Shown piece by piece: positions 1 through 64,000 of a DNA stretch of 64,000 nt. Source of the stretch: Lachnospiraceae bacterium A4 (lineage in GTDB: Bacteria > Bacillota > Clostridia > Lachnospirales > Lachnospiraceae); the NCBI GenBank assembly GCA_000403215.2, contig KE159538.1, positions 373,398-437,397 on the forward strand, written 5' to 3'. The position numbers and the translations under genes are program-made. A model generated the notes under the pieces. The model was not told the DNA's origin. It saw only the letters and a program-made list of their open reading frames with translations, and did not search any database. Within the stretch, counting starts at the first letter, position 1. Each line of letters opens with the position of its first letter.

Positions 1-150
1 TTACAGAGTGCCTCGCCAAGACGCTTGCTTTCACAATATCCGGCGCGGGTGGTGTTGCAATTGATATAACCTAGATATTCTTCATCGAACTTATCCACAT
101 CATTTCTGTTTTCGCCATAGATTTCCACAAAGGAAAAGAAGAAAAAGCGT
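1..150 (-). pseudogene. Fragment of an NAD-dependent epimerase/dehydratase, runs off the left edge
   Basis: Read on the minus strand, the first 150 bases encode a stretch resembling the middle of short-chain NAD-dependent epimerases/dehydratases: FVEIYGEN followed about 25 residues later by a Y-x-x-x-K-like stretch, YCESKRLGEAL. In this family that region carries the catalytic Tyr and Lys. The reading frame is open to the window edge. Upstream of it, beyond about position 150, the frame no longer reads as a Rossmann N-terminus, so the gene has lost its 5' half, probably through the insertion-sequence activity to its right. The substrate cannot be told from this fragment. Confidence 0.5.
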
Positions 151-279
151 TGGCAGTGATGGGATGAGGCATATTACGACAGATGATATGTACCCTGTCC
201 TGCAGCACACTTTTATAGACAGTATTTGAAACCTGAGATTTTAATTTGACGTTTTTGTGCGGGAGAAAGGAACTTTAGT

Positions 280-1131
280 TTGCTGGGCTACAATAAGGGC
301 ATCCTCATTGAAAAGAGTACAGTACAGCGGATTGTCCGGAACCTTGGTTACAGCCGCCAGAAAAACCGCAAAATGGAACAGGTTGGTAATCCGGATCCTG
401 ACAGAGGCGTGCAGTTTGAGTTTATCCATTCAGAAACAGATAAATCCCTGAGGGATGGCATTCCCGTCATTTCTGTTGATACAAAGAAAAAAGAAAATAT
501 CGGCAACTTCAAAAATGACGGTACGGAGTATCGGGCATCAAAACAGCCGCGCATGGTGTCCGACCATGATTTCTTTATCCCAGAGCTTGGGAAAATTGCT
601 CCTTATGGGATATACGTCCTGAATAACAATGCTGCGTCTGTAAACCTGGGAACAAGTGCTGACACAGGCCTGTTTTCAGTAGAAAGCATCCGCCGCTGGT
701 GGTACACAGTAGGCATGGAAAACTTCCGGTATGCCGACAGGATTGTGGTCACCTGCGACTGCGGCGGAAGCAACGGAAGCTGGAACAGGCTGTGGAAGCT
801 TGCACTGGCAGAATTGGCTGAAGAAATCGATAAGGAAATAGAAGTCATCCATTATCCGCCAGGGACATCTAAATATAATAAGGTTGAACACCGGCTCTTC
901 TGTTACATCTCAAAACACTGGCAGGGTAAACCGCTGGTTGATGTGCAGACCGTAGTGAACCTAATTCAGTCTACAACTACTGAGAATGGACTGTCTGTTG
1001 CATGTATGCTTGATAAAAATGTTTATGAAACGAGCATCAAAGTGACTGATGAAAGCATTGATGCAATTGACATTGAATACACAGGTCCACATCATGGATG
1101 GGCATACATCATAAAAGGCTTTAAACTTTAA
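280..1131 (+). pseudogene. ISAzo13-family transposase, 5'-truncated
   Basis: The open frame (283 codons from a TTG that is not a convincing start) matches the C-terminal two thirds of ISAzo13/Rhodopirellula-type DDE transposases. Visible family landmarks are LGYSRQKNRK near the start, VISVDTKKKE with the first catalytic Asp, YGIYVLNNN, a second acidic cluster in VTCDCGGSNGSW, and PPGTSKYNKVEHRLF with the conserved Glu near residue 208. Family members are usually about 400 residues, so the DNA-binding N-terminus is missing and no start with a good ribosome binding site is seen. No inverted repeat could be assigned. It abuts the remains of an AAA-ATPase gene, whose front half it may have replaced. 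Probably inactive. Confidence 0.75.
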
Positions 1132-1137
1132 GCGGTA

Positions 1138-1585
1138 ATTTTTCTACAGTTTCTTATCTGTTTGGCAATCTGGGAATATATTGTCCATGGGATGTAATTA
1201 ATTATTGTGGCGATCTGCGCGATGGAAGTGTGACCAAACCGCAAAATTACTGGGTAAACACAAGCAGCAACGATATTATCAGAAAATTTTTAAGCAAGGC
1301 AAAAACAGCGGACAGAAACGACATTGAGCAGTTGATTAGCGGAAACAGCATTAAAAAGATAATCCGTCAGGAACTGACTTACCGGGCTCTGGATTCCAAC
1401 CCTGACAATCTGTGAAGTATTCTCTTTACGACTGGGGAACTGACAGAACTTGTCATTCCAAACAGGGAGATCCAGTGGATTTTTATCTGGTAGATCCGTG
1501 AATGGTTCAAATGGGAAACTGAAAAAACATGGAAAAACCGGAAAGCTTCTTCATTCCATGAAAACGACACAGCCGCCATCGAGGG
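1138..1585 (+). pseudogene. AAA-ATPase/PD-(D/E)XK (DUF1703-type) protein, middle fragment
   Basis: The frame beginning LFGNLGIYCPWDVINY and continuing through NYWVNTSSNDI and RQELTYRALDSNPDNL is the characteristic middle of the clostridial AAA-ATPase-like/DUF1703 proteins. The ATPase N-terminus (Walker A and B) is absent. The frame has two in-frame stops, a TGA at 1413-1415 where the family has Trp and a TAG at 1491-1493; it then continues through FTTGELTELVIPNREIQ to FHENDTAAIEG. The reading breaks off at 1585 exactly where the inverted repeat of an IS1182-like element begins. The rest of the gene resumes at 6493. The role of such proteins is poorly known. This copy is clearly dead. Confidence 0.75.
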
Positions 1586-1659
1586 AGACTGTCCGAAAAC
1601 TCGGATAATTTAACCTAAAGAAATAAAGATTGATACGCTCTTGTGAGTTTTCAATATAA

Positions 1660-3365
1660 CCTGAATCCGTGAGCTTAGCCTCAAATTAAAACCGGACGAA
1701 ATTATCCGGTAAAAATGTGGGGTAAGACATTGCTGCCTGTGAGGCAACGGCCGTTGTTCTATAAAAATGGCATCACTCCATGAACCCCTGTCCGTACAGG
1801 GGTTGGTTGGTACGTATCCTGTTGTCAGCCGGGCTAGAGGGCGAAATATTCAAAGGCATAGTACACACGCTGGAATACATCCCGCCAGACATTACTCTTC
1901 CCCAGACCTATGATCAGCTTCCGGGCGTGTTCTGTCACATGGCATGCGATATTGACCAGATTGTTGATGACTGTCCTGTGTCTGCGGCGTTTTACAGCTC
2001 GTTTCTGGCGGGGATTCCGCTTCCCAAGCGTTTCCTGCCCTATCATGCGTAGTATGTTATAGGAAAGGATGGCAAGCTCCAGCACCAGTTCGTTGGTCTC
2101 GAACTTTCCGGACGGGAGGCGTTCAAGATCCATGTCTGTCTTCAGCTCGCTGTGGAACTGCTCGCTTTCCCCGTGGGCATGGTAATGCCCGATGACTTCC
2201 CGGTCTGTGAAGCCCGTGTTAGTCCACCAAACATTGGTCTCAATGTCCGGCACAAGGAGGAACTGCCCTTTTTTGTCAATGGTGCGCTCGATGATCTCAT
2301 ATCCCATGCGGATTACGGCATGCTTTGTGGTGCCATCCCCTGCCTGGTATATGATCTCCTTCCAGTCGCTCCCGATATAGACAGCTTTGCCATCCCGGGG
2401 ATGGGTAATGTCCTTGGAGTTGTCTTTTGCCATCTGCAGCCAGTCCTCTTTGCTTTCCTTGCGTAGGTTGCGCTTGATGATGAAATAACACCCCCTCTCC
2501 AGGAGGATCCCGATGTTCTCGGCAGAGTCGTTGCCGGAATCGAGCCGGAAGAGCAGGGGCTCATCCGTCAGCTGGCGGCATATGTTGATGGTCTCATCCA
2601 AAAACCGGGGTGTGCCTTTCTGGCAGTGCTGTTTTCCCTCCCTCAGCTCCAGGTTGGCAAGGTAGCCCTCGCTGCCAATATAGGCGAACATGGGGGCGTA
2701 GCCGTCGCAGCCTTTATAAGTCCGGGACACGCCCTCCTTGCTGGTATTCGAGTTGTCGAAAGGCGAGACGTCCATGTCGACCGGGACATACCCGCAGGGG
2801 AGCTTTGAGGGCACGATGCCGTTGGATTTCAGCATCCTGACGTTCTCGTCCAGAATCCGGACACGGATGGAACTGCCAATCAGGTCAAGGCGCTGGCGTA
2901 AAGTCTCCGCAGAAGGGATGCCATAGCAGATGCCAAGTGCGGCTTTATAAAATCCGGATCATCGTCCATTTCATGCACAGCGTCAAAGGAGGGTTTCCCC
3001 ATGCACTGCATGCCGATATATGTCAGCAGGACATCACCGTTCTTTATCTGATGCTGGGGATGGTTGCAGTCGACTTTCATGTTGTTGCAGTTTTTGACGA
3101 AATCGCTTTTTCCGAGGATGGCGCCTACGACAGCAAGCCCTCCGCTTGGGATAATACGCTCATTTGTTAATTCAACAATAATGTTCTTGCCCATGATGAC
3201 CTCCGGAATTGTATGTTTTTGCTAACTCCAGTATACCACGGACAAGGAAATGCCGCACCGTTTTTTACCCAATGGGTGCAAAGTTTGAGGCTATAAAACA
3301 TGCTACAAGTACTGGAATTATGTGGCATTGTGAAAATAATTTAGAGCAAGGCTCACGGATTCAGG
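1660..3365 (-). mobile_element. IS1380-family insertion sequence with visible target duplication
   Basis: The termini are a 15-bp perfect inverted repeat: CCTGAATCCGTGAGC at 1660-1674 and its reverse complement at 3351-3365. They are flanked on both sides by TATAA (1655-1659 and 3366-3370), a direct repeat that reads as the target-site duplication. The roughly 1.7-kb element carries a transposase gene on the minus strand at 1834-3194 that is broken by a frameshift. It sits inside the left part of the IS1182-like element, so it arrived later than that element. Confidence 0.85.
1834..3194 (-). pseudogene. IS1380-family transposase, frameshifted
   Basis: Translation starts well at 3194 (GGAGGTCATC before ATG) and reads MGKNIIVELTNERIIPSGG, then an N-terminal domain typical of IS1380 DDE transposases. 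At about 2949-2952 a run of four A (T on the coding strand) is one base short of what keeps the frame. After the shift the protein continues with LGICYGIPSAETLRQRLD and then the catalytic half: DMDVSPFDNS, LLFRLDSGNDSAEN with the D-S-G-N-D motif, and the C-terminal half ending at 1834. Restoring one base would give about 453 residues, a normal length. Either the element is inactive or the base is a sequencing error. Confidence 0.8.
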
Positions 3366-3379
3366 TATAAATTAAAATT

Positions 3380-4930
3380 GTACATTGCTACGAAAATAAA
3401 GCTCGTAGCCAAGAATTGAACCTTGACAACAAATGTTTTCAACAATCATGGAAGCATCACAATAAAGCAGTCATAAAACTGGCTGCTGTCAGTGAAATAT
3501 TGCTAATGCAAAGAATCAGGCTTGTACTTCCACATGATAGCCATGCTTCTCTAATTCCCGTATGTACCGGGAAAGCTGTTTTTGTTCACAGTTTTTACGT
3601 CTGGCTTCAAAACAGGATTCATCGAAAAGAGTGCCCTGTTTGAGCATGGTGTAAATGATTACGAGAAGTTTTCTGGCAAGGGCGACAATAGCCTTTTGGG
3701 CGCCCTTCTTCTGCTTGATTCTCCAATACCAGGCAGATAGATAGGTATTTCGCTTCCCGGCACTTTCATTATTTCCAGGACACAGACCTGCCCATGAGCA
3801 GATATGTTCCGCAGTTTTGAACGGTTTCATATCAATGCCGATTTCAGCAATGATTGCGCAGGAAGCCGTTGTGCTTATTCCATAAATGCTGCTCAGCTGT
3901 TCCACCTGCAAAGCAAATGGGATCATATCCGCCTCAAGGTTCTTTTCGATTTCGGCAAGGTGTTCTTTTAAAGAATCATAATGACCCATAAGAATTTTAA
4001 GAAATGCCTTTTGGTGCTCCGACAGGGTTCCATTTACAGACATGAGGATTTCATCTATACGGTTTCTTGTCTTTGTTTTTAAGCAGGAGTTCAAAGCAGT
4101 CCGGTCAATTTGGCCATGCTCAATCAGGTGCAGGATGATGTTCCTGCTGGAAGCGCCAAAAATATCAGAAATAAAAGAGGATAAGCGGAAACCGGAGCTT
4201 TGAAGGAACTTCTCAACCCTGTTTTTCTGAGATGTGATGTCACGGATGACGCTTTTGCGGTAACGGTTTAAGTCACGGAACTCTCATATTGTTTTTTCAG
4301 GAATGAAGCTTCCATTCAAAAGTCCGGCACGTAGTAAGGTGGAGATCCATTCGGAATCCCGCATATCTGTTTTCTTGCCTGGGACATTCTTCATATGGCG
4401 TGCATTTACAACAAGCAAAGTAATGTTTCCGGAAAAGGCCTCTTCCAGTATTTCATAAACAGGCATCCAGTAAATGCCCGTGCTTTCCATAGCGACATGA
4501 TGGCAGTTTTGTGAAATGATCCAGTCCCGTAAAGCAATCATATCCGGGATTAGGGTGGTAAACTCACGGATTTCGGAATGTGTGGGTTTACCCAAAGGAC
4601 CAGTAAGGATACAGGCAACAATTTTTTCTTTGTGGACATCCAGACCACAGGAAATTTCCAAAAGGTCTTTCATACAGAGCATCTCCTTTGCAATTGAATT
4701 GGCAGGAGATTTGCCCGAGGTGATACGGACTTTGCTACTCGTGCTATCCAAAAAGGCGCAACAATATGCTGTGCTCAAGGGCAAAACATTTACGTTGAAA
4801 AACGGGGTGCAGATCCTCCAAGGTGCAATCAAACTTAATCCTGCCTGAATCTATTATAAGGCAGGACAGGAAGCTGGAACAGTAGAGGAGCCAGTCCCCT
4901 ATTTTCATTATAAGCTGTGATATGTCTTCA
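3380..4930 (-). mobile_element. IS110-family element, ends approximate
   Basis: This roughly 1.5-kb block holds an IS110-type transposase read on the minus strand (3516-4673). IS110 elements usually have no clear inverted repeats or target duplication, so the ends are estimated by subtracting the IS1380 element and the expected 0.2-kb IS1182 leader from the 3.4-kb distance. At 4933 the sequence returns to an IS1182 leader (TTGAAAACTGAATAAAGTAC), which is also found in front of the other IS1182 transposase. A small hairpin (CCTGCC...GGCAGG) lies near 4841-4866. It could be part of the structured RNA known in IS110 elements, but I cannot show that. Confidence 0.5.
3516..4673 (-). pseudogene. 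IS110-family transposase with one in-frame stop codon
   Basis: From the ATG at 4673 (AAGGAG eight to nine bases upstream) the frame reads an IS110 N-terminal DEDD RNase-H-like domain: CGLDVHKEKIVACI with the first Asp, HVAMESTGIYWMP with the Glu, and NARHMKNVPGKKTDMRDSEW with the Asp pair. A TGA at 4284-4286 stops it after about 129 residues. The next codon continues the same frame with EFRDLNRYRKSVIRD and runs without another stop to 3516. It passes through the C-terminal transposase_20-type domain with SIYGISTTASCAIIAEIG and FKTAEHICSWAGLCPGNNES. The full length would be 385 codons, normal for the family. A single nonsense mutation (Arg to stop) has therefore probably inactivated it. Confidence 0.8.
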
Positions 4931-4990
4931 TGATTCGTTGAAAACTGAATAAAGTACACAGAAAATCATGCATCTATGGCTCAAATATAG

Positions 4991-4996
4991 TATAAT
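4991..4996 (+). promoter_or_regulatory. Candidate -10 box of the IS1182-like transposase
   Basis: TATAAT lies 37 bases before the transposase ATG at 5033. The second IS1182 copy also has TATAATGG at about the same distance from its transposase start, and both share the upstream motif TTGAAAACTGAATAAAGTAC. No convincing -35 box was found at 16-18 bases. The call rests on the perfect hexamer and its conservation between the two elements. Confidence 0.45.
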
Positions 4997-5032
4997 GGAA
5001 GCTGAGAAAAATTTATTCCGGGGTGAATTGAA

Positions 5033-6478
5033 ATGCCGTATGTTTCAGGTTTTAACAGGGATCAGCTGATGTATTGTTCATGGGATGCATTTGTAGATAA
5101 AGAAAGTATTGCAAGGATCATTGATGCGTTTGTAAATCATCTTGATATAGAAAAGTACGGTGTAAAACCTGTAGCAGCAGAAGGCCGTCCATCTTACGAT
5201 CCTAAAAGCCTTTATAAGGTTTATATTTATGGAAGCAGAAAGGGTATCCGCTCCTCACGAAAACTGGCAGAAAGCTGTAAAGTAAATCTTGAAGTGAAAT
5301 GGATGACTGGCGGTGTGGAACCTGATTTTCGTACCATTGCAGATTTCAGGAAAAACAACATAGACAGCCTGAAAGAAATTTTTCATGAATTCAACCGGCG
5401 GATTTCCAGTGCAGTGGAATGGGGATTTTCTTCTGTCGACGGGACAAAGATTCAGGCGAATAATGCAAAGGATAACAACTTCACCAAAAATAAGCTGGAT
5501 GACAGGATCAGATGGCTGAATGGCCATACAGATGAATATCTGCGGATTCTGAATGAAATGGATGAGCAGGAAGAAGCAGATGGAATTCCTGGGGAACTGA
5601 CAAGAGAAAGTCTTGAGGCTAAGTTAAAAGAGGCACGGGAGAGACTTGCCAGATATGAAGGTTATCAGAAACTGATGGAAGAAACGGGGGCATCCCAGCT
5701 TTCCATTACAGACGCAGACGCAAGGCTCATGAAAAATAAAAATGGTTTTGCAGTAGCATATAACCCACAGACGGCGGTAGATTCTGAAACGCATCTGATT
5801 CGTGACTTTCAGATGACCAATCAGGTAACTGACCATGGATTACTGGGAAGTACCATGCAGGGAATAAAGGATTCCGATCCGGAAAAAATCATAGAAGCAG
5901 TGGCTGATAAAGGTTATGAAGCTACGGAAGATATGGCAGAGTGTCTGGAAAAGGGTATTATCCCACATGTCATAACGGATGATGGAAAAGATGGTTACGA
6001 AATAGAAATACCTTATGAAGAAGCAGAAGCTGATACTGTCGGTACGGCTCCTGAAGAACTGAAAAAAGCACTGCACGCAGGCAGGATTCCGGAAGCTTAT
6101 GCAGAAGTGATACAGGATATGAGGGTGGAAACAGTCCGGCGTAAAGTGGTGGATGAAAAACAGGAAAACAGCAGCGTGTATGGAAGCCCTGAAGAAATGC
6201 TGGAAAAGGCAAAAGAAGGTTATTTTGTCAGAGATCCTGAGAGAAACATGGTATACTGTCCGGCAGGAGAAATCCTGAGACAGAAAAGTATAAAGAAAAA
6301 CGGGAACATTCGATATTCTAATAAAAATGCCTGCAGGCACTGTCCAAGGCGTAATAAGTGTTATAAAGGAAAAGGTGAATGGAAAGAGACTGACTTTAGC
6401 AAAGACCAGCTGATAAAACCCTGTAAGGACTGGCTAAAGGCAGAAGGAAAGGGGCTAAATTTATGCCTAAAAATCTAG
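5033..6478 (+). pseudogene. IS1182-family transposase, C-terminally truncated
   Basis: A start at 5033 with GGGGTG seven bases upstream gives 481 residues with the IS1182 layout. An N-terminal helical domain carries YDPKSLYKVYIYG and RSSRKLAESC, followed by PDFRTIADFRKNN, then the DDE core with SSVDGTKIQANNAKDNN (first Asp), LSITDADARLMKNKNGF, and VADKGYEATEDMAECLEKG (second Asp). A Cys-rich stretch CRHCPRRNKCYKGKGEW comes next. Compared with the 578-residue copy at 44589-46325, which appears to be roughly half identical, the last about 90 residues, including the HPFGTIKRAMG region with the final Glu, are missing. The frame ends abruptly in LNLCLKI just inside the right inverted repeat, so an internal deletion removed the 3' end. 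Inactive. Confidence 0.8.
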
Positions 6479-6492
6479 TTTTCGGACAGGCT

Positions 6493-6868
6493 AGAGGGGG
6501 GGATTCAATGCCTACCTGAAAAAGACTATCGGCATCCGTGATACAAATACCAGAAAAAGTATGAAAGAGAATTTTTACCATGGTATTTTACTCGGTCTTT
6601 TTGGAAACATGGATGGGATGTCCAGTCAAATGCGGAATCCGGCGATGGCTACAGCGACATCAGTATTGATATCGAGGAGCAGGAAACAGGAATTGTCATA
6701 GATTTAAAATATGCGAAAAATGCATCATTTGACGCCGCATGCAATAAAGCAATGAAGCAGATCAATGGCCGAAATTATGCCGAAAAACTGACGTATGACG
6801 GTATGACGACAATCCGCAAATACGGGATCGCATGTTATAAAAGACGCTGTAAAATCATTTCCAGCTAA
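6493..6868 (+). pseudogene. AAA-ATPase/PD-(D/E)XK (DUF1703-type) protein, C-terminal fragment
   Basis: Immediately after the IS1182 right end the sequence reads GFNAYLKKTIGIRDT and ENFYHGILLGLFGNM, then shifts frame near 6610 and continues as GWDVQSNAESGDGYSD, VIDLKYAKN and INGRNYAEKLTYDG to a TAA at 6866-6868. This is the PD-(D/E)XK nuclease-like C-terminus of the gene whose middle lies at 1138-1585; D in YSD and D-x-K in DLK would be the active-site residues. Together the two pieces show one gene split by the insertion-sequence stack, with an additional frameshift. Confidence 0.75.
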
Positions 6869-6905
6869 AAAGAAATAGCCTGTGGGTGAACGTACAAATC
6901 AAGGT

Positions 6906-6928
6906 GTGTGAAATCTCTGATTTCACAC
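6906..6928. repeat. Perfect 10-bp hairpin at the end of the AAA-ATPase gene
   Basis: GTGTGAAATC, a 3-base loop, and its exact reverse complement GATTTCACAC. The right arm overlaps the stop codon of the minus-strand gene at 6923-8530. No run of T follows on either strand, so it is not a classical intrinsic terminator. It could still stop or protect the 3' end of that transcript. Confidence 0.5.
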
Positions 6929-8530
6929 TACCGCCTCAACGATCGTCTTATCCCCAATCTGCAGTTCCTTTACCCCGATTTCTTTTTTCTGATTAAAGTT
7001 AAAGCTGAGCAGATACCCTCTATCTTTGCGATAGTATTCCAGGTAATCCGCAAGCTGCCTCTCTCCACGCTCATTGTACTCGTTCCCGCGCCAGATCTTG
7101 AGCTCAATGATAAACTGCTCGCCAAGATAATCCACAATGACATCCGTGCGCCTCTCATTCCTTGTCTGCGCCTCGATGTAATAGTTTCCTGTACCGTTGA
7201 TAATAGGTATTAGATAAAGAAGGAAGAACTTGCGCCCATACTCCTCAACGAATCTTATATCCTCCTCTCCATATAGATCTGTAAAGGTTCTGACAAACCT
7301 CCGCATCACAGTATCCATGTCAAGCATTCCGTCATGGAAAAAATAATTCCTGTCACGTCTTGCCATGCTGGCGATCTCCCTAGACGATCCCGAACATGGA
7401 AGTTCCGCCTCTGACAGAAAATAATTATAGAGACGCGTCTCAAAGATGCGATTTGACACACGGACTTTGCCTGCGTAACTGACTACATAGCCAAACATGG
7501 CTGCGAGACTGATCTCCTTCACATCCTGATTGTATGTGTATTCAACGCCCTGGAAGAGCATAGACTGGAACATCTGTTTCATCTCTGGATAGTCGTCGAG
7601 ATGGCGTATCATGCTCTCAAACAAGGGCATTCTATCCGTTAAGATATGCCTGACAGCCTCCTCGATTCCTGCCTCTGTCCATGCCTTATCTAATTTTTCA
7701 AAGTTATCTCTGCCCAAAAGTTTTTCATCAATATATTTGCAAATTGATGAGACAAGAACCGGATAGCCGGATGTATACTGATAAATTTCCTCTGCCATCT
7801 CCTGCACACTCATTCCTGTATGATAATCTGCCTCATATTCCTCCAGCATACCTGCAATCTGACTCGTTGAAAAACTCATGTCCATATCAAAATCAGCCGC
7901 AATATTCCACGGACTGTTATACTGATGCTCTGAATCTGAGCGCAGTTTTAGTTTCAAATTTTTGATATCATATACGCCTGCAAGGATCACCGAATGAAAT
8001 GTCGGCATTTCATCACGGTCAAGATAATATGCCCTCAACTGCGCCAGGAAGTCGATAAATACCTGATTGTTGGATGCACTGTCAACTTCGTCAATCATCA
8101 GTACGATCGGTTTTTGTGCTTTCGCACATATTCTGCTCAGACGTATAAATAGTTCTTTCTGACTGACATCTTCAGAACTTTTCACAAGTTCTGACAGCGG
8201 TTTCATCAGCTCTTCCATACTATTCACATCCATGATCTGAGCTTTCTGTATCACAATCTTTGCAAAAGCGCGCACAAATGTCGGCGCATCCACAAAATCT
8301 TCTGTCCCAATCTTCTGAAAATCCAGAGAGAAAACAATGTAATCTGTCATCAGATATTTTGCCAACGCTCGGAGTGTCGTCGTCTTCCCGTACTGACGCC
8401 CTTTGTTGATCACAAAATAACTTCCATATGCAACATAATCCTCTGTAATCTTTTCCAATCTGTCATCGAGCCTTACCATATAGTCTCTCTGCGGATTACA
8501 GAAACCCGTTGTATTAAATCTGCGCCGCAT
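6923..8530 (-). CDS. AAA-family ATPase with C-terminal PD-(D/E)XK nuclease-like domain
   Basis: The start chosen is the ATG at 8530 with GGAGG eight bases upstream, giving 535 residues; an upstream start at 8545 has no better site. The N-terminus (about residues 10-250) is a P-loop domain with a variant Walker A, NKGRQYGKTTT, and Walker B PIVLMIDEVDSA, as in the AAA-like ATPases common in Clostridia and Bacteroidetes. The C-terminal 120 residues contain DVIVDYLGEQFIIELKIW, the D...E-x-K core of a PD-(D/E)XK fold. The gene is intact and lies next to the ruins of a second ATPase/nuclease of related architecture. Such proteins are often found with mobile DNA, and a defence or DNA-processing role is possible but not shown. 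No partner gene is obvious. Confidence 0.75.
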   Translation of the reverse strand: MRRRFNTTGFCNPQRDYMVRLDDRLEKITEDYVAYGSYFVINKGRQYGKTTTLRALAKYLMTDYIVFSLDFQKIGTEDFVDAPTFVRAFAKIVIQKAQIMDVNSMEELMKPLSELVKSSEDVSQKELFIRLSRICAKAQKPIVLMIDEVDSASNNQVFIDFLAQLRAYYLDRDEMPTFHSVILAGVYDIKNLKLKLRSDSEHQYNSPWNIAADFDMDMSFSTSQIAGMLEEYEADYHTGMSVQEMAEEIYQYTSGYPVLVSSICKYIDEKLLGRDNFEKLDKAWTEAGIEEAVRHILTDRMPLFESMIRHLDDYPEMKQMFQSMLFQGVEYTYNQDVKEISLAAMFGYVVSYAGKVRVSNRIFETRLYNYFLSEAELPCSGSSREIASMARRDRNYFFHDGMLDMDTVMRRFVRTFTDLYGEEDIRFVEEYGRKFFLLYLIPIINGTGNYYIEAQTRNERRTDVIVDYLGEQFIIELKIWRGNEYNERGERQLADYLEYYRKDRGYLLSFNFNQKKEIGVKELQIGDKTIVEAVV

Positions 8531-8683
8531 GATCTCTACCTCCAATTTCTATTCATCACATCCTACACACACTCACTACCCTGATGTACCACGGATAATC
8601 CTATAAACTAAGAAACTGTAGGAAAATAAGTGATGCAGATTGCGCAGGATAGTTTCTAAATCCATCGGTATAGAAATTATCCG

Positions 8684-9247
8684 TCAAAATACAAAAATAT
8701 CCTCCAGCGTCATAGTGACCGGAAATGCCCACAGCGTGATCTCCTGTTTAAGATTGTAGTGTTCGCTTGTCTCATCATCGTCTAATATATACGATTCCTC
8801 AATCTCATATCTGCCGTATTTCAGATAATAGATCTCAACAGCCCTTTCCATAGGAGATACGATCCCGTACTCTTCCACGCCGCTCGCCTCATAGATATCT
8901 TTCTTGACGCCTCTGTCCCGCTTTGCTGTTGACGGGCTGAGCGTCTCAGCCACAAATTTGGGCGTACCATAGTAGGAATTTCCCCGGATCTTATTCCTGT
9001 CGCAGCAGATAATAATATCTGGTTCGAGATAATCGTCGCTGTCCTTTGCATATTTGTAGTCAATGTTTTCCATAAACATCAGACAGAGACTGTCCTTTAA
9101 TCCGTTGCTTATCTTTGAAAATATTCATCCATTGACCACACTATGCCGAAAATTAGGCGCCGGAGACAAATCAAATATCTCCCCGTTAATTTTCTCATCC
9201 CGGATTCGTTCCTATTTATCTGCCAGCATATACTGTTCTCCCTTCAT
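8684..9247 (-). pseudogene. Uma2-family (DUF820) PD-(D/E)XK protein with two stop codons
   Basis: From an ATG at 9247 the frame reads MKGEQYMLADK, stop (TAG, 9212-9214), a 28-residue stretch containing GEIFDLSPAPNFRH, stop (TGA, 9125-9127), then an open 146 residues to 8684. The open part includes YLEPDIIICCDRNK, PKFVAETLSPSTAKRD and DIYEASGVEEYGIV, the typical Uma2 motifs with Asp, Glu and a downstream Lys of a restriction-endonuclease-like fold. All three pieces are in one frame, so only two point mutations separate it from an intact protein of about 187 residues, the normal family length. A shorter product starting at 9079 is possible but would lack the N-terminal helix. Confidence 0.75.
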
Positions 9248-9334
9248 GATACCTGAAAATACTGTGTTTATGAGAAAATGACATCTTTCATAATATCAGT
9301 ATACACACTGCTTGCGTCTGAGACAACACAAAAT

Positions 9335-10267
9335 CTATATTTCATCTTTAAAATATCCGCCAATCTTTGCGATCAACGCCAGCGCCTCCTCCCTCAATGC
9401 CTCTGGAAACGCTGTTATGACAGGCGCTGTCTCGAAGCTCAGCACCTTGTCAAAACGGATATTGCGCAGCCCCCTGACAAATCCTTCCCAATCGGTTGAC
9501 GGTTTATTTTCACGTGTTCTGGTAAAGGTAAACGGGATCTGATGCAGATCACTTCGCCCGTCATTGTCATGGATGTGAAGCACCTTCAGACGGTGTCCCA
9601 GCACCATGATAAATGATTCAAAGTCAATCCCGACCAGATTCGCATGTCCTGTATCAAAGCAAAAACCCAGCACTTCGGCGTGATATCTGTCATTCATGCG
9701 GTCGATCCGCTCCACCGCTCTTCGCACGTCACAGCCGGGTCCCTCCACAATATGTCCTCCAATGCTTTCGTATAGATTCTCTATACACATCGTGATCCCC
9801 ATCTCCTTTGCCATCGGCGCCAAAGACACCAGAAACCGCTCGGTCTGTTCCCACTCCTGCTCCTCAGAGCCCAGATAATACGCCAGTTTGAAACCATGGA
9901 CAACAATATAGCGACAGCCAAAAAAAGCACAGATTTCCATGCTCTTTGGCGCCGCCTGATTCCAGAGATAATCATTGATCTCGTGCGCTGCCTGAGGCAT
10001 GTAAACAGGATATGGCATATGCATCTGATTGACTGTGATTCCTGCTCTCTCTGCCCCCTCCTTGTACGGTTTAAAAAAGGCTTCCAGCTCCGATACTGTC
10101 TGATCAAAAAAATTCTTTTCCCCCAAAACATAAGTTTTTCCATTCAGCGGATACGCATTCAGGCTGAAATCACAACAGGTAAAACCTGCCTTTTTTAATT
10201 TTTCAAAACCCTTCAACGGGTCTTTGTCCTCTATCACATTTTTGGTCTGTACACCAATCTCCAACAT
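9335..10267 (-). CDS. Sugar phosphate isomerase/epimerase (TIM barrel)
   Basis: A start at 10267 is set by GGAGG seven bases upstream and gives 310 residues. The protein has the AP-endonuclease-2-like TIM-barrel pattern of sugar isomerases/epimerases: IGVQTKNV at strand 1, MHMPYPVYMPQA, YIVVHGFKLAYY, CIENLYES with a metal-binding Glu, GFCFDTGHANLVG with Asp-x-Gly-His, VLHIHDNDGRSDLHQIPF with His/Asp, and a final Glu in VLSFETAP. These residues fit a metal-dependent 1,2-keto/aldose isomerisation or 3-epimerisation. The sugar is unknown. It is the last gene of the minus-strand glycan array and lacks the Rossmann module of its neighbours. The next gene upstream (10316-11617) is a relative that does carry it. 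Confidence 0.8.
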   Translation of the reverse strand: MLEIGVQTKNVIEDKDPLKGFEKLKKAGFTCCDFSLNAYPLNGKTYVLGEKNFFDQTVSELEAFFKPYKEGAERAGITVNQMHMPYPVYMPQAAHEINDYLWNQAAPKSMEICAFFGCRYIVVHGFKLAYYLGSEEQEWEQTERFLVSLAPMAKEMGITMCIENLYESIGGHIVEGPGCDVRRAVERIDRMNDRYHAEVLGFCFDTGHANLVGIDFESFIMVLGHRLKVLHIHDNDGRSDLHQIPFTFTRTRENKPSTDWEGFVRGLRNIRFDKVLSFETAPVITAFPEALREEALALIAKIGGYFKDEI

Positions 10268-10315
10268 TTTTCTGCCTCCTGCCATTATCCTAACCGCCTC
10301 ATTTTGATTGAATAA

Positions 10316-11617
10316 TCACCCTTCATTATAATCAGCATCCTCGGCATCATCTGTATTCCGTTTCAGTCTGTCTGTGTAAAAGGACGGCATATACTCATCA
10401 TTAAAATATCCAATATTAACAATCCCCATCTGCTCTAGCTGCGCTCGAATCTCGCGATAAAAAATATTGCAGATAATCACGCCGCTGCCCTCTGGCAGAT
10501 TTTTTAATTCTTCAGGGTTTTTTACCATCAGACCTTCAAACTCCGTATCCCATAACTTCGGATTATTATCGCAGGTAAAAAGCGGCGGATACTTTCTGCC
10601 ATAGCATTTCATATAATTGCGGCACATGTTCCCGGCTCCAAAGAGCGCAACCCGGTCAAATTTTTTCAGATCTTTTTCGATATTGATCTGCAGATCAAAA
10701 TAGTCCAGCATCTCCTTATAGACAGGCATCAGGTATGGCTGTAAAAGCGGAGAAAACGCAACAGTCGTATCAACCGTCTCCAAAATCAAATACCCGTCGA
10801 ACAGAATATCCCGAAGCCCTCTGATCACACTCAGCCAGTCCATCGTAGATCTGCGTCCATACGCATTCGTAAATGGAAGCTGCCTTGCCATGTTCTGTCC
10901 GTCATTCTCTGTCAGGATTACCGCCTGAATCCGGCTGTTCAACTCCGACGCCATGCGCTGCATGTTCTGTCCGCAGATATTGCAGTTTCCCACATCCAGA
11001 CAGAATCCAAAGCGCTGCATACCACATGCCCTGTTTAACGCATCCACCCATTCTGCTGCCGTCTCCCCGTCAGAACAGACACCGCGGAGCAGATGACCAT
11101 TGTGGCTGCGGCATTGGTTTGTCAATAAAATTTTTGTATCCTCGTTGCTGCACACCGCCGCAAGATTTAGATAAAATACCTTATTTGCCTCCCACAATTC
11201 CTCCTGTTTCAGTCCTGCAGATAACGGCTGTACGATGATGTCATGACAATCCATCTCCTCACATGCCTTTACACAATCTGCATCAATCTGCGTAACCAAC
11301 CTGTTTAAGTCCACATAGCTATAACCAGTCTTTTCATTCAGATTCAAATTCACATCAACAAACGGCAGGCGGACAATGGACGGTAGCAATGCATGTTCCT
11401 GAAACTGACTAATGACAGCTTTGTAATACTTTCTCGTCTGATTTGGTTTCCATTTCGACTCCTCGCTAACCCGGTCTGCCAGAATCCCTGCAGGCGACAC
11501 AATCAGACCAAAGTCAAACAGGATTCCCTGGATGCCTGCTTCTTTTAGTTCCTTGATACTTTGTTTTGGCTTTTCCGGGTTGAAGATAGTTCCAGCCATT
11601 GCACAGACTTTTTTCAT
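10316..11617 (-). CDS. Sugar isomerase/epimerase-like TIM barrel fused to Rossmann-like module
   Basis: A start at 11617 with GGAGG five bases upstream gives 433 residues. Residues 1-310 resemble the TIM-barrel sugar isomerase/epimerase family, with AGIQGILFDFGL, FGFCLDVGNCNICGQ, AVILTENDGQNMARQLPF and YLILETVD. The usual Asp-Thr-Gly-His is altered to Asp-Val-Gly-Asn and His-Asp to Glu-Asn, so metal binding and activity may be changed. Residues 325-425 are the Rossmann-like module seen throughout this locus: VALFGAGNMCRNYM, TCDNNPKLWDTEFEGL, VKNPEEL, GSGVIICN. It lies 48 bases upstream of its presumed active relative, so the pair may work as a complex or the fused copy may be a ligand-binding subunit. 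Confidence 0.7.
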   Translation of the reverse strand: MKKVCAMAGTIFNPEKPKQSIKELKEAGIQGILFDFGLIVSPAGILADRVSEESKWKPNQTRKYYKAVISQFQEHALLPSIVRLPFVDVNLNLNEKTGYSYVDLNRLVTQIDADCVKACEEMDCHDIIVQPLSAGLKQEELWEANKVFYLNLAAVCSNEDTKILLTNQCRSHNGHLLRGVCSDGETAAEWVDALNRACGMQRFGFCLDVGNCNICGQNMQRMASELNSRIQAVILTENDGQNMARQLPFTNAYGRRSTMDWLSVIRGLRDILFDGYLILETVDTTVAFSPLLQPYLMPVYKEMLDYFDLQINIEKDLKKFDRVALFGAGNMCRNYMKCYGRKYPPLFTCDNNPKLWDTEFEGLMVKNPEELKNLPEGSGVIICNIFYREIRAQLEQMGIVNIGYFNDEYMPSFYTDRLKRNTDDAEDADYNEG

Positions 11618-11702
11618 ATATCCTCCATATATAACAATCCATTCAGAATTACAATGCTCATGAATCAGCGTTATTGGCATTCTTTATGAATTATCCGTAT
11701 CA

Positions 11703-14700
11703 TTATTTTATCAAATGCTGATAAATAGAATCTGTATTGTAACCAGTTCCTTTATATGTAAGCTTCTGAAGAACCCCGCCTTGTATATAACTGTTATACG
11801 CCTCCTCTATATAAGGCTCCTGCAGATGTTTCTGAAGCTCTGTAGCATTTTTGTTGTTTACTGGTATTTTTTGAAGCGCATTTTCCACTCCTCCAAGTTC
11901 TCTGCAGGCAATGGCAATCAAAAAATCAATCATATAATAATGCGGCACTTTATCATATTCTCTCAAACAATAGAAGAATGTTTCCATAACAAAGTGATAC
12001 AATTCTGCGCCCTTTCTGCCTCCTAGAAACCAAGTTACCCACGAAGTATTGGTACAGTATATTTTTTCCCCAGTGCTCCGTGTCAGAAGCTCATACGCAA
12101 AATATTCTTCAGGAATACAGTCTGTCATATAAACTGTTGCATCCAGCCATATCCCACCATATTTATAAAGCAGACAGCATCTTGTGATATCTGCCAAATG
12201 AGCGGGAATCAACCTTCCATATTCCGCCTGCTTTACAATATAATCCGGCAGCTCTATGTATTCTTTATAATTGTCCCATGTGATAAGGACATGCTCGCTA
12301 CCTTTCGGAATGCTTCTGCGCTGGCTTTCCAGACACTTTCTTACCAGTTCGGGAGCATTTTCCTCCCCCTGCCACCAACAGCTCCATACATATCTGTTTT
12401 CCGTTTTGACAGGACAGTTCAGGTTTACAGCCTGCTTCGGATAATCTTTAATAAACGATTCTGCTGATTGGTATATCATCCTATAGGGTATGCGGTCTAT
12501 CATTGTGTAATCAAGCTCATAAACCTTTCCTGACATGCCATACATAGCCAACAATTCCCGCGCATCATCCACAAAGCAGTCACTCATTGTCAGAAGAATC
12601 ACATCATCATCATGGAAATCTGCTTTAGAAACCTCCACGACCGGAAGTCCATAAACCTGTTTCGGATTTCCCTTATTGGAAGACACCAGAATACACTCTG
12701 CCTGAAACGATATTTTGCACGTTGCCATTACTTCCATAAAGGATGCAAGACGCAATCCAGCCCCATAAAGCTTCACATGCTGTGCACTGCGCAAGATTTC
12801 CATCAAACCGGCTAAATTGGCTACCTTCTGTCTATTGTTCACCTTATCCTTTAACTTTGTCGTACTAATTCCTTCCGTGTAAGGAAAAAACACCAAATCC
12901 GCCCCATGCCGCTGTAAAAATGCCTTCTTTGCCATCCACTTTGGGTCTCCTGCGTAATCGCTTCCCGAAAACTGTACATCAAAATGATATCTGCGGTACG
13001 CCTCATCCGTGTCGCCCTGGTTGAGCGGTATCTCAACCGCTTCGTCCACATAACGGCACGCACGCACGATGGCAATGCGCTCGCCAAACGGTATCTGCGG
13101 ACTTGATTTTTTGTGCCTGATGACACCCTCGTCCGTCACGACGCCCACAATCAGATGGCTGCACTGTGCCTTTGCCCGCATCAGCAGATTCAGATGCCCA
13201 ATATGGAACAGGTCAAATACACCTGCAATGTAACCGACATTGTATTTCTTTTGCTCTACCTGTCGAGAAATATCGTTCTCCACTGCCGTCTGCCTGTCAT
13301 CTATGTATGATGCCCGCGGATCATACACACTGTAATTTGGAATCCCTGCGCGGTGCAGTTGCTTTACGACCGGAAGATAGTTCCTGATGCAGATGATCAC
13401 TTTGTATTCCGCCGGATTCATTTCCAGCAGTGCCCTAGGTGCGAGCACTGGAAGCCCGTCAATTTCCATCCCCCAGCGGCTCTCATCATTGTCCAGATAA
13501 CCGCTTATAGGATAGACAGCATCATACTTTTCCCGAAATTGCTTAGCATATTTCCCGGAACCGAAAAGATACAGCCTGCGTCCTTTTGTATGATGAAACA
13601 CGTCCTTGAAAATCATCTTGTATTCTTCCTCAGAATAGTTCATACGTCTGCGGTTTTCCTGAACGGTGTCATATTCCCTGCGTCCCTCCTTAAAATAATC
13701 CGAAAGCCCGTCATCTTCCCTCAGAATATTCAGAAAATGGCTGATAAACTTCTGATACAATCCCATGTGCTCCAGCATTCCATATCGTTCATAAAGCGCT
13801 CTTCTTGGAAGAATTCCATCTAGCTGGTCGTTGAATTTGTAGATAAACTCGATTGTCCTGAGCATCACCGCCTTGGCAGGCACATTCTCAAGATATAATT
13901 CCTGATCATAAAAGACAAAGGAATGGTTCGCATAAAAACAGTTTAGGGAAACCAGATCGAGATATCCCCTTTTTAAAACCACGCCTAATTCTTCTCGCTC
14001 CTGCGTTGTGCCAGACACAATCTGCTTCCACTTATACCGATTGGGATCATCCTTTTTGCGCTTTTCCCAGCCCGGCTCAAACTCCTCCCAGTTGATTTCG
14101 TTGAAGTCCGCAGCCTCTGACGAATGCAAAATGATCTGCCAAAAGGCATCCAACTCCGTCAAAAAAGCATCTTTGTCTCTTTGCAGCAACTCTCTAAAAT
14201 GCTCATTTGCCGGAACGCCTGCCATATATGGCATTACAAAAGCGCCGTCCTTCACGACAGCGTCAATCATCTGGACATGATGCGACATCAGATCCTCATT
14301 ATGTTCCAAAAGCTGCTGCAGCTTCTTGTTTCCCTCCTGATACAGGGCACGCTTCTCAACAAATCCGTCCTTTCTTATAATTGTTGCCATAGCATTTTGA
14401 AGTCCCCGCTCTGCGGAAAGCGTAACCTGCCAAATCCCCGTACATTCTCCCTGACACGGACACTCGACAAAAAAGCCGTTTGCCATCCCGTGAAGCAGAC
14501 CATTTTCCATCAAGGATGGATAGAGCTCCTCCTCCATAAGAAATACCGTATCTGGATTGTTATACTCTGGAAATACGCGGATATCAAGTGCCTCATTCGG
14601 CATGTAATCCTCTGCAAGTAACAACTGCGGATTGGCACAGCGTGGAAACACTGAGAAAAAGCGGTGCTGCAAGAATCCTGCCTGTTCCAGAAGGGCAGTC

Positions 14701-15182
14701 AGTTCTGACTTGGAATAAGCTCTGCCTTTCATGCTCTCACGCTCCCAGCCAAGCAGATGCCTGTAGTTTTCGATACTGTCATAATTTTTCCCCGTAAAAT
14801 AGTCCTGATCGCCGCAAAAATACCGGATACCCAGACGATTGTCCGCAGCAAGGAGCAGTTTCCCTTCCGGTTTAAGCAGATCTCTGATGCGGCCAAGCAG
14901 CGCAGCAGCATCCGAGGCGTATTCAATAATATCAACGGCAACGATGATATCATATTGGCATTTTCCATACGGGCTGCTACCCATCCTGTCCTCTGCCTGT
15001 CCACTTTCCAGCGTAGCGAATGCAAGGCGGCTTACCTGCCTGCCGTCCTCCTCCAATGCTTCTGCGATCAGACTGCTGTTTCCCTCCTCTGCCACAATGC
15101 AGGCGACAATGCTATCTTGTTCAATCTTATACCATTTGATAATAGCTTTGGGCAGTTCCCTCTGCCGCTGTTCTGCTGTCAT
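11703..15182 (-). CDS. 1159-residue multidomain protein: methyltransferase, cytidylyltransferase, glycosyltransferase and two Rossmann-like modules
   Basis: The start at 15182 follows AGGAGG. Residues about 20-170 are a class I SAM-dependent methyltransferase-like domain (CQYDIIVAVDIIEY, LKPEGKLLLAADN). Residues 170-525 match nothing I recognise. Residues 530-630 are a first Rossmann-like module (LYLFGSGKYAKQF, YLDNDES, GLPVLAP). Residues 645-790 are a TagD-like nucleotidyltransferase with VFDLFHIGHLNLL, whose HxGH is catalytic, and STTKLKDK. Residues 800-895 are a second module (VKLYGAGLRLASF, GLPVVEV). Residues 928-1130 resemble the capsular polysaccharide/GT32-type transferase domain with ADITRCCLLYKYGGIWLD. 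Such a protein could activate an alditol phosphate with CTP and add sugars to the same glycan. The domain calls are firm only for the methyltransferase, cytidylyltransferase and GT32-like parts; the combination is unusual. Confidence 0.75.
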   Translation of the reverse strand: MTAEQRQRELPKAIIKWYKIEQDSIVACIVAEEGNSSLIAEALEEDGRQVSRLAFATLESGQAEDRMGSSPYGKCQYDIIVAVDIIEYASDAAALLGRIRDLLKPEGKLLLAADNRLGIRYFCGDQDYFTGKNYDSIENYRHLLGWERESMKGRAYSKSELTALLEQAGFLQHRFFSVFPRCANPQLLLAEDYMPNEALDIRVFPEYNNPDTVFLMEEELYPSLMENGLLHGMANGFFVECPCQGECTGIWQVTLSAERGLQNAMATIIRKDGFVEKRALYQEGNKKLQQLLEHNEDLMSHHVQMIDAVVKDGAFVMPYMAGVPANEHFRELLQRDKDAFLTELDAFWQIILHSSEAADFNEINWEEFEPGWEKRKKDDPNRYKWKQIVSGTTQEREELGVVLKRGYLDLVSLNCFYANHSFVFYDQELYLENVPAKAVMLRTIEFIYKFNDQLDGILPRRALYERYGMLEHMGLYQKFISHFLNILREDDGLSDYFKEGRREYDTVQENRRRMNYSEEEYKMIFKDVFHHTKGRRLYLFGSGKYAKQFREKYDAVYPISGYLDNDESRWGMEIDGLPVLAPRALLEMNPAEYKVIICIRNYLPVVKQLHRAGIPNYSVYDPRASYIDDRQTAVENDISRQVEQKKYNVGYIAGVFDLFHIGHLNLLMRAKAQCSHLIVGVVTDEGVIRHKKSSPQIPFGERIAIVRACRYVDEAVEIPLNQGDTDEAYRRYHFDVQFSGSDYAGDPKWMAKKAFLQRHGADLVFFPYTEGISTTKLKDKVNNRQKVANLAGLMEILRSAQHVKLYGAGLRLASFMEVMATCKISFQAECILVSSNKGNPKQVYGLPVVEVSKADFHDDDVILLTMSDCFVDDARELLAMYGMSGKVYELDYTMIDRIPYRMIYQSAESFIKDYPKQAVNLNCPVKTENRYVWSCWWQGEENAPELVRKCLESQRRSIPKGSEHVLITWDNYKEYIELPDYIVKQAEYGRLIPAHLADITRCCLLYKYGGIWLDATVYMTDCIPEEYFAYELLTRSTGEKIYCTNTSWVTWFLGGRKGAELYHFVMETFFYCLREYDKVPHYYMIDFLIAIACRELGGVENALQKIPVNNKNATELQKHLQEPYIEEAYNSYIQGGVLQKLTYKGTGYNTDSIYQHLIK

Positions 15183-15224
15183 GTCCTATCCTCCTAGTAC
15201 CTTGTTTTTTAATTCCTACAGTTC

Positions 15225-17990
15225 CTAAGGACGCATAAATAAATTCGTGCTGCCAAAGGCATTGAGTGGAAGTTTATATATGGATATCCTATCTCGTGGA
15301 ATCTGATAATGTATTAACTGCTGTATAATTTCCTGCTGTCCGTTCACTTTTGCAATCAGATAATGCGCATCTGGATACCTCCTGACAGCCTCCTTCGGCG
15401 ACAGGACATCATAACCATAAAAGCTGCTGCCCCATTTTTCCTGATTATTGTCGCAGAACGCCACCATATTCTCCAAGCGATTCATGCGCAGCAGGCACAG
15501 TGCATACTTCGCCGCCTTTCCAGTGCAGAATATGACAAACTGTTTTTTTGCTGCCATTTCCTGCACAAAATTACCATAAATATCATAAGCCGCCTTTGCT
15601 CTGACCGCAATATAGGCTTCATAAGCCTCTGGCTGCTCTGTAAACAGACGCAGTTCAATCCAGTGTTCCAGAAGCATCTCCTCCTGCCGCAATCGTCCTT
15701 CCGCTCTGTCCTGCCACAGAATCTCCCGAAATTGATTAAGATCTGACAGAATCTTTTCATTCGGCTGGCTGTGCTCCCTGAAAGTCATATACGGCGAAAG
15801 CGCCATCATCACAGTTTCTCTTGCCATAAATGCGAGCCGTTTACGGTCAATAATGCCGATTTCTCGCATCCGCTTACGAATATACCTGCACTCTTCCAGA
15901 TTATATCTGACAAAATCCGTACTGTATGTCGATGCCGCCGCATTGTCCCGTCTGTATCTGTAAAACAGACTGTCGATAAACATTCCTCTTCTGACATTCA
16001 TATCCACCATATAGCGAAAACCGCAGTCTTGGAATGCAGCGCCCGGGCTTTCATTCAAACGAATATGAAATTCTCGCAGAAACGACAACCTGTAAATGCC
16101 GTTCCATATGTATACATCCGGTGAAAGAGCTTTTTCCATGAAATACTGTGAGGAAAAAATCTGCCCTGTATCACCCAGCGGATTCTCCAGAAGATACTGC
16201 TCACCTTCATATGGTGTAACCAGCGTATAGAATCCCGCTTTTACATAATCGAGATTTTTCTCGACAGCAGTCTGATATAAAACCTCATACATGTCAGGCT
16301 CTATGCAGTCGTCGGTCTCTACAATCCCGATGTATTCGCCCTTTGCCATATCGATGCCGAGATTCACCTGATAACCATAGCTTCTTTTCTCTGATGGCAC
16401 AAAGCGGATGCGGCTGTCCTTTGCGGCGTATTCCTGAATAATCTCGCAGGTTCCGTCAGTGGACCCTGCGTCGATGCATAGAATTTCAATATCCCTCAGG
16501 GTCTGGATTATCACGCTCTCTATACATTCACGTATGTAGGCTGCCACGTTTAAGGATGGCAGCAGGACTGTAATCTTAGGGGAAACTGGCGATTCATTTC
16601 TCCATTCCCTTTTCGTTTCACATATCATTTCTTCTAGCCTCCCACTGAATGCTTCCATACTAAAATATTTCTCATACGTTTCTCTTGCTGCCTCTCTCAT
16701 ACTTTGCATTCCACGCTGATCGGCAATAATTTGTCCCATTCTTTTCGCCAATACATCTGTGTTGCCATATTCCACCAGAAATCCATTTCTGTTGTCATCA
16801 ATGTAATGAGCAATTCCTGTGCTATTTGTGGCGATACATATTTTCCCCGACATCATTCCCTCTATTACGGCTATGGATAACGTCTCTTCCTGCGATGCAC
16901 AAACTACTACATCAATCTCCTGAAAAATATAGTCCATTTCTGCCCTTGTCCGCTCTCCGAGTAGTTTTACAGCGCCTATTTCCTCTGCTTTTTTTCTTAT
17001 TTTCCTGCAATACTCATTATCACCGATTCCTCCGATCAGCCAAAATTCCGCGCTTTCTCTATTACCTAATCGTTCAATTGCATTTAAAAAATAATCCTGC
17101 CCTTTTCCCGGACAGATTCCGCCAATTAGGGTAAATATTACTTTATGTACGTCTCTTCTTTCCCATTTTTTCATCTTATCGGGAATACCGAGCGGCAGTA
17201 CTTTTCCGTTCCACTCAGGATGTACTTTATTAAAATTATGCCAGGCTATCTCACTGACAGCACAAATTTTAATGTCTTTAAATTCTTTTCCTTCTACACC
17301 TTCTGGATACTGTTGCTTCACAATCGGAAAATTACCAGAACTCTCATGCAGCCACCACAATACAGGACAGTTCTCTCTGACACCAAGCGCACTCTCTATC
17401 ATGGGATAAGTGTTGACAAGAACCACATCAAACTGCTTCATCCAATTCTGTTCTCTATCGCCAAGCCACGGCAGTGCTGCACAGACTGCAACCGTAATTC
17501 CATCATTTACTGTTTCCCGAATCAATTTTTCATTTCCAAGTGGAACTGCCAATACAACATAATAATGTTCAATTAATGCCTTCGCCGCATAAACCGCAGC
17601 AAGTGAAGCCCCATTATAATCCAGGTCATTCGAAATAATCAATACTTTTCCACCATTGTCTGCACATTTCATCTCAGGCTCATAAATCTCCATTTTGCCC
17701 TTCATCCGCTCAGACCAAAAATGCGGCCACGATATAATCCTGTCTCGATCTACACCAAGCGATACCAGCTGATGATAGATCTCACTCACATAAAGACTCA
17801 CAATAATTAACTTATCAAAAGATTTCGATAAGATCTCCGCAGGCGAAATCACTCGCCTTTCATCAATATTTTTATCCCATAACTCGGCATTATTATCTGC
17901 AAATGCTACGATTTCAATATCGGTAAGACTCGCTAATTTAGGTCTTTGTATCTGATAATAATTTCCAAGTCCAAATATAATTACTTTCAT
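15225..17990 (-). CDS. Dual glycosyltransferase (GT4 + GT2) with N- and C-terminal Rossmann-like modules
   Basis: The start at 17990 (MKVIIFGLG) puts the module directly at the N-terminus and leaves a 13-base gap from the upstream gene, giving 921 residues. Residues 1-100 are the first Rossmann-like module (FADNNAELWDK). Residues 115-455 are a GT-B retaining glycosyltransferase of the GT4 kind (LIGGICPGKGQDYFLNAI, ASQEETLSIAVIEGMMSG, with the E-x7-E motif). Residues 472-600 are a GT-A domain of the GT2 kind (ITVLLPSLNVAAYIRECIES, DAGSTDGT, GIVETDDCIEP with the Asp-rich metal site). Residues 815-915 are a second module (FVIFCTGKAAKYALC, FCDNNQEKWGSSFYGY). The GT2-to-C-terminus half is richer in GC than the GT4 half, suggesting a fusion of two sources. 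It probably adds two successive sugars. Confidence 0.8.
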   Translation of the reverse strand: MKVIIFGLGNYYQIQRPKLASLTDIEIVAFADNNAELWDKNIDERRVISPAEILSKSFDKLIIVSLYVSEIYHQLVSLGVDRDRIISWPHFWSERMKGKMEIYEPEMKCADNGGKVLIISNDLDYNGASLAAVYAAKALIEHYYVVLAVPLGNEKLIRETVNDGITVAVCAALPWLGDREQNWMKQFDVVLVNTYPMIESALGVRENCPVLWWLHESSGNFPIVKQQYPEGVEGKEFKDIKICAVSEIAWHNFNKVHPEWNGKVLPLGIPDKMKKWERRDVHKVIFTLIGGICPGKGQDYFLNAIERLGNRESAEFWLIGGIGDNEYCRKIRKKAEEIGAVKLLGERTRAEMDYIFQEIDVVVCASQEETLSIAVIEGMMSGKICIATNSTGIAHYIDDNRNGFLVEYGNTDVLAKRMGQIIADQRGMQSMREAARETYEKYFSMEAFSGRLEEMICETKREWRNESPVSPKITVLLPSLNVAAYIRECIESVIIQTLRDIEILCIDAGSTDGTCEIIQEYAAKDSRIRFVPSEKRSYGYQVNLGIDMAKGEYIGIVETDDCIEPDMYEVLYQTAVEKNLDYVKAGFYTLVTPYEGEQYLLENPLGDTGQIFSSQYFMEKALSPDVYIWNGIYRLSFLREFHIRLNESPGAAFQDCGFRYMVDMNVRRGMFIDSLFYRYRRDNAAASTYSTDFVRYNLEECRYIRKRMREIGIIDRKRLAFMARETVMMALSPYMTFREHSQPNEKILSDLNQFREILWQDRAEGRLRQEEMLLEHWIELRLFTEQPEAYEAYIAVRAKAAYDIYGNFVQEMAAKKQFVIFCTGKAAKYALCLLRMNRLENMVAFCDNNQEKWGSSFYGYDVLSPKEAVRRYPDAHYLIAKVNGQQEIIQQLIHYQIPRDRISIYKLPLNAFGSTNLFMRP

Positions 17991-18003
17991 TCTTCTTTCA
18001 ATC

Positions 18004-19086
18004 CTATAATGCATATAAAACGGTTTCAAATCTTGAATTAGCATACTGGCGTAAATATAGTTTATAGTCTGGATTCAACTTTTTTATCAAAACAGGAATC
18101 TCATACAAGTCATCTGGCTTGTGATAGACGCATATTGCCAATTTAGGGTGAAAATCCCTTATAATTCTCCTGCACCCTTTCAGTGCTTCCTGCTCTGAAC
18201 CCTCTATGTCCATCTTGATAAAAGTCGGCTTTTTATCATAAACTGTTTCATCCAGCGACACTGCTTCGATCACATAGTCACTCTCTGATTCTGACACATG
18301 CGAACCGTCTGTTTCCAATGCATCAAAGTAAAGTCTGGCGGTTTTGCTCCATATACCTGCCTGATACAGCTCATAACGATATCCTGACATATTCTCCTCT
18401 ATGGCAGTTTTCTTATAAAGTTCAGGTTCAAAAATAACGATATTTGCATATTTTCCACCGCACTTGTCAATGAATTTTACGGAAGTGTCACCATCAAATC
18501 CTCCACAATCAATGAAAACCTCTTGATCTGTCAGCACTACTTTTTCATCAAAATACTCTTCTGTGCTGGGACTGACGCTCTCTGAGATATCACTCATAAG
18601 ATACACTTTTTTCATTCGTGCAAGAAAAACTTTCCTTGAAAAGTCATCCGCCAAAAGCTGATACGCATCGATATATTTGTGCATATTTTCTTCCAAATAG
18701 ACAGCAGAAAGCCTGTCATAGTACTCCCGCATAATATAAATATTCGTTTTGTCAATGCCCAACGAAATGACCTGTTTTCTGATCGCCTGATATATGTATT
18801 CTTCCACTGCACAAACCAAGACTGCTATCTGATCCCTTTTATCTTTTAGAAAATTCGGGAATACTATTTGAAGTCCTGTTTTTTCATCTGTCTGATCTCC
18901 CAAAGCATTGTCGCAGAAGCAGTATACATCAATTCCAACATTGTGCAGTATATTGTATATAACATGTCCGCAATCCCCTGCTCCAAATAAGACGAGCTTC
19001 CTGTCTTGTTTCTCAATAATGTCCCTATATTTCTCCAGATCAGCCTGGCTTCTGATTTCGTCTACTGTTTGATTAAATGCCCGCAT
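18004..19086 (-). CDS. FkbM-family methyltransferase with N-terminal Rossmann-like module
   Basis: 360 residues from an ATG at 19086 with AGGAG eleven bases upstream. Residues 30-125 are the shared module (LVLFGAGDCGHVIYNIL, CFCDNALGDQ). Residues 170-345 match FkbM SAM-dependent O-methyltransferases: VFIDCGGFDGDTSVKFI is the SAM-binding loop, IVIFEPELYKK follows, and PTFIKMDIEGSEQEALKG is the family hallmark, with PKLAICVYHKPDDL after it. FkbM enzymes methylate hydroxyls of sugars or polyketides, so this one probably caps or decorates a sugar. It sits 22 bases downstream of another methyltransferase gene and 13 bases upstream of the dual glycosyltransferase, so co-transcription is likely. Confidence 0.85.
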   Translation of the reverse strand: MRAFNQTVDEIRSQADLEKYRDIIEKQDRKLVLFGAGDCGHVIYNILHNVGIDVYCFCDNALGDQTDEKTGLQIVFPNFLKDKRDQIAVLVCAVEEYIYQAIRKQVISLGIDKTNIYIMREYYDRLSAVYLEENMHKYIDAYQLLADDFSRKVFLARMKKVYLMSDISESVSPSTEEYFDEKVVLTDQEVFIDCGGFDGDTSVKFIDKCGGKYANIVIFEPELYKKTAIEENMSGYRYELYQAGIWSKTARLYFDALETDGSHVSESESDYVIEAVSLDETVYDKKPTFIKMDIEGSEQEALKGCRRIIRDFHPKLAICVYHKPDDLYEIPVLIKKLNPDYKLYLRQYANSRFETVLYAL

Positions 19087-19108
19087 TCTTTATGACTCCT
19101 GTTCTGTT

Positions 19109-20053
19109 TTATCCTAATACAGCATCATATAACATCCTGTATTCAACTCCTGCTGCTTCAAGCTGTTTCCTTATTTCCAAAGATATTTTATATGAGGCAG
19201 TAATCAGACAGTTATATTGTCCGCTCATCTTGCTATACTCATCAAAAGATATTACATTTTTACCTCTATATTCCTTTCCAATTTTGCTCAGGGAATTATC
19301 GATATAAAATGATACCTTATCTGCTCCCAAAATATCCAATACTGTACTGCCAATGAGCCCCGCACCAAACAAAGCAATTGGCTTTTCCCCATCAAATTTG
19401 CTACAGGCACGTCTGACCTCTGTCTCCCACAATTTGTATATATCATGATACCCATACACAGGAACTCGCTTTTCCTGAAAAAACATATTTATATCGCCTT
19501 CGACCATAAACGGTTTCTTCTGCACCACCATACACGCATCATTCCAGTCATCTGTCCAATCATCAAGTTCGCAAATATCGGGCACTCCTCCTACAGAAGC
19601 ATGAAGCACTTTAAAATCAGCCCACTTTGCAAGCGCGGAAAGACCATCTGCATAATAGCGATAGCAATCCTTCGGTGCTTTATGCTCCATTCCAGAACTA
19701 GGTGCTATCAAAATACAAAAACCTGATGGTTTCAATACTCTTGCAATCTCTTTAATTGTAAGCCACGGAAATTCAATATGTTCAAAAACCTGACCAGATA
19801 CCACTACATCAAAGGTTTCATCCGCAATTTCATTCCACTGATAAATGTCTCTCGGCACAATGTTAACATTTGGTCCCGGCGACATATCCATACCAGTATA
19901 TTGATATACTGGATCATTAAAAATTGTTCGATATGTTCCATTTACATCATAGCTGCCTATATCCAGTACATTTACCTTTTGTTTCTCTTTTATCCAAATT
20001 TGTTCGTATTGTCTCACTATGTATTCCATTCTTAAATATGATGACTCGTGCAT
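19109..20053 (-). CDS. Class I SAM methyltransferase with C-terminal Rossmann-like module
   Basis: 314 residues; the ATG at 20053 has AAGGAG seven bases upstream. Residues 20-185 form a methyltransferase domain of the Methyltransf_11/23 type: VNVLDIGSYDVNGTYR (motif I), YTGMDMSPGPNV, FDVVVSGQVFEHIEF and EIARVLKPSGFCILIAPSS. The acceptor is unknown. Residues 218-310 are the shared Rossmann-like module (IALFGAGLIGSTVLDIL, SFYIDNSLSKIGKEY, CLITASYKI). The same two modules occur here in the opposite order from the FkbM protein next door, which shows the module moving freely. About 250 bases of non-coding AT-rich DNA separate it from the upstream gene. Confidence 0.8.
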   Translation of the reverse strand: MHESSYLRMEYIVRQYEQIWIKEKQKVNVLDIGSYDVNGTYRTIFNDPVYQYTGMDMSPGPNVNIVPRDIYQWNEIADETFDVVVSGQVFEHIEFPWLTIKEIARVLKPSGFCILIAPSSGMEHKAPKDCYRYYADGLSALAKWADFKVLHASVGGVPDICELDDWTDDWNDACMVVQKKPFMVEGDINMFFQEKRVPVYGYHDIYKLWETEVRRACSKFDGEKPIALFGAGLIGSTVLDILGADKVSFYIDNSLSKIGKEYRGKNVISFDEYSKMSGQYNCLITASYKISLEIRKQLEAAGVEYRMLYDAVLG

Positions 20054-20299
20054 ATTTTTCTCTCCTTTTTATAGGCTTCCTCAAAAGACATTGGATTTTC
20101 TGGTTTTGAACTGATTCTTTTGCATCAACTAAAAAATAAAGTTTTATCTCCTTTCCTACTTGGACTGTGACCTATAATAAATATCAAACAAACAAATCCA
20201 AGCCGTTGAAATTTCACAGTATGCATCTTCCATTTTATCTAAAATAATTTCCGGTTCCATATACAATTATATATGACCATACATATCTTTTTCTCCCTT

Positions 20300-21655
20300 T
20301 CAAATTATTCCAGATGGTATTCTATCAATTATTCTGTCCTCACCAATTCCCATGTTAACCAGTTGTCTAAATACGCCTTCTGCTCCTTCTTTCATAGACA
20401 GCACAACTACCTCATTTTTTTCACAAATATTATTTTTAAGTTCTATCGGCGAAATAATTCGATAACCAAACTTTTCCTGTCCCTGAAGCGCAGTATTGTT
20501 ATCACAATAAGCATTTACTCTTATACAATTCTGATTACAAAAAACCATAAGTCGTTCTCCTCGGATACCACATCCAAATATTACAACTGGGCGTTTTTTT
20601 ATCATCTTTTGAAATATCCATATAGGCTCCCTTTTCTCTTTTTCCATATCCATAATCAACTGGGCGTGCGCTTCTGGTGATGTCAGCAACAGGCGCAGCT
20701 TCTTCCAACGCTCTTGTCCGTACATCGCTTCGTACAAAAAACCACACCTGAGAGCACCAAGCACCTGTTCTCGAAACCATTTATATGGACCACTTAATCT
20801 CTGATCGCGCCAATCCCCATTCAAACCAAGCAAAATCTGCTCATATTTTGTAATTAGAGAAATACTCATTGTATAATAATAATATTTTTTATGAATCTCC
20901 GTCAAAGTTTCTGTCAATCTCAGTTCATCGTTTATCCATGCGAATTCTTCTTTATAGTATTTCAGCCCATCTAATTCGCCAGAAGAAGTCCCTTCCCTTC
21001 CCTTTCTATATCGATAAAAACTTTTGTCAATATATATGGCTCTCGTCGCATAAGATTTCACCTGCTGCAAAAAACCCATATCCTGAAATGCCGCCCCCGG
21101 CGACTCATGGAACCTTATACGATTTTGCTCTATAAATTGCCTCCTATAAATTCCTTTCCAAAGCACATAATCAGATGCCCTTAATGTGGCTATCTCATCC
21201 GAGTTCAATATCTTTCCATACCAGTCCTGTCTGGTATTGTCAAACAGACGCTGTCTGACAAAATAATATTTTTCACTCTGTAACTCAAAAAAAGCGTCAA
21301 AATCCGCAGCAACATAATCCACCTTATCTTGCAAGGCATATTCATACAGACACTTATACATATCCTGATCTATCCAATCATCAGTTTCCAAAATAGCTAC
21401 ATAATCACCTGACACACAATCCAATCCTATATTTATCTGTCTGCCATAGCTTTTTATGTCGCTGTCCAAAACTGTAATTCTAGTGTCCTTTCTGGCATAC
21501 TCATCCAAAATCTCCCTTGTTCCGTCTGTCGATCCTGCATCAACACACAGAATTTCCAACTCACGCATTGACTGATTCGTGACACTGTCCATGCACTCTG
21601 TTATATAAGGAACTACATTCAAAGATGGTAAAATCACCGATAACTTTATCTTCAT
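20300..21655 (-). CDS. GT2 glycosyltransferase with C-terminal Rossmann-like module
   Basis: The ATG at 21655 overlaps the TGA of the upstream gene (ATGA), so the two are translationally coupled; an upstream GTG at 21664 is less likely. 451 residues. Residues 3-120 are the GT-A core (LSVILPSLNVVPYITECMDS, DAGSTDGTREILDEYA, AILETDDWIDQDMYKCLYEY with ETDD as metal site). Residues 355-445 are the module (VVIFGCGIRGERLMVFC, AYCDNNTALQGQEKFGYRI). It resembles the GT2 half and C-terminal module of the 921-residue protein at 15225-17990 closely enough to suggest a duplication. It probably transfers one NDP-sugar by an inverting mechanism. Confidence 0.85.
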   Translation of the reverse strand: MKIKLSVILPSLNVVPYITECMDSVTNQSMRELEILCVDAGSTDGTREILDEYARKDTRITVLDSDIKSYGRQINIGLDCVSGDYVAILETDDWIDQDMYKCLYEYALQDKVDYVAADFDAFFELQSEKYYFVRQRLFDNTRQDWYGKILNSDEIATLRASDYVLWKGIYRRQFIEQNRIRFHESPGAAFQDMGFLQQVKSYATRAIYIDKSFYRYRKGREGTSSGELDGLKYYKEEFAWINDELRLTETLTEIHKKYYYYTMSISLITKYEQILLGLNGDWRDQRLSGPYKWFREQVLGALRCGFLYEAMYGQERWKKLRLLLTSPEAHAQLIMDMEKEKREPIWIFQKMIKKRPVVIFGCGIRGERLMVFCNQNCIRVNAYCDNNTALQGQEKFGYRIISPIELKNNICEKNEVVVLSMKEGAEGVFRQLVNMGIGEDRIIDRIPSGII

Positions 21656-23085
21656 AATTTCCACACTTCCCTTAACAGCCCGTCCCAGAAAACTGCCTGA
21701 TTATTATTCTCCTGCCTTTTGCAGATGGTATCGTGTGCAAGTTTTCCCATGTGTTCCAATTCATCACGATTTTGATACAAAAAACAGATTTTTTCTACAA
21801 GACTATCTGTGTCCCCTACTGAAACTACAAAACCATTGTATCCGTCTATCACATCATCCCTTGCCCCTGACACATCGGTAATGACAGGAACTGCCCCAGA
21901 TGCCATAGCTTCGACCTGCGAGATGCTATGGCCTTCCCATTCTGAACAGCTTATCATAATATCCTGATTCTTCCAAAAATCAGAAATCTCTTTTCGTTCT
22001 ATATAACCTGCAATTTTAATACAATCACAAAGTCCTTCCTTCTTTATGTTGTGATGCAAGGTTTCACTATAATTCCCCGTACCTGCAACATTCAGGCAAA
22101 ATTGAATATTGCTTTTCCTTAATTTAATGGCTATTTCCAATAATAAATCTGCTCGTTTTTGTGTTACTGTTACCCTTCCAGCATATCCAATCTGCAGTGG
22201 AAATTTATCTTTACTCCATGTCCTTTCTAACACTCTACTGCAAGGCACCTGCCATCCAATGCGTATCATTTTATCCCTATTCATGCCACGGAATGTTTGT
22301 TTGGATTCTATATGTGAACTGATAACAAGACACTTATCAATATACTCCTGCCATAAACCATATGCCTCATAATACATTTGATCATCGTTGTGTTGTACGG
22401 CTATAATCCGCACCTGCTCTGGATACATTGCCTTTGCTATACAGGTTGACCAGAATATGTATTGCGGAAAATTACAGATAACTGTACATGGAAGATTTTC
22501 TGCAATCGCCTGCACTCCCAGCTCAATAATGTCCCGTTCCCCTTTGCATTTTTGATACCGGAATATATGCGCCGGATATGTCCTGTTTTCAATAACAGCC
22601 TGTGTACTATCAGTTGTGAAGTAAACTCCTTCAAAGCCCTGTCTCTTTAACTGCACTGCCAACTCGTATGACCATGCCTCCACTCCTCCAAGAACCATGC
22701 CGTTCTGCAAATCAAACAAAATTTTCTGATTTGAGCATTTTTTTCCTCTTGGCATTATTGCTTCTTTTGTAATAAAGTTTTTTGTGGCAAAATAGAACAA
22801 ATAATTTCTTAATCTATGATATCCAAAAAGAATCTTAACATCTTCAATACCCATCTCCAGCAACTGGCGATAGATGTTTTCCCCATCATTGCATGTAATG
22901 GCAACATAATCAAACAGCTGTATCTTTAATCTGTCAGGAGCATAAACCGGAACCTGCTCATAGTTGCTCCCCCACAACAACTGATTATTGTCAATAAACC
23001 CTACAGGTGCTACACCAAACTCCTTTAAACATCTAAGCCAGTATTTTCCTTTTTTACCTGCCCCGAAAAAATAAATTTTCCACAT
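21652..23085 (-). CDS. GT4 glycosyltransferase with N-terminal Rossmann-like module
   Basis: The start MWKIYFFGAG at 23085, with AGGAG eleven bases upstream, gives 477 residues. Residues 1-100 are the module (IYFFGAGKKGKYWLRCL, GFIDNNQLLWGSNYEQVPV). Residues 115-475 are a GT-B glycosyltransferase: GGVEAWSYELAVQL near the start as the acceptor-side glycine loop, IGYAGRVTVTQKRADLLLE as donor-side signature, and CSEWEGHSISQVEAMASGAVPVITDVSG with the E-x7-E motif. It is coupled by a 4-base overlap to the GT2 gene downstream, which suggests the two act in succession. Retaining chemistry is expected for the family; the sugar is unknown. Confidence 0.85.
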   Translation of the reverse strand: MWKIYFFGAGKKGKYWLRCLKEFGVAPVGFIDNNQLLWGSNYEQVPVYAPDRLKIQLFDYVAITCNDGENIYRQLLEMGIEDVKILFGYHRLRNYLFYFATKNFITKEAIMPRGKKCSNQKILFDLQNGMVLGGVEAWSYELAVQLKRQGFEGVYFTTDSTQAVIENRTYPAHIFRYQKCKGERDIIELGVQAIAENLPCTVICNFPQYIFWSTCIAKAMYPEQVRIIAVQHNDDQMYYEAYGLWQEYIDKCLVISSHIESKQTFRGMNRDKMIRIGWQVPCSRVLERTWSKDKFPLQIGYAGRVTVTQKRADLLLEIAIKLRKSNIQFCLNVAGTGNYSETLHHNIKKEGLCDCIKIAGYIERKEISDFWKNQDIMISCSEWEGHSISQVEAMASGAVPVITDVSGARDDVIDGYNGFVVSVGDTDSLVEKICFLYQNRDELEHMGKLAHDTICKRQENNNQAVFWDGLLREVWKL

Positions 23086-23109
23086 TATACCAAGCTCTCC
23101 TATCAATAT

Positions 23110-25404
23110 CTATCTTTCCCAAACAGCATAACCTTTATTAACCATATCATCAATGCTTCTTATTGTATGAATATCACTGCATTCATCTGTTAAATCAGCA
23201 AACTCCATCACATTAATTACAGCATTGGGTAAACTGTAACTAAATGATTCCTCTCCCTGCGGAAAACTGCTGTAATATGACACAAAAAAATCTTTTATTC
23301 CTTCCTGAATGTCCAGCATATATCTTATGTCCCTTTCCGTCCTATATTCCTTTGAATATGCGAACTTTCCGTCGGTATCCATCCCTATAATGTTTGTTTC
23401 CGGCGAAGAAAAACAGTATTCCATCAAGGTCCTCTTCATATTGATATCATCCAGTCTCAAATAATCTCCCTTATCCTCATAAAATGACTTTACTCTGTTC
23501 AATTTAAATGTATTATGTATCTTTCCCAAATAAAACCCCTGCAGTTTAAACGGAACAAACTGTTCCATAAGATATTGCACTGTTCCGCGGCAATATGAAT
23601 CGAAAAAACCATATACTCTGTATTTTCGCAAACCAATACCGTTCATGTAAGCAATATATTTTTCACGAATAGCAGCTGCTTTCTGAAAAATCTTCTCCTT
23701 ATGCTTCATAATATATTCCCGTCTGTCTTCACCGCAATAATGCAGAATTTCATCTTTTTTTAGCAAGAACCGCTTCTCCAGCAATTCATCCGGCGCATAA
23801 ACATTGTCATAATTTAAAAAAAAATCAATATCTTCTTCATTTGACAGAGAAGCCAAATAGCACAACTTTCTGGATGTTTTAAAATATATAGCCTCTGGTA
23901 TAGTAGCATCTATATTCTCCCGATACCACTGATATAAATTGTAAAATAAAAATCCGTCCCTCGTTGAAAATAGCATCTTATCAACCCGGATCTCCCTAAG
24001 TTGTCTAACCAGCCAGTCAATATATGCCACAACATAGATCCCTAAGAAACGGCACCCCAATTCCTTATATGTCCTGACCTGCACCACTCCATGGCCGGCA
24101 TGAAGCGCAAACGGATTATTAAACAATTCAGAAAGAAGCAGCCCCAATGCATTCTGTTCCTTCATAGAACCAGCATATTCTTTCAACGTACATAAATTAG
24201 AATCCATTAGCATCTTCCCCGCAGAACGTATCAAAAAAACATCAATACCTTCCTCAGAAGCAGCACCATCCGAAATCTTGTTATCTCCTATATGTAAACA
24301 TTTTCCTTTTTGTATTAATTTCTTATATATATGAAAAAGACCAGACACTTTACTATAGTGATAATCGCTGGAAACCAAAAGCTTCTCATATCCTTCTATT
24401 CCGACGTTAGTCAAAATCCTGCTTATCATTGTTTCTGTCAGATGCATATCTGAAATCAAAAACACTCTTTTACCAGTAGAAAGTGCATAATGAAAAGCTT
24501 CCACCATCTCTTTCCGACAGACAGCCATCTGCACTTCCGTTTCAATTTCCAGCTCCATCAAACGGTCTCGTTCCACATCCATAAGCATCAGCATATCCTG
24601 TAATGTATGATAAATGCCATAGATATTTTTTTCATATTTATTATACTGGTCTGCATACTCTCTTATTTCTACATATGCGGCTGGTGAAACATTGTTTAAT
24701 TCAGCTTTATGGCCAACTATATAAAATACATCTGTCGGCCGTAGCACTTTTCTCATGATCAGTGTATCAAACACGTCAAAACTTATTACATCATGCGTGT
24801 CAATTTCTGCACGCAATATTTCAGAATTTAAGGAAAAATATCGCCTATCCTTCCTATCGTACTTTACCCTCCCACCATACCATTGCAATAAATTTCTTCC
24901 GTTTAATCCTCTTAGCAATATCCCGTTTTTCTCACAAAAATATTCAATTCTAGTTGATATAATCTGATAATTATTCACTCTAGCCACTGCAATTATTTGG
25001 GTTATCCCAGCAGCCAAAATTTGTGCTTCATCCATAATCTCTTTCCCACAAAACAGCATGCCCGATTTCTTTTGATCTATTATCCCTGCAATTCTGTCAT
25101 AAAACCCACAATTCAATAAAAAACAAGTGACTTTCCCGGTCCCGTAAATTGCCGTTTTCCGCTCGAATATCATTTGTGAAAACAGTTCCAAAATTTGTTT
25201 TTCTTCCACAGTATAGTATTCTTGAAAAATCCAGTCATAAAAATGATATTCCTCTACTAAATGGCGCTCCTGATTGTTAAGTTCATCATGTAAAAGATGT
25301 CTTATAAATTCTTCTGCCGCCTGCTCAGATATGCACTTTTCTCTAAAGCTTGTTTGTGCTACAATATTATGAAACAAATTTAATGAATTTTTGTCTGTTT
25401 CCAT
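23110..25404 (-). CDS. HAD-superfamily hydrolase (COG5610-like) with Rossmann-like module and large C-terminal domain
   Basis: 764 residues from an ATG at 25404 with GGGGAAAA upstream. Residues 80-180 carry a diverged copy of the locus-wide module (TAIYGTGKVTCFLLNC, GIIDQKKSGMLFCGKEI). Residues 205-400 are a HAD-type domain: VISFDVFDTLIM has the D-x-D nucleophile, KRVFLISDMHLT is motif II and HIGDNKISDG motif IV. Residues 420-764 form a second domain (VDKMLFSTRDGFLFYNLY, YFKTSRKLCYLAS, GFFDSYCRGTVQYLMEQF) that often follows this HAD type in polysaccharide loci and has no assigned function. The protein may remove a phosphate from a sugar or from a glycan intermediate. Confidence 0.65.
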   Translation of the reverse strand: METDKNSLNLFHNIVAQTSFREKCISEQAAEEFIRHLLHDELNNQERHLVEEYHFYDWIFQEYYTVEEKQILELFSQMIFERKTAIYGTGKVTCFLLNCGFYDRIAGIIDQKKSGMLFCGKEIMDEAQILAAGITQIIAVARVNNYQIISTRIEYFCEKNGILLRGLNGRNLLQWYGGRVKYDRKDRRYFSLNSEILRAEIDTHDVISFDVFDTLIMRKVLRPTDVFYIVGHKAELNNVSPAAYVEIREYADQYNKYEKNIYGIYHTLQDMLMLMDVERDRLMELEIETEVQMAVCRKEMVEAFHYALSTGKRVFLISDMHLTETMISRILTNVGIEGYEKLLVSSDYHYSKVSGLFHIYKKLIQKGKCLHIGDNKISDGAASEEGIDVFLIRSAGKMLMDSNLCTLKEYAGSMKEQNALGLLLSELFNNPFALHAGHGVVQVRTYKELGCRFLGIYVVAYIDWLVRQLREIRVDKMLFSTRDGFLFYNLYQWYRENIDATIPEAIYFKTSRKLCYLASLSNEEDIDFFLNYDNVYAPDELLEKRFLLKKDEILHYCGEDRREYIMKHKEKIFQKAAAIREKYIAYMNGIGLRKYRVYGFFDSYCRGTVQYLMEQFVPFKLQGFYLGKIHNTFKLNRVKSFYEDKGDYLRLDDINMKRTLMEYCFSSPETNIIGMDTDGKFAYSKEYRTERDIRYMLDIQEGIKDFFVSYYSSFPQGEESFSYSLPNAVINVMEFADLTDECSDIHTIRSIDDMVNKGYAVWER

Positions 25405-25484
25405 ATATTTTCCCCTATCAGTTCTGTATCATCATCCACAATAATAACAGTAACTCTTATAATATATACAAGTACTTTCTTATT

Positions 25485-26681
25485 TTAGGCCCCTGCAATA
25501 TCCCTTAGACCGCTCAACATCCAATGGTTCAAAAAGAACACTTGATTCTCTTCTAATCCAATCGACAAAAGCTGTCTGTAAACCCAATCCTGCTCATTCA
25601 AACAGGATATTGCTATAATACATATTGCGTTTTTATAATCTGCATTTTGGTATTGCACCACATCTATACCTTTCATATCCTGTATATTGCTATCGGTATT
25701 CTCAACCACAAATGCTCTTATTTTGTTTTCCATTCCACGCTGCTTTAATATGTCATAGAGGCGTTCAGCTACAATGCCAGCACCATATATCACGATATCC
25801 ATGTCTCCATCTATACTAGCGATACATTCCTTCAGTAGTCTGATATTATCTTTTTTTCTTCCCTCTGTTACTTCGTTTTCATACACAATGCCCGTAGAAA
25901 ATATTCTCTCATTCAAAGCTTCCTTCATCCCCTCAAAATGATTGTATTTCTGCAAAAGTTGGTACAAACTTCTGTCATTTCCTCCATTGCCATTATGCTG
26001 TTGATATAAACCATCATGAGCAAAATATTCATCCAACTTATCCAAACATCTAGTCGGTACTTGAACTACAGATATGCCACTAATAAGCTCCATCACTTTA
26101 AGCCAAACATCATCAGCATACATACAATACTTTTTTATATAGTTAATATGAAACACTTCTTGAGTAAACAAGTGCGGAGGATATAAAATTCCGCCGCATC
26201 CGACAGCAAACAAATCCATACGTGGTACCCCAATATAATGCAAACATTCCCCCCACCAGTTTTCATATGATGAAATACTTCCGTCACTTTGCATTGTGAT
26301 TAAATGTGTTCTTCTTGCCAGTATACACTGGGGAAACTTATCTATATAGTAAATCAGTTCCTCAATCATATGTCTTTCATAATAAAAATCATCATCTATT
26401 GTAATTATGTAATCATCAGGATATTCCTGAAATGCATACAAATATTTCTTATGTGATTTTAAGTCGTCCTGATACCAGTGTATTTCCAATCCTTGTTCGA
26501 AATAAATGGTCAGATCAATCGGCATCATTTTGTCTGGAAACTGATCCGTCGATAAATACAGCACTACTGCTTTCGGTTTATATGTCTGCTCCATGATACT
26601 ATTAAGTACATTATATAGTTTTCTTATCCTTGTCGGATAAGATGTCAATGAAACTACAACTTCACGCATTTTCTTACACAT
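25485..26681 (-). CDS. Glycosyltransferase (GT-A, GT2-like) with C-terminal Rossmann-like module
   Basis: 398 residues; ATG at 26681 with AAGGAAAA upstream. Residues 5-230 are a GT-A type domain of the kind annotated as glycosyltransferases in capsular clusters: VVVSLTSYPTRIRKLYNVLN, KAVVLYLSTDQFP, YIITIDDDFYYE with the metal-binding DDD, and ADDVWLKVMEL as the distal acidic motif. Residues 293-390 are the shared module (DIVIYGAGIVAERLYDIL, with VENTDSNIQ in the DNN position and a short distal part). Non-coding gaps of about 80 and 100 bases flank it. Donor and acceptor are unknown. Confidence 0.75.
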   Translation of the reverse strand: MCKKMREVVVSLTSYPTRIRKLYNVLNSIMEQTYKPKAVVLYLSTDQFPDKMMPIDLTIYFEQGLEIHWYQDDLKSHKKYLYAFQEYPDDYIITIDDDFYYERHMIEELIYYIDKFPQCILARRTHLITMQSDGSISSYENWWGECLHYIGVPRMDLFAVGCGGILYPPHLFTQEVFHINYIKKYCMYADDVWLKVMELISGISVVQVPTRCLDKLDEYFAHDGLYQQHNGNGGNDRSLYQLLQKYNHFEGMKEALNERIFSTGIVYENEVTEGRKKDNIRLLKECIASIDGDMDIVIYGAGIVAERLYDILKQRGMENKIRAFVVENTDSNIQDMKGIDVVQYQNADYKNAICIIAISCLNEQDWVYRQLLSIGLEENQVFFLNHWMLSGLRDIAGA

Positions 26682-26783
26682 TAAAATTTTCCTTCATTTT
26701 TGTATTATATTTATATATAGAATTCATATTGCAATTGCATTTTTTCATGGGCTCTTTATCAATATGCTGACTTTATTAGTTTC

Positions 26784-28019
26784 TTAATAATCTTTCTGTT
26801 CATCAGAAAGATACTGTAATACCTCATCTATCCCCACTAACTTCCTTACATAACTGTTATTTATTCTTTTCCTTATTCTTTCCATATCATATATTGGGAT
26901 AACAACTATTACTTGTATAATATCAGCAATTTTATCCACACCAATCACCGGAATGTTTTTATATACATCATCTTTCGGATTGCTCTCCACAATAAATTTC
27001 ACTTTTACCTTATTTTGAAGTTCATCAATTAAAAGACTGCATATACTTCCTCTACCCCATATCGCAATACTCTTAATACTTCTTCTTTCAAAATACTCTT
27101 CCATTCTAACTCCTTTTTGAAAAAGCAGGTTCCATTGTGACAATATTTTATTATAACAGCTTAATTTAACCTCTGGTGACGTCCATCTAAATTGATCTGC
27201 ATATGCAATTTCATAATTTTCCGGAAACTCAATTATATCAGGAAGTACAATTCCTCTCATATCATTCAAATTTCTTACATCAGTTGACACTTTTGAATTT
27301 CCACAATGTATCCCTGTTCCGTCAAATCCAATATTATCAATCAATGAAAAATATGGTGTAGGACAGAATCCACTTTCTTCAATACATTTTAATGCCATAA
27401 ATACTGCCCATGAATCACATTTCCCATCGATATTCCCTCGCAGATAGCTTTCCAAATCCGCTCCCCATATATCAAGCTGTCTGCTCTTATATAAATCCTG
27501 CTGTATTCTTGCAAGTATCTTGTAATCCTGCTGGTAAGTCAGCCATCTGTCTTTCCATATTGCCCATCCCCATGATCCTGCACGTCCAGCAAAATATGCA
27601 TCCGTTCCATTAGACTGAACATCTACATTCCATGCATATCCATTTATCGAGAACACTCGTTTATCATTCTGATATTTTTCTAAACATTTTGTTACATATT
27701 CCATAAATAGCGGATGCGGCACACAATCATCCTCCAGTACTGCAACAGCATCATTATCTTCTAATACAATATTAACTCCATCAATAATAGAATTCGCCAA
27801 TCCTTTATTGTATGATGACAAGGTATATATTATTTTGCACCAAGTTATATCTTTAATAATTTTCTGTGTTTTCTCCCATTCATTCCGATGTTCTTCACAC
27901 TTTAATCCATCCTGAAATATGTATATTTGAGATATTTCTTTGTTTATTCTTAATGCACTTAAGACTTTTTTTAAATGCAGGCTTCTGTTGTATGCAAACA
28001 CTATAACTCCTATATCCAT
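26784..28019 (-). CDS. GNT-I-like/GT2 glycosyltransferase with C-terminal Rossmann-like module
   Basis: The start at 28019 with GGGGGA just upstream gives 411 residues. Residues 1-240 form a GT-A domain beginning IGVIVFAYNRSLHLKKVLSA, with AVAVLEDDCVPHPLFMEYV carrying the E-D-D metal motif, then AGRAGSWGWAIWKDRW, a signature of a bacterial family distantly related to eukaryotic GlcNAc-transferase I. Residues 315-405 are the module (SIAIWGRGSICSLLIDEL, FIVESNPKDDVYKNIPVIGV). It lies 42 bases downstream of a GT4 gene. It probably transfers a hexose or HexNAc in the same pathway. Confidence 0.8.
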   Translation of the reverse strand: MDIGVIVFAYNRSLHLKKVLSALRINKEISQIYIFQDGLKCEEHRNEWEKTQKIIKDITWCKIIYTLSSYNKGLANSIIDGVNIVLEDNDAVAVLEDDCVPHPLFMEYVTKCLEKYQNDKRVFSINGYAWNVDVQSNGTDAYFAGRAGSWGWAIWKDRWLTYQQDYKILARIQQDLYKSRQLDIWGADLESYLRGNIDGKCDSWAVFMALKCIEESGFCPTPYFSLIDNIGFDGTGIHCGNSKVSTDVRNLNDMRGIVLPDIIEFPENYEIAYADQFRWTSPEVKLSCYNKILSQWNLLFQKGVRMEEYFERRSIKSIAIWGRGSICSLLIDELQNKVKVKFIVESNPKDDVYKNIPVIGVDKIADIIQVIVVIPIYDMERIRKRINNSYVRKLVGIDEVLQYLSDEQKDY

Positions 28020-28061
28020 AATGTCCCCCAATTCTTTGCAGCATTTCATTATTGTATCAAT

Positions 28062-29708
28062 CTATTGAAAACTGTTTATGATTTCACTCAGCCCTATTAC
28101 ATGTTTATATCCGAATGTTTTTATCTCATTAATTATCTGAATTTCTGAAGAAATCACTGTAACTACAATTGTTTCTACATCCAATTTTTCTTTGTCCAGT
28201 TCCGAAAATTCAAAAATTTTATCAATCCCATTTGGACTTTTATCAATCAAATATCGAACCTGTACACTACTGCCTTCAAGTTCGTCATACAATCGGCATC
28301 CTAACACGCCCATTCCATAAATAGCTATGTTTTGTATATTGTTCAGGTAAAAATATTCACAGAGAGACTGTCCCATCTGTCTGATTTCCAACCATTTTGA
28401 TACAAGGGGAAGCATCAATGCCGATTTTATATAAGGAACATCTATGATGTCCATATTCTCATATACCATGTCCTTTATGGAATAATAACCTTTTTTTAAA
28501 TCATCTAAAAACTTATCATCTTGCTGTACTTCAAATGCTAATATCACTTCATCATAAATTTTCAGTAATTTCCCACAGTATTCTTTTGAATCAAATTCAG
28601 ACTCCGCATATTTTTGAGCTTCCAGCAATAAAATATTTTTCTTTCTAACACTATAGTCCATTGCCCTTACCATAGCATCCGCAAGTGCTCTATTATTTCC
28701 TAATTCATACAAGAAACCTCTTTCCTCATCTTCGCCAATAATTTCCGTTGTTGCACCGCTTCTGGCTCCTATAACAATATTCCCCGCCAGCATTGCCTCG
28801 ATTGTTACTCTGCCAAGTGCTTCATCTTGTGAACTTGTTATTGCATATGACGCTCTACTTCGCAACTGTGACAAATTTTCATGAAATGGTAAAACAATGA
28901 TGTTTTTTTTCAGTTTTTTTTCTTTAATATATTTTTTCAATGCCCACACATAGTTGTATGCTCCATTCCCTACTATGACCACATTGATATCATCATGTCC
29001 TTCTTTCATTAGCAATTCAACTGCCTGCACCACATCCCACTGACCCTTTTCAGGAGTAATCATTGCTACTACAATAAAAGAATTATCAAACTTATTTTTT
29101 GTTGTTAAATCTCTTTTAAATCGTTCAACTTCCAAACCATCGTACAATTGGACAGTTTCTAATCCATATTTATTTAAATATGATTCTTTTACATAATTAG
29201 ATATAGCAATCAATCTGTCCGCTCTCTTATAAAGACTGACTTTAAGTTCCTCATTTATAAACTCACAATTTAAGTGTTTTTCTATCAATTCCCTAATATG
29301 CCATACATAAGGAATTCGAACCATTAAAGCAGCTATAGCTGCAAAATAACTTGTACTTGAATTTATATGTATTAAATCTATGTTTTCTTTTTTGATTATT
29401 GGAATAAGCTGCATTGCTGCTTCATAACTCTGCTTAAAATCCAGAATCTTTTTATTTTTATCTGTACTTCCTATTTTCGCATAATCGTTGGAAAAATGTA
29501 TTTTATAGTATATAACAGATAATTCATTAAACCTCTTATCCACTTCATTACTTGCGTAATCAGGCATTATAACAACTGGATTTATATATGTTTTTATTTC
29601 CGCTAAAATATCGAGCAGTGACATAGCCGCCCCACCTACACCGCTGTCGTTGAAAATATATATGATATTTTTCTTTTTTGCATTTTCACTCATTCTATTC
29701 CAATACAT
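28062..29708 (-). CDS. GT4 glycosyltransferase with C-terminal Rossmann-like module
   Basis: 548 residues; ATG at 29708 with AGGGAGAG upstream. Residues 12-400 are a GT-B fold: YIFNDSGVGGAAMSLLDIL is the acceptor-side loop, DLIHINSSTSYFAAIAALM follows, VVAMITPEKGQWDVVQAVEL marks the C-terminal half, and SSQDEALGRVTIEAMLAGNIVIGARSG carries the E-x7-E motif. Residues 455-545 are the module (NIAIYGMGVLGCRLYDEL, YLIDKSPNGIDK, ETIVVTVISSE). A 460-base non-coding stretch with a possible promoter precedes it, so it may open a transcription unit inside the array. Confidence 0.8.
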   Translation of the reverse strand: MYWNRMSENAKKKNIIYIFNDSGVGGAAMSLLDILAEIKTYINPVVIMPDYASNEVDKRFNELSVIYYKIHFSNDYAKIGSTDKNKKILDFKQSYEAAMQLIPIIKKENIDLIHINSSTSYFAAIAALMVRIPYVWHIRELIEKHLNCEFINEELKVSLYKRADRLIAISNYVKESYLNKYGLETVQLYDGLEVERFKRDLTTKNKFDNSFIVVAMITPEKGQWDVVQAVELLMKEGHDDINVVIVGNGAYNYVWALKKYIKEKKLKKNIIVLPFHENLSQLRSRASYAITSSQDEALGRVTIEAMLAGNIVIGARSGATTEIIGEDEERGFLYELGNNRALADAMVRAMDYSVRKKNILLLEAQKYAESEFDSKEYCGKLLKIYDEVILAFEVQQDDKFLDDLKKGYYSIKDMVYENMDIIDVPYIKSALMLPLVSKWLEIRQMGQSLCEYFYLNNIQNIAIYGMGVLGCRLYDELEGSSVQVRYLIDKSPNGIDKIFEFSELDKEKLDVETIVVTVISSEIQIINEIKTFGYKHVIGLSEIINSFQ

Positions 29709-30168
29709 AATATCTCTCCCTACCTCAGAATTTGGAATTTATCAATCAATTATATCAACTCTGTGATTTCCGCAAGCTGCTGACGCGACGTTTTTACCTC
29801 TTTAATAAACCACAGTCCATACCGTGTTGCCTTACTTTATCTATCCAATCCAGCACCACACTATTCCGAACCCAAAAAAACAAAGACCAAGCATTGATTA
29901 TGCATTTGTATCTTTCCTCTTTCTCATAGAATTTCAGCAATATCAGAAAATTTCCTGTTCTGCTCCATACCTATCAGGTATACTAAAAAATCTGATACAA
30001 ATATGACAATTTCATACTTTACATCAGATTTCCTTACTCAATATGTCTGTGGTTCTTTAAGTCTAAAATTATTGTTATATTCTTCAACGTCCTTACAAAA
30101 GTAAAAGATTGAATATGTGTTGTTGTTATTCTATCAAATGTTAAATATAAAATTATCAAAGTGCAGTT
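29709..30168. other. Non-coding interval inside the glycan array
   Basis: About 460 bases without a supported gene. It is very AT-rich. Read towards the downstream gene at 29708 it has TTGCGG and TATAAT separated by 15 bases, a weak promoter candidate, about 55 bases before the ATG. A GC-richer block around 29770-29880 looks like degenerate coding sequence (many stops in all frames), but I cannot name it. No terminator hairpin with a T-run was seen. Confidence 0.4.
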
Positions 30169-31269
30169 TTAATTCAAATCTAATTCAAAACATCTTTCAA
30201 TCTCCTCTATACTTACAAATTTAAATTTACGGCTTGTCATATCTATTAACTGCGCTCTAATTTCCGCTCCCTTTCCCTTGACCGCAATCAATATATATGC
30301 CCCCACATCAAACAATTTATCAGGAGGAATCACTTTTATGCCATAAATTTCAGTGTTCCATTTTAATGCGTTATTATCGGTAAAATATAAAATATCCGCT
30401 TTGCTGCCTATCAGATTTTCATAGCATTTTTCTCCCCATACACCTGTGCCGAAAATAATAAGCTTATCAATAGCTGTCTTAAAATGCTTACACAATAATT
30501 CATAAAGAAATCCCTTATTTTTAGAAAGTGCTTCCCCAAAGCATGCCCAACTGTACGTTTCCTTTATTTTGGGTATCATTTTGTCCTCGTATGGGCACTT
30601 GCTGACGTATGACATGGAAATCTTATAGTTTTCTTCACTCCCAGTTTTTCTGCCAACAGTACTAAGCCCTCCCATGCGAAAATAGGCAATCACTTCATCA
30701 ATATATTCAAATCTAACATTTTCTGAATAAAACCTCAGCAGTAAATCATAATCAGAAGCGACTAAATAGTTAATGTCAAATACACCAAATTGCTCATATG
30801 TGCTTTTTTTAACAAAAACAGATGGATGGCGAAATGGTGCAGCATACCAGAGCGTTTGAAGTACCCCCGCTTTATTTTTTTTTTCCGTACCGTCTTCCGC
30901 CACAACAATCGTATTTCCATAGACCACTTCCGCATCTTTTTTTGAAAAAAGCCCTACTATATTCTTAACGGCATTTATATCGTACCAATCATCACTATTT
31001 ATAATTCCAATAATTTCTCCTGTTGCTTTTCCTATACCCTTATTCATGGCATAATAAAGCCCTTCATCCTTTTCGCTGACATAATATGCAATTTTATCTA
31101 CATACTTTTCAACAATCTGCTGCGTACCATCGGTTGATGCTCCATCAATTATTATATATTCAATATTTTTATACGTCTGTCCAAGTACGCTTTTTATTGT
31201 CTGCTCTATCGTACCAGCGCCATTATATACAACTGTAATAATGCTCACTTTGCAACTTAAACTGCACAT
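30169..31269 (-). CDS. GT2 glycosyltransferase with C-terminal Rossmann-like module
   Basis: A start at 31269 (GGGAG seven bases upstream) avoids overlap with the upstream gene and gives 366 residues. Residues 5-210 are a GT2 domain: VSIITVVYNGAGTIEQTIKS, IDGASTDGTQQIVEKY, GEIIGIINSDDWYDINAV with the SDD metal motif, and SDYDLLLRF further on, the pattern of the WcaA/PGL family. Residues 272-360 are the module (KLIIFGTGVWGEKCYENL, YFTDNNALKWNTEIYGIKVI). It lies 32 bases after a methyltransferase gene in the same orientation. Confidence 0.85.
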   Translation of the reverse strand: MCSLSCKVSIITVVYNGAGTIEQTIKSVLGQTYKNIEYIIIDGASTDGTQQIVEKYVDKIAYYVSEKDEGLYYAMNKGIGKATGEIIGIINSDDWYDINAVKNIVGLFSKKDAEVVYGNTIVVAEDGTEKKNKAGVLQTLWYAAPFRHPSVFVKKSTYEQFGVFDINYLVASDYDLLLRFYSENVRFEYIDEVIAYFRMGGLSTVGRKTGSEENYKISMSYVSKCPYEDKMIPKIKETYSWACFGEALSKNKGFLYELLCKHFKTAIDKLIIFGTGVWGEKCYENLIGSKADILYFTDNNALKWNTEIYGIKVIPPDKLFDVGAYILIAVKGKGAEIRAQLIDMTSRKFKFVSIEEIERCFELDLN

Positions 31270-31301
31270 TTTTCTGCTCCCGTCAAAAAACTTTTTATCA
31301 A

Positions 31302-32429
31302 TTATCCTATATTCTTTTTTAGCCACAAGCTTCCGACACCACAACCATCCAACTTTTTATTCACCTTCACATGCTGCTTTTGCAACATATCTCCAAACAA
31401 CTGTACGGAATAATCCTTGTTGTTCATCAGAAACGCTCTCAACAAGTATAATTCATTGTATGCATTCCCATTGTAAACCCAATCTCTGGGGTATATAAAA
31501 GGGAAAAACATATCGTGGAAATGAATATATACTCCATTATTCAGACGAGGCAATATTTCAAATAGTATGTAATTTACATCTGATCCTATTTTTGAAACAT
31601 GTGAAGAATCAATAAACAAAATATCATTTTCTTTTAATAGATCAAAAAAATCTACAGTTATCTCCTGAATATCTTTTTCCAAAATTTTAAGATTATCTGT
31701 GGTTTTTAATAATGACTTTAGCCTGTCTGCACGTGGATCAACGGAAATTATATTTATCTCATTATTAAAGTAACTTTCATTTGTATCCAACATAACAGCG
31801 GTAGAATAGCCAGAACCTATTTCAATAATATTTTTAGGTTTTACTATCTGCATCATGTAACAAAGTGCATCTCCACTACCCTTTTCAAACCAGCCATTAC
31901 CATAGTTATATCTATACCCCTTCCCCGTTTCCCAACGTGGTAAATTTAACTCCTCCATTTTTTCTATTAGTGCAAGTTGTCCTGATACATTTAAATCAAT
32001 ATCCAACACCGCCTTATTTTGATCAAATAATCCGTCCTTCTCCCACTTATACATTTCCGAAATATCAGGATACGGAGATTCATAATAGTTAAATGGTCTT
32101 ACCTCTTTATAATATGGCACCTCCTGAATCGCTGGTATACAATATTTCGGATGAGGTATAAATTTTGACCAACAAAATACATTTTTGAAACCATACTCCT
32201 TTAACTGATCTTCTATGTCTTGATAATTTAAAGGTGATATGATAACAAGCTCATTCAATGCCCCCTCCCGAATAGCTTCCTCTATATCTAATACATTTTT
32301 TCCTTCTACTGTTGTTTTTTGAACATTATTATCAATAAACGACACTACATGTGCAATACTCAGATTGTCTATCAGCTTCAATAATGCTATACCTCGTTTG
32401 CCTGCCCCAAAAATATAAACCTTGTTCAT
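31302..32429 (-). CDS. SAM methyltransferase with N-terminal Rossmann-like module
   Basis: 375 residues; ATG at 32429 with GGGGGAAG and AAGG upstream. Residues 1-100 are the module in its clearest form (KVYIFGAGKRGIALLKLI, FIDNNVQKTTVEGKNVLDIE). Residues 180-345 are a class I methyltransferase of the Methyltransf_24 type: NIIEIGSGYSTAVMLD (SAM loop), INIISVDPRADRLKSLL, DILFIDSSHVSKIGSDVNY and GVYIHFHDMFFPF. Members with this D-S-S-H pattern are found in surface-glycan clusters. The substrate is unknown. Confidence 0.8.
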   Translation of the reverse strand: MNKVYIFGAGKRGIALLKLIDNLSIAHVVSFIDNNVQKTTVEGKNVLDIEEAIREGALNELVIISPLNYQDIEDQLKEYGFKNVFCWSKFIPHPKYCIPAIQEVPYYKEVRPFNYYESPYPDISEMYKWEKDGLFDQNKAVLDIDLNVSGQLALIEKMEELNLPRWETGKGYRYNYGNGWFEKGSGDALCYMMQIVKPKNIIEIGSGYSTAVMLDTNESYFNNEINIISVDPRADRLKSLLKTTDNLKILEKDIQEITVDFFDLLKENDILFIDSSHVSKIGSDVNYILFEILPRLNNGVYIHFHDMFFPFIYPRDWVYNGNAYNELYLLRAFLMNNKDYSVQLFGDMLQKQHVKVNKKLDGCGVGSLWLKKNIG

Positions 32430-32444
32430 CCTTAAATCTTCCCC

Positions 32445-33632
32445 CTAATACGCTTTCTCTTCCTGTTCCGCTACCGGTATTGGATATTTCACCATATCCG
32501 CCCCATAACAATAGTTGCACATATCAAGATACCCTTTCTCAGAATATCCCAGCGTAAACTCCAGCAATTCTTTCTTGCCTTTATCTCCCGGCAAAGCATC
32601 TAAATCCAGATAGTCGTTTTCTCCAACATGAAATCCCATATTCTCCGCTACACTTCTTGCCATAACACAGAAATAAAATCTATTTTCCCGTACCTCCCTG
32701 CAAGGAGTTTTACAAGAATCAAATACTCTGATCAATTCTTCTTCCGATGCGTTACGATCCACATGGTCAAAACCATAATCCATCCATTCGTGTTCTTCTT
32801 TGTCAAGGTTATATGAAATTCCATAATTTTTTAATACATCTGTTAGTTTTTTATACATATTCGCTAATCCTGGAATCGTTTTGCTATAATTTGAGATGTG
32901 GAACATCACTTCATTATCCCTGCACGCCTTAAGCATTTTCTCATCTGGCACTATTGTTCCATTAGTTGTAATTGAATAAATGCCTATCTGCTTCCTATAT
33001 CTGCTCCCTATATACTCGACTACATTCGATAAGTGCCGATATAATATGGGTTCTCCTCCAATCAGTACAAATTCCTGAACAAAATCAACTTTACTAAAAA
33101 AGGAATCCACACTCTTTTTAACCTGCTCCAATGTCAAATCCTTCGTCGTGCTATTATCTACCGCAAAACATCCATGCGCACATTTTTTACACCTTAATGT
33201 GCAACGCTCTGTCAGAGATATCTGTGCAAGATTTATGAATGATTTATCAAACAAGTAAACAGACAAAACAGGAAATATTGTATTATAAAATTCTGTATAC
33301 AAAAAAAAGTCTTTTCCCTTAGATAAATGAACATCTTCCAACTGCCGCAGTATCTCTGGAATAATCTTCTCACCTACTGCAACCACAATAATACCATTTG
33401 GTTTTTTTAAATATTCTTCAAGCGAATATACTTTATATCCCTTAAACTGTCCTTGTTTATGTATATCGTTGTCTATAAATCCCTCAAAAATTCCATATGC
33501 ACATAATACTGCTCTAAGCGAAATACCTATTTTCCCTGCGCCAAACAAATATACATATTTGTATTTATCTGCTTTTTGCAACAGTTTATCTGCCACTAAA
33601 TCTAATTCATGTGACTTATTTTCCCACTTCAT
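32445..33632 (-). CDS. Radical SAM enzyme with N-terminal Rossmann-like module
   Basis: The start at 33632 is fixed by AAGGAG six bases upstream; 395 residues. Residues 28-125 are the module (YVYLFGAGKIGISLRAVL, GFIDNDIHKQGQFKGYKV). Residues 140-330 are a radical SAM domain with SLTERCTLRCKKCAHGC (the C-x3-C-x2-C iron-sulfur motif), FVLIGGEPILYRHL (GGE motif for SAM) and ITTNGTIVPDEKML. Later cysteines (SCKTPCREV, MCNYCYG) may bind an auxiliary cluster. It is a clear relative of the gene at 41639-42781. Radical SAM proteins of this kind may epimerise or dehydrate sugars, or modify peptides; the reaction cannot be told. Confidence 0.8.
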   Translation of the reverse strand: MKWENKSHELDLVADKLLQKADKYKYVYLFGAGKIGISLRAVLCAYGIFEGFIDNDIHKQGQFKGYKVYSLEEYLKKPNGIIVVAVGEKIIPEILRQLEDVHLSKGKDFFLYTEFYNTIFPVLSVYLFDKSFINLAQISLTERCTLRCKKCAHGCFAVDNSTTKDLTLEQVKKSVDSFFSKVDFVQEFVLIGGEPILYRHLSNVVEYIGSRYRKQIGIYSITTNGTIVPDEKMLKACRDNEVMFHISNYSKTIPGLANMYKKLTDVLKNYGISYNLDKEEHEWMDYGFDHVDRNASEEELIRVFDSCKTPCREVRENRFYFCVMARSVAENMGFHVGENDYLDLDALPGDKGKKELLEFTLGYSEKGYLDMCNYCYGADMVKYPIPVAEQEEKAY

Positions 33633-33689
33633 CACATTCTCCTTAATAATTGTATCCTGATATTTTATATACTCCCTAAATAAATTTTT

Positions 33690-34988
33690 CTAAAATATTG
33701 TAATATACTTATCACTCATCACATCAGCACCAAAAAGTTTTGATTCATCAAACGACACTTTTTCAATATTTTTAAATTCACATTCTAATGCCATTTTCTC
33801 CATAGCTTTCATGTCATTTTGATTAGCAATTATCATAAGCGCATCATCCTTATAATTCGTATACTCAAATATACAATTAACTTTTTTGCCACAGGCAGTA
33901 TATTCAACATTTTTTGCAGAAACTACAAACTCAATCCGCCCAGTGTATCCTCTTTTAATAATATAATCATATATAAAACGCCCCACACACCCGGCACCAT
34001 AAATTAAAACTAACTTAAACAAATTAATTTTGTCCATTAACATTTTTTCTTTTTTTAAACTTTCACTAACTAATTGGTTAATCTGATTATCTGCTAATAT
34101 CGGAGGCTTTTTAATATGTCTGGTATCATTGGCTAATAATTGCTCATCTACCTCTGACAATATATTTTCATAAAGCAATCTAACATAATTATTCTTACGA
34201 TAAATCTGCTTATAAACATATGGCAAATATTCCATTAATTTTATTACCATATCCGTATGAAGTATTTCAAATCCATTTTCCTTTGAAGTATTTAAAATGT
34301 ATCCTATTCCCTCCAATATTCCTATAATTACATTATTATCATCATATCTAATTATCTTATCCGTATTTCTTATGATATACACCACGTCACTAATTGCATA
34401 AAAAACTTTCGCTTTTATCATGCATTTTACTAAAAAGGGAGGATCTTCATACTGTCTATACGTTGGAAATGTAATTCCATTATCTTTTATAAACTGTACC
34501 TCATAAATGTACCTAGTGAAACCATATGAACACTGATAATTTTTATAATATACCTCCGTATTTTCCTCAAATCGAAATTTTGCATTCTCCTTATCAAATT
34601 GACTTTTCCCCTCACTAAGAAAAAGCGCACCACCACCACATACTTTTACTTTATTTTCTATAGCAAATTTATATAATTTCCCCACTACCTTGCTATCAGG
34701 ATAGTAGTCATCTGAATCCATAAATGCAACATATCTTCCTCTTGCGTGCTGCAATCCCAAATTTCTTGCCGCACCAGCACCCCGATTGCTTTGTTCTAAT
34801 ATAATTATATTTTTATACTTCAGGGCATACTGATTTAATATTTTTACTGTGTTATCAGTTGAACCATCATTTATGCAAATTATTTCTTTTGATTCCAACG
34901 TCTGATGAATACAAGACTCCAAACACTCCTTTAAATGTCGTTCTGCATTATATATTGGAACGATTATACTAACTGCAATCTCACACAT
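33690..34988 (-). CDS. GT2 glycosyltransferase with C-terminal Rossmann-like module
   Basis: A start at 34988 with GGAGGG four bases upstream gives 432 residues. Residues 5-215 are a GT2 domain (VSIIVPIYNAERHLKECLES, INDGSTDNTVKILNQYA, RYVAFMDSDDYYPDSKVVGK with DSDD as metal site). Residues 326-420 are a diverged module (LVLIYGAGCVGRFIYDYI, with VVSAKNVEYTACGKKVNCI in place of DNN). The final 20 residues extend past the module. Codon use is extremely AT-rich, as in its neighbours between 26 and 44 kb. Confidence 0.85.
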   Translation of the reverse strand: MCEIAVSIIVPIYNAERHLKECLESCIHQTLESKEIICINDGSTDNTVKILNQYALKYKNIIILEQSNRGAGAARNLGLQHARGRYVAFMDSDDYYPDSKVVGKLYKFAIENKVKVCGGGALFLSEGKSQFDKENAKFRFEENTEVYYKNYQCSYGFTRYIYEVQFIKDNGITFPTYRQYEDPPFLVKCMIKAKVFYAISDVVYIIRNTDKIIRYDDNNVIIGILEGIGYILNTSKENGFEILHTDMVIKLMEYLPYVYKQIYRKNNYVRLLYENILSEVDEQLLANDTRHIKKPPILADNQINQLVSESLKKEKMLMDKINLFKLVLIYGAGCVGRFIYDYIIKRGYTGRIEFVVSAKNVEYTACGKKVNCIFEYTNYKDDALMIIANQNDMKAMEKMALECEFKNIEKVSFDESKLFGADVMSDKYITIF

Positions 34989-35083
34989 ATACCCTCCAAT
35001 AGTATTTGGCTTTTTATACACTTATAAGCAAATTCCCAATTATCTATTAAAGCCTACCTTTATCCTATAAAACTGTTATTTAC

Positions 35084-36229
35084 TTACAAATTACCATCAA
35101 GAATTTTATCAATAATATCCCTTACTGCACCTTGTCCACCATTACAATCTGATATATAATCAGCATATTTTTTTACTTCCTTATGAGCATCTCTCACACA
35201 ACACCCATATCCAACAAATTTGATTGCTTCCAAATCATTAATATCATCACCCACATAAACAACGTTCTCTGGCATAATATGATATTTATCACAAAGATAC
35301 CTTATTACTGATACCTTATCATTCACATCCTGAAATACTTCATCTATATCCAGTTTTTCAGCTCTCATTTGATTTAATCTGCGCTTTTCCGCTGTAATTA
35401 TACCTGTAATAATACCTTGCTTCTTTAACAATCGAAACCCCATGCCATCCCTTGTACTAAACTTTTTCATTTCATCACCATTTTCAGAATAATACATTCC
35501 TCCGTCTGTCAGACATCCATCACAATCCGTCAAAAACATTTTAATCTTTACATTATTTTTTTCATTCTTATGTCTTAATTGCTGCTCAATAATGATCCAA
35601 TCATTCTCTTCATCAACTTCAAAATAAGTTGACTCATCCATTTCACAAGCTTTTATGTTTCCTGATATACGATTCCTACTATCTATTAATGCCTTTTTGC
35701 TTGTAATATAAAAGGCTCCATTTTCAACTAAATATCCCTTAAATTCCTGCCTTCTTGGTCTATTAAATATGTTATAATTTATTGATGCCGCATAACCTTC
35801 CTCATTAGTTTCCCAAATAAATCTTTTCTGCCTTACTACTGATACGACACTATCGGTTTTATCTTTATGAAAAAGTTTAAATCCATTCTCAATATCACTA
35901 CTTTTAAGTAATGGAGATGTTGCCTGCACCAATACAATATTATCAAATTCATATTTCCGTGCAAACTCCATCATTACAGACTCTGACGATGCAGTATCTG
36001 TAGCAGTATCTTTACCCCTGTCAATTACCCGAACTTTATTCAGCTTGAATCCATTAATCGTTTTTCTTATAATCTCACTATCTGTTGCAATATAAACTAT
36101 ATCTATATCTTTACAATCATTAGCAGCTTTTGCTGTCCAATATACAAGTGGCTTTCCTGCTATTTCCTTTATATTTTTCAGCGGAATAGATTTACTCCCT
36201 CCCCGAACGGGTATTAATGCTACATTCAT
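35084..36229 (-). CDS. neuA: Acylneuraminate cytidylyltransferase fused to KdsC-like HAD phosphatase
   Basis: 381 residues. Residues 1-215 are a CMP-nonulosonate synthetase: ALIPVRGGSKSIPLKNIKEI (nucleotide loop), IVYIATDSE, IVLVQATSPLL and YFEVDEENDW. Residues 225-381 are a HAD phosphatase of the KdsC/KDN-9-phosphatase group: IKMFLTDCDGCLTDGGMYYS with the D-x-D nucleophile, GIITAEKRR, and VVYVGDDINDLEAIKFVGYG. The same two-domain order is known in animal CMAS proteins and some bacteria. The phosphatase would dephosphorylate a 9-phosphate made by NeuB-type synthase, and the first domain would load the sugar onto CMP. It follows neuB with a 6-base gap. Which nonulosonate is made (Neu5Ac, Kdn or another) is open. 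Confidence 0.85.
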   Translation of the reverse strand: MNVALIPVRGGSKSIPLKNIKEIAGKPLVYWTAKAANDCKDIDIVYIATDSEIIRKTINGFKLNKVRVIDRGKDTATDTASSESVMMEFARKYEFDNIVLVQATSPLLKSSDIENGFKLFHKDKTDSVVSVVRQKRFIWETNEEGYAASINYNIFNRPRRQEFKGYLVENGAFYITSKKALIDSRNRISGNIKACEMDESTYFEVDEENDWIIIEQQLRHKNEKNNVKIKMFLTDCDGCLTDGGMYYSENGDEMKKFSTRDGMGFRLLKKQGIITGIITAEKRRLNQMRAEKLDIDEVFQDVNDKVSVIRYLCDKYHIMPENVVYVGDDINDLEAIKFVGYGCCVRDAHKEVKKYADYISDCNGGQGAVRDIIDKILDGNL

Positions 36230-36235
36230 CCTCTC

Positions 36236-37108
36236 TTAATACTCCCTATATTTCAATTTTTCTCTCTGTATTTCTTCAATATCCAGAATTTCTTTTTTCT
36301 TATAATGCAATGCCGCAAATACTGCATCTAAATTTCTTTTTAATTTTCTAATTCCTTCTGGCTCCAAAGACGCCGCATGATCCGTCCCTTTCCATGTTCT
36401 GTTTAATGTATAATGTCTTTCTATAATAGAAGCTCCTAATGTATATGCTGATACATCAACTGCGATACCCAAATGATGTCCGGAAAATCCAATCTGTTTT
36501 ACAAGGTTTCCATAGGCATCCCTTAAACGCCTAATTTCCAGCAGGCACACATCCTCAAACGGAACTGGATAACCCGATGTACATACATAAATAATTAAGT
36601 CTTTACTTCGTCCTTTATCTTCAAACAGTCTTATTAATAGCTCCTCTTCCTTCCTTGTCGTCATGCCAAGTGAAATATGTATTTCACCATTGTAATTGTC
36701 ACATAACCATTCAATCATTTTAAAGTGATTATTACATGCTGACGGAATTTTTATGAACTGCGGCATCAGACTCACAATTTCCTTTGCAGATGTTAAATCC
36801 CATACCGAAGTACTATAGATAATACTCATCTGTTCACAAAATTCCTTTAATTCCTTATGCTGATCCACCGTAAATTCTAAAAACTCTCTATGCTCACCAT
36901 ATGTCTTACCATATGCATTAACAGGATTTGGATGCGGCGCATTATACTGTTTCTCTGTTAGCAGTTCATGATTACATCTCTTTTGAAACTTTACAGCATC
37001 TGCCTTGCAGTAAACAGATGCTGTTTTTATCATTTCTTTTGCAATGTCTATATCACCTTTATGATTACATCCTATTTCTGCAACTACTATTGGTTTTAAA
37101 TACTCCAT
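36236..37108 (-). CDS. neuB: N-acetylneuraminate synthase-family enzyme, without SAF domain
   Basis: 290 residues forming the NeuB TIM barrel: IVVAEIGCNHKGDIDIAKEM, ADAVKFQKRC, FIKIPSACNNHFKMIEWL, EIHISLGMTTRKEE, VCTSGYPVPFEDVCL, QIGFSGHHLGIAVDVSAYTL and IERHYTLNRTWKGTDHAASL. These contain the conserved Lys, Asn and metal-binding His residues. It condenses phosphoenolpyruvate with a hexosamine or hexose (phosphate) to a nine-carbon 2-keto-3-deoxy acid. Most bacterial NeuB proteins have 340-350 residues with a C-terminal antifreeze-like (SAF) domain; this one stops at KLKYREY and lacks it. It forms a tight pair with the NeuA fusion. No NeuC epimerase is present in the window, so the precursor comes from elsewhere or the product is not Neu5Ac. 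Confidence 0.85.
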   Translation of the reverse strand: MEYLKPIVVAEIGCNHKGDIDIAKEMIKTASVYCKADAVKFQKRCNHELLTEKQYNAPHPNPVNAYGKTYGEHREFLEFTVDQHKELKEFCEQMSIIYSTSVWDLTSAKEIVSLMPQFIKIPSACNNHFKMIEWLCDNYNGEIHISLGMTTRKEEELLIRLFEDKGRSKDLIIYVCTSGYPVPFEDVCLLEIRRLRDAYGNLVKQIGFSGHHLGIAVDVSAYTLGASIIERHYTLNRTWKGTDHAASLEPEGIRKLKRNLDAVFAALHYKKKEILDIEEIQREKLKYREY

Positions 37109-37117
37109 AAATTAACA

Positions 37118-37783
37118 CTATTCCTTTACAATATAAGACGGCTTTGAATGTGAAAATGGAAATTTTCTTATTGTATACTTTGTACCTGAAAAAAACTCAT
37201 CCACTGCCAATGTTTCTCCTTCAATCGTTCCATAATCGTCAAGTACAATGATACCCCCTTGAACCACCCTATCAAACAATCTTTCCAAACCTAATTTACT
37301 AGGCTCATAAATATCTGTGTCAATATGTAATAAACTGATTCTGGTATATGGATTCTCCATAAGATACTTATCAACCGTTTCGCAAATATTACCCTGAACC
37401 AGTTTAACATTATGTATATTTTTTATTTCTAAACTTTTATATATATCATCTATTGATATTAATTCTCCCATGTGCTGTTCATTCCACATGTTAACAAATT
37501 TTTTATCGCTATCAATTTTATCCGCTTGCGGAAACTTATCAAAAACATCAAATCCAATTATTTTCCTTGATCTTTCATTTTCCAATAACTCCCGAAAAGT
37601 AGCAAACTGAATAAGGCTCCCACCCTTAAATACTCCCAACTCCAAAACATCACCCGGTAATTGTACTATTTTTTTATATAATTCATAATGCGCCAGAATA
37701 TTTCCCATTCGATATGCCTCTGTTGTCAGATAAAATCCATTTTCATAATCAAAACATTTTTTTTCATCATACTTCCCAATCAT
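37118..37783 (-). CDS. TylF/macrocin-type O-methyltransferase
   Basis: 221 residues, ATG at 37783 with AGGGGAT upstream, ending 10 bases before neuB. It has the TylF/MycF family motifs: VLELGVFKGGSLIQFATF as SAM loop, KIIGFDVFDKFP, VKLVQGNICETV, ISLLHIDTDIYEPSKLGLERL and GGIIVLDDYGTIEGETLAVDEF with the metal-binding acidic residues. Family members methylate sugar hydroxyls on macrolides and surface glycans in a Mg-dependent way. It is one of the few decorating enzymes here without the Rossmann-like module. Placement suggests methylation of the nonulosonate or of the glycan that carries it. Confidence 0.85.
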   Translation of the reverse strand: MIGKYDEKKCFDYENGFYLTTEAYRMGNILAHYELYKKIVQLPGDVLELGVFKGGSLIQFATFRELLENERSRKIIGFDVFDKFPQADKIDSDKKFVNMWNEQHMGELISIDDIYKSLEIKNIHNVKLVQGNICETVDKYLMENPYTRISLLHIDTDIYEPSKLGLERLFDRVVQGGIIVLDDYGTIEGETLAVDEFFSGTKYTIRKFPFSHSKPSYIVKE

Positions 37784-37805
37784 GCTATCTATCCCCTATT
37801 CAAAT

Positions 37806-39089
37806 TCAAAATAAACTATCAAAATCTACCCGCTCTAATATCTCAAGAGCACCCCCACGTGTTGCATTATATAGATTTATTCCGTGTTGTTCACAATATT
37901 TTCTTGCAGATTCATATCCCTTAAAAAGCTGCGGTAAATCCAACCCATATGATTTGCTAACGGCTTCATCCTCATAATCTTCTATAAAATGCTGTTTTTT
38001 CTGAGTAGCCTCTACCGTACAATCAGCTCCAAGTATATAAATTTCACTAAATCCCATATATGCAGCCATCTGTAATGCTCCATCATAAATAATGCTATTA
38101 GAAATATATGAACATCTTGAAAAATCTTCTGTAAACTTCGGATATCCTTCCTTGGGACAATTCTCATAAATGTGAAATCTGTGCACATTCAGGGGAACAT
38201 CATTTTCAAACCACCAGCCTGTGTCAGCAATAAACTTCTCCTTCACTTCCATCTGCAAAATATCTTTTTGCCATTGTAATAGCCCATATAAATCCGACAG
38301 AAAGTAATAATCCGGTCGCCACTTTGTTTTTTCAAACACCTTAAAAATTCCATTTACAGACATGCATATTTCATTATTTGACTCTAAAATATCTAAATCC
38401 TTCACGCACAGACTTGGACCTGTCGCAACAATAAAGCAGCGTTCTCCTTTATGAATATTATGGAATCTCTCTATTGTAGGATTATAAAATAAATCAAATT
38501 CCCTATATATTTCATAAATATTCGTTATTTTAACACATATCTTCTTGTCCCATTTTTGTTCATTATTAGATTCAGAAAGAAAAATTCTTTCAACATCTTG
38601 ATCTTTTAAACTTTCTGCCTTTATTACAGGAAACTCCAATTTCTGCATATAGTCAGACATAACATTGTAAAATATAAAACTACATTCCCTTTGATATGCC
38701 TTTAAACATTCATAAATATATATTCCATATACATTCCAGCCATATATTAGATATTTCCCTTTACAGGCATCTTTACTTAAAATCTTATTAATAACTAATC
38801 TAACTTGATTTAATATATATATACATTCCGGTGTTTCCACAGCAATCCAAGGAACCCCTGCCTGATTTAATTTTGCACCAATGCTCTTTTCAAACCCTTT
38901 AGCAGCTACAATAACCAGTTCTTGCTGTCTCTTTATCAAACAATCCTCATAACTAATGACAGGTATATCCATACAAAACGTACCTATCAAATCAATATTG
39001 CTGTCAATGAAGGCGGAAATTTTATTTTTTCCTAATAATAATGCTAGCGCCGTACCTCTTTTTCCGCATCCCCATATAATATACTTCAT
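37806..39089 (-). CDS. DUF115/MptE-like (Maf-type) candidate glycosyltransferase with N-terminal Rossmann-like modules
   Basis: A start at 39089 (MKYIIWGCG) with GAAGGG upstream gives 427 residues. Residues 1-100 are the module (YIIWGCGKRGTALALLL, AFIDSNIDLIGTFCMDIPVI). Residues 115-200 look like a weaker second copy (YLIYGWNVYGIYIYECL). Residues 215-400 are a DUF115 domain with GERCFIVATGPSLCVKDL, MSVNGIFKVFEKTKWRPDYY and SEIYILGADCT. DUF115 is the core of Maf proteins, which transfer nonulosonic acids to flagellin, and its GPSL motif recalls GT42 sialyltransferases. With NeuA and NeuB next door, a role as the CMP-nonulosonate transferase is the most economical inference. A pterin enzyme role is unlikely in this context. 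Confidence 0.65.
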   Translation of the reverse strand: MKYIIWGCGKRGTALALLLGKNKISAFIDSNIDLIGTFCMDIPVISYEDCLIKRQQELVIVAAKGFEKSIGAKLNQAGVPWIAVETPECIYILNQVRLVINKILSKDACKGKYLIYGWNVYGIYIYECLKAYQRECSFIFYNVMSDYMQKLEFPVIKAESLKDQDVERIFLSESNNEQKWDKKICVKITNIYEIYREFDLFYNPTIERFHNIHKGERCFIVATGPSLCVKDLDILESNNEICMSVNGIFKVFEKTKWRPDYYFLSDLYGLLQWQKDILQMEVKEKFIADTGWWFENDVPLNVHRFHIYENCPKEGYPKFTEDFSRCSYISNSIIYDGALQMAAYMGFSEIYILGADCTVEATQKKQHFIEDYEDEAVSKSYGLDLPQLFKGYESARKYCEQHGINLYNATRGGALEILERVDFDSLF

Positions 39090-39152
39090 GATGTATACCC
39101 TTCCCAATTATTAATTCATCAAATTTATAAATGAATTCATTATAGATTTTTC

Positions 39153-40313
39153 TCAATCTATATAAAAGGCATCACAATACTCACAATGCTTCCAGTTCGC
39201 TCTTCCCTCATACAAACATTTTCTTACCGTCTTAAATTTATCATTGTTCCACACATCTAAAACAGATTCCTTTGTCAAATCTCCTAATGTATTCTTACCT
39301 AAAGGGTCATTACAACACAACGAAACTTTTCCGTCCGGTCTAATTATTAGCTGCTTAAATGGCAGCGCACAACGTTCCTTCCCATAAGAAACCATCTCTT
39401 TTCTATTTGGTGCATCTCCCCCACGCGTAGTTAATATTTCATGTGGGTTTCTTAATACAATTGTTACTTTATTTTTTAATTCTATATGCTGCTCACAGTA
39501 ATCTCGTATTTCCTCACATGGTTTGATCAATCTTAAATCTTTATGGTAATTATCAATAATTAGTTCATCTAAATAATCAATAACTGCTTTAAACTTTTCT
39601 ACACTTAATAATGTACCATTTGTAAACAAGTGCATTTTTGCATTCGGAAGTTTTCCCCTTGCAAATCTATGCTTATCAATTATATCATCATCCAAAAAAG
39701 GTTCATTATTTGAAAACAATGCAAGGCGTCCTGTATAATCAATTTCTGCGAGCTGCATTATTATATTTTCAAAAAGTCCTCTCTCCATAACAGCATACTT
39801 TCGTGATTCGTTTTTTTTACTAACAGGACAAAAATCACAGTTCCCATTACACCTATTTATTGTTTCAATTTCTATATGTTCAAATAACTTATTATCTTGA
39901 TACAATAATTCCACTTGCTTATTAATAGCTTGAACAGTCATGTTTTTACCCATATTATCTATCCAATCTTTTTCAGTAAGCTTTCTTTGTGCATTGTCTT
40001 TATATGGGTTATACACAAGCATATCAGTTGGATAATATCTATCTGATTCATCTTTATAAATAGCGTAATTCCGTACTCCTAATGCTTTAAGCTGTATTTC
40101 CATTGATTTATAGCTTGCGCTGGCTATTATAATCTTATACCTTTCAGAATCATTTATTGCATCTGCGACCTTTTTAATTGGTACCCCTTCTATACTTTTT
40201 CCTATGAGGGATACATTATTATCAACAAAGTATTTTACATTATTTACTCCATATTGATTTAATGCAATATGCCCAAATTTCCCTGCGCCAAAAATAATAA
40301 CTTCACTGCTCAT
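39153..40313 (-). CDS. Radical SAM/SPASM enzyme with N-terminal Rossmann-like module
   Basis: The start MSSEVIIFGAGK at 40313 has GAGG eleven bases upstream and gives 386 residues; a GTG at 40388 would add 25 residues with no good site. Residues 3-100 are the module (VIIFGAGKFGHIALNQY, YFVDNNVSLIGKSIEGVPI). Residues 150-300 are a radical SAM domain (TINRCNGNCDFCPVSKK with C-x3-C-x2-C, then LFTNGTLLS). The C-terminus is SPASM-like (CALPFKQLIIRPDGKVSLCC, HCEYCDAF), giving auxiliary iron-sulfur ligands. SPASM enzymes modify peptides or sugars and carbocycles. In a glycan locus a sugar epimerase or dehydrogenase is plausible. Confidence 0.8.
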   Translation of the reverse strand: MSSEVIIFGAGKFGHIALNQYGVNNVKYFVDNNVSLIGKSIEGVPIKKVADAINDSERYKIIIASASYKSMEIQLKALGVRNYAIYKDESDRYYPTDMLVYNPYKDNAQRKLTEKDWIDNMGKNMTVQAINKQVELLYQDNKLFEHIEIETINRCNGNCDFCPVSKKNESRKYAVMERGLFENIIMQLAEIDYTGRLALFSNNEPFLDDDIIDKHRFARGKLPNAKMHLFTNGTLLSVEKFKAVIDYLDELIIDNYHKDLRLIKPCEEIRDYCEQHIELKNKVTIVLRNPHEILTTRGGDAPNRKEMVSYGKERCALPFKQLIIRPDGKVSLCCNDPLGKNTLGDLTKESVLDVWNNDKFKTVRKCLYEGRANWKHCEYCDAFYID

Positions 40314-40398
40314 CTCACAATTTCCTCTATAATTAGATAATTCTTTTATTAATAATCGCTCACATATAAATCGTCTACTGTTTTTCACTATATATTAT

Positions 40399-41598
40399 TC
40401 ATTCCATATATGTATTCCATATCTTTCCAACATCTTTAGGAAATACATCAACTGTTAAATTTTCTTTTTCAATAAATAATATTTTATCTTTGCTTACTCC
40501 TAGTTCCGTTAATAACACTACCGTAGATGAAACAATTTCAGAACTAAATATTGCAATAATAATAAAATCATAACTTGCCTGAGAAAACTGTTGAATTTGA
40601 TTAATATCTGATATGTCAATATTACCTACTACTTTACAATACTGCAATTCATCCATCCGTTTTATAAAACGAGAAGCAAATGCACCTTTACCATATACAA
40701 TAATGCGGCTATTTGGTTTAACTTTAGGATAAACCGCACATTTATTAACCCCAATCAATCTTTCCGGATTATATAATAATAACAGATAAAATAATTGATA
40801 CATTAAATATTCTTTTCTGATCTTCCCTATATTTTTAGAATTACTACATAACTTTATTAGATATTCTGACAAAATAAGAAAGTTTTCATAATTCTCACTC
40901 TGACTTTTCCATACGACCGAATCACCCCGCACACAATAATGATAAAAACTTCCTGAGTCCACATAAATTCTATCAATATTCATTATACACGGAATTATCA
41001 CTGCATTATCTTCACAATTTTGCAGAACATCCGGAGCACATAATTGATATTGTTTGCGAATATCAGCTTTGATCGCTTTATTCCAAAACACTTCATTAAT
41101 TGGTGCGCATAAAAATATATTTTTCTCTACACACCTATTAAATTCATCCACAAAGCTTTTTCCCTGATACATCCCATCATCTAAATATTGCTTATATGTT
41201 CCAACAGTTCCGTTAATATATTCCTTCTTATGTCCTAATACCAGCATATCAGGATTATATTGACTTAATTTTTCTATCATATATGAAAAAGCTTGATTTT
41301 CAATCCAATCATCTGAATCAACATCTGTTATATAATCTCCAGTTGCATTCATAACCCCGTACTTTCTAGCACTGACAAGTCCTCCGTTTTTCTTATGAAT
41401 CACCTTTATTCTTGAATCAATGGCCGCATACTTATCACATATCTTTCCACTTTTGTCCGTAGAACCGTCATCAACTAATATTATTTCTAAATTTTTGTAT
41501 GTTTGATTTATTATACTATCTATACATCTGTTTAAATATGTTTCAACATTATACACAGGAACAATTACAGAGAGCTTCATATCTTTTTCTTTTAACAT
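40399..41598 (-). CDS. GT2 glycosyltransferase with C-terminal Rossmann-like module
   Basis: 399 residues; the ATG at 41598 has AGGAG six bases upstream. Residues 7-225 are a GT2 domain of the EpsJ/CpsI type: LSVIVPVYNVETYLNRCIDS, LVDDGSTDKSGKICDKYA, DYITDVDSDDWIENQAFSYM with the DSDD metal motif. Residues 305-390 are a diverged module (RIIVYGKGAFASRFIKRM, VGNIDISDIN, FIIIAIFSSE). It sits between two radical SAM genes. The sugar is unknown. Confidence 0.85.
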   Translation of the reverse strand: MLKEKDMKLSVIVPVYNVETYLNRCIDSIINQTYKNLEIILVDDGSTDKSGKICDKYAAIDSRIKVIHKKNGGLVSARKYGVMNATGDYITDVDSDDWIENQAFSYMIEKLSQYNPDMLVLGHKKEYINGTVGTYKQYLDDGMYQGKSFVDEFNRCVEKNIFLCAPINEVFWNKAIKADIRKQYQLCAPDVLQNCEDNAVIIPCIMNIDRIYVDSGSFYHYCVRGDSVVWKSQSENYENFLILSEYLIKLCSNSKNIGKIRKEYLMYQLFYLLLLYNPERLIGVNKCAVYPKVKPNSRIIVYGKGAFASRFIKRMDELQYCKVVGNIDISDINQIQQFSQASYDFIIIAIFSSEIVSSTVVLLTELGVSKDKILFIEKENLTVDVFPKDVGKIWNTYME

Positions 41599-41638
41599 AT
41601 TTTGCTCCTAATAACATTATACAACTTTATTTATTTTT

Positions 41639-42781
41639 TCAGTACTTTTGCCTTGCAGCCGGAATTATAGATTGGTTATCATGCCCATAACCACCACATA
41701 TTTTGCAAAACTCTAAATATCCGCCTTCAACATTACCAGCACATAGTTCTAAAATTTCTTTTCTTGCTTCCAGATCATTTTTATCCACTTCCATCAAATT
41801 AATATATGATTTACCGTCAGGAGCTATCAGCCCTTCCATCTGTGCTGCACGATCAGCAATACAATAATATATCTTACTGCCTATCAAATCATGACATGCC
41901 ATGTTACAATATTCCATATGTTTTTTTGCGGAACTTTCATTATATTTTATTTTAACTGGTGGAAATCCCAAATCAAACCATACCATATTTTTAGTTCGTG
42001 TAATACTTATCTTATGATACTCTAATACTCTACAAAGTTCTTCTAACTTATCTGCGTAATCTATTGACTTCGTATAATCACTTATAGAAATTCCAATATT
42101 ATATCTTTTTAATGCGTCTATCACTTTCTCATCAGGAATAATAGTGCCATTTGTGATAATACCTAAATATCCTATTCTATCTCTATAATTTGCCAATATG
42201 TCAATGATTTCACATAATTGTGGATGTAAAAACGGTTCTCCTCCATATAAATTCATATCCAATACTTTATCAACTTTTTCGAAAAACAAATCAACACTTT
42301 TTCTGATATCATCAATTTTTTCATGCTTTTTTTTCTTAATATATGGCGTAAAAACTGAACAATTTTTGCAATTTAAACTGCAAAACGACGTAATCGGAAT
42401 ATCCGTTTTTTCAACGCATATCATTCTCTTATATTTATAGTACCATTCAGTAAAAAACTGAATCCAAGTTGTAAAATTGATATGTTCTACCAGTCCTGCA
42501 TCCTCTAACTGTTTACAAATTTCCTGATAATAAAATCCCTGAACAGTAACTATTATATTGTATTTATAAATTATTTCTAATGCATCATTAAAATTTATCA
42601 CTTTAACCCCATCAACAATTTGGTCTCTCTTTTGAATATCATTATCAATAATAGCAATTATATTGAAATCTTTTTTTAAGTACGAGAGGGCACGTCGCCC
42701 ATAGCGTCCATAGCCAAAAACAATAATATCTTTTAAATTTTTCCAACTCTCATCACATAATTTATTCAACTTCGTTTCCAT
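41639..42781 (-). CDS. Radical SAM enzyme with N-terminal Rossmann-like module
   Basis: 380 residues; the ATG at 42781 has AAAGGAT upstream and is 2 bases from the stop of the preceding gene. Residues 15-110 are the module (DIIVFGYGRYGRRALSYL, AIIDNDIQKRDQIVDGVKVI). Residues 130-320 are the radical SAM domain (ITSFCSLNCKNCSVFTPYI with C-x3-C-x2-C, LYGGEPFLHPQLCEI, ITNGTIIPDEKVID). The C-terminus has further cysteines (YLEFCKICGGYG). It is a paralogue of the protein at 32445-33632, with the same domain order and matching GGEP and TNGTI-PDEK motifs. Substrate unknown. Confidence 0.8.
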   Translation of the reverse strand: METKLNKLCDESWKNLKDIIVFGYGRYGRRALSYLKKDFNIIAIIDNDIQKRDQIVDGVKVINFNDALEIIYKYNIIVTVQGFYYQEICKQLEDAGLVEHINFTTWIQFFTEWYYKYKRMICVEKTDIPITSFCSLNCKNCSVFTPYIKKKKHEKIDDIRKSVDLFFEKVDKVLDMNLYGGEPFLHPQLCEIIDILANYRDRIGYLGIITNGTIIPDEKVIDALKRYNIGISISDYTKSIDYADKLEELCRVLEYHKISITRTKNMVWFDLGFPPVKIKYNESSAKKHMEYCNMACHDLIGSKIYYCIADRAAQMEGLIAPDGKSYINLMEVDKNDLEARKEILELCAGNVEGGYLEFCKICGGYGHDNQSIIPAARQKY

Positions 42782-42783
42782 GC

Positions 42784-43815
42784 TTATCCTTTCTCTGTAC
42801 TACTAATAAATATATCCACTACCCGTTGTCGCATATCAACAGTAAATTGATTTGTCAACATAAAACATCCACTCTGTAGAACTACATCATGAAATGTTGG
42901 ATTAATATTAATTACTGTTACTTTCCGCGGTTTTCTTTTTAAACTTTCGCAGATGTTATTGATTGTAGCTACAAACATGTCTTTTTCAAATGGATCAAAA
43001 TAATAAAACCAATTATAATCATCTAATGCTTCTGTAATTTTTGTGGCATCGCCGTATATACAAGAAACTGTATTCTTAGTATCTATTCCTAAGTTATAAA
43101 AATTTGAAAGCATTACCTCATAAATTTTCTTTTCAAACTCTACCCCACCAGCTTTTTTAAATCCATAATCAAGAAATGAAATTATTGCTCCGCCCTTACC
43201 ACATCCAAAGTCAAAAATTGCATCATTTTCTGATGGAATGCAATGACATTTATCCAAAATCGGAAATATTTCTTTTTGAGTAGTAATTGCATAATAGTGT
43301 CCGCCGGAATTTTTATTATCAAAGTATTGAGTCTGAATTGATGTTACTAAATTGCAATCATATACATACTCCAGCCACTCCATAAACTGTACATCACGTA
43401 TTCCTTTTTTCTTCTGATAAAATATTTCCACGGAATCATCCACTTCATTTGTATATTTATTTCCATACACAACCTCTAAAAAATTGAAATAAGATTTTCC
43501 TTTGACATATCCATGTTCGTGCATTTTTAAAAAAATACGATCATCTTCAGGAATTGTCAACCAAACTATGGCATCTTTTACATCTTTATAACCAAAATCA
43601 AAAAGACTAGACCTAAAAAGAGGAAATTCATATGGCATACTTCTTTCCCAATTATCTTCGACTATGTAATCTACTTTAATACTGTGATAATACTCCGCAT
43701 ACCACGCTATAAATCTACCTGAATACCCATATCCCCACAACACAATTCTATGCCCAAATCCCTTTAGTATTATAGAATCTAATTTATCTCTAAACTCCTC
43801 TAAAACCCGCAACAC
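42784..43815 (-). CDS. SAM methyltransferase with N-terminal Rossmann-like module
   Basis: No ATG is well placed. A GTG at 43815 with GGGGAGG eight bases upstream gives 343 residues; a GTG at 43839 would add eight residues. Residues 20-115 are the module (RIVLWGYGYSGRFIAWYA, YIVEDNWERSMPYEFPLF). Residues 160-335 are a class I methyltransferase (DAIFDFGCGKGGAIISFLDY as SAM loop, AGGVEFEKKIYEVMLSNF, WFYYFDPFEKDMF in the catalytic position). The D-P-F motif resembles that of N- or O-methyltransferases acting on small molecules. The start is the least certain part. Confidence 0.75.
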   Translation of the reverse strand: MLRVLEEFRDKLDSIILKGFGHRIVLWGYGYSGRFIAWYAEYYHSIKVDYIVEDNWERSMPYEFPLFRSSLFDFGYKDVKDAIVWLTIPEDDRIFLKMHEHGYVKGKSYFNFLEVVYGNKYTNEVDDSVEIFYQKKKGIRDVQFMEWLEYVYDCNLVTSIQTQYFDNKNSGGHYYAITTQKEIFPILDKCHCIPSENDAIFDFGCGKGGAIISFLDYGFKKAGGVEFEKKIYEVMLSNFYNLGIDTKNTVSCIYGDATKITEALDDYNWFYYFDPFEKDMFVATINNICESLKRKPRKVTVININPTFHDVVLQSGCFMLTNQFTVDMRQRVVDIFISSTEKG

Positions 43816-43862
43816 CTCTTCTACCTCCCCTTCACACACTAAACTTTACATATTAGTTTATA

Positions 43863-44451
43863 TTACTTTATAGTAGTATCATACTTCTCAATAAACGCAT
43901 CAATATCTATATAAAAATCATCATACCTTTCTCGAATCACATCATCCGACCAATTCCACCATGCTATACGATTTAATTTCTCTACCTGTTCCGATGTATA
44001 CCTATATCTAATAATTCTTGCCGGAGCACCTACTACTACTGCATAATCTGGCACATTCTTCGTAATGACAGCCCCTGCTCCCGCAATTACACCATTTCCA
44101 ATATTGGAACTATTTGTTATTAAAACATTTCTTCCTAACCAAACATCATTCCCAATCTTCACCTTAGAAAACTTTTGCACAATTCCTCTGGGTGCTACTC
44201 CTGCAAAATACCACACTTCTTGATTCCATTCATTATATGTATGCTGCAAAGCAGAATATATATTTCGATCAGCATATATAAATGGATGAGTTGACAAATA
44301 GTTATTTGGATGATTTTCCAATACATCTGTTCCAACTGCAAAACTGCAAAATGCACCAACAGACTCCACAAACTGATGATTACATAATGGTCCGTAACTA
44401 TACTTTCCACACTTCGTTAAACATGGCTTATTTTCTCTATACCCCCCCCAC
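43863..44451 (-). pseudogene. CatB-like acetyltransferase, C-terminal part of a gene split by an insertion sequence
   Basis: From the insertion boundary at 44451 the minus strand reads in frame through GGYRENKPCLTKCGKYSYG, a left-handed beta-helix acyltransferase of the xenobiotic (CatB/Vat) type with VESVGAFCSFAVGTDVLENH, VKIGNDVWLGRNVLITNSSN, IGNGVIAGAGAVITKNVPDYA, VVVGAPARIIRYRY and WWNWSDDVI. The hexapeptide turns are intact. An apparent start inside the insertion sequence (MPKMAKNCGF) is an accident of the junction. The missing front of the gene lies at 46539-46866, on the other side of the element. The whole gene would have encoded a Rossmann-like module plus an O- or N-acetyltransferase for a sugar. 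A truncated, active enzyme made from a start within the element cannot be excluded. Confidence 0.8.
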
Positions 44452-44456
44452 AGGCT

Positions 44457-44513
44457 GTCCGAAAACCCACAATTTTTGGCCATTTTGGGCACAAAAAATG
44501 CCAGGTTTTTCGG
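44457..44513. repeat. Imperfect palindrome at the downstream end of the IS1182 element
   Basis: TCCGAAAACC near 44457 pairs with GGTTTTTCGGA ending at 44513, with further partial pairing between (CAATTTTTGGCC against GGCATTTTTTGTG read on the other strand). The 57-base structure starts within the terminal repeat. It could stop transcription running in either direction through the element, or serve as a second transposase binding site. Confidence 0.5.
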
Positions 44514-44588
44514 ACATTATTTGTCCGTTTATAGTTACCTGACCTCGAAAACTGAATAAAATACGCTTTTTTGTTGTTATTTTTCCCA

Positions 44589-46325
44589 TTATGCTGCAAC
44601 AAGTGCCATCAGTTCTTCAAATGAGAACATGTTACACGCCCTGGACAGGTTATATCCCATGGCCATGAGCGCAAATTCCCCACCTACTTTCTGTTTACCC
44701 TTTAACAGAAAGCAGGCTGCTCCCATTGCTCGTTTTATTGTTCCAAACGGATGCTCTGAAATACACATCCGCTGGTTCATTTTTTCCCTGTCCGGCCTGA
44801 GTTTAAACCTGACTACCTTTTTCTTTTCAAAATGGTACTTTGCCTTCTTCTGGTTCTTTTTTCCTGGTTTCTCTGTTTCTTCTTCTGAGTTTTCCGCTTC
44901 TTCCGGTTTCCACCACTTTGCTTTCTTTTCCAGGCTGTCTTTGCCAAAATCCGTTTCCTTCCAGTTCGTGTTTCCCTTCCCGTTCACACACTTATCACGG
45001 TATGGGCATCCCTTGCACGCCTGCCTGTTGGCATATCTTGTCGCCCCATTTTTTTTGATGCTTTTTCTCCTGAGGATTTCCCCTCCGGGACAGTAAACCA
45101 GATCCCTTTCCGGATCCCTGACAAAATACCCTTCCCCTGCACGGTTTTTCATTTCCTCTTCTGTTCCATAGGGGCTCTCCACTTTTTGTTCCGGCCCGTC
45201 CGAAACTTTTCTCCTTACCTCTGCTACCTCCATACCTTCTATTACATCCGCATATGCTTCCGGCACCACTCCCGCATGAAGACATCTCTTCAGTTCTTCT
45301 GCATTCGTGCCTGCTGTATTTAACTCCCCTGCTTCCTCATACTCGATCTCCAGTTCATATGTGTCCTGTCCGTCTGGCAGAATGACATTAGGAATAATTC
45401 CTTTCTCAAGACATGACACCATATCTTCGGCCTGTTCGTATCCCTTATCTGCCACAGCTTCAATAATCCTGTCCCCGGCTTCCTGTTTAATGGACTCCGC
45501 TGTCGGAGCAATTAATCCATGGTCTGTTGCCTGGTTTGTCGCCAGGTAATCCATGATCAGGTGCGTCTCTGAATCCACTGCTGTCTGGACATTGTACGAC
45601 ACGTCCATTCCATTTTTATTTTTCATCAGCCGCGCATCTGCATCTGTCAGTGAAATCTGCGTGTGGTTTTCTTTCTCCATCAGTTCCCTGTATGAACGGT
45701 ATTTCTCCAGTCTTTCCTCTGCCTCCTTCAGTTTTGCTTCCAGTTCTTCCCTGGTCAGCGTTCCACTGACAGCCTCCTCCTCTTTATCCGCTTCCTCTAT
45801 CAGCCGCAGGTATTCCTGTGTGTGGTCTTCCAGCCACTTTATCCTGTCATCCAGTTTCATAATGGTAAAATTGCTGTCTTTTCCATTCCAGGCTTTAAAC
45901 TTACTCCCATCTATAGACACGTATCCTGTTTCCAGATCTACGGTTACCCTTTTTAGAAATTCCTTAAATACTTCCTTTAAATTGTCTGCATTGTCTTTCC
46001 TGAAATCAGATATCGTGCGGAAGTCAGGACGGAGTCCGCCAAGCATCCACATAACTTCAATGTTTGTGACGCATGCCGCCTCAAGTTTTCTGGATGACCG
46101 GATGTTATTGCGGTATCCGTATAGATATAGTTTCAGCATACTCTGCGGATCATAACATGGCCTTCCTTCAAAACTTGGTTCTGTTTTTTCGAATCCCATC
46201 TCTTTTAAGTCTATGTGATCCACAAAACAATCGATTACTCTTGCAATACTATCCCATTCCACCATGGAATCAAGTGTATTTATTACCGCCTGGTTTCTAT
46301 TGATAGGTTTTACTATATATGGCAT
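44589..46325 (-). CDS. IS1182-family transposase, full length
   Basis: The ATG at 46325 with GGGGTG seven bases upstream, the same arrangement as the truncated copy at 5033, gives 578 residues. Landmarks: YDPQSMLKLYLYGYRNNIRS, PDFRTISDFRKDN, VSIDGSKFKAWNGKDSN with the first catalytic Asp, SLTDADARLMKNKNGMDVS, IEAVADKGYEQAEDM with the second Asp, a Cys-rich segment CKGCPYRDKCVNGKGNTNW, and EHPFGTIKRAMGAACFLLKG near the C-terminus with the final Glu. All domains are present, so this copy is probably able to move itself. Confidence 0.9.
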   Translation of the reverse strand: MPYIVKPINRNQAVINTLDSMVEWDSIARVIDCFVDHIDLKEMGFEKTEPSFEGRPCYDPQSMLKLYLYGYRNNIRSSRKLEAACVTNIEVMWMLGGLRPDFRTISDFRKDNADNLKEVFKEFLKRVTVDLETGYVSIDGSKFKAWNGKDSNFTIMKLDDRIKWLEDHTQEYLRLIEEADKEEEAVSGTLTREELEAKLKEAEERLEKYRSYRELMEKENHTQISLTDADARLMKNKNGMDVSYNVQTAVDSETHLIMDYLATNQATDHGLIAPTAESIKQEAGDRIIEAVADKGYEQAEDMVSCLEKGIIPNVILPDGQDTYELEIEYEEAGELNTAGTNAEELKRCLHAGVVPEAYADVIEGMEVAEVRRKVSDGPEQKVESPYGTEEEMKNRAGEGYFVRDPERDLVYCPGGEILRRKSIKKNGATRYANRQACKGCPYRDKCVNGKGNTNWKETDFGKDSLEKKAKWWKPEEAENSEEETEKPGKKNQKKAKYHFEKKKVVRFKLRPDREKMNQRMCISEHPFGTIKRAMGAACFLLKGKQKVGGEFALMAMGYNLSRACNMFSFEELMALVAA

Positions 46326-46538
46326 GGAAAACACCCCGCTAAACTGGAACTTTTAAGATACTCCCATTATACCAGATATTGGTGGAAAAGTCCCACATAT
46401 TTGTTTATTTAGCGTACTTTATTCAGTTTTCAAGGTGCATTTATAAAAATCGCTCTGTAAGCGTTTTTTAGCTCTGTTTGGGCGATAATCCTACGTTTAA
46501 AATCCTGTTATCGCCTCTCAGGGGTTTTCGGACAGTCT

Positions 46539-46866
46539 CCCCCGCAAACAGCTCTATAATACAGTCTTTTGAAAAATACTGTTCCAGACTACGATGTACT
46601 TCCTCATATGAAACTGGATTTTCTATTGTAAGCAATACTGTATATTGGCTGTTATCAATGTCACTAAAGTATTCTAAACTTTTGATTTCAAGGTTGTATT
46701 TTGACAATCTTTTATCTACAATAAAATTTTCTTCTATACCAAAACATTTATTTAATATTTCTTTTGTCAATAAACCATTCTCTCCAAATGGATATATAAT
46801 AAAATTACGTTTTCCTAATTTCAAAGCCTGTTCAATTCCATTTCTTATTGTTTGATATCTGGTCAT
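46539..46866 (-). pseudogene. N-terminal Rossmann-like module of the split acetyltransferase gene
   Basis: A good start at 46866 (AGGTAGAG upstream) opens a frame of about 109 residues that ends at the insertion boundary: NFIIYPFGENGLLTKEILNK, FIVDKRLSKYNLEI and YTVLLTIENPVSYEEVHRSL. This is a diverged copy of the locus-wide module, with YPFGENG in the glycine loop and VDKR in the DNN position. The frame runs about 20 residues into the element and stops. Without the element, the sequence would join the CatB-like acetyltransferase at 44451. The architecture recalls PglD, in which a similar N-terminal domain binds the UDP-sugar ahead of a beta-helix acetyltransferase. Confidence 0.75.
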
Positions 46867-46897
46867 TATTTCTCTACCTTCTATTTATTTGCCAGTG

Positions 46898-48892
46898 CTA
46901 TTTACTGACATATCCTTTTATCGTCTTTGCCACATTCTCCATCATCTCCCGATCTGCTATTGCGATCCGTGCCACGATTTCATCCCGATCTTCAAACAAT
47001 CTGATCAAAATACCATTCTGCTTCAAAGCCTCCTTTAGTGCCTGCATGTCCACATGTTCTATTCGTACTGCCACGAAATTTGCACAGGATTGAAAAACAC
47101 GTACAGATGGAATCTCATTTAACTCATCCATAAACCATGTTTTTGCCTCATTTAATTTTTGCTCCATTTCCATATAGTAATCTCTGTCCTGTAATGCTGC
47201 AACAGCCATTCTCCGAGATATAGAGCTTTCCCTGAACAACGGCAAATCCAGTCCAAATATATGCTTTACTTTTGCATTACAGAAACCATAGCCTACACGC
47301 ATATTTGCCAGACCATAATATTTGGAAAATGTTCTTGATATTATAATATTGGTATAAGTCTCCACTAATCTTCTGACATCAATGTCCTCCTCTGAAAATC
47401 CCCAATAGGCTTCATCTAACAAGAGCAGTGAATCGGGATTTTCCTTGATGATTACCTCCACTGCCTTGCCGTCAATCTTACATCCTGTAGGGTTATGCGG
47501 ACTGGTTATAATGATAAGCTTAGGATGATATTTCTTTGCCATTGCCAGAATGCTTTCCACATCAACATAATAAGTATAATCATCTTTTAATACATCATAA
47601 TATTGTACAGTACAAAATTTCTCTTTAGCCAGGCTTGCATAATAACTCCATCCGGGATTAGAGGTCAGAATGCAGTCTCCTCTTTCAAGAGCAATTGAAA
47701 ACACGGACTTAATTACTTCTGCTGAACCATTATGAATGTAAATATCATCTTCTGGAATTGAAAAATATTTTGAAAGCCCTTCCACAAGAAAATCTTTTGT
47801 TGCCATATCATATTCATACAAATCCCGCAGGGTAATATCTTTCAAAACCTCCAGACATGTCGGGCTTGGTCCAAATGTATTTTCATTTAAGTGCAAACGC
47901 CCTGTATGCTGATCTGTCACAGCAGAATTATAACGTTCTACATCATCATATTTTTCAAACAAGTTTGGCACCGAAGCACATACATCTGAATTTGCCGCCA
48001 AAACCTTATCAAGATAATGTACAAATTCAGAATCAAATGTAATAATATCTTCTATGGTATCAAATTCCTGTACAATTTCATCCGAATATTTCACAAGCAA
48101 AATGGGTAAATCTTGTATATGCCTGATGTGGAAATCATCCCAAAGCATCTTCTTTGTTGTTGGCTCATTATATTCAGAATTTAAAAATCTAAAAAACTTT
48201 TCACTAAACTGTTTTGAAAAAAATGCCTCTCCAATTGTATACCACGCATTGCTTCCGCCCTTATGAATTTCTGTTATATAATTCCCTTCTGTTTCTGTAA
48301 CACAATATTCTTCCGCATAATCATGGGTATATTTACATGAATAGTAAGAATCATAAACATATTCTTCAAAAACATTGATATTAAAATAATTATCTGAACA
48401 GCAGATATAGCTGTTTTTTAAATAATCTCGTGCTGCATAAATTGAAGAAATATTATTGTAACGATAGTAATCCTCATTTTCGATTATTAGTACATTATAC
48501 TTTTCTTTCAAATATTGAAACTGCTCTTTTAAATATCCTACAACAACAATAATTTCCTTGATTCCAGCTTCTCTTAACTGCCTAATCTGCCGTTCAATCA
48601 AAACTTCTCCCTTTACTTCATAAAGCCCTTTCGGCACAAAACGCGATAGCGGGAGACTCCTTAATCCAAATCCAGCTGCCATGATAATCGCATTGTCAAC
48701 CTTGTACATATTCAATTGGTCATACCCGATTTTTGTGATTCCATTTTCCAAACATTTTTTCGCTTTCAATTCACTAACGATATTGTTTACTTTTGAAATT
48801 TCATAGTCTGTTCTTCTTGAAATATCCTCACAATTGATGATTCCATTTTGTTTATGAATAGAATACAAAACATTAAATTCTTCAACCTTCAT
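46898..48892 (-). CDS. LicC-like nucleotidyltransferase fused to class I/II aminotransferase, with N-terminal winged helix
   Basis: 664 residues, ATG at 48892 with GAGG upstream. Residues 1-55 look like a winged-helix DNA-binding segment (ISRRTDYEISKVNNIVSELK), as found at the front of LicC-type proteins. Residues 65-300 are an NTP transferase: NAIIMAAGFGLRSLPLSRFV, KGLYEVKGEVLIERQIRQLR. Residues 330-664 are a HisC-like PLP aminotransferase: LHLNENTFGPSP, HNGSAEVIKSVF, ITSPHNPTGCKIDG, LLLDEAYWGF, and SRTFSKYYGLANMRVGYG with the PLP-binding Lys near residue 519. The fusion would make an amino-alcohol (or similar) phosphate and activate it with CTP for transfer by the LicD protein next door. 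The exact compound (phosphocholine, phosphoethanolamine or something new) is not evident. Confidence 0.75.
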   Translation of the reverse strand: MKVEEFNVLYSIHKQNGIINCEDISRRTDYEISKVNNIVSELKAKKCLENGITKIGYDQLNMYKVDNAIIMAAGFGLRSLPLSRFVPKGLYEVKGEVLIERQIRQLREAGIKEIIVVVGYLKEQFQYLKEKYNVLIIENEDYYRYNNISSIYAARDYLKNSYICCSDNYFNINVFEEYVYDSYYSCKYTHDYAEEYCVTETEGNYITEIHKGGSNAWYTIGEAFFSKQFSEKFFRFLNSEYNEPTTKKMLWDDFHIRHIQDLPILLVKYSDEIVQEFDTIEDIITFDSEFVHYLDKVLAANSDVCASVPNLFEKYDDVERYNSAVTDQHTGRLHLNENTFGPSPTCLEVLKDITLRDLYEYDMATKDFLVEGLSKYFSIPEDDIYIHNGSAEVIKSVFSIALERGDCILTSNPGWSYYASLAKEKFCTVQYYDVLKDDYTYYVDVESILAMAKKYHPKLIIITSPHNPTGCKIDGKAVEVIIKENPDSLLLLDEAYWGFSEEDIDVRRLVETYTNIIISRTFSKYYGLANMRVGYGFCNAKVKHIFGLDLPLFRESSISRRMAVAALQDRDYYMEMEQKLNEAKTWFMDELNEIPSVRVFQSCANFVAVRIEHVDMQALKEALKQNGILIRLFEDRDEIVARIAIADREMMENVAKTIKGYVSK

Positions 48893-48906
48893 AGCATCTG
48901 CCTCTT

Positions 48907-49737
48907 TTATAATTCTTTCCCAAATTTTATATATGTTGCTGTATGTTTTGGTTTTCTCTGTTCCTTTGGCGGCGGCGTGAGATAATCCTTCCCGAACATA
49001 AATCTAAGAAATCCATCATAATCAACTGGCGCTTTTACCAATAAATCTTCAAATTGTATGTCACAGGACTGTAGCATCCATTTCCTCAAAAACCCTTTAT
49101 TTTCTTCTGGTGCTCCCCATCCCAATGTCCGAATCAATCTTGTATTTTTATTCCGATATTTACGGACAAGTGTTTCAAACTCACGAAATGCAACACTTGC
49201 AGGAATCCGCCGAAGCACTTTATACACACACCGCTTTAAATAGCTTTTATCATGTATTGCCCCCACCGGTGAATACAATATTTTTCTTGCAATATAACAT
49301 CTGAAATTAAAAATTGCTTTAAATGGCTGTTTTTCCGGCATTCCATCACAAGGAAATATATCGATAAATATCCCCCTTTTCATTGTGAGCATTTCCTGAT
49401 TTTTACGGCTGAAGTATGTCCCTTTTCGAAGGATTCTGGCATAACCCCAACGATATCCTGGATCTGTCTTATATGTCTGTAAAAAATACTTGTTTCTGTC
49501 TAGCTGCTCCTTACATACCTCACAAAACTTGTCATAGTCCTTCCTGAGCATCCTGATATCAATATCATCATCCCATGGAATAAATCCCTTATGTCGGACT
49601 GCGCCCAATAGAGTGCCGCCATCCAATTCATAATGAATGCCATTTTCTCTACAGATCCTATCCGCCTCCCTGAGCATATCAAGCTCAATCATTTGCAGTT
49701 TTCGTATTATTTGAGGCGTATATTCAAATTCTGCCAT
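48907..49737 (-). CDS. LicD-family phosphotransferase
   Basis: A start at 49737 with GAGG eight bases upstream gives 276 residues, the usual size; an upstream ATG at 49782 would overlap the preceding gene. Family motifs are present: [40 protein letters not shown] followed by [13 protein letters not shown], and [14 protein letters not shown]. The D-D-D-I-D cluster is the active site of this nucleotidyltransferase-like fold. LicD enzymes transfer phosphocholine or related groups from CDP donors onto glycan sugars. It lies 14 bases upstream of the LicC fusion gene, and the two are expected to work as donor maker and transferase. Confidence 0.85.
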
Positions 49738-49756
49738 TCTTCTGTCCTCAGTACTT

Positions 49757-50491
49757 TCATGCCAGATATCTCTCTGGCTCATTCAATATCACGTCTGTTA
49801 TTCCCTTCATTTCCAGCACTGTCAGATCCAACAATGTACTTGTCGGCTTTTCAGGGTACAAATGACCTGACATCCACGCTCGCACAGCATATTCCTCAAA
49901 CTGCTCTTTCGGCAAATCTATTCCCCGCCAAAATGGATGAAGCGCCACAGCACCACAGCCTCCTTTGGCTTTATACAAACAATCTGAAATTTTAGTATCC
50001 AAGATTGCCAAATTAGCATTCGAGTCTAATCTACTTAGCTTCTCAAGTGATTTAGCATAAAACGTTGAAAAAATAATTGCGTTCTGATATCCATACCTGT
50101 GTACCATCTCCACAACCTTTTCTTCCATACCCTCATAAGGATAAATGCTGTTCTTTAACTCTATATTCAGCATAAAACCCGTTTTTAAATATGTTTGTAA
50201 CAAGTCAAAAACTTCCGCCATCGTCGGAATTTGCTGGCTCGAATTTATACCTGCATAGATATGAAGCTTTCTTAATTCATGTAGTGTATAATCCCGAACA
50301 AACCCAATTCCCTCTGTAGTTCTGTCCACACGCTCATCATGAATAACAACCAACTCACCATCCTTTGTCATTTGTATATCCAGTTCAATCCCTGTCAAAC
50401 CATGTATGGCTGCCGCCTTTTCAAAAGCTAACAGTGTATTCTCTGGATACATCTGGCTGCATCCCCTATGTGCCCATAATCTCATACTCAT
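49757..50491 (-). CDS. Glycerophosphodiester phosphodiesterase
   Basis: 244 residues. Its ATG overlaps the stop of the upstream TagD fusion (ATGA), so translation is coupled. GDPD motifs: [20 protein letters not shown] with the catalytic His-Arg and Glu-Asn, [20 protein letters not shown] with the metal-binding Glu/Asp and second His, and MLNIELKNS. It has no signal peptide and should act in the cytoplasm, splitting a glycerophosphodiester to sn-glycerol-3-phosphate and an alcohol. Next to a glycerol-phosphate cytidylyltransferase it could supply that substrate, or it could act on glycan-linked phosphodiesters. Confidence 0.85.
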
Positions 50492-51834
50492 CTATTTCTA
50501 TACCCACGTTTTTCTCGTAAAAATATTTCCATAATCTCTGATAATGCAATGGATTCACCGCGCGTCAATTTAAATTCGCTGCTACTGCTGCCGTTAATCA
50601 TGGACAAAAAGTCGCTAATTTCATAACGCAGCCCATCGCCTAAAAATGTTTCTGAATATTTTTCTGTTTTGTCTAAATCTTCATAGTGCACTTCGAAATA
50701 GGCAGTTTTCCACCAAGGCGCCTCCGCCACGATATAGCCCTTTGTGCCTGCAATTAATAATCTGCCGTCCGACTTTACCCCTAAACCACAAGTCGCCGTC
50801 GCAATACCAGATGGATATTCCAGCGATATTTTTGTAAAAATATCCAATCCATTTTCATCATTAATGGTGTCAAATCGAATGGACGTATACTTTTTTCCCA
50901 AAAGCTTTAAGATCGGGAGCATCACATAGCTTCCAAGTTCTGTAAAGCTTCCGCCATATCGCGTGTCTGTCAGTTCTCTATATTGTGGGTTCTCAAGTTT
51001 TGTAAAACATGTCTCCACATTTCTTATTGCTCCAATCGTACCACTGCAAGCAATTCCTAATAGTTTATGGAAGCCCGGACAATATGCTGTTTTGATACCT
51101 TCCAGTAAAATAAGATTGTGTTGTTTGGCATAACAAAACAATTCATCTGCCTGATGTTTTTCTAACACCATCGGTTTTTCGCAGAGCACATGCTTATCGT
51201 GCGCCAAAGCGGATTGAATATATCCAAAATGCGTTTCATGCGGCGATGCGATATATATCACATCTGATGCCTCGTAAAACGCTTCGATTTCTTTATATGC
51301 ATTAATTTCCCACTTCTGTGCAAATCTTACGGCACTTTCCAAATGAGGATTATAGACTCCCTGTGTGCTGACTCCACTAACCAGCCGTGCCTCTGGAATA
51401 AAACGTTCCGCAATTCGTCCTGTCCCAATAATTCCAATCCGCTGAATCGGACTATTCTGTTCCCGCAGCATTGTGCTGGAAATATTTTTGGTCCGCTCCA
51501 AATACATCACTTGGCAATAGTCCTTTAAATAATCGAATGCACCTGTCCAGTCTGAACCAATAGCGAAGATGTCTATGTGAAATCTGCGAATATCATTTAC
51601 TTTCTGTCCTTGTGTCTCTTCGATGATAATCTCATCTGCAAATCCTGTCTTTTTTACATTCTCTATTCGTGTCACTAGCGAATCAACCACATTTAGTTTT
51701 CCTCGTGCTTTGTCGTATGCCTCCGTTGTCACGCCGACTATCAAGTAATCTCCCAGTGCCTTAGCCCGCTGTAACAATCGATAATGTCCTTCATGGAAGA
51801 GGTCAAATGTCCCGTATGTAATTACTCTTGCCAT
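50488..51834 (-). CDS. TagD-like cytidylyltransferase fused to Gfo/Idh/MocA oxidoreductase
   Basis: 448 residues; ATG at 51834 with GAGGGG upstream. Residues 1-130 are a glycerol-3-phosphate cytidylyltransferase-type domain (VITYGTFDLFHEGHYRLLQR with HxGH, DYLIVGVTTEAYDK, YLERTKNISSTMLRE). Residues 132-448 are a Gfo/Idh/MocA dehydrogenase (RIGIIGTGRIAERFIPEA for NAD binding, VIYIASPHETHFGYIQSAL, HVLCEKPMVL with the catalytic EKP). The fusion suggests that one polypeptide both makes a CDP-alditol and oxidises or reduces the alditol or a related sugar. It is 26 bases downstream of the TagF-like gene. Confidence 0.85.
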   Translation of the reverse strand: MARVITYGTFDLFHEGHYRLLQRAKALGDYLIVGVTTEAYDKARGKLNVVDSLVTRIENVKKTGFADEIIIEETQGQKVNDIRRFHIDIFAIGSDWTGAFDYLKDYCQVMYLERTKNISSTMLREQNSPIQRIGIIGTGRIAERFIPEARLVSGVSTQGVYNPHLESAVRFAQKWEINAYKEIEAFYEASDVIYIASPHETHFGYIQSALAHDKHVLCEKPMVLEKHQADELFCYAKQHNLILLEGIKTAYCPGFHKLLGIACSGTIGAIRNVETCFTKLENPQYRELTDTRYGGSFTELGSYVMLPILKLLGKKYTSIRFDTINDENGLDIFTKISLEYPSGIATATCGLGVKSDGRLLIAGTKGYIVAEAPWWKTAYFEVHYEDLDKTEKYSETFLGDGLRYEISDFLSMINGSSSSEFKLTRGESIALSEIMEIFLREKRGYRNR

Positions 51835-51859
51835 AACCCCTCCTCATAAACTGCACTTT

Positions 51860-54406
51860 TTAACCATTCTTCTTTATATATTCATAAATTGTTTTGCCAC
51901 AGGTGCCATCTGTATTGGCATTAATCTTTGAAAACGCTTCAAGCTGTTTTTCCCTGTTATATTGATTTCCTGTAATTTTGCCATCCAGAAAATCCTTGAG
52001 AGAATTGAATGCATTCTCACTCAAACTGTACTGCATCCACTCGGACTCTTCCATAAAACCCGGTTCATGCGCAATCAAATCCTCATAGTCAAACTCAATC
52101 TCAACTTCTTTATACTCCTTGGTAAACACATTGATATCATATAGTTTTCTTTCTGGTGCATACCAAACTCTGCAATCTGGCTTTCCAACCTGTTGCCATG
52201 TAATTACAAATCTCCCCATTCCTCCAGTTAAGAAATACCCATTTTTTCCTCTTGTTTCAGAACCTACTGGTAATTTCCACTCCTTCATTTTCCCTGTATC
52301 TCTATCTAATTCCAAATACATATTTCCCCTATTCGGTACAATAATGATTTTTTGTTCATCATCTGTATCAAAAATCGCTATACCGCCAAACGCATATTCA
52401 TCCGTTTCAGATTCATAAGGCCATTTCAAAGAATGGAAAGATTCTGGCACACCACTATATTCCCTTGTTTCCCCTGTCTGAAAATTCCAACGAACGATTG
52501 TTGTCCCCTTTATAGGAAACAGCCATAATTCTTCACCATCAATCCAGCATCCCTGTGTTCCAGCAAGATTTGGCGTATTACTGCAAAGCATCCTGATCTT
52601 TAAAGTATCCACATCCATAAAAAGAAACTGATCATCCTCCGGAGATGCAAAGATCAGTTCATTCTCATATTCTCCAATTCCGCCCTGTTTCCATTCGCCC
52701 TGTGCATTCTGCCGCAGATAAAATGGTTTGACATTCTCTATATAACAAAGTTCTTCAGTTTCAATTGTAAAACGAACAAGCTGCGGATACATAAACGGAA
52801 ACAGATATAAATACTTATCGTTATACCAGTATCCATTAAAGGCAGCTCCCTGTAAATTATATTTTTTGAACTCTAACTTCCTTATCTTTTTATCCTGTAT
52901 CACCAAAAGGTGCTGGGCATTTCCCGGAAACACATAAAGCCTGTCCCGAATTTCTAACGCTCTGAGATAATATCCTCCAGCAAAATACCCAGTTTCCAAA
53001 TCCATATAAAATTTATAATGATAATCATTGTTTTCTGAATACCATATCTGATTATTTTTCGTCACTTGATACCTGTCATCGCCCCATGCATCAAACTGAA
53101 TGTTGATTCGCTCTCCGCGCCAGTCATCCTGTTCTGGCAGTGTCTGAATATAATTATTTAAGGTAAATATGGGTTTTCCTGCCACGCCAAACAGTGCCGT
53201 GACACTTGATAAGGTATCGCCGATATAAGCATCTGACAACGCAATTGTTCGTTCTATATCTGGTGAATCATCATAGATTCCAATCTTTTCATCAATAAAT
53301 TCTTTTTTTAATGCCTCATACCAAGGCTTGTATGCACTTCGCATGGAATCAAACGTTGACTCCATCAAAGGATGCGGTCTCCATAATAAACAGGCATCAT
53401 CTCTGCCCTTAAAAATATCAAATACATAGCGCATTTTTTTGAGGAATACCTCCGTATTTCCCAGCATTCCTCCAATGCTTGTATTGAAAAAATACACTTT
53501 TTTACCGCCCAAATCCCACGTTTGCGGTGGGTTGGGCGAATTCTGACACTTATGTATCACACTGTCAAATTTGGGCGACCCCAGTGCGAGGAACTTGCTA
53601 TCTGGAATTCTGGCATCAAAATATTGTCTGTACTTCTCAGCCTGAATAATGATATAATCAGCATATGCATATGCTGGGCACAGCGATTGTCCCTCGCTCA
53701 TGCCGCCCGCTGTGGCATAATATGGAATATAGACCAAGCAGTCTGTAATTTTTTTGATATTATCAGAATAAAAATATGGGTGGATACTTGTCACAAAGTT
53801 TATATTATCATATGGATTATGTATGAATATTATATCTGGTTGATGAACCTCAAAATCAAATTCATCATACTTTATGACTGGAATATCTGCCGCAAATTGA
53901 TCTGCTTCATAATGCATTGCACGAAAACTTCCATCAGGATTTTTATCAAAATATGGAATCGGTATGACATAGGCATCACAGTCAGGATCTGCATCGGCTG
54001 CCTGCCACACACTCTCCATACTATCCCACATACTTGCCTTATAGGGGAGAAAAACAGCTTCTCTCTTTACACTGATCTCATTTTTAATGCTGTTTGATAT
54101 TCGAATCAATTTCTGTCTTAACAGCTTTGAGGATTTCTTGGCTGAATGTACCTCATTGATATTTAATGTCTCATGAATCTGATAGACCAATTCACAGTAT
54201 TCCTCCAACATGGATACTGTAGCATTACCCTCTCCTTCTGACTGTTCAATTAGTGTACCAATAGAAATGCCCGCACTCTGACAGTCTTCCAAAAGTCCTA
54301 GTGCTGCTTGAATCTTATTCTGATCAATATACTTTTTAATCTGGTCATGTGCCTGTTCGATCTGTCTGACCAATTCTTCTACTTGCTGCTTGTGTCGTTT
54401 CCTCAT
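51860..54406 (-). CDS. CDP-glycerol glycerophosphotransferase-like protein with C-terminal beta-repeat domain
   Basis: 848 residues; ATG at 54406 with GAGG upstream. Residues 1-110 are helical and charged, perhaps a coiled coil. Residues 115-470 resemble the C-terminal part of TagF-type CDP-glycerol:poly(glycerophosphate) transferases: VFLPYKASMWDSMESVWQAA, CLVYIPYYATAGG, LALGSPKFDSVI, CLLWRPHPLMESTFDSMRSA, and SDAYIGDTLSSVTALFGVAG with the conserved Asp and Ser-Ser. Residues 480-780 contain short repeats with a WxxxxE/LxxFP pattern (YLYLFPFMYPQLVRF, ELWLFPIKGTTIVRWNF), likely a beta-propeller. It probably adds glycerol phosphate or a similar group to the glycan. It is the first biosynthetic gene of the array, 64 bases after a secreted-protein gene. 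Confidence 0.75.
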   Translation of the reverse strand: MRKRHKQQVEELVRQIEQAHDQIKKYIDQNKIQAALGLLEDCQSAGISIGTLIEQSEGEGNATVSMLEEYCELVYQIHETLNINEVHSAKKSSKLLRQKLIRISNSIKNEISVKREAVFLPYKASMWDSMESVWQAADADPDCDAYVIPIPYFDKNPDGSFRAMHYEADQFAADIPVIKYDEFDFEVHQPDIIFIHNPYDNINFVTSIHPYFYSDNIKKITDCLVYIPYYATAGGMSEGQSLCPAYAYADYIIIQAEKYRQYFDARIPDSKFLALGSPKFDSVIHKCQNSPNPPQTWDLGGKKVYFFNTSIGGMLGNTEVFLKKMRYVFDIFKGRDDACLLWRPHPLMESTFDSMRSAYKPWYEALKKEFIDEKIGIYDDSPDIERTIALSDAYIGDTLSSVTALFGVAGKPIFTLNNYIQTLPEQDDWRGERINIQFDAWGDDRYQVTKNNQIWYSENNDYHYKFYMDLETGYFAGGYYLRALEIRDRLYVFPGNAQHLLVIQDKKIRKLEFKKYNLQGAAFNGYWYNDKYLYLFPFMYPQLVRFTIETEELCYIENVKPFYLRQNAQGEWKQGGIGEYENELIFASPEDDQFLFMDVDTLKIRMLCSNTPNLAGTQGCWIDGEELWLFPIKGTTIVRWNFQTGETREYSGVPESFHSLKWPYESETDEYAFGGIAIFDTDDEQKIIIVPNRGNMYLELDRDTGKMKEWKLPVGSETRGKNGYFLTGGMGRFVITWQQVGKPDCRVWYAPERKLYDINVFTKEYKEVEIEFDYEDLIAHEPGFMEESEWMQYSLSENAFNSLKDFLDGKITGNQYNREKQLEAFSKINANTDGTCGKTIYEYIKKNG
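53806..53825. repeat. 20-base sequence repeated exactly at 56224-56243
   Basis: The 20 bases starting TATCATATGG inside the TagF-like gene recur exactly in the leader region upstream of the membrane-protein gene at 56155. The copies are in direct orientation on the plus strand. The match ends sharply on both sides. The sequence overlaps a candidate promoter at the second site. It may be chance in AT-rich DNA. Confidence 0.6.
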
Positions 54407-54469
54407 TGATTGCCTCGATTAATTTTTCGTATTTTGGAGTATTTTTTGTTATATCAAATTTTATATATT

Positions 54470-55558
54470 TTATGGGAATGTTACAGTACTCGAACTTGTT
54501 TTTCCATCTTTCAACGTAACTGTTGCTGTTGCTGTCTTTCCTGATAAATATGACATCCATGAAGTTGAAAGTTGGTATTGTTTTTCAACTTTAATATCAT
54601 CGTCCCAAACTGTCCAACTACCATCATTACCTGTTAATGTATATTCTCCGCTCGCATCGGTAATAACTATAGGATTCCACAAAGCACCATCGCAATTTGC
54701 AATTTTAATCAAACCAGTAGTATCCATAGTAACCTGCACTTCAAACGGATTTTCCACCGTCCAGACAATCTCCAGTTCAGGGCTCAAACCAGGCTCTAAA
54801 GCTTCCAGCCAATCCTCGCGACTTGGATGTGCATTTGCTGCTGTCTTGACCGGATTACATTTTCCTGTCAGTTTAAACGAATGCTTATCAACTGTATTGG
54901 TAGCTGCAGATGCAGGATTCCAAACATATTCATAAGAATCTCTGATAGGATTCCACTGTACTATATATGGATCTGGATCGCTTGCAGAGCCTTTTTCAAT
55001 TGCATTCAATGTTGTCGTAAAGCAAGCAATTCCTGCACTATCGAACACATAAGCAGTTTCAGTCGTACCATCAGCTTCAACTCCTACTAACGCCATATAA
55101 AGACTCGTATCTGTATCAGCACCCGCGTTAAAATCATTACTTGCACTCATTGTGATTCCATCCACAGATGAAGCTGTCACTTTTACTGTAAGTTTTACAT
55201 CTTTCGTACTTTTATTTTCTACTGTCAGTGCCCTACTTTCATTCTTATACTTTTTGGGATCTGTAGGATCAAACTCATAGAAATACAAAGATCCGCCACT
55301 GGCATTATCAAATGTATAGCCAGTATACTTATCATTATTAGCATCTTGAAGCAAATCCAATGGATCCATTACATAGTCAAATGCTCCAGAATAGGTCTCC
55401 TCTGTAGGAAGCACTACACTAAATACGTCATGAGACAATGCTCCCTCTACTTTACCAGATCCTGTTGTCCGCCCTTCGTCGGCAAGCGCAACCATAGAGC
55501 TGCTCAGAACCATGCTTGTAGCCAGCACGCCGGCTAAAATCTTTTTGTAATTGTTCAT
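54470..55558 (-). CDS. Secreted protein of unknown function, paralogue of the protein at 56737-57993
   Basis: 362 residues; AAGGAGG lies seven bases before the ATG at 55558. The first 27 residues are a signal peptide (KKILAGVLATSMVLSSSMVA, likely cleavage after ALA). The mature part begins with a domain (about 40-265) containing DVFSVVLPTEE, FDYVMDPLDLL, SLYFYEFDP, ALTVENKSTKDVKLTVKVTA, ITMSASNDF and SFKLTGKCNP. It is shared with the protein encoded at 56737. The C-terminal 90 residues look like an Ig-like or beta-sandwich fold (YTLTGNDGSWTVWDDD, TATVTLKDGK). There is no LPxTG or transmembrane anchor. It lies directly upstream of the glycan array and downstream of a membrane-protein gene. It may be a surface or fibre subunit; no family is recognised. 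Confidence 0.7.
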   Translation of the reverse strand: MNNYKKILAGVLATSMVLSSSMVALADEGRTTGSGKVEGALSHDVFSVVLPTEETYSGAFDYVMDPLDLLQDANNDKYTGYTFDNASGGSLYFYEFDPTDPKKYKNESRALTVENKSTKDVKLTVKVTASSVDGITMSASNDFNAGADTDTSLYMALVGVEADGTTETAYVFDSAGIACFTTTLNAIEKGSASDPDPYIVQWNPIRDSYEYVWNPASAATNTVDKHSFKLTGKCNPVKTAANAHPSREDWLEALEPGLSPELEIVWTVENPFEVQVTMDTTGLIKIANCDGALWNPIVITDASGEYTLTGNDGSWTVWDDDIKVEKQYQLSTSWMSYLSGKTATATVTLKDGKTSSSTVTFP

Positions 55559-55636
55559 GTTTATTCCTCCTTGAAATAATGAAAATGATTAGTTACCTTA
55601 TATCGATGGAATACACTGTAACGATATGCCGTGCAT

Positions 55637-56155
55637 TCACTGACCGATCACAATCTTGAGCGTCAGTTTTACGGTACTGATACTCTGTTCCTCCTCATCA
55701 AGCAGATGATAGGTAATCACGCAATCATAGATTCCGTCCTCCAAAACACTGTCCAGCGTAATATTATCCAGCCAGCTTCCTACTGGGATAATCGGCGATT
55801 CAAAGATTGTCTCACCCGTTTCTTCTAGTGTTACATCAAAATAAACGGAATTGGTATTCGCCTCAGCATTTTTTACGTATGCATTTTCCGAAGCTGCATC
55901 TCCACTCGGGAAATTCCATGTCGTGTTCATTGTCACTTCATAGGAACCGGGCGCCGTTCGCTCTTCTCCAAGCTGTTCTATCACTTTGTCAACATTTTTC
56001 TCGTTGACTACAATATTGCGCCTGATTGGTTCTTCCTTTTTTTCTTTGTTCAGCATTAGAAAAATCACCAATCCCAGCAGTATGATAATCACTACAGCGC
56101 ATATTGCAAGAGCAATGATGCCTCCCTTAGAGAGCTTGCCTTTCTGCTCCGACAT
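55637..56155 (-). CDS. Membrane-anchored protein with extracellular domain, unknown function
   Basis: 172 residues; GGGAGGTG precedes the ATG at 56155. A short lysine-rich cytoplasmic start is followed by one transmembrane helix (GGIIALAICAVVIIILLGLV, continuing to about residue 32), then an outer domain of about 135 residues with TVELT-like beta-strand patterns (GSYEVTMNTTWNFPSG, VYFDVTLEETGETIFESPII, GIYDCVITYHLLD, VKLTLKIVIG). The outer part could bind or hold the secreted proteins encoded beside it. It begins the minus-strand gene run. No named family is recognised. Confidence 0.7.
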   Translation of the reverse strand: MSEQKGKLSKGGIIALAICAVVIIILLGLVIFLMLNKEKKEEPIRRNIVVNEKNVDKVIEQLGEERTAPGSYEVTMNTTWNFPSGDAASENAYVKNAEANTNSVYFDVTLEETGETIFESPIIPVGSWLDNITLDSVLEDGIYDCVITYHLLDEEEQSISTVKLTLKIVIGQ

Positions 56156-56224
56156 TTCACACCTCCCATCAATATTAATTTTATTTTATATAGCGAATTT
56201 CTGTTTATTGGTACATAAAATAAT

Positions 56225-56252
56225 ATCATATGGATTATGTATGTTTTGTCTA
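56225..56252 (-). promoter_or_regulatory. Candidate promoter of the leftward surface-protein/glycan run
   Basis: On the minus strand TAGACA (56252-56247) and TATGAT (56230-56225) are separated by 16 bases, about 70 bases before the ATG at 56155. The -35 box is poor. If real, it would start transcription of the membrane protein, the secreted protein and possibly the whole array, since no terminator is seen between them. Confidence 0.35.
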
Positions 56253-56632
56253 AACACCTATATTCTAATTTTCTCCCAATAACGACACAGAAAAAGACTA
56301 TCATAAAATATCAGCAACAGCTATTTTAAAATGTTACTTTATTACACATATCATGATTCTACACTAATATCGTCAAAAAATCAAGAAATATTATATTTAT
56401 CTTAAATATTTTTAGACAATATACCTCCTGTCAAAAGAAATCTGCAACCACTAACAGTATTCAGTATCCTATTGAATCTTCCACATAGTATTCTATGCAT
56501 CCCTCTGACGTTTTCGCAAATAGTCCGTAAAGCCAATCTCTACAACACTTTTCAAAAACGTTCCAGTCTGCCTCAAACCATTCCCGTATCTGATTGATAA
56601 AATCGTAAAAATCCGAAAATTCTATCTATTGA

Positions 56633-56661
56633 TTGCCTCCGCGTCCAAAATCTGTTATACT
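56633..56661 (+). promoter_or_regulatory. Sigma-A-type promoter of the repeat-rich secreted protein
   Basis: TTGCCT (56633-56638) and TATACT (56656-56661) are spaced by 17 bases. The gene's ribosome binding site AGGAGGTG follows at 56722-56729 and the ATG at 56737. The leader is about 70 bases long and has no obvious structure. Confidence 0.6.
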
Positions 56662-56736
56662 GTCTATAAAACATGTACATTCAAACAAGATCAATGGTTT
56701 TATACTATATATTTTTTTAAGAGGAGGTGTCCGACG

Positions 56737-57993
56737 ATGATTCAACATAAAAAAATATTAACTGGACTTATGACTGCGGCGTTGATTCTTAGTAGCCATT
56801 CCGCGATGACTTGGTCTGTTTATGCTTCTGAACAGCAAGAGACAGAAGATTCCACCGCATCTGAAGCCGCATCTGTAACAAACATGGAAGCTACTTCTGA
56901 ATCTGAGAAAAAAACGGAGATAAATTCTGAGGTAGAGGCCGAGAAGAGCACGGAGACTACTGCCGAAGTGACATCCGAAAAGAACTCTGAGGCTGCTTCT
57001 GACACTGGATCCGAAAAAAACTCCGAAGCCGCTTCTGACAAAAACTCTGAAATGACTTCCGAAAACGGCTCTGAAAAGAACTCCGAGACCACTTCTGAGA
57101 ACGGCTCCGAAAAAAACTCCGAAGCTGAAGCTGAGAAAAACTCCGAATCAGAATCCGAAACAAACTCTGAAACTACTTCTGACACGGATTCCGAAAAGAA
57201 CTCTGAAACTACCTCCGAAATGGAATCCGAGACGAGTACTGAACCAACTACCGAGATGGAATCGGAGGAAAATACGGAAACTGAAACAGAATCCGAGACC
57301 CAGACTGAATCTGCTACAGCATCAGAGGAAACCGAAACCCAGACTGAGACAGAAGAAGCTCCTGATTCCTCTGTACCAGCGGACGTTTTCAAGGTGATTC
57401 TTCCGACAATCCCAGAAGATGACACAACATTTGATTATATTTTAGACCCGCAGGGACTGATTGAACTGACTGATGCCAAGAAGTATGGCGGCACAGATGA
57501 AGTGGCGTTCGAACACGATAAGACTTTATATTTTAAAACTTCCAGAACAGAGGATGGCAGACCGGTTTATGATAATGTGAGCAATGCACTGACCGTGACA
57601 AATATGAGCAGCCGCGAAGTCAAGATTACCGTAAAGGCAACCATTGCCAACTCGGAAAGCATCACCATGTCCGAAAACAGTACTTTCGATGCTGATGATA
57701 CATCAACCAGCATTTATCTGGCATTGACGGACGGCACAAACACAATTCCGATCACTTCGGATGCGGCGGTGTTAAACGCGGTGATCAATGCGCCCGAAGA
57801 TGCTTATGAGACTGTGTGGGATGGCGAAAAAAATGTATATGAACTGACAGACACCGCCAAACAAGAGGACTATGATGGTTTTCAAAAATATTCCTTCTGG
57901 CTGACTGGCGCCTGCAATGCCAATGCGGACTGGTCAAATGTTGAAGGTCAGATTCCAGAAGTCTTTGTCGTCTGGGAAGTCAAAAATGAGTAG
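56737..57993 (+). CDS. Secreted protein with Ser/Glu/Thr-rich repeat and paralogous C-terminal domain
   Basis: The start at 56737 is fixed by AGGAGGTG seven bases upstream; 418 residues. Residues 1-30 are a signal peptide (KKILTGLMTAALILSSHSAM, cleavage near VYA-SE). Residues 31-215 are an acidic low-complexity region built of near-repeats of about 6-14 residues (SEKNSEAASD, SENGSEKNSETTSE, TETETESETQTES), without hydrophobic residues, probably an extended stalk or a glycosylated linker. Residues 220-418 match the N-terminal domain of the protein at 54470-55558: ADVFKVILPT, FDYILDPQGLIEL, ALTVTNMSSREVKITVKAT, ITMSENSTFDADDTSTSIYL, SFWLTGACN and EVFVVWEVKNE. There is no sortase motif. The gene ends in a strong terminator. 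Confidence 0.75.
   Translation: MIQHKKILTGLMTAALILSSHSAMTWSVYASEQQETEDSTASEAASVTNMEATSESEKKTEINSEVEAEKSTETTAEVTSEKNSEAASDTGSEKNSEAASDKNSEMTSENGSEKNSETTSENGSEKNSEAEAEKNSESESETNSETTSDTDSEKNSETTSEMESETSTEPTTEMESEENTETETESETQTESATASEETETQTETEEAPDSSVPADVFKVILPTIPEDDTTFDYILDPQGLIELTDAKKYGGTDEVAFEHDKTLYFKTSRTEDGRPVYDNVSNALTVTNMSSREVKITVKATIANSESITMSENSTFDADDTSTSIYLALTDGTNTIPITSDAAVLNAVINAPEDAYETVWDGEKNVYELTDTAKQEDYDGFQKYSFWLTGACNANADWSNVEGQIPEVFVVWEVKNE
56940..57365 (+). repeat. Degenerate tandem repeat encoding Ser-Glu-rich segment
   Basis: The DNA is a series of degenerate units around GAAAAGAACTCTGAG and GCTTCTGAC. Several neighbouring units agree closely (57060-57110, 57170-57230). The periodicity is in codons, mostly multiples of 18-42 bases. 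It also produces a long antisense open frame without biological meaning. Slippage could change the length between strains. Confidence 0.65.
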
Positions 57994-58017
57994 AGAAGAT
58001 TCCGTGCCCGTGTGCAT

Positions 58018-58055
58018 AAAAATGAGACTGTTTTGCCAACAGCCTCATTTTTATT
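58018..58055. terminator. Bidirectional intrinsic terminator
   Basis: AAAAATGAG / CTGTT, a 5-base loop TTGCC, AACAG / CTCATTTTT form a stem of 14 pairs with one mismatch (58018-58052), followed by ATTTT. With A-run on one side and T-run on the other it can stop both the rightward gene ending at 57993 and the leftward ilvE gene ending at 58101. Confidence 0.85.
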
Positions 58056-58100
58056 TTAGATAATCCAAATCAGCACAATTTACTGCGATGACATCATTTT

Positions 58101-59132
58101 TCAATCTATCTCCACAATCCACCCTTCAGGCGCCTCAACACGCCCCATCTGAATGCCAGTCAATGTGTCATATAATTTCTTGGTCACTGGTCCCATCTCA
58201 TTCATGCCTGACGGCAGGCAGATTTCTTCATTCTTGTTGACAATCTTTCCTACTGGGGAAATGACAGCAGCCGTGCCGCACAGACCGCACTCTGCAAAAT
58301 CCTTCACCTCGTCAAAGAGCACTTCGCGCTCCTCCACCTCCAGTCCAAGATATTCTTTTGCAACAATCATCAGTGAGCGGCGGGTGATGGACGGAAGGAT
58401 ACTGCTGGATTTTGGCGTGATAACTTTATTGTCCTTTGTCACGAAGAGGAAGTTTGCGCCGCCGGTCTCCTCCACTTTGGTGCGCGTTGCGGGGTCGAGA
58501 TACATATTTTCATCAAAGCCGTCCTTGTGCGCGGTGACAATCGCATGAAGGCTCATTGCATAGTTTAAGCCTGCCTTGATATGGCCTGTCCCGTTTGGCG
58601 CTGCCCTGTCAAAATCGCTCACTCTGATCGTGAGCGGTTTGGCGCCGCCTTTAAAATAAGGTCCTACTGGGGTCGTAAAGATTCTGAATTGATACTCGTC
58701 CGCTGGCTTTACGCCGATGACGGGATTCATGCCAAACATATAAGGCCTGATATAGAGGGTCGCACCAGAGCCGTAAGGCGGCACATATGCCTCATTTGCC
58801 CGTACCACCTGCTTGACAGCCTCCACAAAACGCCCTTCTGGGAGCGTCGGCATCTCAAGGCGCACACAACTGTCATGCATACGCTGCTCATTCAGATCTG
58901 GGCGGAACACGACCGTTTTCCCCTCCTGTGTCGTGTATGCTTTCAAGCCCTCGAAACAGGTCTGTGCATACTGCAAAACCCCGGCGCACTCATTTAGTAC
59001 GATTGTGGCATCTTCTGTGAGTCCGCCCTCGTCCCACGCACCGTTCTTAAAATTCGTAACGTACCTTTTATCAGTCTGTCTGTAGCCAAAGCCAAGGCTG
59101 GACCAATCCAAATCTTTCTTCTCCATTTTCAC
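58101..59132 (-). CDS. ilvE: Branched-chain amino acid aminotransferase
   Basis: 343 residues. GAGGAGG precedes both a GTG at 59132 and an ATG at 59126; the GTG has the better spacing, and the choice changes only two residues. The sequence is a class IV PLP aminotransferase of the BCAT II type: CAGVLQYAQTCFEGLKAYTT, GATLYIRPYMFGMNP, NGTGHIKAGLNYAMSLHAIV with the PLP-binding Lys, YLDPATRTKVEETGGANFLF, KSSSILPSITRRSLM, and FAECGLCGTAAVISPVGKI. It exchanges amino groups between glutamate and the keto acids of Leu, Ile and Val in the cytoplasm. It forms a single-gene unit ending at a strong terminator. Confidence 0.95.
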   Translation of the reverse strand: MKMEKKDLDWSSLGFGYRQTDKRYVTNFKNGAWDEGGLTEDATIVLNECAGVLQYAQTCFEGLKAYTTQEGKTVVFRPDLNEQRMHDSCVRLEMPTLPEGRFVEAVKQVVRANEAYVPPYGSGATLYIRPYMFGMNPVIGVKPADEYQFRIFTTPVGPYFKGGAKPLTIRVSDFDRAAPNGTGHIKAGLNYAMSLHAIVTAHKDGFDENMYLDPATRTKVEETGGANFLFVTKDNKVITPKSSSILPSITRRSLMIVAKEYLGLEVEEREVLFDEVKDFAECGLCGTAAVISPVGKIVNKNEEICLPSGMNEMGPVTKKLYDTLTGIQMGRVEAPEGWIVEID

Positions 59133-59198
59133 CTTTTCCTCCTCTGATTTGTTGCAGCAGACGCAAAGGCTTGCTCTGCGTCCGCTTCTTAATTTCTT

Positions 59199-59232
59199 AT
59201 TATTATACGTTAACGCGCAAAAGTCAACATTT
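59199..59232 (-). promoter_or_regulatory. Candidate promoter of ilvE
   Basis: On the minus strand TTGACT is followed 14 bases later by TATAAT; with ATGTTG, three bases earlier, as the -35 box the spacing is 17. The hexamers lie some 70-95 bases before the ilvE start. A hairpin (GACGCA...TGCGTC, 59159-59181) lies between promoter and gene, but I see no T-box or attenuator features. Confidence 0.4.
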
Positions 59233-59236
59233 CCTG

Positions 59237-59728
59237 CTATTTTTTTCTCTCATATTTCTGAAAATAATACTCGATGTCAAAATAGGTCTGCTCCTCACTC
59301 TCTGCTGTGCAGTGCCAGTCTGCCATTGTGTCCAGCCGCGGGCAGTACGCGTCCGCCTGATAGGTGTAGTCAATCTTTGTGATATGTGCTGTGTCACAAT
59401 AGGGGAGAAGCTGTTCGTACACGCCCGCGCCCCCTGCCACAAAAACGTCCCTGTTGTCATAATTTTTCAGCGCTTCCAAAAGTTCGTCCATGCTATGCAC
59501 TACCTCGGCACCTTTGACTTTATATTTTTGATCTCTCGAGAGAATGATATTGACGCGGTTTTTCAGCGGCTGCTTCTGCGGAAAGGTTTCAAATGTCTTT
59601 CTGCCCACAACGATGACTTTTCCCTCCGTCATTTCTCTAAACATCTGTTGATCTCTTGGAATGCGCACCAGCAGACTGTTCTGAAAACCGATTGCCCAAT
59701 TGTTGTCTACCGCCGCTATGAGCTGCAT
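59237..59728 (-). CDS. folA: Dihydrofolate reductase
   Basis: 163 residues, ATG at 59728 with AAAGGGG upstream. DHFR motifs: MQLIAAVDNNWAIG at the N-terminus, LVRIPRDQQMFREMTEGKVI with the substrate-binding acidic residue position, VVGRKTFETFP, NIILSRD, and FVAGGAGVYEQLLPY for NADPH binding. It reduces dihydrofolate to tetrahydrofolate in the cytoplasm. The usual W-x-x-P-x-D of loop 1 reads LVRIPRDQ, with Asp retained. It lies 39 bases from the end of the upstream MBL gene and may be co-transcribed with it. Confidence 0.92.
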   Translation of the reverse strand: MQLIAAVDNNWAIGFQNSLLVRIPRDQQMFREMTEGKVIVVGRKTFETFPQKQPLKNRVNIILSRDQKYKVKGAEVVHSMDELLEALKNYDNRDVFVAGGAGVYEQLLPYCDTAHITKIDYTYQADAYCPRLDTMADWHCTAESEEQTYFDIEYYFQKYERKK

Positions 59729-59767
59729 GTTTGTTCCCCTTTCTTTTACAGATATATAGCATTTCTA

Positions 59768-61363
59768 TTAATCATACTTATCTGCCAGAGAATTGATCTG
59801 GTCTGCAAATCTTGCCAGCTCTTTGTTCGGCCTGCCCTCATTCTTGTAAATCACTGCGATCAGTCTCTGTCCAGCCGCCAGCAGTCTTGCAAATACATCC
59901 GATACGCTGCGCAGACGCTTCTTGACAGCAACAGGAGAAGCCTCAAACTCGACAGCGCCTGTGATCAGGTCAACTCTTGTGCCAGAATAAGGTGCATAGG
60001 CATCATGTCCGTGCTCCAGACGCAGGCATTCTGCAAACAGGCTGCACGCAGTATCCTCTCCATGCACGATAAAAACCTTGTCAGGCTTTTCTTCAAAAGC
60101 ATTAATCCATTCAATCAGTCCGCCCTTGTCCGCGTGGCCGCTGAGTCCCGGAAGCTGTGTGATCTTTGCCCGAACCTCCACTGGCTCGCCAAACAGCTTC
60201 ACCTCGTCCGCGCCTTCTATTAAGATGCGTCCCAGCGTGCCTGCTGCCTGATACCCCACAAACAGTATCGTGCACTCCGGTCTCCACAAGTTATGCTTCA
60301 AGTGGTGGCGGATACGCCCTGCCTCGCACATGCCGCTCGCGGAGATAATCACCTTTGGCGTCATGTCAAAGTTGATTTCCTTAGATTCCTCACTCGTGAT
60401 GGCAAGCTTTAGTCCCGGGAAATTCAAGGGATTGATGCCCTTGTTCACGAGCTCCATCGCCTCCTCGTCAAAGCAGGTGTAGATATTTTTCTGGAAAACG
60501 CCTGTCGCCTCCACAGCGAGCGGGCTGTCCACGTACACCTCGAAGCGCGGAAAATTCGGAATCATGTTATCTGCCTTGATTTTCCGAAGGAAATACAAAA
60601 TCTCCTGTGTCCTGCCCACCGCAAAAGACGGAATGACCACGTTGCCGCCCTTTGCAAAGGTTTTGTTAATCACCTCCGCAAGATCGGACACATACCCTTC
60701 CTTTTGTTTGGCGTGGTATCGGTCTCCATAAGTGGCTTCCATGACCACATAATCCGCCTCTTTCGTGTAGATAGGGTCCTTGATGAGCGGCTGGTTCTTG
60801 TTGCCGATATCACCCGAGAATACAATCTTTTTCGTCACGCCGTCCTCTGTCAGCCAGACTTCAATGCTGGCAGAGCCAAGCAGATGCCCGACATCGGTAA
60901 ACCGTATTCTGATGCCGTCGCTGATTTGAATATTTTCATTATAGGCACAGGCAACGATATTTCTGATCACACCGTCCGCGTCCTCCATTGTGTATGCCGG
61001 CTCGACCGGCTCTAATCCGGAATGCCGTTTTGCCTTTCTGTTTTTCCACTCTGCCTCCTGTATCTGAATATGCGCACAGTCGCGCAGCATGATGGAACAC
61101 AGGCCAGAAGACGCCTCCGTCGTAAAAACCTGTCCGCGGAAGCCCCGCGCATACAATAATGGCAGATTTCCCGAATGGTCCACATGCGCATGTGTCAGAA
61201 ACACATAGTCGATCTGCGCCTCGTCCACGGGCATCTCACAGCACTCAAAGGGATTAGAGCCCTGCTGCATACCGCAGTCCACGAGCATATTTTTGCCGCA
61301 TGCCTGCAAGAAATGACAGCTTCCTGTCACTTGATGGTCTGCTCCTACAAAGGTAAGTTTCAT
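59768..61363 (-). CDS. MBL-fold/beta-CASP hydrolase (probable RNase)
   Basis: A start at 61363 with AAGGAGG upstream gives 531 residues. Residues 1-200 are the metallo-beta-lactamase part: TGSCHFLQACGKNMLVDCG, DYVFLTHAHVDHSGNLPLLY (H-x-H-x-D-H zinc motif), DVGHLLGSASIEVWL and VFSGDIGNKNQPL. Residues 210-400 are the beta-CASP insert (YVVMEATYGDR, VVIPSFAVGRTQEILYFL, SPLAVEATGVF). The end carries SASGMCEAGRIRHHLKHNL, VGYQAAGTLGR, LSGHADKGGLIEW and VHGED. The family includes RNA-processing nucleases related to CPSF73/RNase J. The last about 70 residues are an extra tail. A cytoplasmic RNA-processing role is likely. Confidence 0.88.
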   Translation of the reverse strand: MKLTFVGADHQVTGSCHFLQACGKNMLVDCGMQQGSNPFECCEMPVDEAQIDYVFLTHAHVDHSGNLPLLYARGFRGQVFTTEASSGLCSIMLRDCAHIQIQEAEWKNRKAKRHSGLEPVEPAYTMEDADGVIRNIVACAYNENIQISDGIRIRFTDVGHLLGSASIEVWLTEDGVTKKIVFSGDIGNKNQPLIKDPIYTKEADYVVMEATYGDRYHAKQKEGYVSDLAEVINKTFAKGGNVVIPSFAVGRTQEILYFLRKIKADNMIPNFPRFEVYVDSPLAVEATGVFQKNIYTCFDEEAMELVNKGINPLNFPGLKLAITSEESKEINFDMTPKVIISASGMCEAGRIRHHLKHNLWRPECTILFVGYQAAGTLGRILIEGADEVKLFGEPVEVRAKITQLPGLSGHADKGGLIEWINAFEEKPDKVFIVHGEDTACSLFAECLRLEHGHDAYAPYSGTRVDLITGAVEFEASPVAVKKRLRSVSDVFARLLAAGQRLIAVIYKNEGRPNKELARFADQINSLADKYD

Positions 61364-61600
61364 ACAAATTCCTCCTTTATACTTAAATTTTCCGAACACT
61401 ATTTAATTTTATTTTATCATATTTTCATTATTTTGACCAATTTTTCTTCAAAAAAATAATGTAAAAATCACTAATTATTTCATTCTATTTTTTCTGTGAT
61501 GTGATATGATACATATAGACACGCTTGCACAGTGCCGGGTGCATTCCAGAAGCACGATAATATAATGATAAAACAAAACCGGCGCAGAAAAGAGGGACGA

Positions 61601-63940
61601 ATGAAATTCAGTAACGGCTGCTGGCTTCAGCAGGAGGGCTGTGAATGCTTTGCACCACAGCAGGCATATTTTACAAAAGCAGAGGCAGACAAAGTGACAA
61701 TCTGCGCACCGACTATCCCCATCAATCACAGGGGAGACACCCTCGGCGGCATCAATCTGACGCTGATTATCACTGCTCCAATGGAGGAGGTTCTCCGCGT
61801 GCAGACCTATCATCATCTCGGCGCAGTAAACGCGTATCCCGCCTTTGAAATCAACGCTGGCGCCAAACCGCTCAAAACCGATGAAAATGATGAGCGCATC
61901 ATTATTTACAGTGGTTCTCTCGCACTTGAGATTGGCAAAAAACACTGGTATATGCGCTACACCCGAAATGGGAAGCTGGTCACGGAATCCAAGGCAAAAG
62001 ACCTTGCCCTGATGAAAACAGACTGGAAGGGGCTTGCCTACGACAGAGGCGACTACCGGGACACCTATATGCGCCAGCAGCTCGGCATCGGTGTAGATGA
62101 GAAACTATATGGTCTTGGCGAGCGCTTCACCCCATTTGTCAGAAACGGCCAGAGCATCAAAATCTGGAACGCTGACGGAGGGACGAGTACAGAACAGTGC
62201 TATAAAAATATTCCTTTTTATATCTCCAATAAAGGCTATGGCGTCTTTGTCAACCACCCAGAGAATGTCGAGTTTGAAATCGGCACGGAGATGGTCACAA
62301 AAGCAGAATTTTCCGTGGAGGGAACGTATCTTGACTACTTCCTGATCAACGGACCTGAAATGAAAGATGTGCTGCGGCGCTATACAGATCTCACTGGCAA
62401 ACCGGGACTGCCCGCGCCGTGGACCTTCGGATTGTGGCTGTCTACCTCCTTTACGACAAACTACGATGAAGAGACGGTCATGAGCTTTGTCGATGGTATG
62501 TTAGCGCGTGGGATTCCTCTTAGGACTTTCCATTTTGACTGCTTTTGGATGAAAGAATTTCACTGGAGTGACTTCTTGTGGGACAGCCAGGTGTTCCCCG
62601 ATCCCGCAGGAATGCTCAAACGTATCAAGGAGAAAGGGCTAAACATTTGTGTATGGATAAACTCTTACATTGGACAAGAGTCTGTCCTTTTCAGAGAAGG
62701 TATGGAAAAAGGCTATTTTATCAAGCGTCCAAATGGCCAGGTCTGGCAGTGGGATATGTGGCAGCCGGGAATGGCAATCGTAGACTTTACAAATCCCGGT
62801 GCATGGAAATGGTTTCAGGACAAACTCGAGGTGCTTCTTGACATGGGCGTAGACTGCTTTAAGACAGACTTTGGCGAGAGAATCCCTACCGACGTCGTAT
62901 ACTATGACCGATCTGACCCAAAAAAGATGCACAACTACTACACGTATCTATACAACAAATGTGTGTACGAGCTTCTGGAGCGAAAACTCGGAAAGGGACA
63001 GGCAGTGCTCTTTGCCCGCTCTGCCACTGTCGGCGGCCAGAAATTCCCTGTCCACTGGGGCGGCGACTGCTGGTCGGACTATGAGTCCATGGAGGAGAGT
63101 CTGCGCGGCGGCCTGTCACTGTGCATGTCCGGCTTTGGCTTCTGGGCGCATGACATTGGCGGCTTTGAGCATACCTCCACCGCAGATGTCTACAAGCGCT
63201 GGGTGGCATTTGGTCTGCTCTCCTCTCACAGCAGGCTTCACGGAAGCCAGTCTTACCGCGTGCCTTGGCTCTATGATGAGGAGGCGGTTGACGTGGTCCG
63301 CTTCTTTACCTGCCTGAAAGCCAAGCTGATGCCTTATCTCTACAAGACTGCCATCGCGGCTGCCACAGAAGGCATTCCAAGTATGCGGAGCATGGTGCTC
63401 GAATTTACAAAGGACAAGACCTGCCACTATCTCGACAAACAGTATATGCTCGGCGACAGCCTGCTCGTCGCGCCCATCTTCAATGAGGAGAGCCGCGCAG
63501 AATACTATCTGCCGCAGGGTATCTGGACAAACTTCTTTACCGGGAGAGAATACAGAGGCGGCACATGGATTGAGGAGCAGCATGGCTACCTGAGCATTCC
63601 TTTGATGGTGCGTGAAAATTCTGTCGTGGCAGTCGGCGCCCATGAGGACAGACCAGACTACGACTACGCTGACGGCTGTGAACTGCGTGTCTATGCCGTC
63701 CATGACGGTGTGAAAATTGACACGGAAGTGTACGGCATGAACAATACCGTTGAGCTCTCTGCCTCCATCAAGAGACAAGGACACACGATTCTTGTGACCG
63801 CAGACAGCACAAAGCCTTACACGATACGCATGATCAATATGCGCGCCGCGGAGGCGAAGAACGGTTTCCTGACCCTCGAAGGCAATGATTCCATCGTCAC
63901 CCCGGACCAAGGCGCCAGTGTGATCGAGATTCTATTCTAA
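61601..63940 (+). CDS. Glycoside hydrolase family 31, YicI-like alpha-xylosidase
   Basis: The start at 61601 with GAGGGA upstream gives 779 residues, close to E. coli YicI (772). Catalytic motifs: VDCFKTDFGERIPTDV with the nucleophile Asp near residue 422, and HWGGDCWSDYESMEESLRGG with the acid/base Asp near residue 487. FHFDCFWMKEFHWSDFLWD and HDIGGFEHTSTADVYKRW are also typical. It lacks a signal peptide, so it acts in the cytoplasm, releasing alpha-xylose (as from isoprimeverose) or alpha-glucose units. It is divergent from the MBL gene, so the 240-base interval holds its promoter; TATGAT near 61507 is a possible -10 box. Confidence 0.92.
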   Translation: MKFSNGCWLQQEGCECFAPQQAYFTKAEADKVTICAPTIPINHRGDTLGGINLTLIITAPMEEVLRVQTYHHLGAVNAYPAFEINAGAKPLKTDENDERIIIYSGSLALEIGKKHWYMRYTRNGKLVTESKAKDLALMKTDWKGLAYDRGDYRDTYMRQQLGIGVDEKLYGLGERFTPFVRNGQSIKIWNADGGTSTEQCYKNIPFYISNKGYGVFVNHPENVEFEIGTEMVTKAEFSVEGTYLDYFLINGPEMKDVLRRYTDLTGKPGLPAPWTFGLWLSTSFTTNYDEETVMSFVDGMLARGIPLRTFHFDCFWMKEFHWSDFLWDSQVFPDPAGMLKRIKEKGLNICVWINSYIGQESVLFREGMEKGYFIKRPNGQVWQWDMWQPGMAIVDFTNPGAWKWFQDKLEVLLDMGVDCFKTDFGERIPTDVVYYDRSDPKKMHNYYTYLYNKCVYELLERKLGKGQAVLFARSATVGGQKFPVHWGGDCWSDYESMEESLRGGLSLCMSGFGFWAHDIGGFEHTSTADVYKRWVAFGLLSSHSRLHGSQSYRVPWLYDEEAVDVVRFFTCLKAKLMPYLYKTAIAAATEGIPSMRSMVLEFTKDKTCHYLDKQYMLGDSLLVAPIFNEESRAEYYLPQGIWTNFFTGREYRGGTWIEEQHGYLSIPLMVRENSVVAVGAHEDRPDYDYADGCELRVYAVHDGVKIDTEVYGMNNTVELSASIKRQGHTILVTADSTKPYTIRMINMRAAEAKNGFLTLEGNDSIVTPDQGASVIEILF

Positions 63941-64000
63941 ATTTGCCGCTTATTTCCTCTCCGCGTCCGTGTGCATAAAAGAGCAGCCAAATCAACTCCT

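Follow-up and report, generated by a model that had tools for sequence, protein, structure and literature searches.

What single function could be served by one small domain that is attached to enzymes of many unrelated kinds? The question is raised by a stretch of 64,000 nucleotides from Lachnospiraceae bacterium A4 (GCA_000403215.2, contig KE159538.1, positions 373,398-437,397 of the forward strand), referred to here as the window. A Rossmann-type module of about 95 residues with a GxGxxG...DNN signature occurs there in 24 copies within 21 minus-strand ORFs that lie between 10316 and 46866 (Table 1). A sequence-only reading of this DNA had counted about 24 copies in 21 genes, regarded them as one common module without a fixed partner and likened it to the N-terminus of PglD.

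The copies are confirmed, at the level of sequence comparison, as one homologous module. In a leave-one-out (LOO) test with 24 models, each run against 1020 shuffled ORFs, all 24 held-out copies scored above their own decoy maxima (6.6-8.3 bits), with a range of 6.9 to 68.8 bits, although the C-terminal copy of the 40399 protein did so barely and the 42784 copy is weak, with a decoy maximum of 7.1 bits. A model iterated over other genomes recovers 22 of the 24 and misses these two, so that a profile does recover most copies, as the earlier reading had proposed to check. Fifteen copies exceed 45 bits, and the top solved protein reaches 39.6 bits against the 24-copy profile and 44.8 bits against a 75-sequence profile; the remaining nine score no higher than genuine Rossmann relatives such as Rex, and score alone cannot tell them apart from these. 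Among the 34 ORFs of the window that were tested, none besides the module ORFs exceeds 6.0 bits with the full 24-copy model, which also does not match the Gfo/Idh Rossmann domain at 50488. The fold is predicted from profile matches to solved structures, among them 3nkl (1.2e-10), Rex (1.1e-8), 2g6t (4.3e-6) and VioB (2.9e-5), and more weakly WbaP (0.0035) and a D-mycarose C-methyltransferase (0.0066), and the VioB match bears out the suggested relationship to PglD-type N-domains. Whole-protein scans of the 21 module proteins gave no curated family above its cut-off for the module region, and among the cut-out copies one passes the cut-off of C2185-like_N and another that of TrkA_N.

Table 1. 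Module copies and module-free genes in the window, with LOO scores in bits for the modules
Feature	Coordinates	Strand	Context	Score or match
Module 1	10385..10675	-	C-terminal, xylose-isomerase-like TIM barrel protein (10316-11680), partner AP_endonuc_2	64.7
Module 2a	13299..13598	-	Internal, 1159-aa protein (11703-15182)	58.3
Module 2b	12501..12800	-	Second internal copy, same protein	23.9
Module 3a	17709..17999	-	N-terminal, GT4+GT2 protein (15225-18044)	49.5; cut out, C2185-like_N 29.4 (cut-off 27)
Module 3b	15255..15560	-	C-terminal, same protein	55.2
Module 4	18712..19017	-	N-terminal, FkbM methyltransferase (Methyltransf_21)	59.8
Module 5	19118..19402	-	C-terminal, Methyltransf_11 protein	68.8
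Module 6	20312..20608	-	C-terminal, GT2	54.5
Module 7	22813..23094	-	N-terminal, GT4	59.3
Module 8	24883..25173	-	Near N-terminus, HAD-like protein (23110-25404)	17.8; iterated model 20.6
Module 9	25521..25820	-	C-terminal, divergent GT2	48.8
Module 10	26808..27089	-	C-terminal, GT2/GNT-I-like protein	36.6
Module 11	28068..28349	-	C-terminal, GT4	35.8
Module 12	30199..30483	-	C-terminal, GT2	48.8
Module 13	32154..32429	-	N-terminal, Methyltransf_24 protein	64.6
Module 14	33288..33578	-	N-terminal, radical SAM protein	51.0
Module 15	33732..34031	-	C-terminal, GT2	23.1; iterated model 36.2
Module 16a	38823..39098	-	N-terminal, DUF115/MptE-like (Maf-type) protein, PF01973	47.0
Module 16b	38499..38774	-	Second, degenerate copy, same protein	15.9; iterated model 26.1
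Module 17	40041..40322	-	N-terminal, radical SAM-SPASM protein	63.6
Module 18	40450..40725	-	C-terminal, GT2 (40399 copy); doubtful, DNN region absent	6.9 (decoy 6.6); missed by iterated model
Module 19	42464..42745	-	N-terminal, radical SAM protein	56.1; cut out, TrkA_N 24.2 (cut-off 23.8)
Module 20	43468..43767	-	N-terminal, weak methyltransferase-like protein (42784 copy)	11.0; missed by iterated model
Module 21	46525..46824	-	ORF 46468-46866, IS element between it and acetyltransferase ORF	16.4; iterated model 23.6
NeuA+HAD and NeuB-type enzymes	35084..37108	-	Module-free	PF02348 and HAD Pfam matches; NeuB named by eye
Hexapeptide acetyltransferase ORF	43863..44492	-	Module-free	PF00132, below cut-off
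IS transposase, 581 aa	44589..46334	-	Separates ORF 46468-46866 from acetyltransferase ORF	PF05598/PF13751
LicC+aminotransferase, LicD, GDPD, TagD+Gfo/Idh	46898..51834	-	Module-free flank	Pfam scan; GDPD named from sequence
848-aa protein	51860..54406	-	Module-free; each of the genome's four module loci has relatives of its N-half within or next to it	
Secreted protein (362 aa) and single-TM protein (172 aa)	54470..56155	-	Pair also present at further module loci	

The module is restricted to particular loci, which agrees with the locus-specific meaning that had been proposed for it. The genome of A4 contains 68 matches, 66 of them within four loci, and none of the 46 GT2 matches elsewhere in this genome carries a module. 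The 47 stretches examined yielded 328 modules, spread over 320 ORFs and upwards of twenty enzyme families. The module is C-terminal in 75 of 76 GT2 proteins and N-terminal in 21 of 22 radical SAM proteins, and it occurs at either end of GT4 (15 N-terminal, nine C-terminal) and HAD (three and three) proteins. Predicted TM segments of any kind are found in 33 of the 320 module ORFs, at most two per ORF by a simple hydropathy scan. There are also stand-alone copies, and 11 of 26 short ORFs have a predicted TM helix. By eye, module 11 is of the same subtype (QW...YF...IAIYGMG) as membrane-anchored stand-alone copies at other loci.

The sequence-only reading had also held that enzymes making soluble precursors lack the module, and this stands for homologs of NeuA (0 of 13), NeuB (0 of 6), LicC-type enzymes (0 of 9) and GDPD (0 of 4), but not for TagD-type enzymes and LicD, whose homologs carry it in five of 19 and six of 11 cases respectively. 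The 1159-aa protein has the order methyltransferase, module, TagD-like cytidylyltransferase, module and Caps_synth, so a rule that cytidylyltransferases are module-free is not clean. In the window a TylF-type methyltransferase (37118) is likewise without a module. What had been read as a split acetyltransferase consists of a module ORF and an acetyltransferase ORF with an IS transposase between them. Beyond the precursor genes, the 848-aa protein has no Pfam match above cut-off, none in NCBIfam and none in the PDB by sequence. The pair that follows it provides candidate glycosylation substrates; the secreted 54470 protein matches no Pfam family above cut-off and no PDB entry convincingly, and the scan of the 55637 protein covered NCBIfam only.

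Multi-pass membrane proteins are nearly absent from the module loci. ORFs with at least six predicted TM segments number one of 179 at the four module loci of the genome, whereas three further glycosyltransferase loci have 26 among 154 (p 9e-9), and 44 of the 47 sources have none. No such ORF is present among the 46 non-overlapping window ORFs of at least 120 aa, so that no multi-pass flippase, polymerase or transporter is seen there. Flagellin, in turn, is often close by: 15 of the 30 same-class genomes (expected 1.26) and 12 of the 14 Bacilli tested (expected 0.28) have a module cluster within 20 kb of it, counts that none of 200000 simulations reached for either group. One such flagellin-linked locus of a relative (G243) has nine gene types in common with the window. 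No flagellin was found within 20 kb in the other 15 genomes of the class, in two of the 14 Bacilli or in G440 and G441. Because multi-pass proteins are nearly lacking and flagellin is often near related clusters, the lipid carrier that the earlier reading entertained becomes less likely.

Residue counts were taken over 323 modules (seven of 330 rows were set aside for gaps), some of which are near-identical rows from sister genomes. GxG is present in 269 and Asp or Glu in 258 at the column after strand 2 that is aligned with the ribose-contacting Asp of the PglD type; both occur together in 213, and in the remaining 110 copies at least one of the two, GxG or an acid in register, is missing. 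These nucleotide-site residues rank among the most conserved positions of the module. Many Rossmann domains have a glycine loop and an acid following strand 2, and the profile also picks up ordinary NAD(P) enzymes (tetrahydrodipicolinate reductase, 0.00027; a shikimate dehydrogenase fusion, 0.0013; ketol-acid reductoisomerase, 0.0035). In the PglD-type protein Pcryo_0637, Asp40 is described as contacting ribose and Asp41 uracil (PMC8040287, in the text available). By our reading of the alignments, the conserved Asp of the module would correspond to Asp40; the position of the base-contacting Asp is D in two of 258 and N in 119, and is mostly N, K, R or S. For the related accessory domain of WbaP, the available text of PMC10942596 reports stabilization by UMP, UDP and UTP, a contribution of most of the dimer contacts and inhibition of the full-length enzyme by UMP with an apparent IC50 of 4.1 uM.

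The reading that we favor, with a probability of roughly 0.45, is that the window is a protein-glycosylation island, in which soluble enzymes build a glycan on protein and the module binds the ribonucleotide part of a ligand and gates or associates the enzymes. An elaborate glycan would be assembled in the cytosol, on protein rather than on a membrane lipid, by transferases and tailoring enzymes most of which carry the common accessory module. By analogy with WbaP, the module is probably a nucleotide binder that controls the activity of its enzyme or anchors it; the ligand could be the ribonucleotide part of an NDP-sugar, or the NMP or NDP released by transfer, and its binding may both gate the enzyme and promote association between modules, with membrane-anchored stand-alone copies perhaps acting as tethers. 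The presence of flagellin beside related clusters suggests that the module marks a soluble line adding sugars to proteins before export, and in relatives such islands probably decorate the flagellin beside which they lie. Within the window the acceptor may be a protein of the 54470 type. Several observations weigh against this. On the window's contig the module cluster lies about 290 kb away from the closest flagellin gene, and the genome's own flagellar locus, C3 (one of 26 ORFs with at least six TM segments, and not part of the 154 comparison ORFs), has three GT2s that carry no module. The near absence of the base-contact Asp, the matches to NAD(P) enzymes, the wide occurrence of the loop and acid among Rossmann domains, the 110 copies that deviate in these residues and the relatives with no flagellin within 20 kb also count against it, and the LicD and glycerophosphotransferase-type proteins would be compatible with a teichoic-type polymer whose membrane parts are encoded elsewhere.

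A plausible though less probable alternative is that the modules mainly bind one another and the membrane-anchored stand-alone copies, and so group the soluble enzymes around a protein acceptor, with nucleotide binding incidental or lost. The broad choice of partners, the attachment at both ends, the stand-alone copies with their predicted helices and the dimer contacts made by the WbaP domain (PMC10942596, as far as its available text describes them) are all consistent with this, but the high conservation of nucleotide-site residues would be needless in a pure scaffold. Nor is there any similarity pointing to locus-specific pairing: identity is 0.2061 when modules on separate enzymes of a locus are compared and 0.2071 for modules from different genomes, a comparison that a few specificity residues would escape and in which a generic interface would leave no trace. 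The same figures show no locus-specific address and do not uphold the earlier proposal that the modules of a locus recognize one shared glycan.

We regard as unlikely a model in which a soluble nucleotide carries the growing glycan, every module holds that nucleotide, and the completed glycan is transferred to protein. It would account for the presence of the module on transferases and tailoring enzymes and its absence from the NeuA, NeuB, LicC and GDPD homologs examined, and it draws on the near absence of multi-pass proteins and on the binding of the substrate's nucleotide by PglD-type domains (PMC8040287, available text). The module is nevertheless at either end of GT4 and HAD proteins, even if nearly fixed in GT2 and radical SAM proteins, and in the stand-alone copies there is no active site for it to serve. 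No nucleotide-linked oligosaccharide of this kind is known to us. Equally doubtful is its broader form, that Bacillota possess a soluble, flippase-free line with one interchangeable module on more than twenty enzyme families, which places a nucleotide-linked glycan on flagellin or another secreted protein. Somewhat less probable still is recognition by the module of a common protein acceptor or core sugar needed by all island enzymes; the module is indeed locus-restricted and sits on enzymes expected to act on a glycoprotein, but modules that share a locus resemble one another no more than modules from different genomes do, and the conserved residues are of the nucleotide-site type. Least probable is a sensor of NAD(H) redox state like Rex, or the remnant of an oxidoreductase domain. 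Rex is among the top profile matches, weaker matches come from several NAD(P) dehydrogenases and one cut-out copy exceeds the TrkA_N cut-off, but the module has only about 95 residues, its partners have no second catalytic or DNA-binding domain in common (the 21 module proteins have no Pfam match to the Rex winged-helix domain at E <= 0.1) and the glycan context is that of the PglD, VioB and WbpM relatives rather than of Rex.

The module is a very common island add-on even though curated models barely recognize it in these proteins, and it could serve to find such islands and to separate glycan-acting enzymes from precursor makers. It could help in asking what coordinates soluble enzymes when there is no membrane carrier. 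Were the WbaP analogy to hold, nucleotide sensing would be a common control over the whole pathway. The scaffold idea is open to direct test through the membrane-anchored stand-alone copies.

Among known families, C2185-like_N (PF22674), presumably named after the protein of 2g6t, which matches the module profile, is matched above its cut-off by module 3a when cut out and, weakly, by a GT-D protein of a relative; however, module 3a scores 22.5 bits within its whole protein, below the cut-off, none of the 21 whole proteins passes, and of the 24 copies scanned after cutting out only two reach E <= 1. Methyltransf_14 (PF08484), the C-terminal domain of C-methyltransferases, matches three of the 24 copies weakly, and the profile matches 4rv9. 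The proteins L083 and L076 of relatives exceed its cut-off, but the window copies fall under it and are on other enzymes. PglD_N (PF17836), the N-domain of NeuD, PglD and VioB acetyltransferases, shares with the module the VioB match, the glycine loop, the ribose-contact Asp and the setting in glycan loci, and the NeuD_NnaD model matches 14 of the 24 copies weakly. It differs in that the best of the 20 cut-out copies with listed scores reaches 18.1 bits, short of the cut-off at 23.4, and no whole protein of the 21 passes (L076, from a relative, lies just above, at 23.5 bits), in that the second, uracil-contacting Asp is mostly replaced, and in that the module partners are not left-handed beta-helix acetyltransferases, with copy 21 alone lying near one, across the IS element. 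The accessory domain of WbaP and PglF (PF13727), to which the top solved match 3nkl and the WbaP match point, is likewise an extra domain on unrelated glycan enzymes, with nucleotide sensing and dimerization reported in the available text of PMC10942596. There it is preceded by a transmembrane bundle, whereas our modules are mostly on proteins without predicted TM segments, at either end and on many more families.

At the level of the locus, the closest comparison is with the flagellar islands of clostridia (C. difficile CD0240-0244, PMC4441256; Clostridium, PMC13317340). The window differs from these, as described in the portions of both papers available, in having no nearby flagellin and many more enzymes, and those portions do not mention a shared module. 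They do describe glycosyltransferases, NeuA and NeuB, a Maf-like DUF115 protein and a glycerophosphotransferase-like protein. The window similarly combines soluble glycosyltransferases, nonulosonic-acid genes (NeuB by sequence) and a Maf-like protein, and flagellin lies near the homologous module loci of many relatives.

The 34 minus-strand ORFs of the window between 9.3 and 56.2 kb were translated and tested, and the module model matches 21 of them and no others. Alignment of the candidate stretches gives a coherent consensus: hydrophobic residues lead into [FYW]-G-x-G-x-x-[GA], after which come a helix-like stretch, a second strand-like stretch whose end is D-N-N or similar, G-x-x-V, another hydrophobic stretch and I..QL...G. 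The leave-one-out scores of the copies range from 6.9 to 68.8 bits, and all 24 held-out copies outscore the best of 1020 shuffled ORFs, each under its own model, with copy 18 (in ORF 40399) above its best decoy by 0.3 bits and copy 20 (in ORF 42784) weak. The sequence-only reading, which had proposed one module shared by these enzymes and had expected an HMM to recover most copies, was right on both counts, and what it had observed extends further than it had stated. In whole-protein scans of the 21 module proteins the module falls under every Pfam cut-off. Among the 20 of 24 cut-out copies for which scores are shown, one exceeds C2185-like_N (29.4 vs 27) and one exceeds TrkA_N (24.2 vs 23.8), and the NCBIfam model NeuD_NnaD is a weak match to 14 of the 24. 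The module is described nowhere in the open-access literature that we searched.

The leading solved matches of a 75-module profile are 3nkl (a WbpM/PglF-type N-terminal domain), Rex, 2g6t and VioB, and lower matches include ordinary NAD(P) enzymes (tetrahydrodipicolinate reductase, a shikimate dehydrogenase fusion and ketol-acid reductoisomerases), mixed with WbaP and a D-mycarose C-methyltransferase. This ranking places the module in the Rossmann world, where sugar-nucleotide enzymes stand closest to it among glycan-related proteins, and we infer a Rossmann fold from these sequence comparisons. The positions conserved among 330 aligned modules include three glycines (0.96, 0.87 and 0.64) and an aspartate (0.79). 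As described for Pcryo_0637 (PMC8040287), the UDP-sugar is contacted at its ribose by Asp40 and at its uracil by Asp41, the PglD equivalents being Asp35 and Asp36. In our alignment the first of these aspartates is retained in the module, with D or E at its column in 258 of 323 copies, and the second, uracil-contacting one is lost, with D in 2 of 258; VioB likewise has Asp-Asn at the ribose and base contact positions. This pattern would fit a ribonucleotide ligand with a variable base contact, and the same features also occur in NAD-binding domains.

The partners of the module are diverse. By an iterated HMM built on match columns, the 47 sources, stretches chosen for their module clusters and including two pairs of near-duplicates from sister genomes, hold 328 modules in 320 of 1434 ORFs, and these are placed C-terminally (140), N-terminally (136), internally (26) or in ORFs under 190 aa (26). 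Among homologs of the window enzymes found there, the module is present on 78 of 102 GT2, 21 of 25 radical SAM, 13 of 13 FkbM and 22 of 46 GT4 proteins, and it is absent from NeuA (0/13), NeuB (0/6), LicC-type (0/9) and GDPD (0/4) homologs. Mixed or exceptional classes are TagD-type proteins (5/19), LicD (6/11), acetyltransferases (5/12) and the type of the window's 848-aa protein (1/26). A scan of 20 of 137 previously unlabelled module-bearing proteins adds Pfam partners beyond the window families, namely LicD, RgpF, CDP-glycerol glycerophosphotransferase, DUF4422, WbsX, TOD1/MUCI70, TupA ATP-grasp, GT8, WcbI, GT-D, polysaccharide deacetylase and GDSL. The source genome has 62 GT2 matches, 16 inside module loci and 46 elsewhere, and none of the 46 carries the module, in keeping with the earlier expectation that homologous enzymes outside such loci would generally lack it.

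At E <= 0.001 the source genome has 68 module matches (24 in the window locus, 19, 13 and 10 in its other module loci C2, C1 and C23, and two outside), a tally that includes some fragments and some matches below 26 bits. For other genomes the scoring covered a portion of each genome's candidates, so that the family, class, Bacilli and phylum counts are lower bounds. At least 99 of 150 genomes in the family sample (E <= 1e-5) and at least 101 of 291 in the class sample (E <= 1e-6) have a match, and these counts overstate the module proper because many single matches lie in frames as long as those of Rex, NeuD or WbpM proteins. Five of eight module loci are from Lachnospiraceae, one is from a Eubacterium MAG and one from Cohnella endophytica (Paenibacillaceae); at E <= 1e-6 the Eubacterium MAG has 64 matches, a Lachnospiraceae MAG 21 and Cohnella seven.

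A locus-specific address carried by the module is rejected on whole-module identity, a measure that would miss specificity residing in a few residues. Where the partner classes differ, modules have a mean identity of 20.61% (0.2061) within the same locus and 20.71% (0.2071) between genomes, and the observed difference of within-locus vs outside identity is -0.0008, with a null sd of 0.0019. Within-locus identity is above outside identity in 29 of 46 loci, many of these from few pairs, and nothing in the comparison points to modules of one locus having been homogenised. Across genomes, modules that share a partner class are somewhat more alike (22.3%, and 25.1% for N-terminal pairs), and because of this the modules look old and inherited together with their enzymes. 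In general terms the idea of a common binding module is plausible, but the proposal of one glycan per locus is unsupported.

The most useful new facts are a link to flagellin and the finding that module loci nearly lack membrane assembly proteins. Flagellin genes lie inside seven fetched stretches of relatives. With one module cluster taken per genome, and chance modelled with each genome as one piece and contig ends ignored, flagellin is within 20 kb of the cluster in 15 of 30 own-class genomes picked for having module clusters (1.26 expected) and in 12 of 14 Bacilli (0.28 expected). The cases are non-independent because several genomes are close kin: 22 of the 30 belong to one family, G272 and G287 to one genus, and G026 and G181 to one genus. 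Of 19 Bacilli genomes for which at least two matches are listed, 14 entered the test (G463, G536, G568, G616 and G664 lay outside), and a further 16 with one listed match were outside it. In a further phylum sample, kept apart from the test, among the matches listed, flagellin is within 20 kb of a module in G746, G863, G777, G887 and G838 and not in G837. Flagellin genes are present in 244 of 299 genomes, and their presence alone says little. The locus of G243 has in common with the window a TIM protein, a TIM-module fusion, a methyltransferase/cytidylyltransferase with module, the 848-aa protein type, NeuA, NeuB, DUF115 with module, GDPD and TagD with Gfo, and the distance between its last module and a flagellin is about 8 kb.

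A polymer of teichoic or capsular type, exported by functions of its own, is not favoured. By a simple hydropathy scan, one of 179 ORFs at the four module loci of the source genome has at least six predicted TM segments, and it falls outside the module span, against 26 of 154 at three other glycosyltransferase loci, C4, C37 and C9 (p 9e-9); C37 has one weak module match. The flagellar locus C3, with one such ORF of 26, was omitted from the 154; its addition gives 27/180 vs 1/179. Such ORFs are absent from 44 of the 47 sources. The export genes of such a polymer may sit elsewhere in the genome, and a lipid carrier as the module's shared target, once suggested for these enzymes, is unsupported.

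No flagellin was found near the window, and flagellin as its acceptor is unsupported. We infer that the window is an island of the same type as the flagellin-linked ones, with another acceptor. The gene of the 848-aa protein has as neighbours the genes of two proteins, one secreted and one with a single TM segment; homologs of both occur at C23, at two stretches of G303 and at one of G400. A further G400 stretch has the secreted one, and L085, a stretch of a relative, has the single-TM one. For the secreted protein Pfam gives no family above its cut-off and PDB no convincing match; a fibre-like character, taken from the look of its sequence, is backed by neither, and the claim that we keep is that it is secreted. 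For the 848-aa protein NCBIfam and PDB give no match, and Pfam none above its cut-off.

Coordinates of features in the window, in other loci of the source genome (C1, C2, C4) and in stretches of relatives (L-numbers)
Feature	Location	Coordinates	Remarks
581-aa IS transposase	window	44589-46334	same N-terminal sequence in 3/4 module loci of the source genome; stands between module ORF and acetyltransferase ORF
581-aa IS transposase	G000 C1	616492-618237	
581-aa IS transposase	G000 C2	100753-102498	
Stand-alone module protein	L032	17683-18186	157-174 aa, N-terminal hydrophobic helix (these three and others)
Stand-alone module protein	G000 C1	588470-588946	
Stand-alone module protein	L087	16860-17336	
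GT4 with module	window	28062	QW...YF...IAIYGMG-like stretch, as in stand-alone proteins
Protein with Maf-like domain	window	37806-39107	two modules precede the Maf-like domain
848-aa protein	window	51860-54406	each of the four module loci has relatives within it or next to it; two halves are separate genes at some loci
Secreted/single-TM pair	window	54470-56155	recurs beside module loci
Secreted/single-TM pair	L032	1006-4832	
Secreted/single-TM pair	L074, L075, L078		
Glycosyltransferase locus	G000 C4	20000-155000	135 kb; 23 GT2 matches, 17 ORFs with >=6 predicted TM, 0 module matches

Of the 26 short ORFs with a stand-alone module, 11 have a predicted TM helix, two pairs of these being near-identical sister copies. 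Such proteins argue that the module can work when no enzyme is present in cis, and this favours gating or scaffolding over a pure substrate handle. The N-terminal domain of a solved Maf enzyme, as reported in PMC11339370, is a degenerate Rossmann-like fold whose function is unclear, and a direct sequence search of the window modules against the Maf N-terminal domain gave no link. The accessory domain of WbaP is reported (PMC10942596) to be stabilised by nucleotides and to make most of the dimer contacts, with the full-length enzyme inhibited by UMP, and this domain is the best functional parallel to the module.
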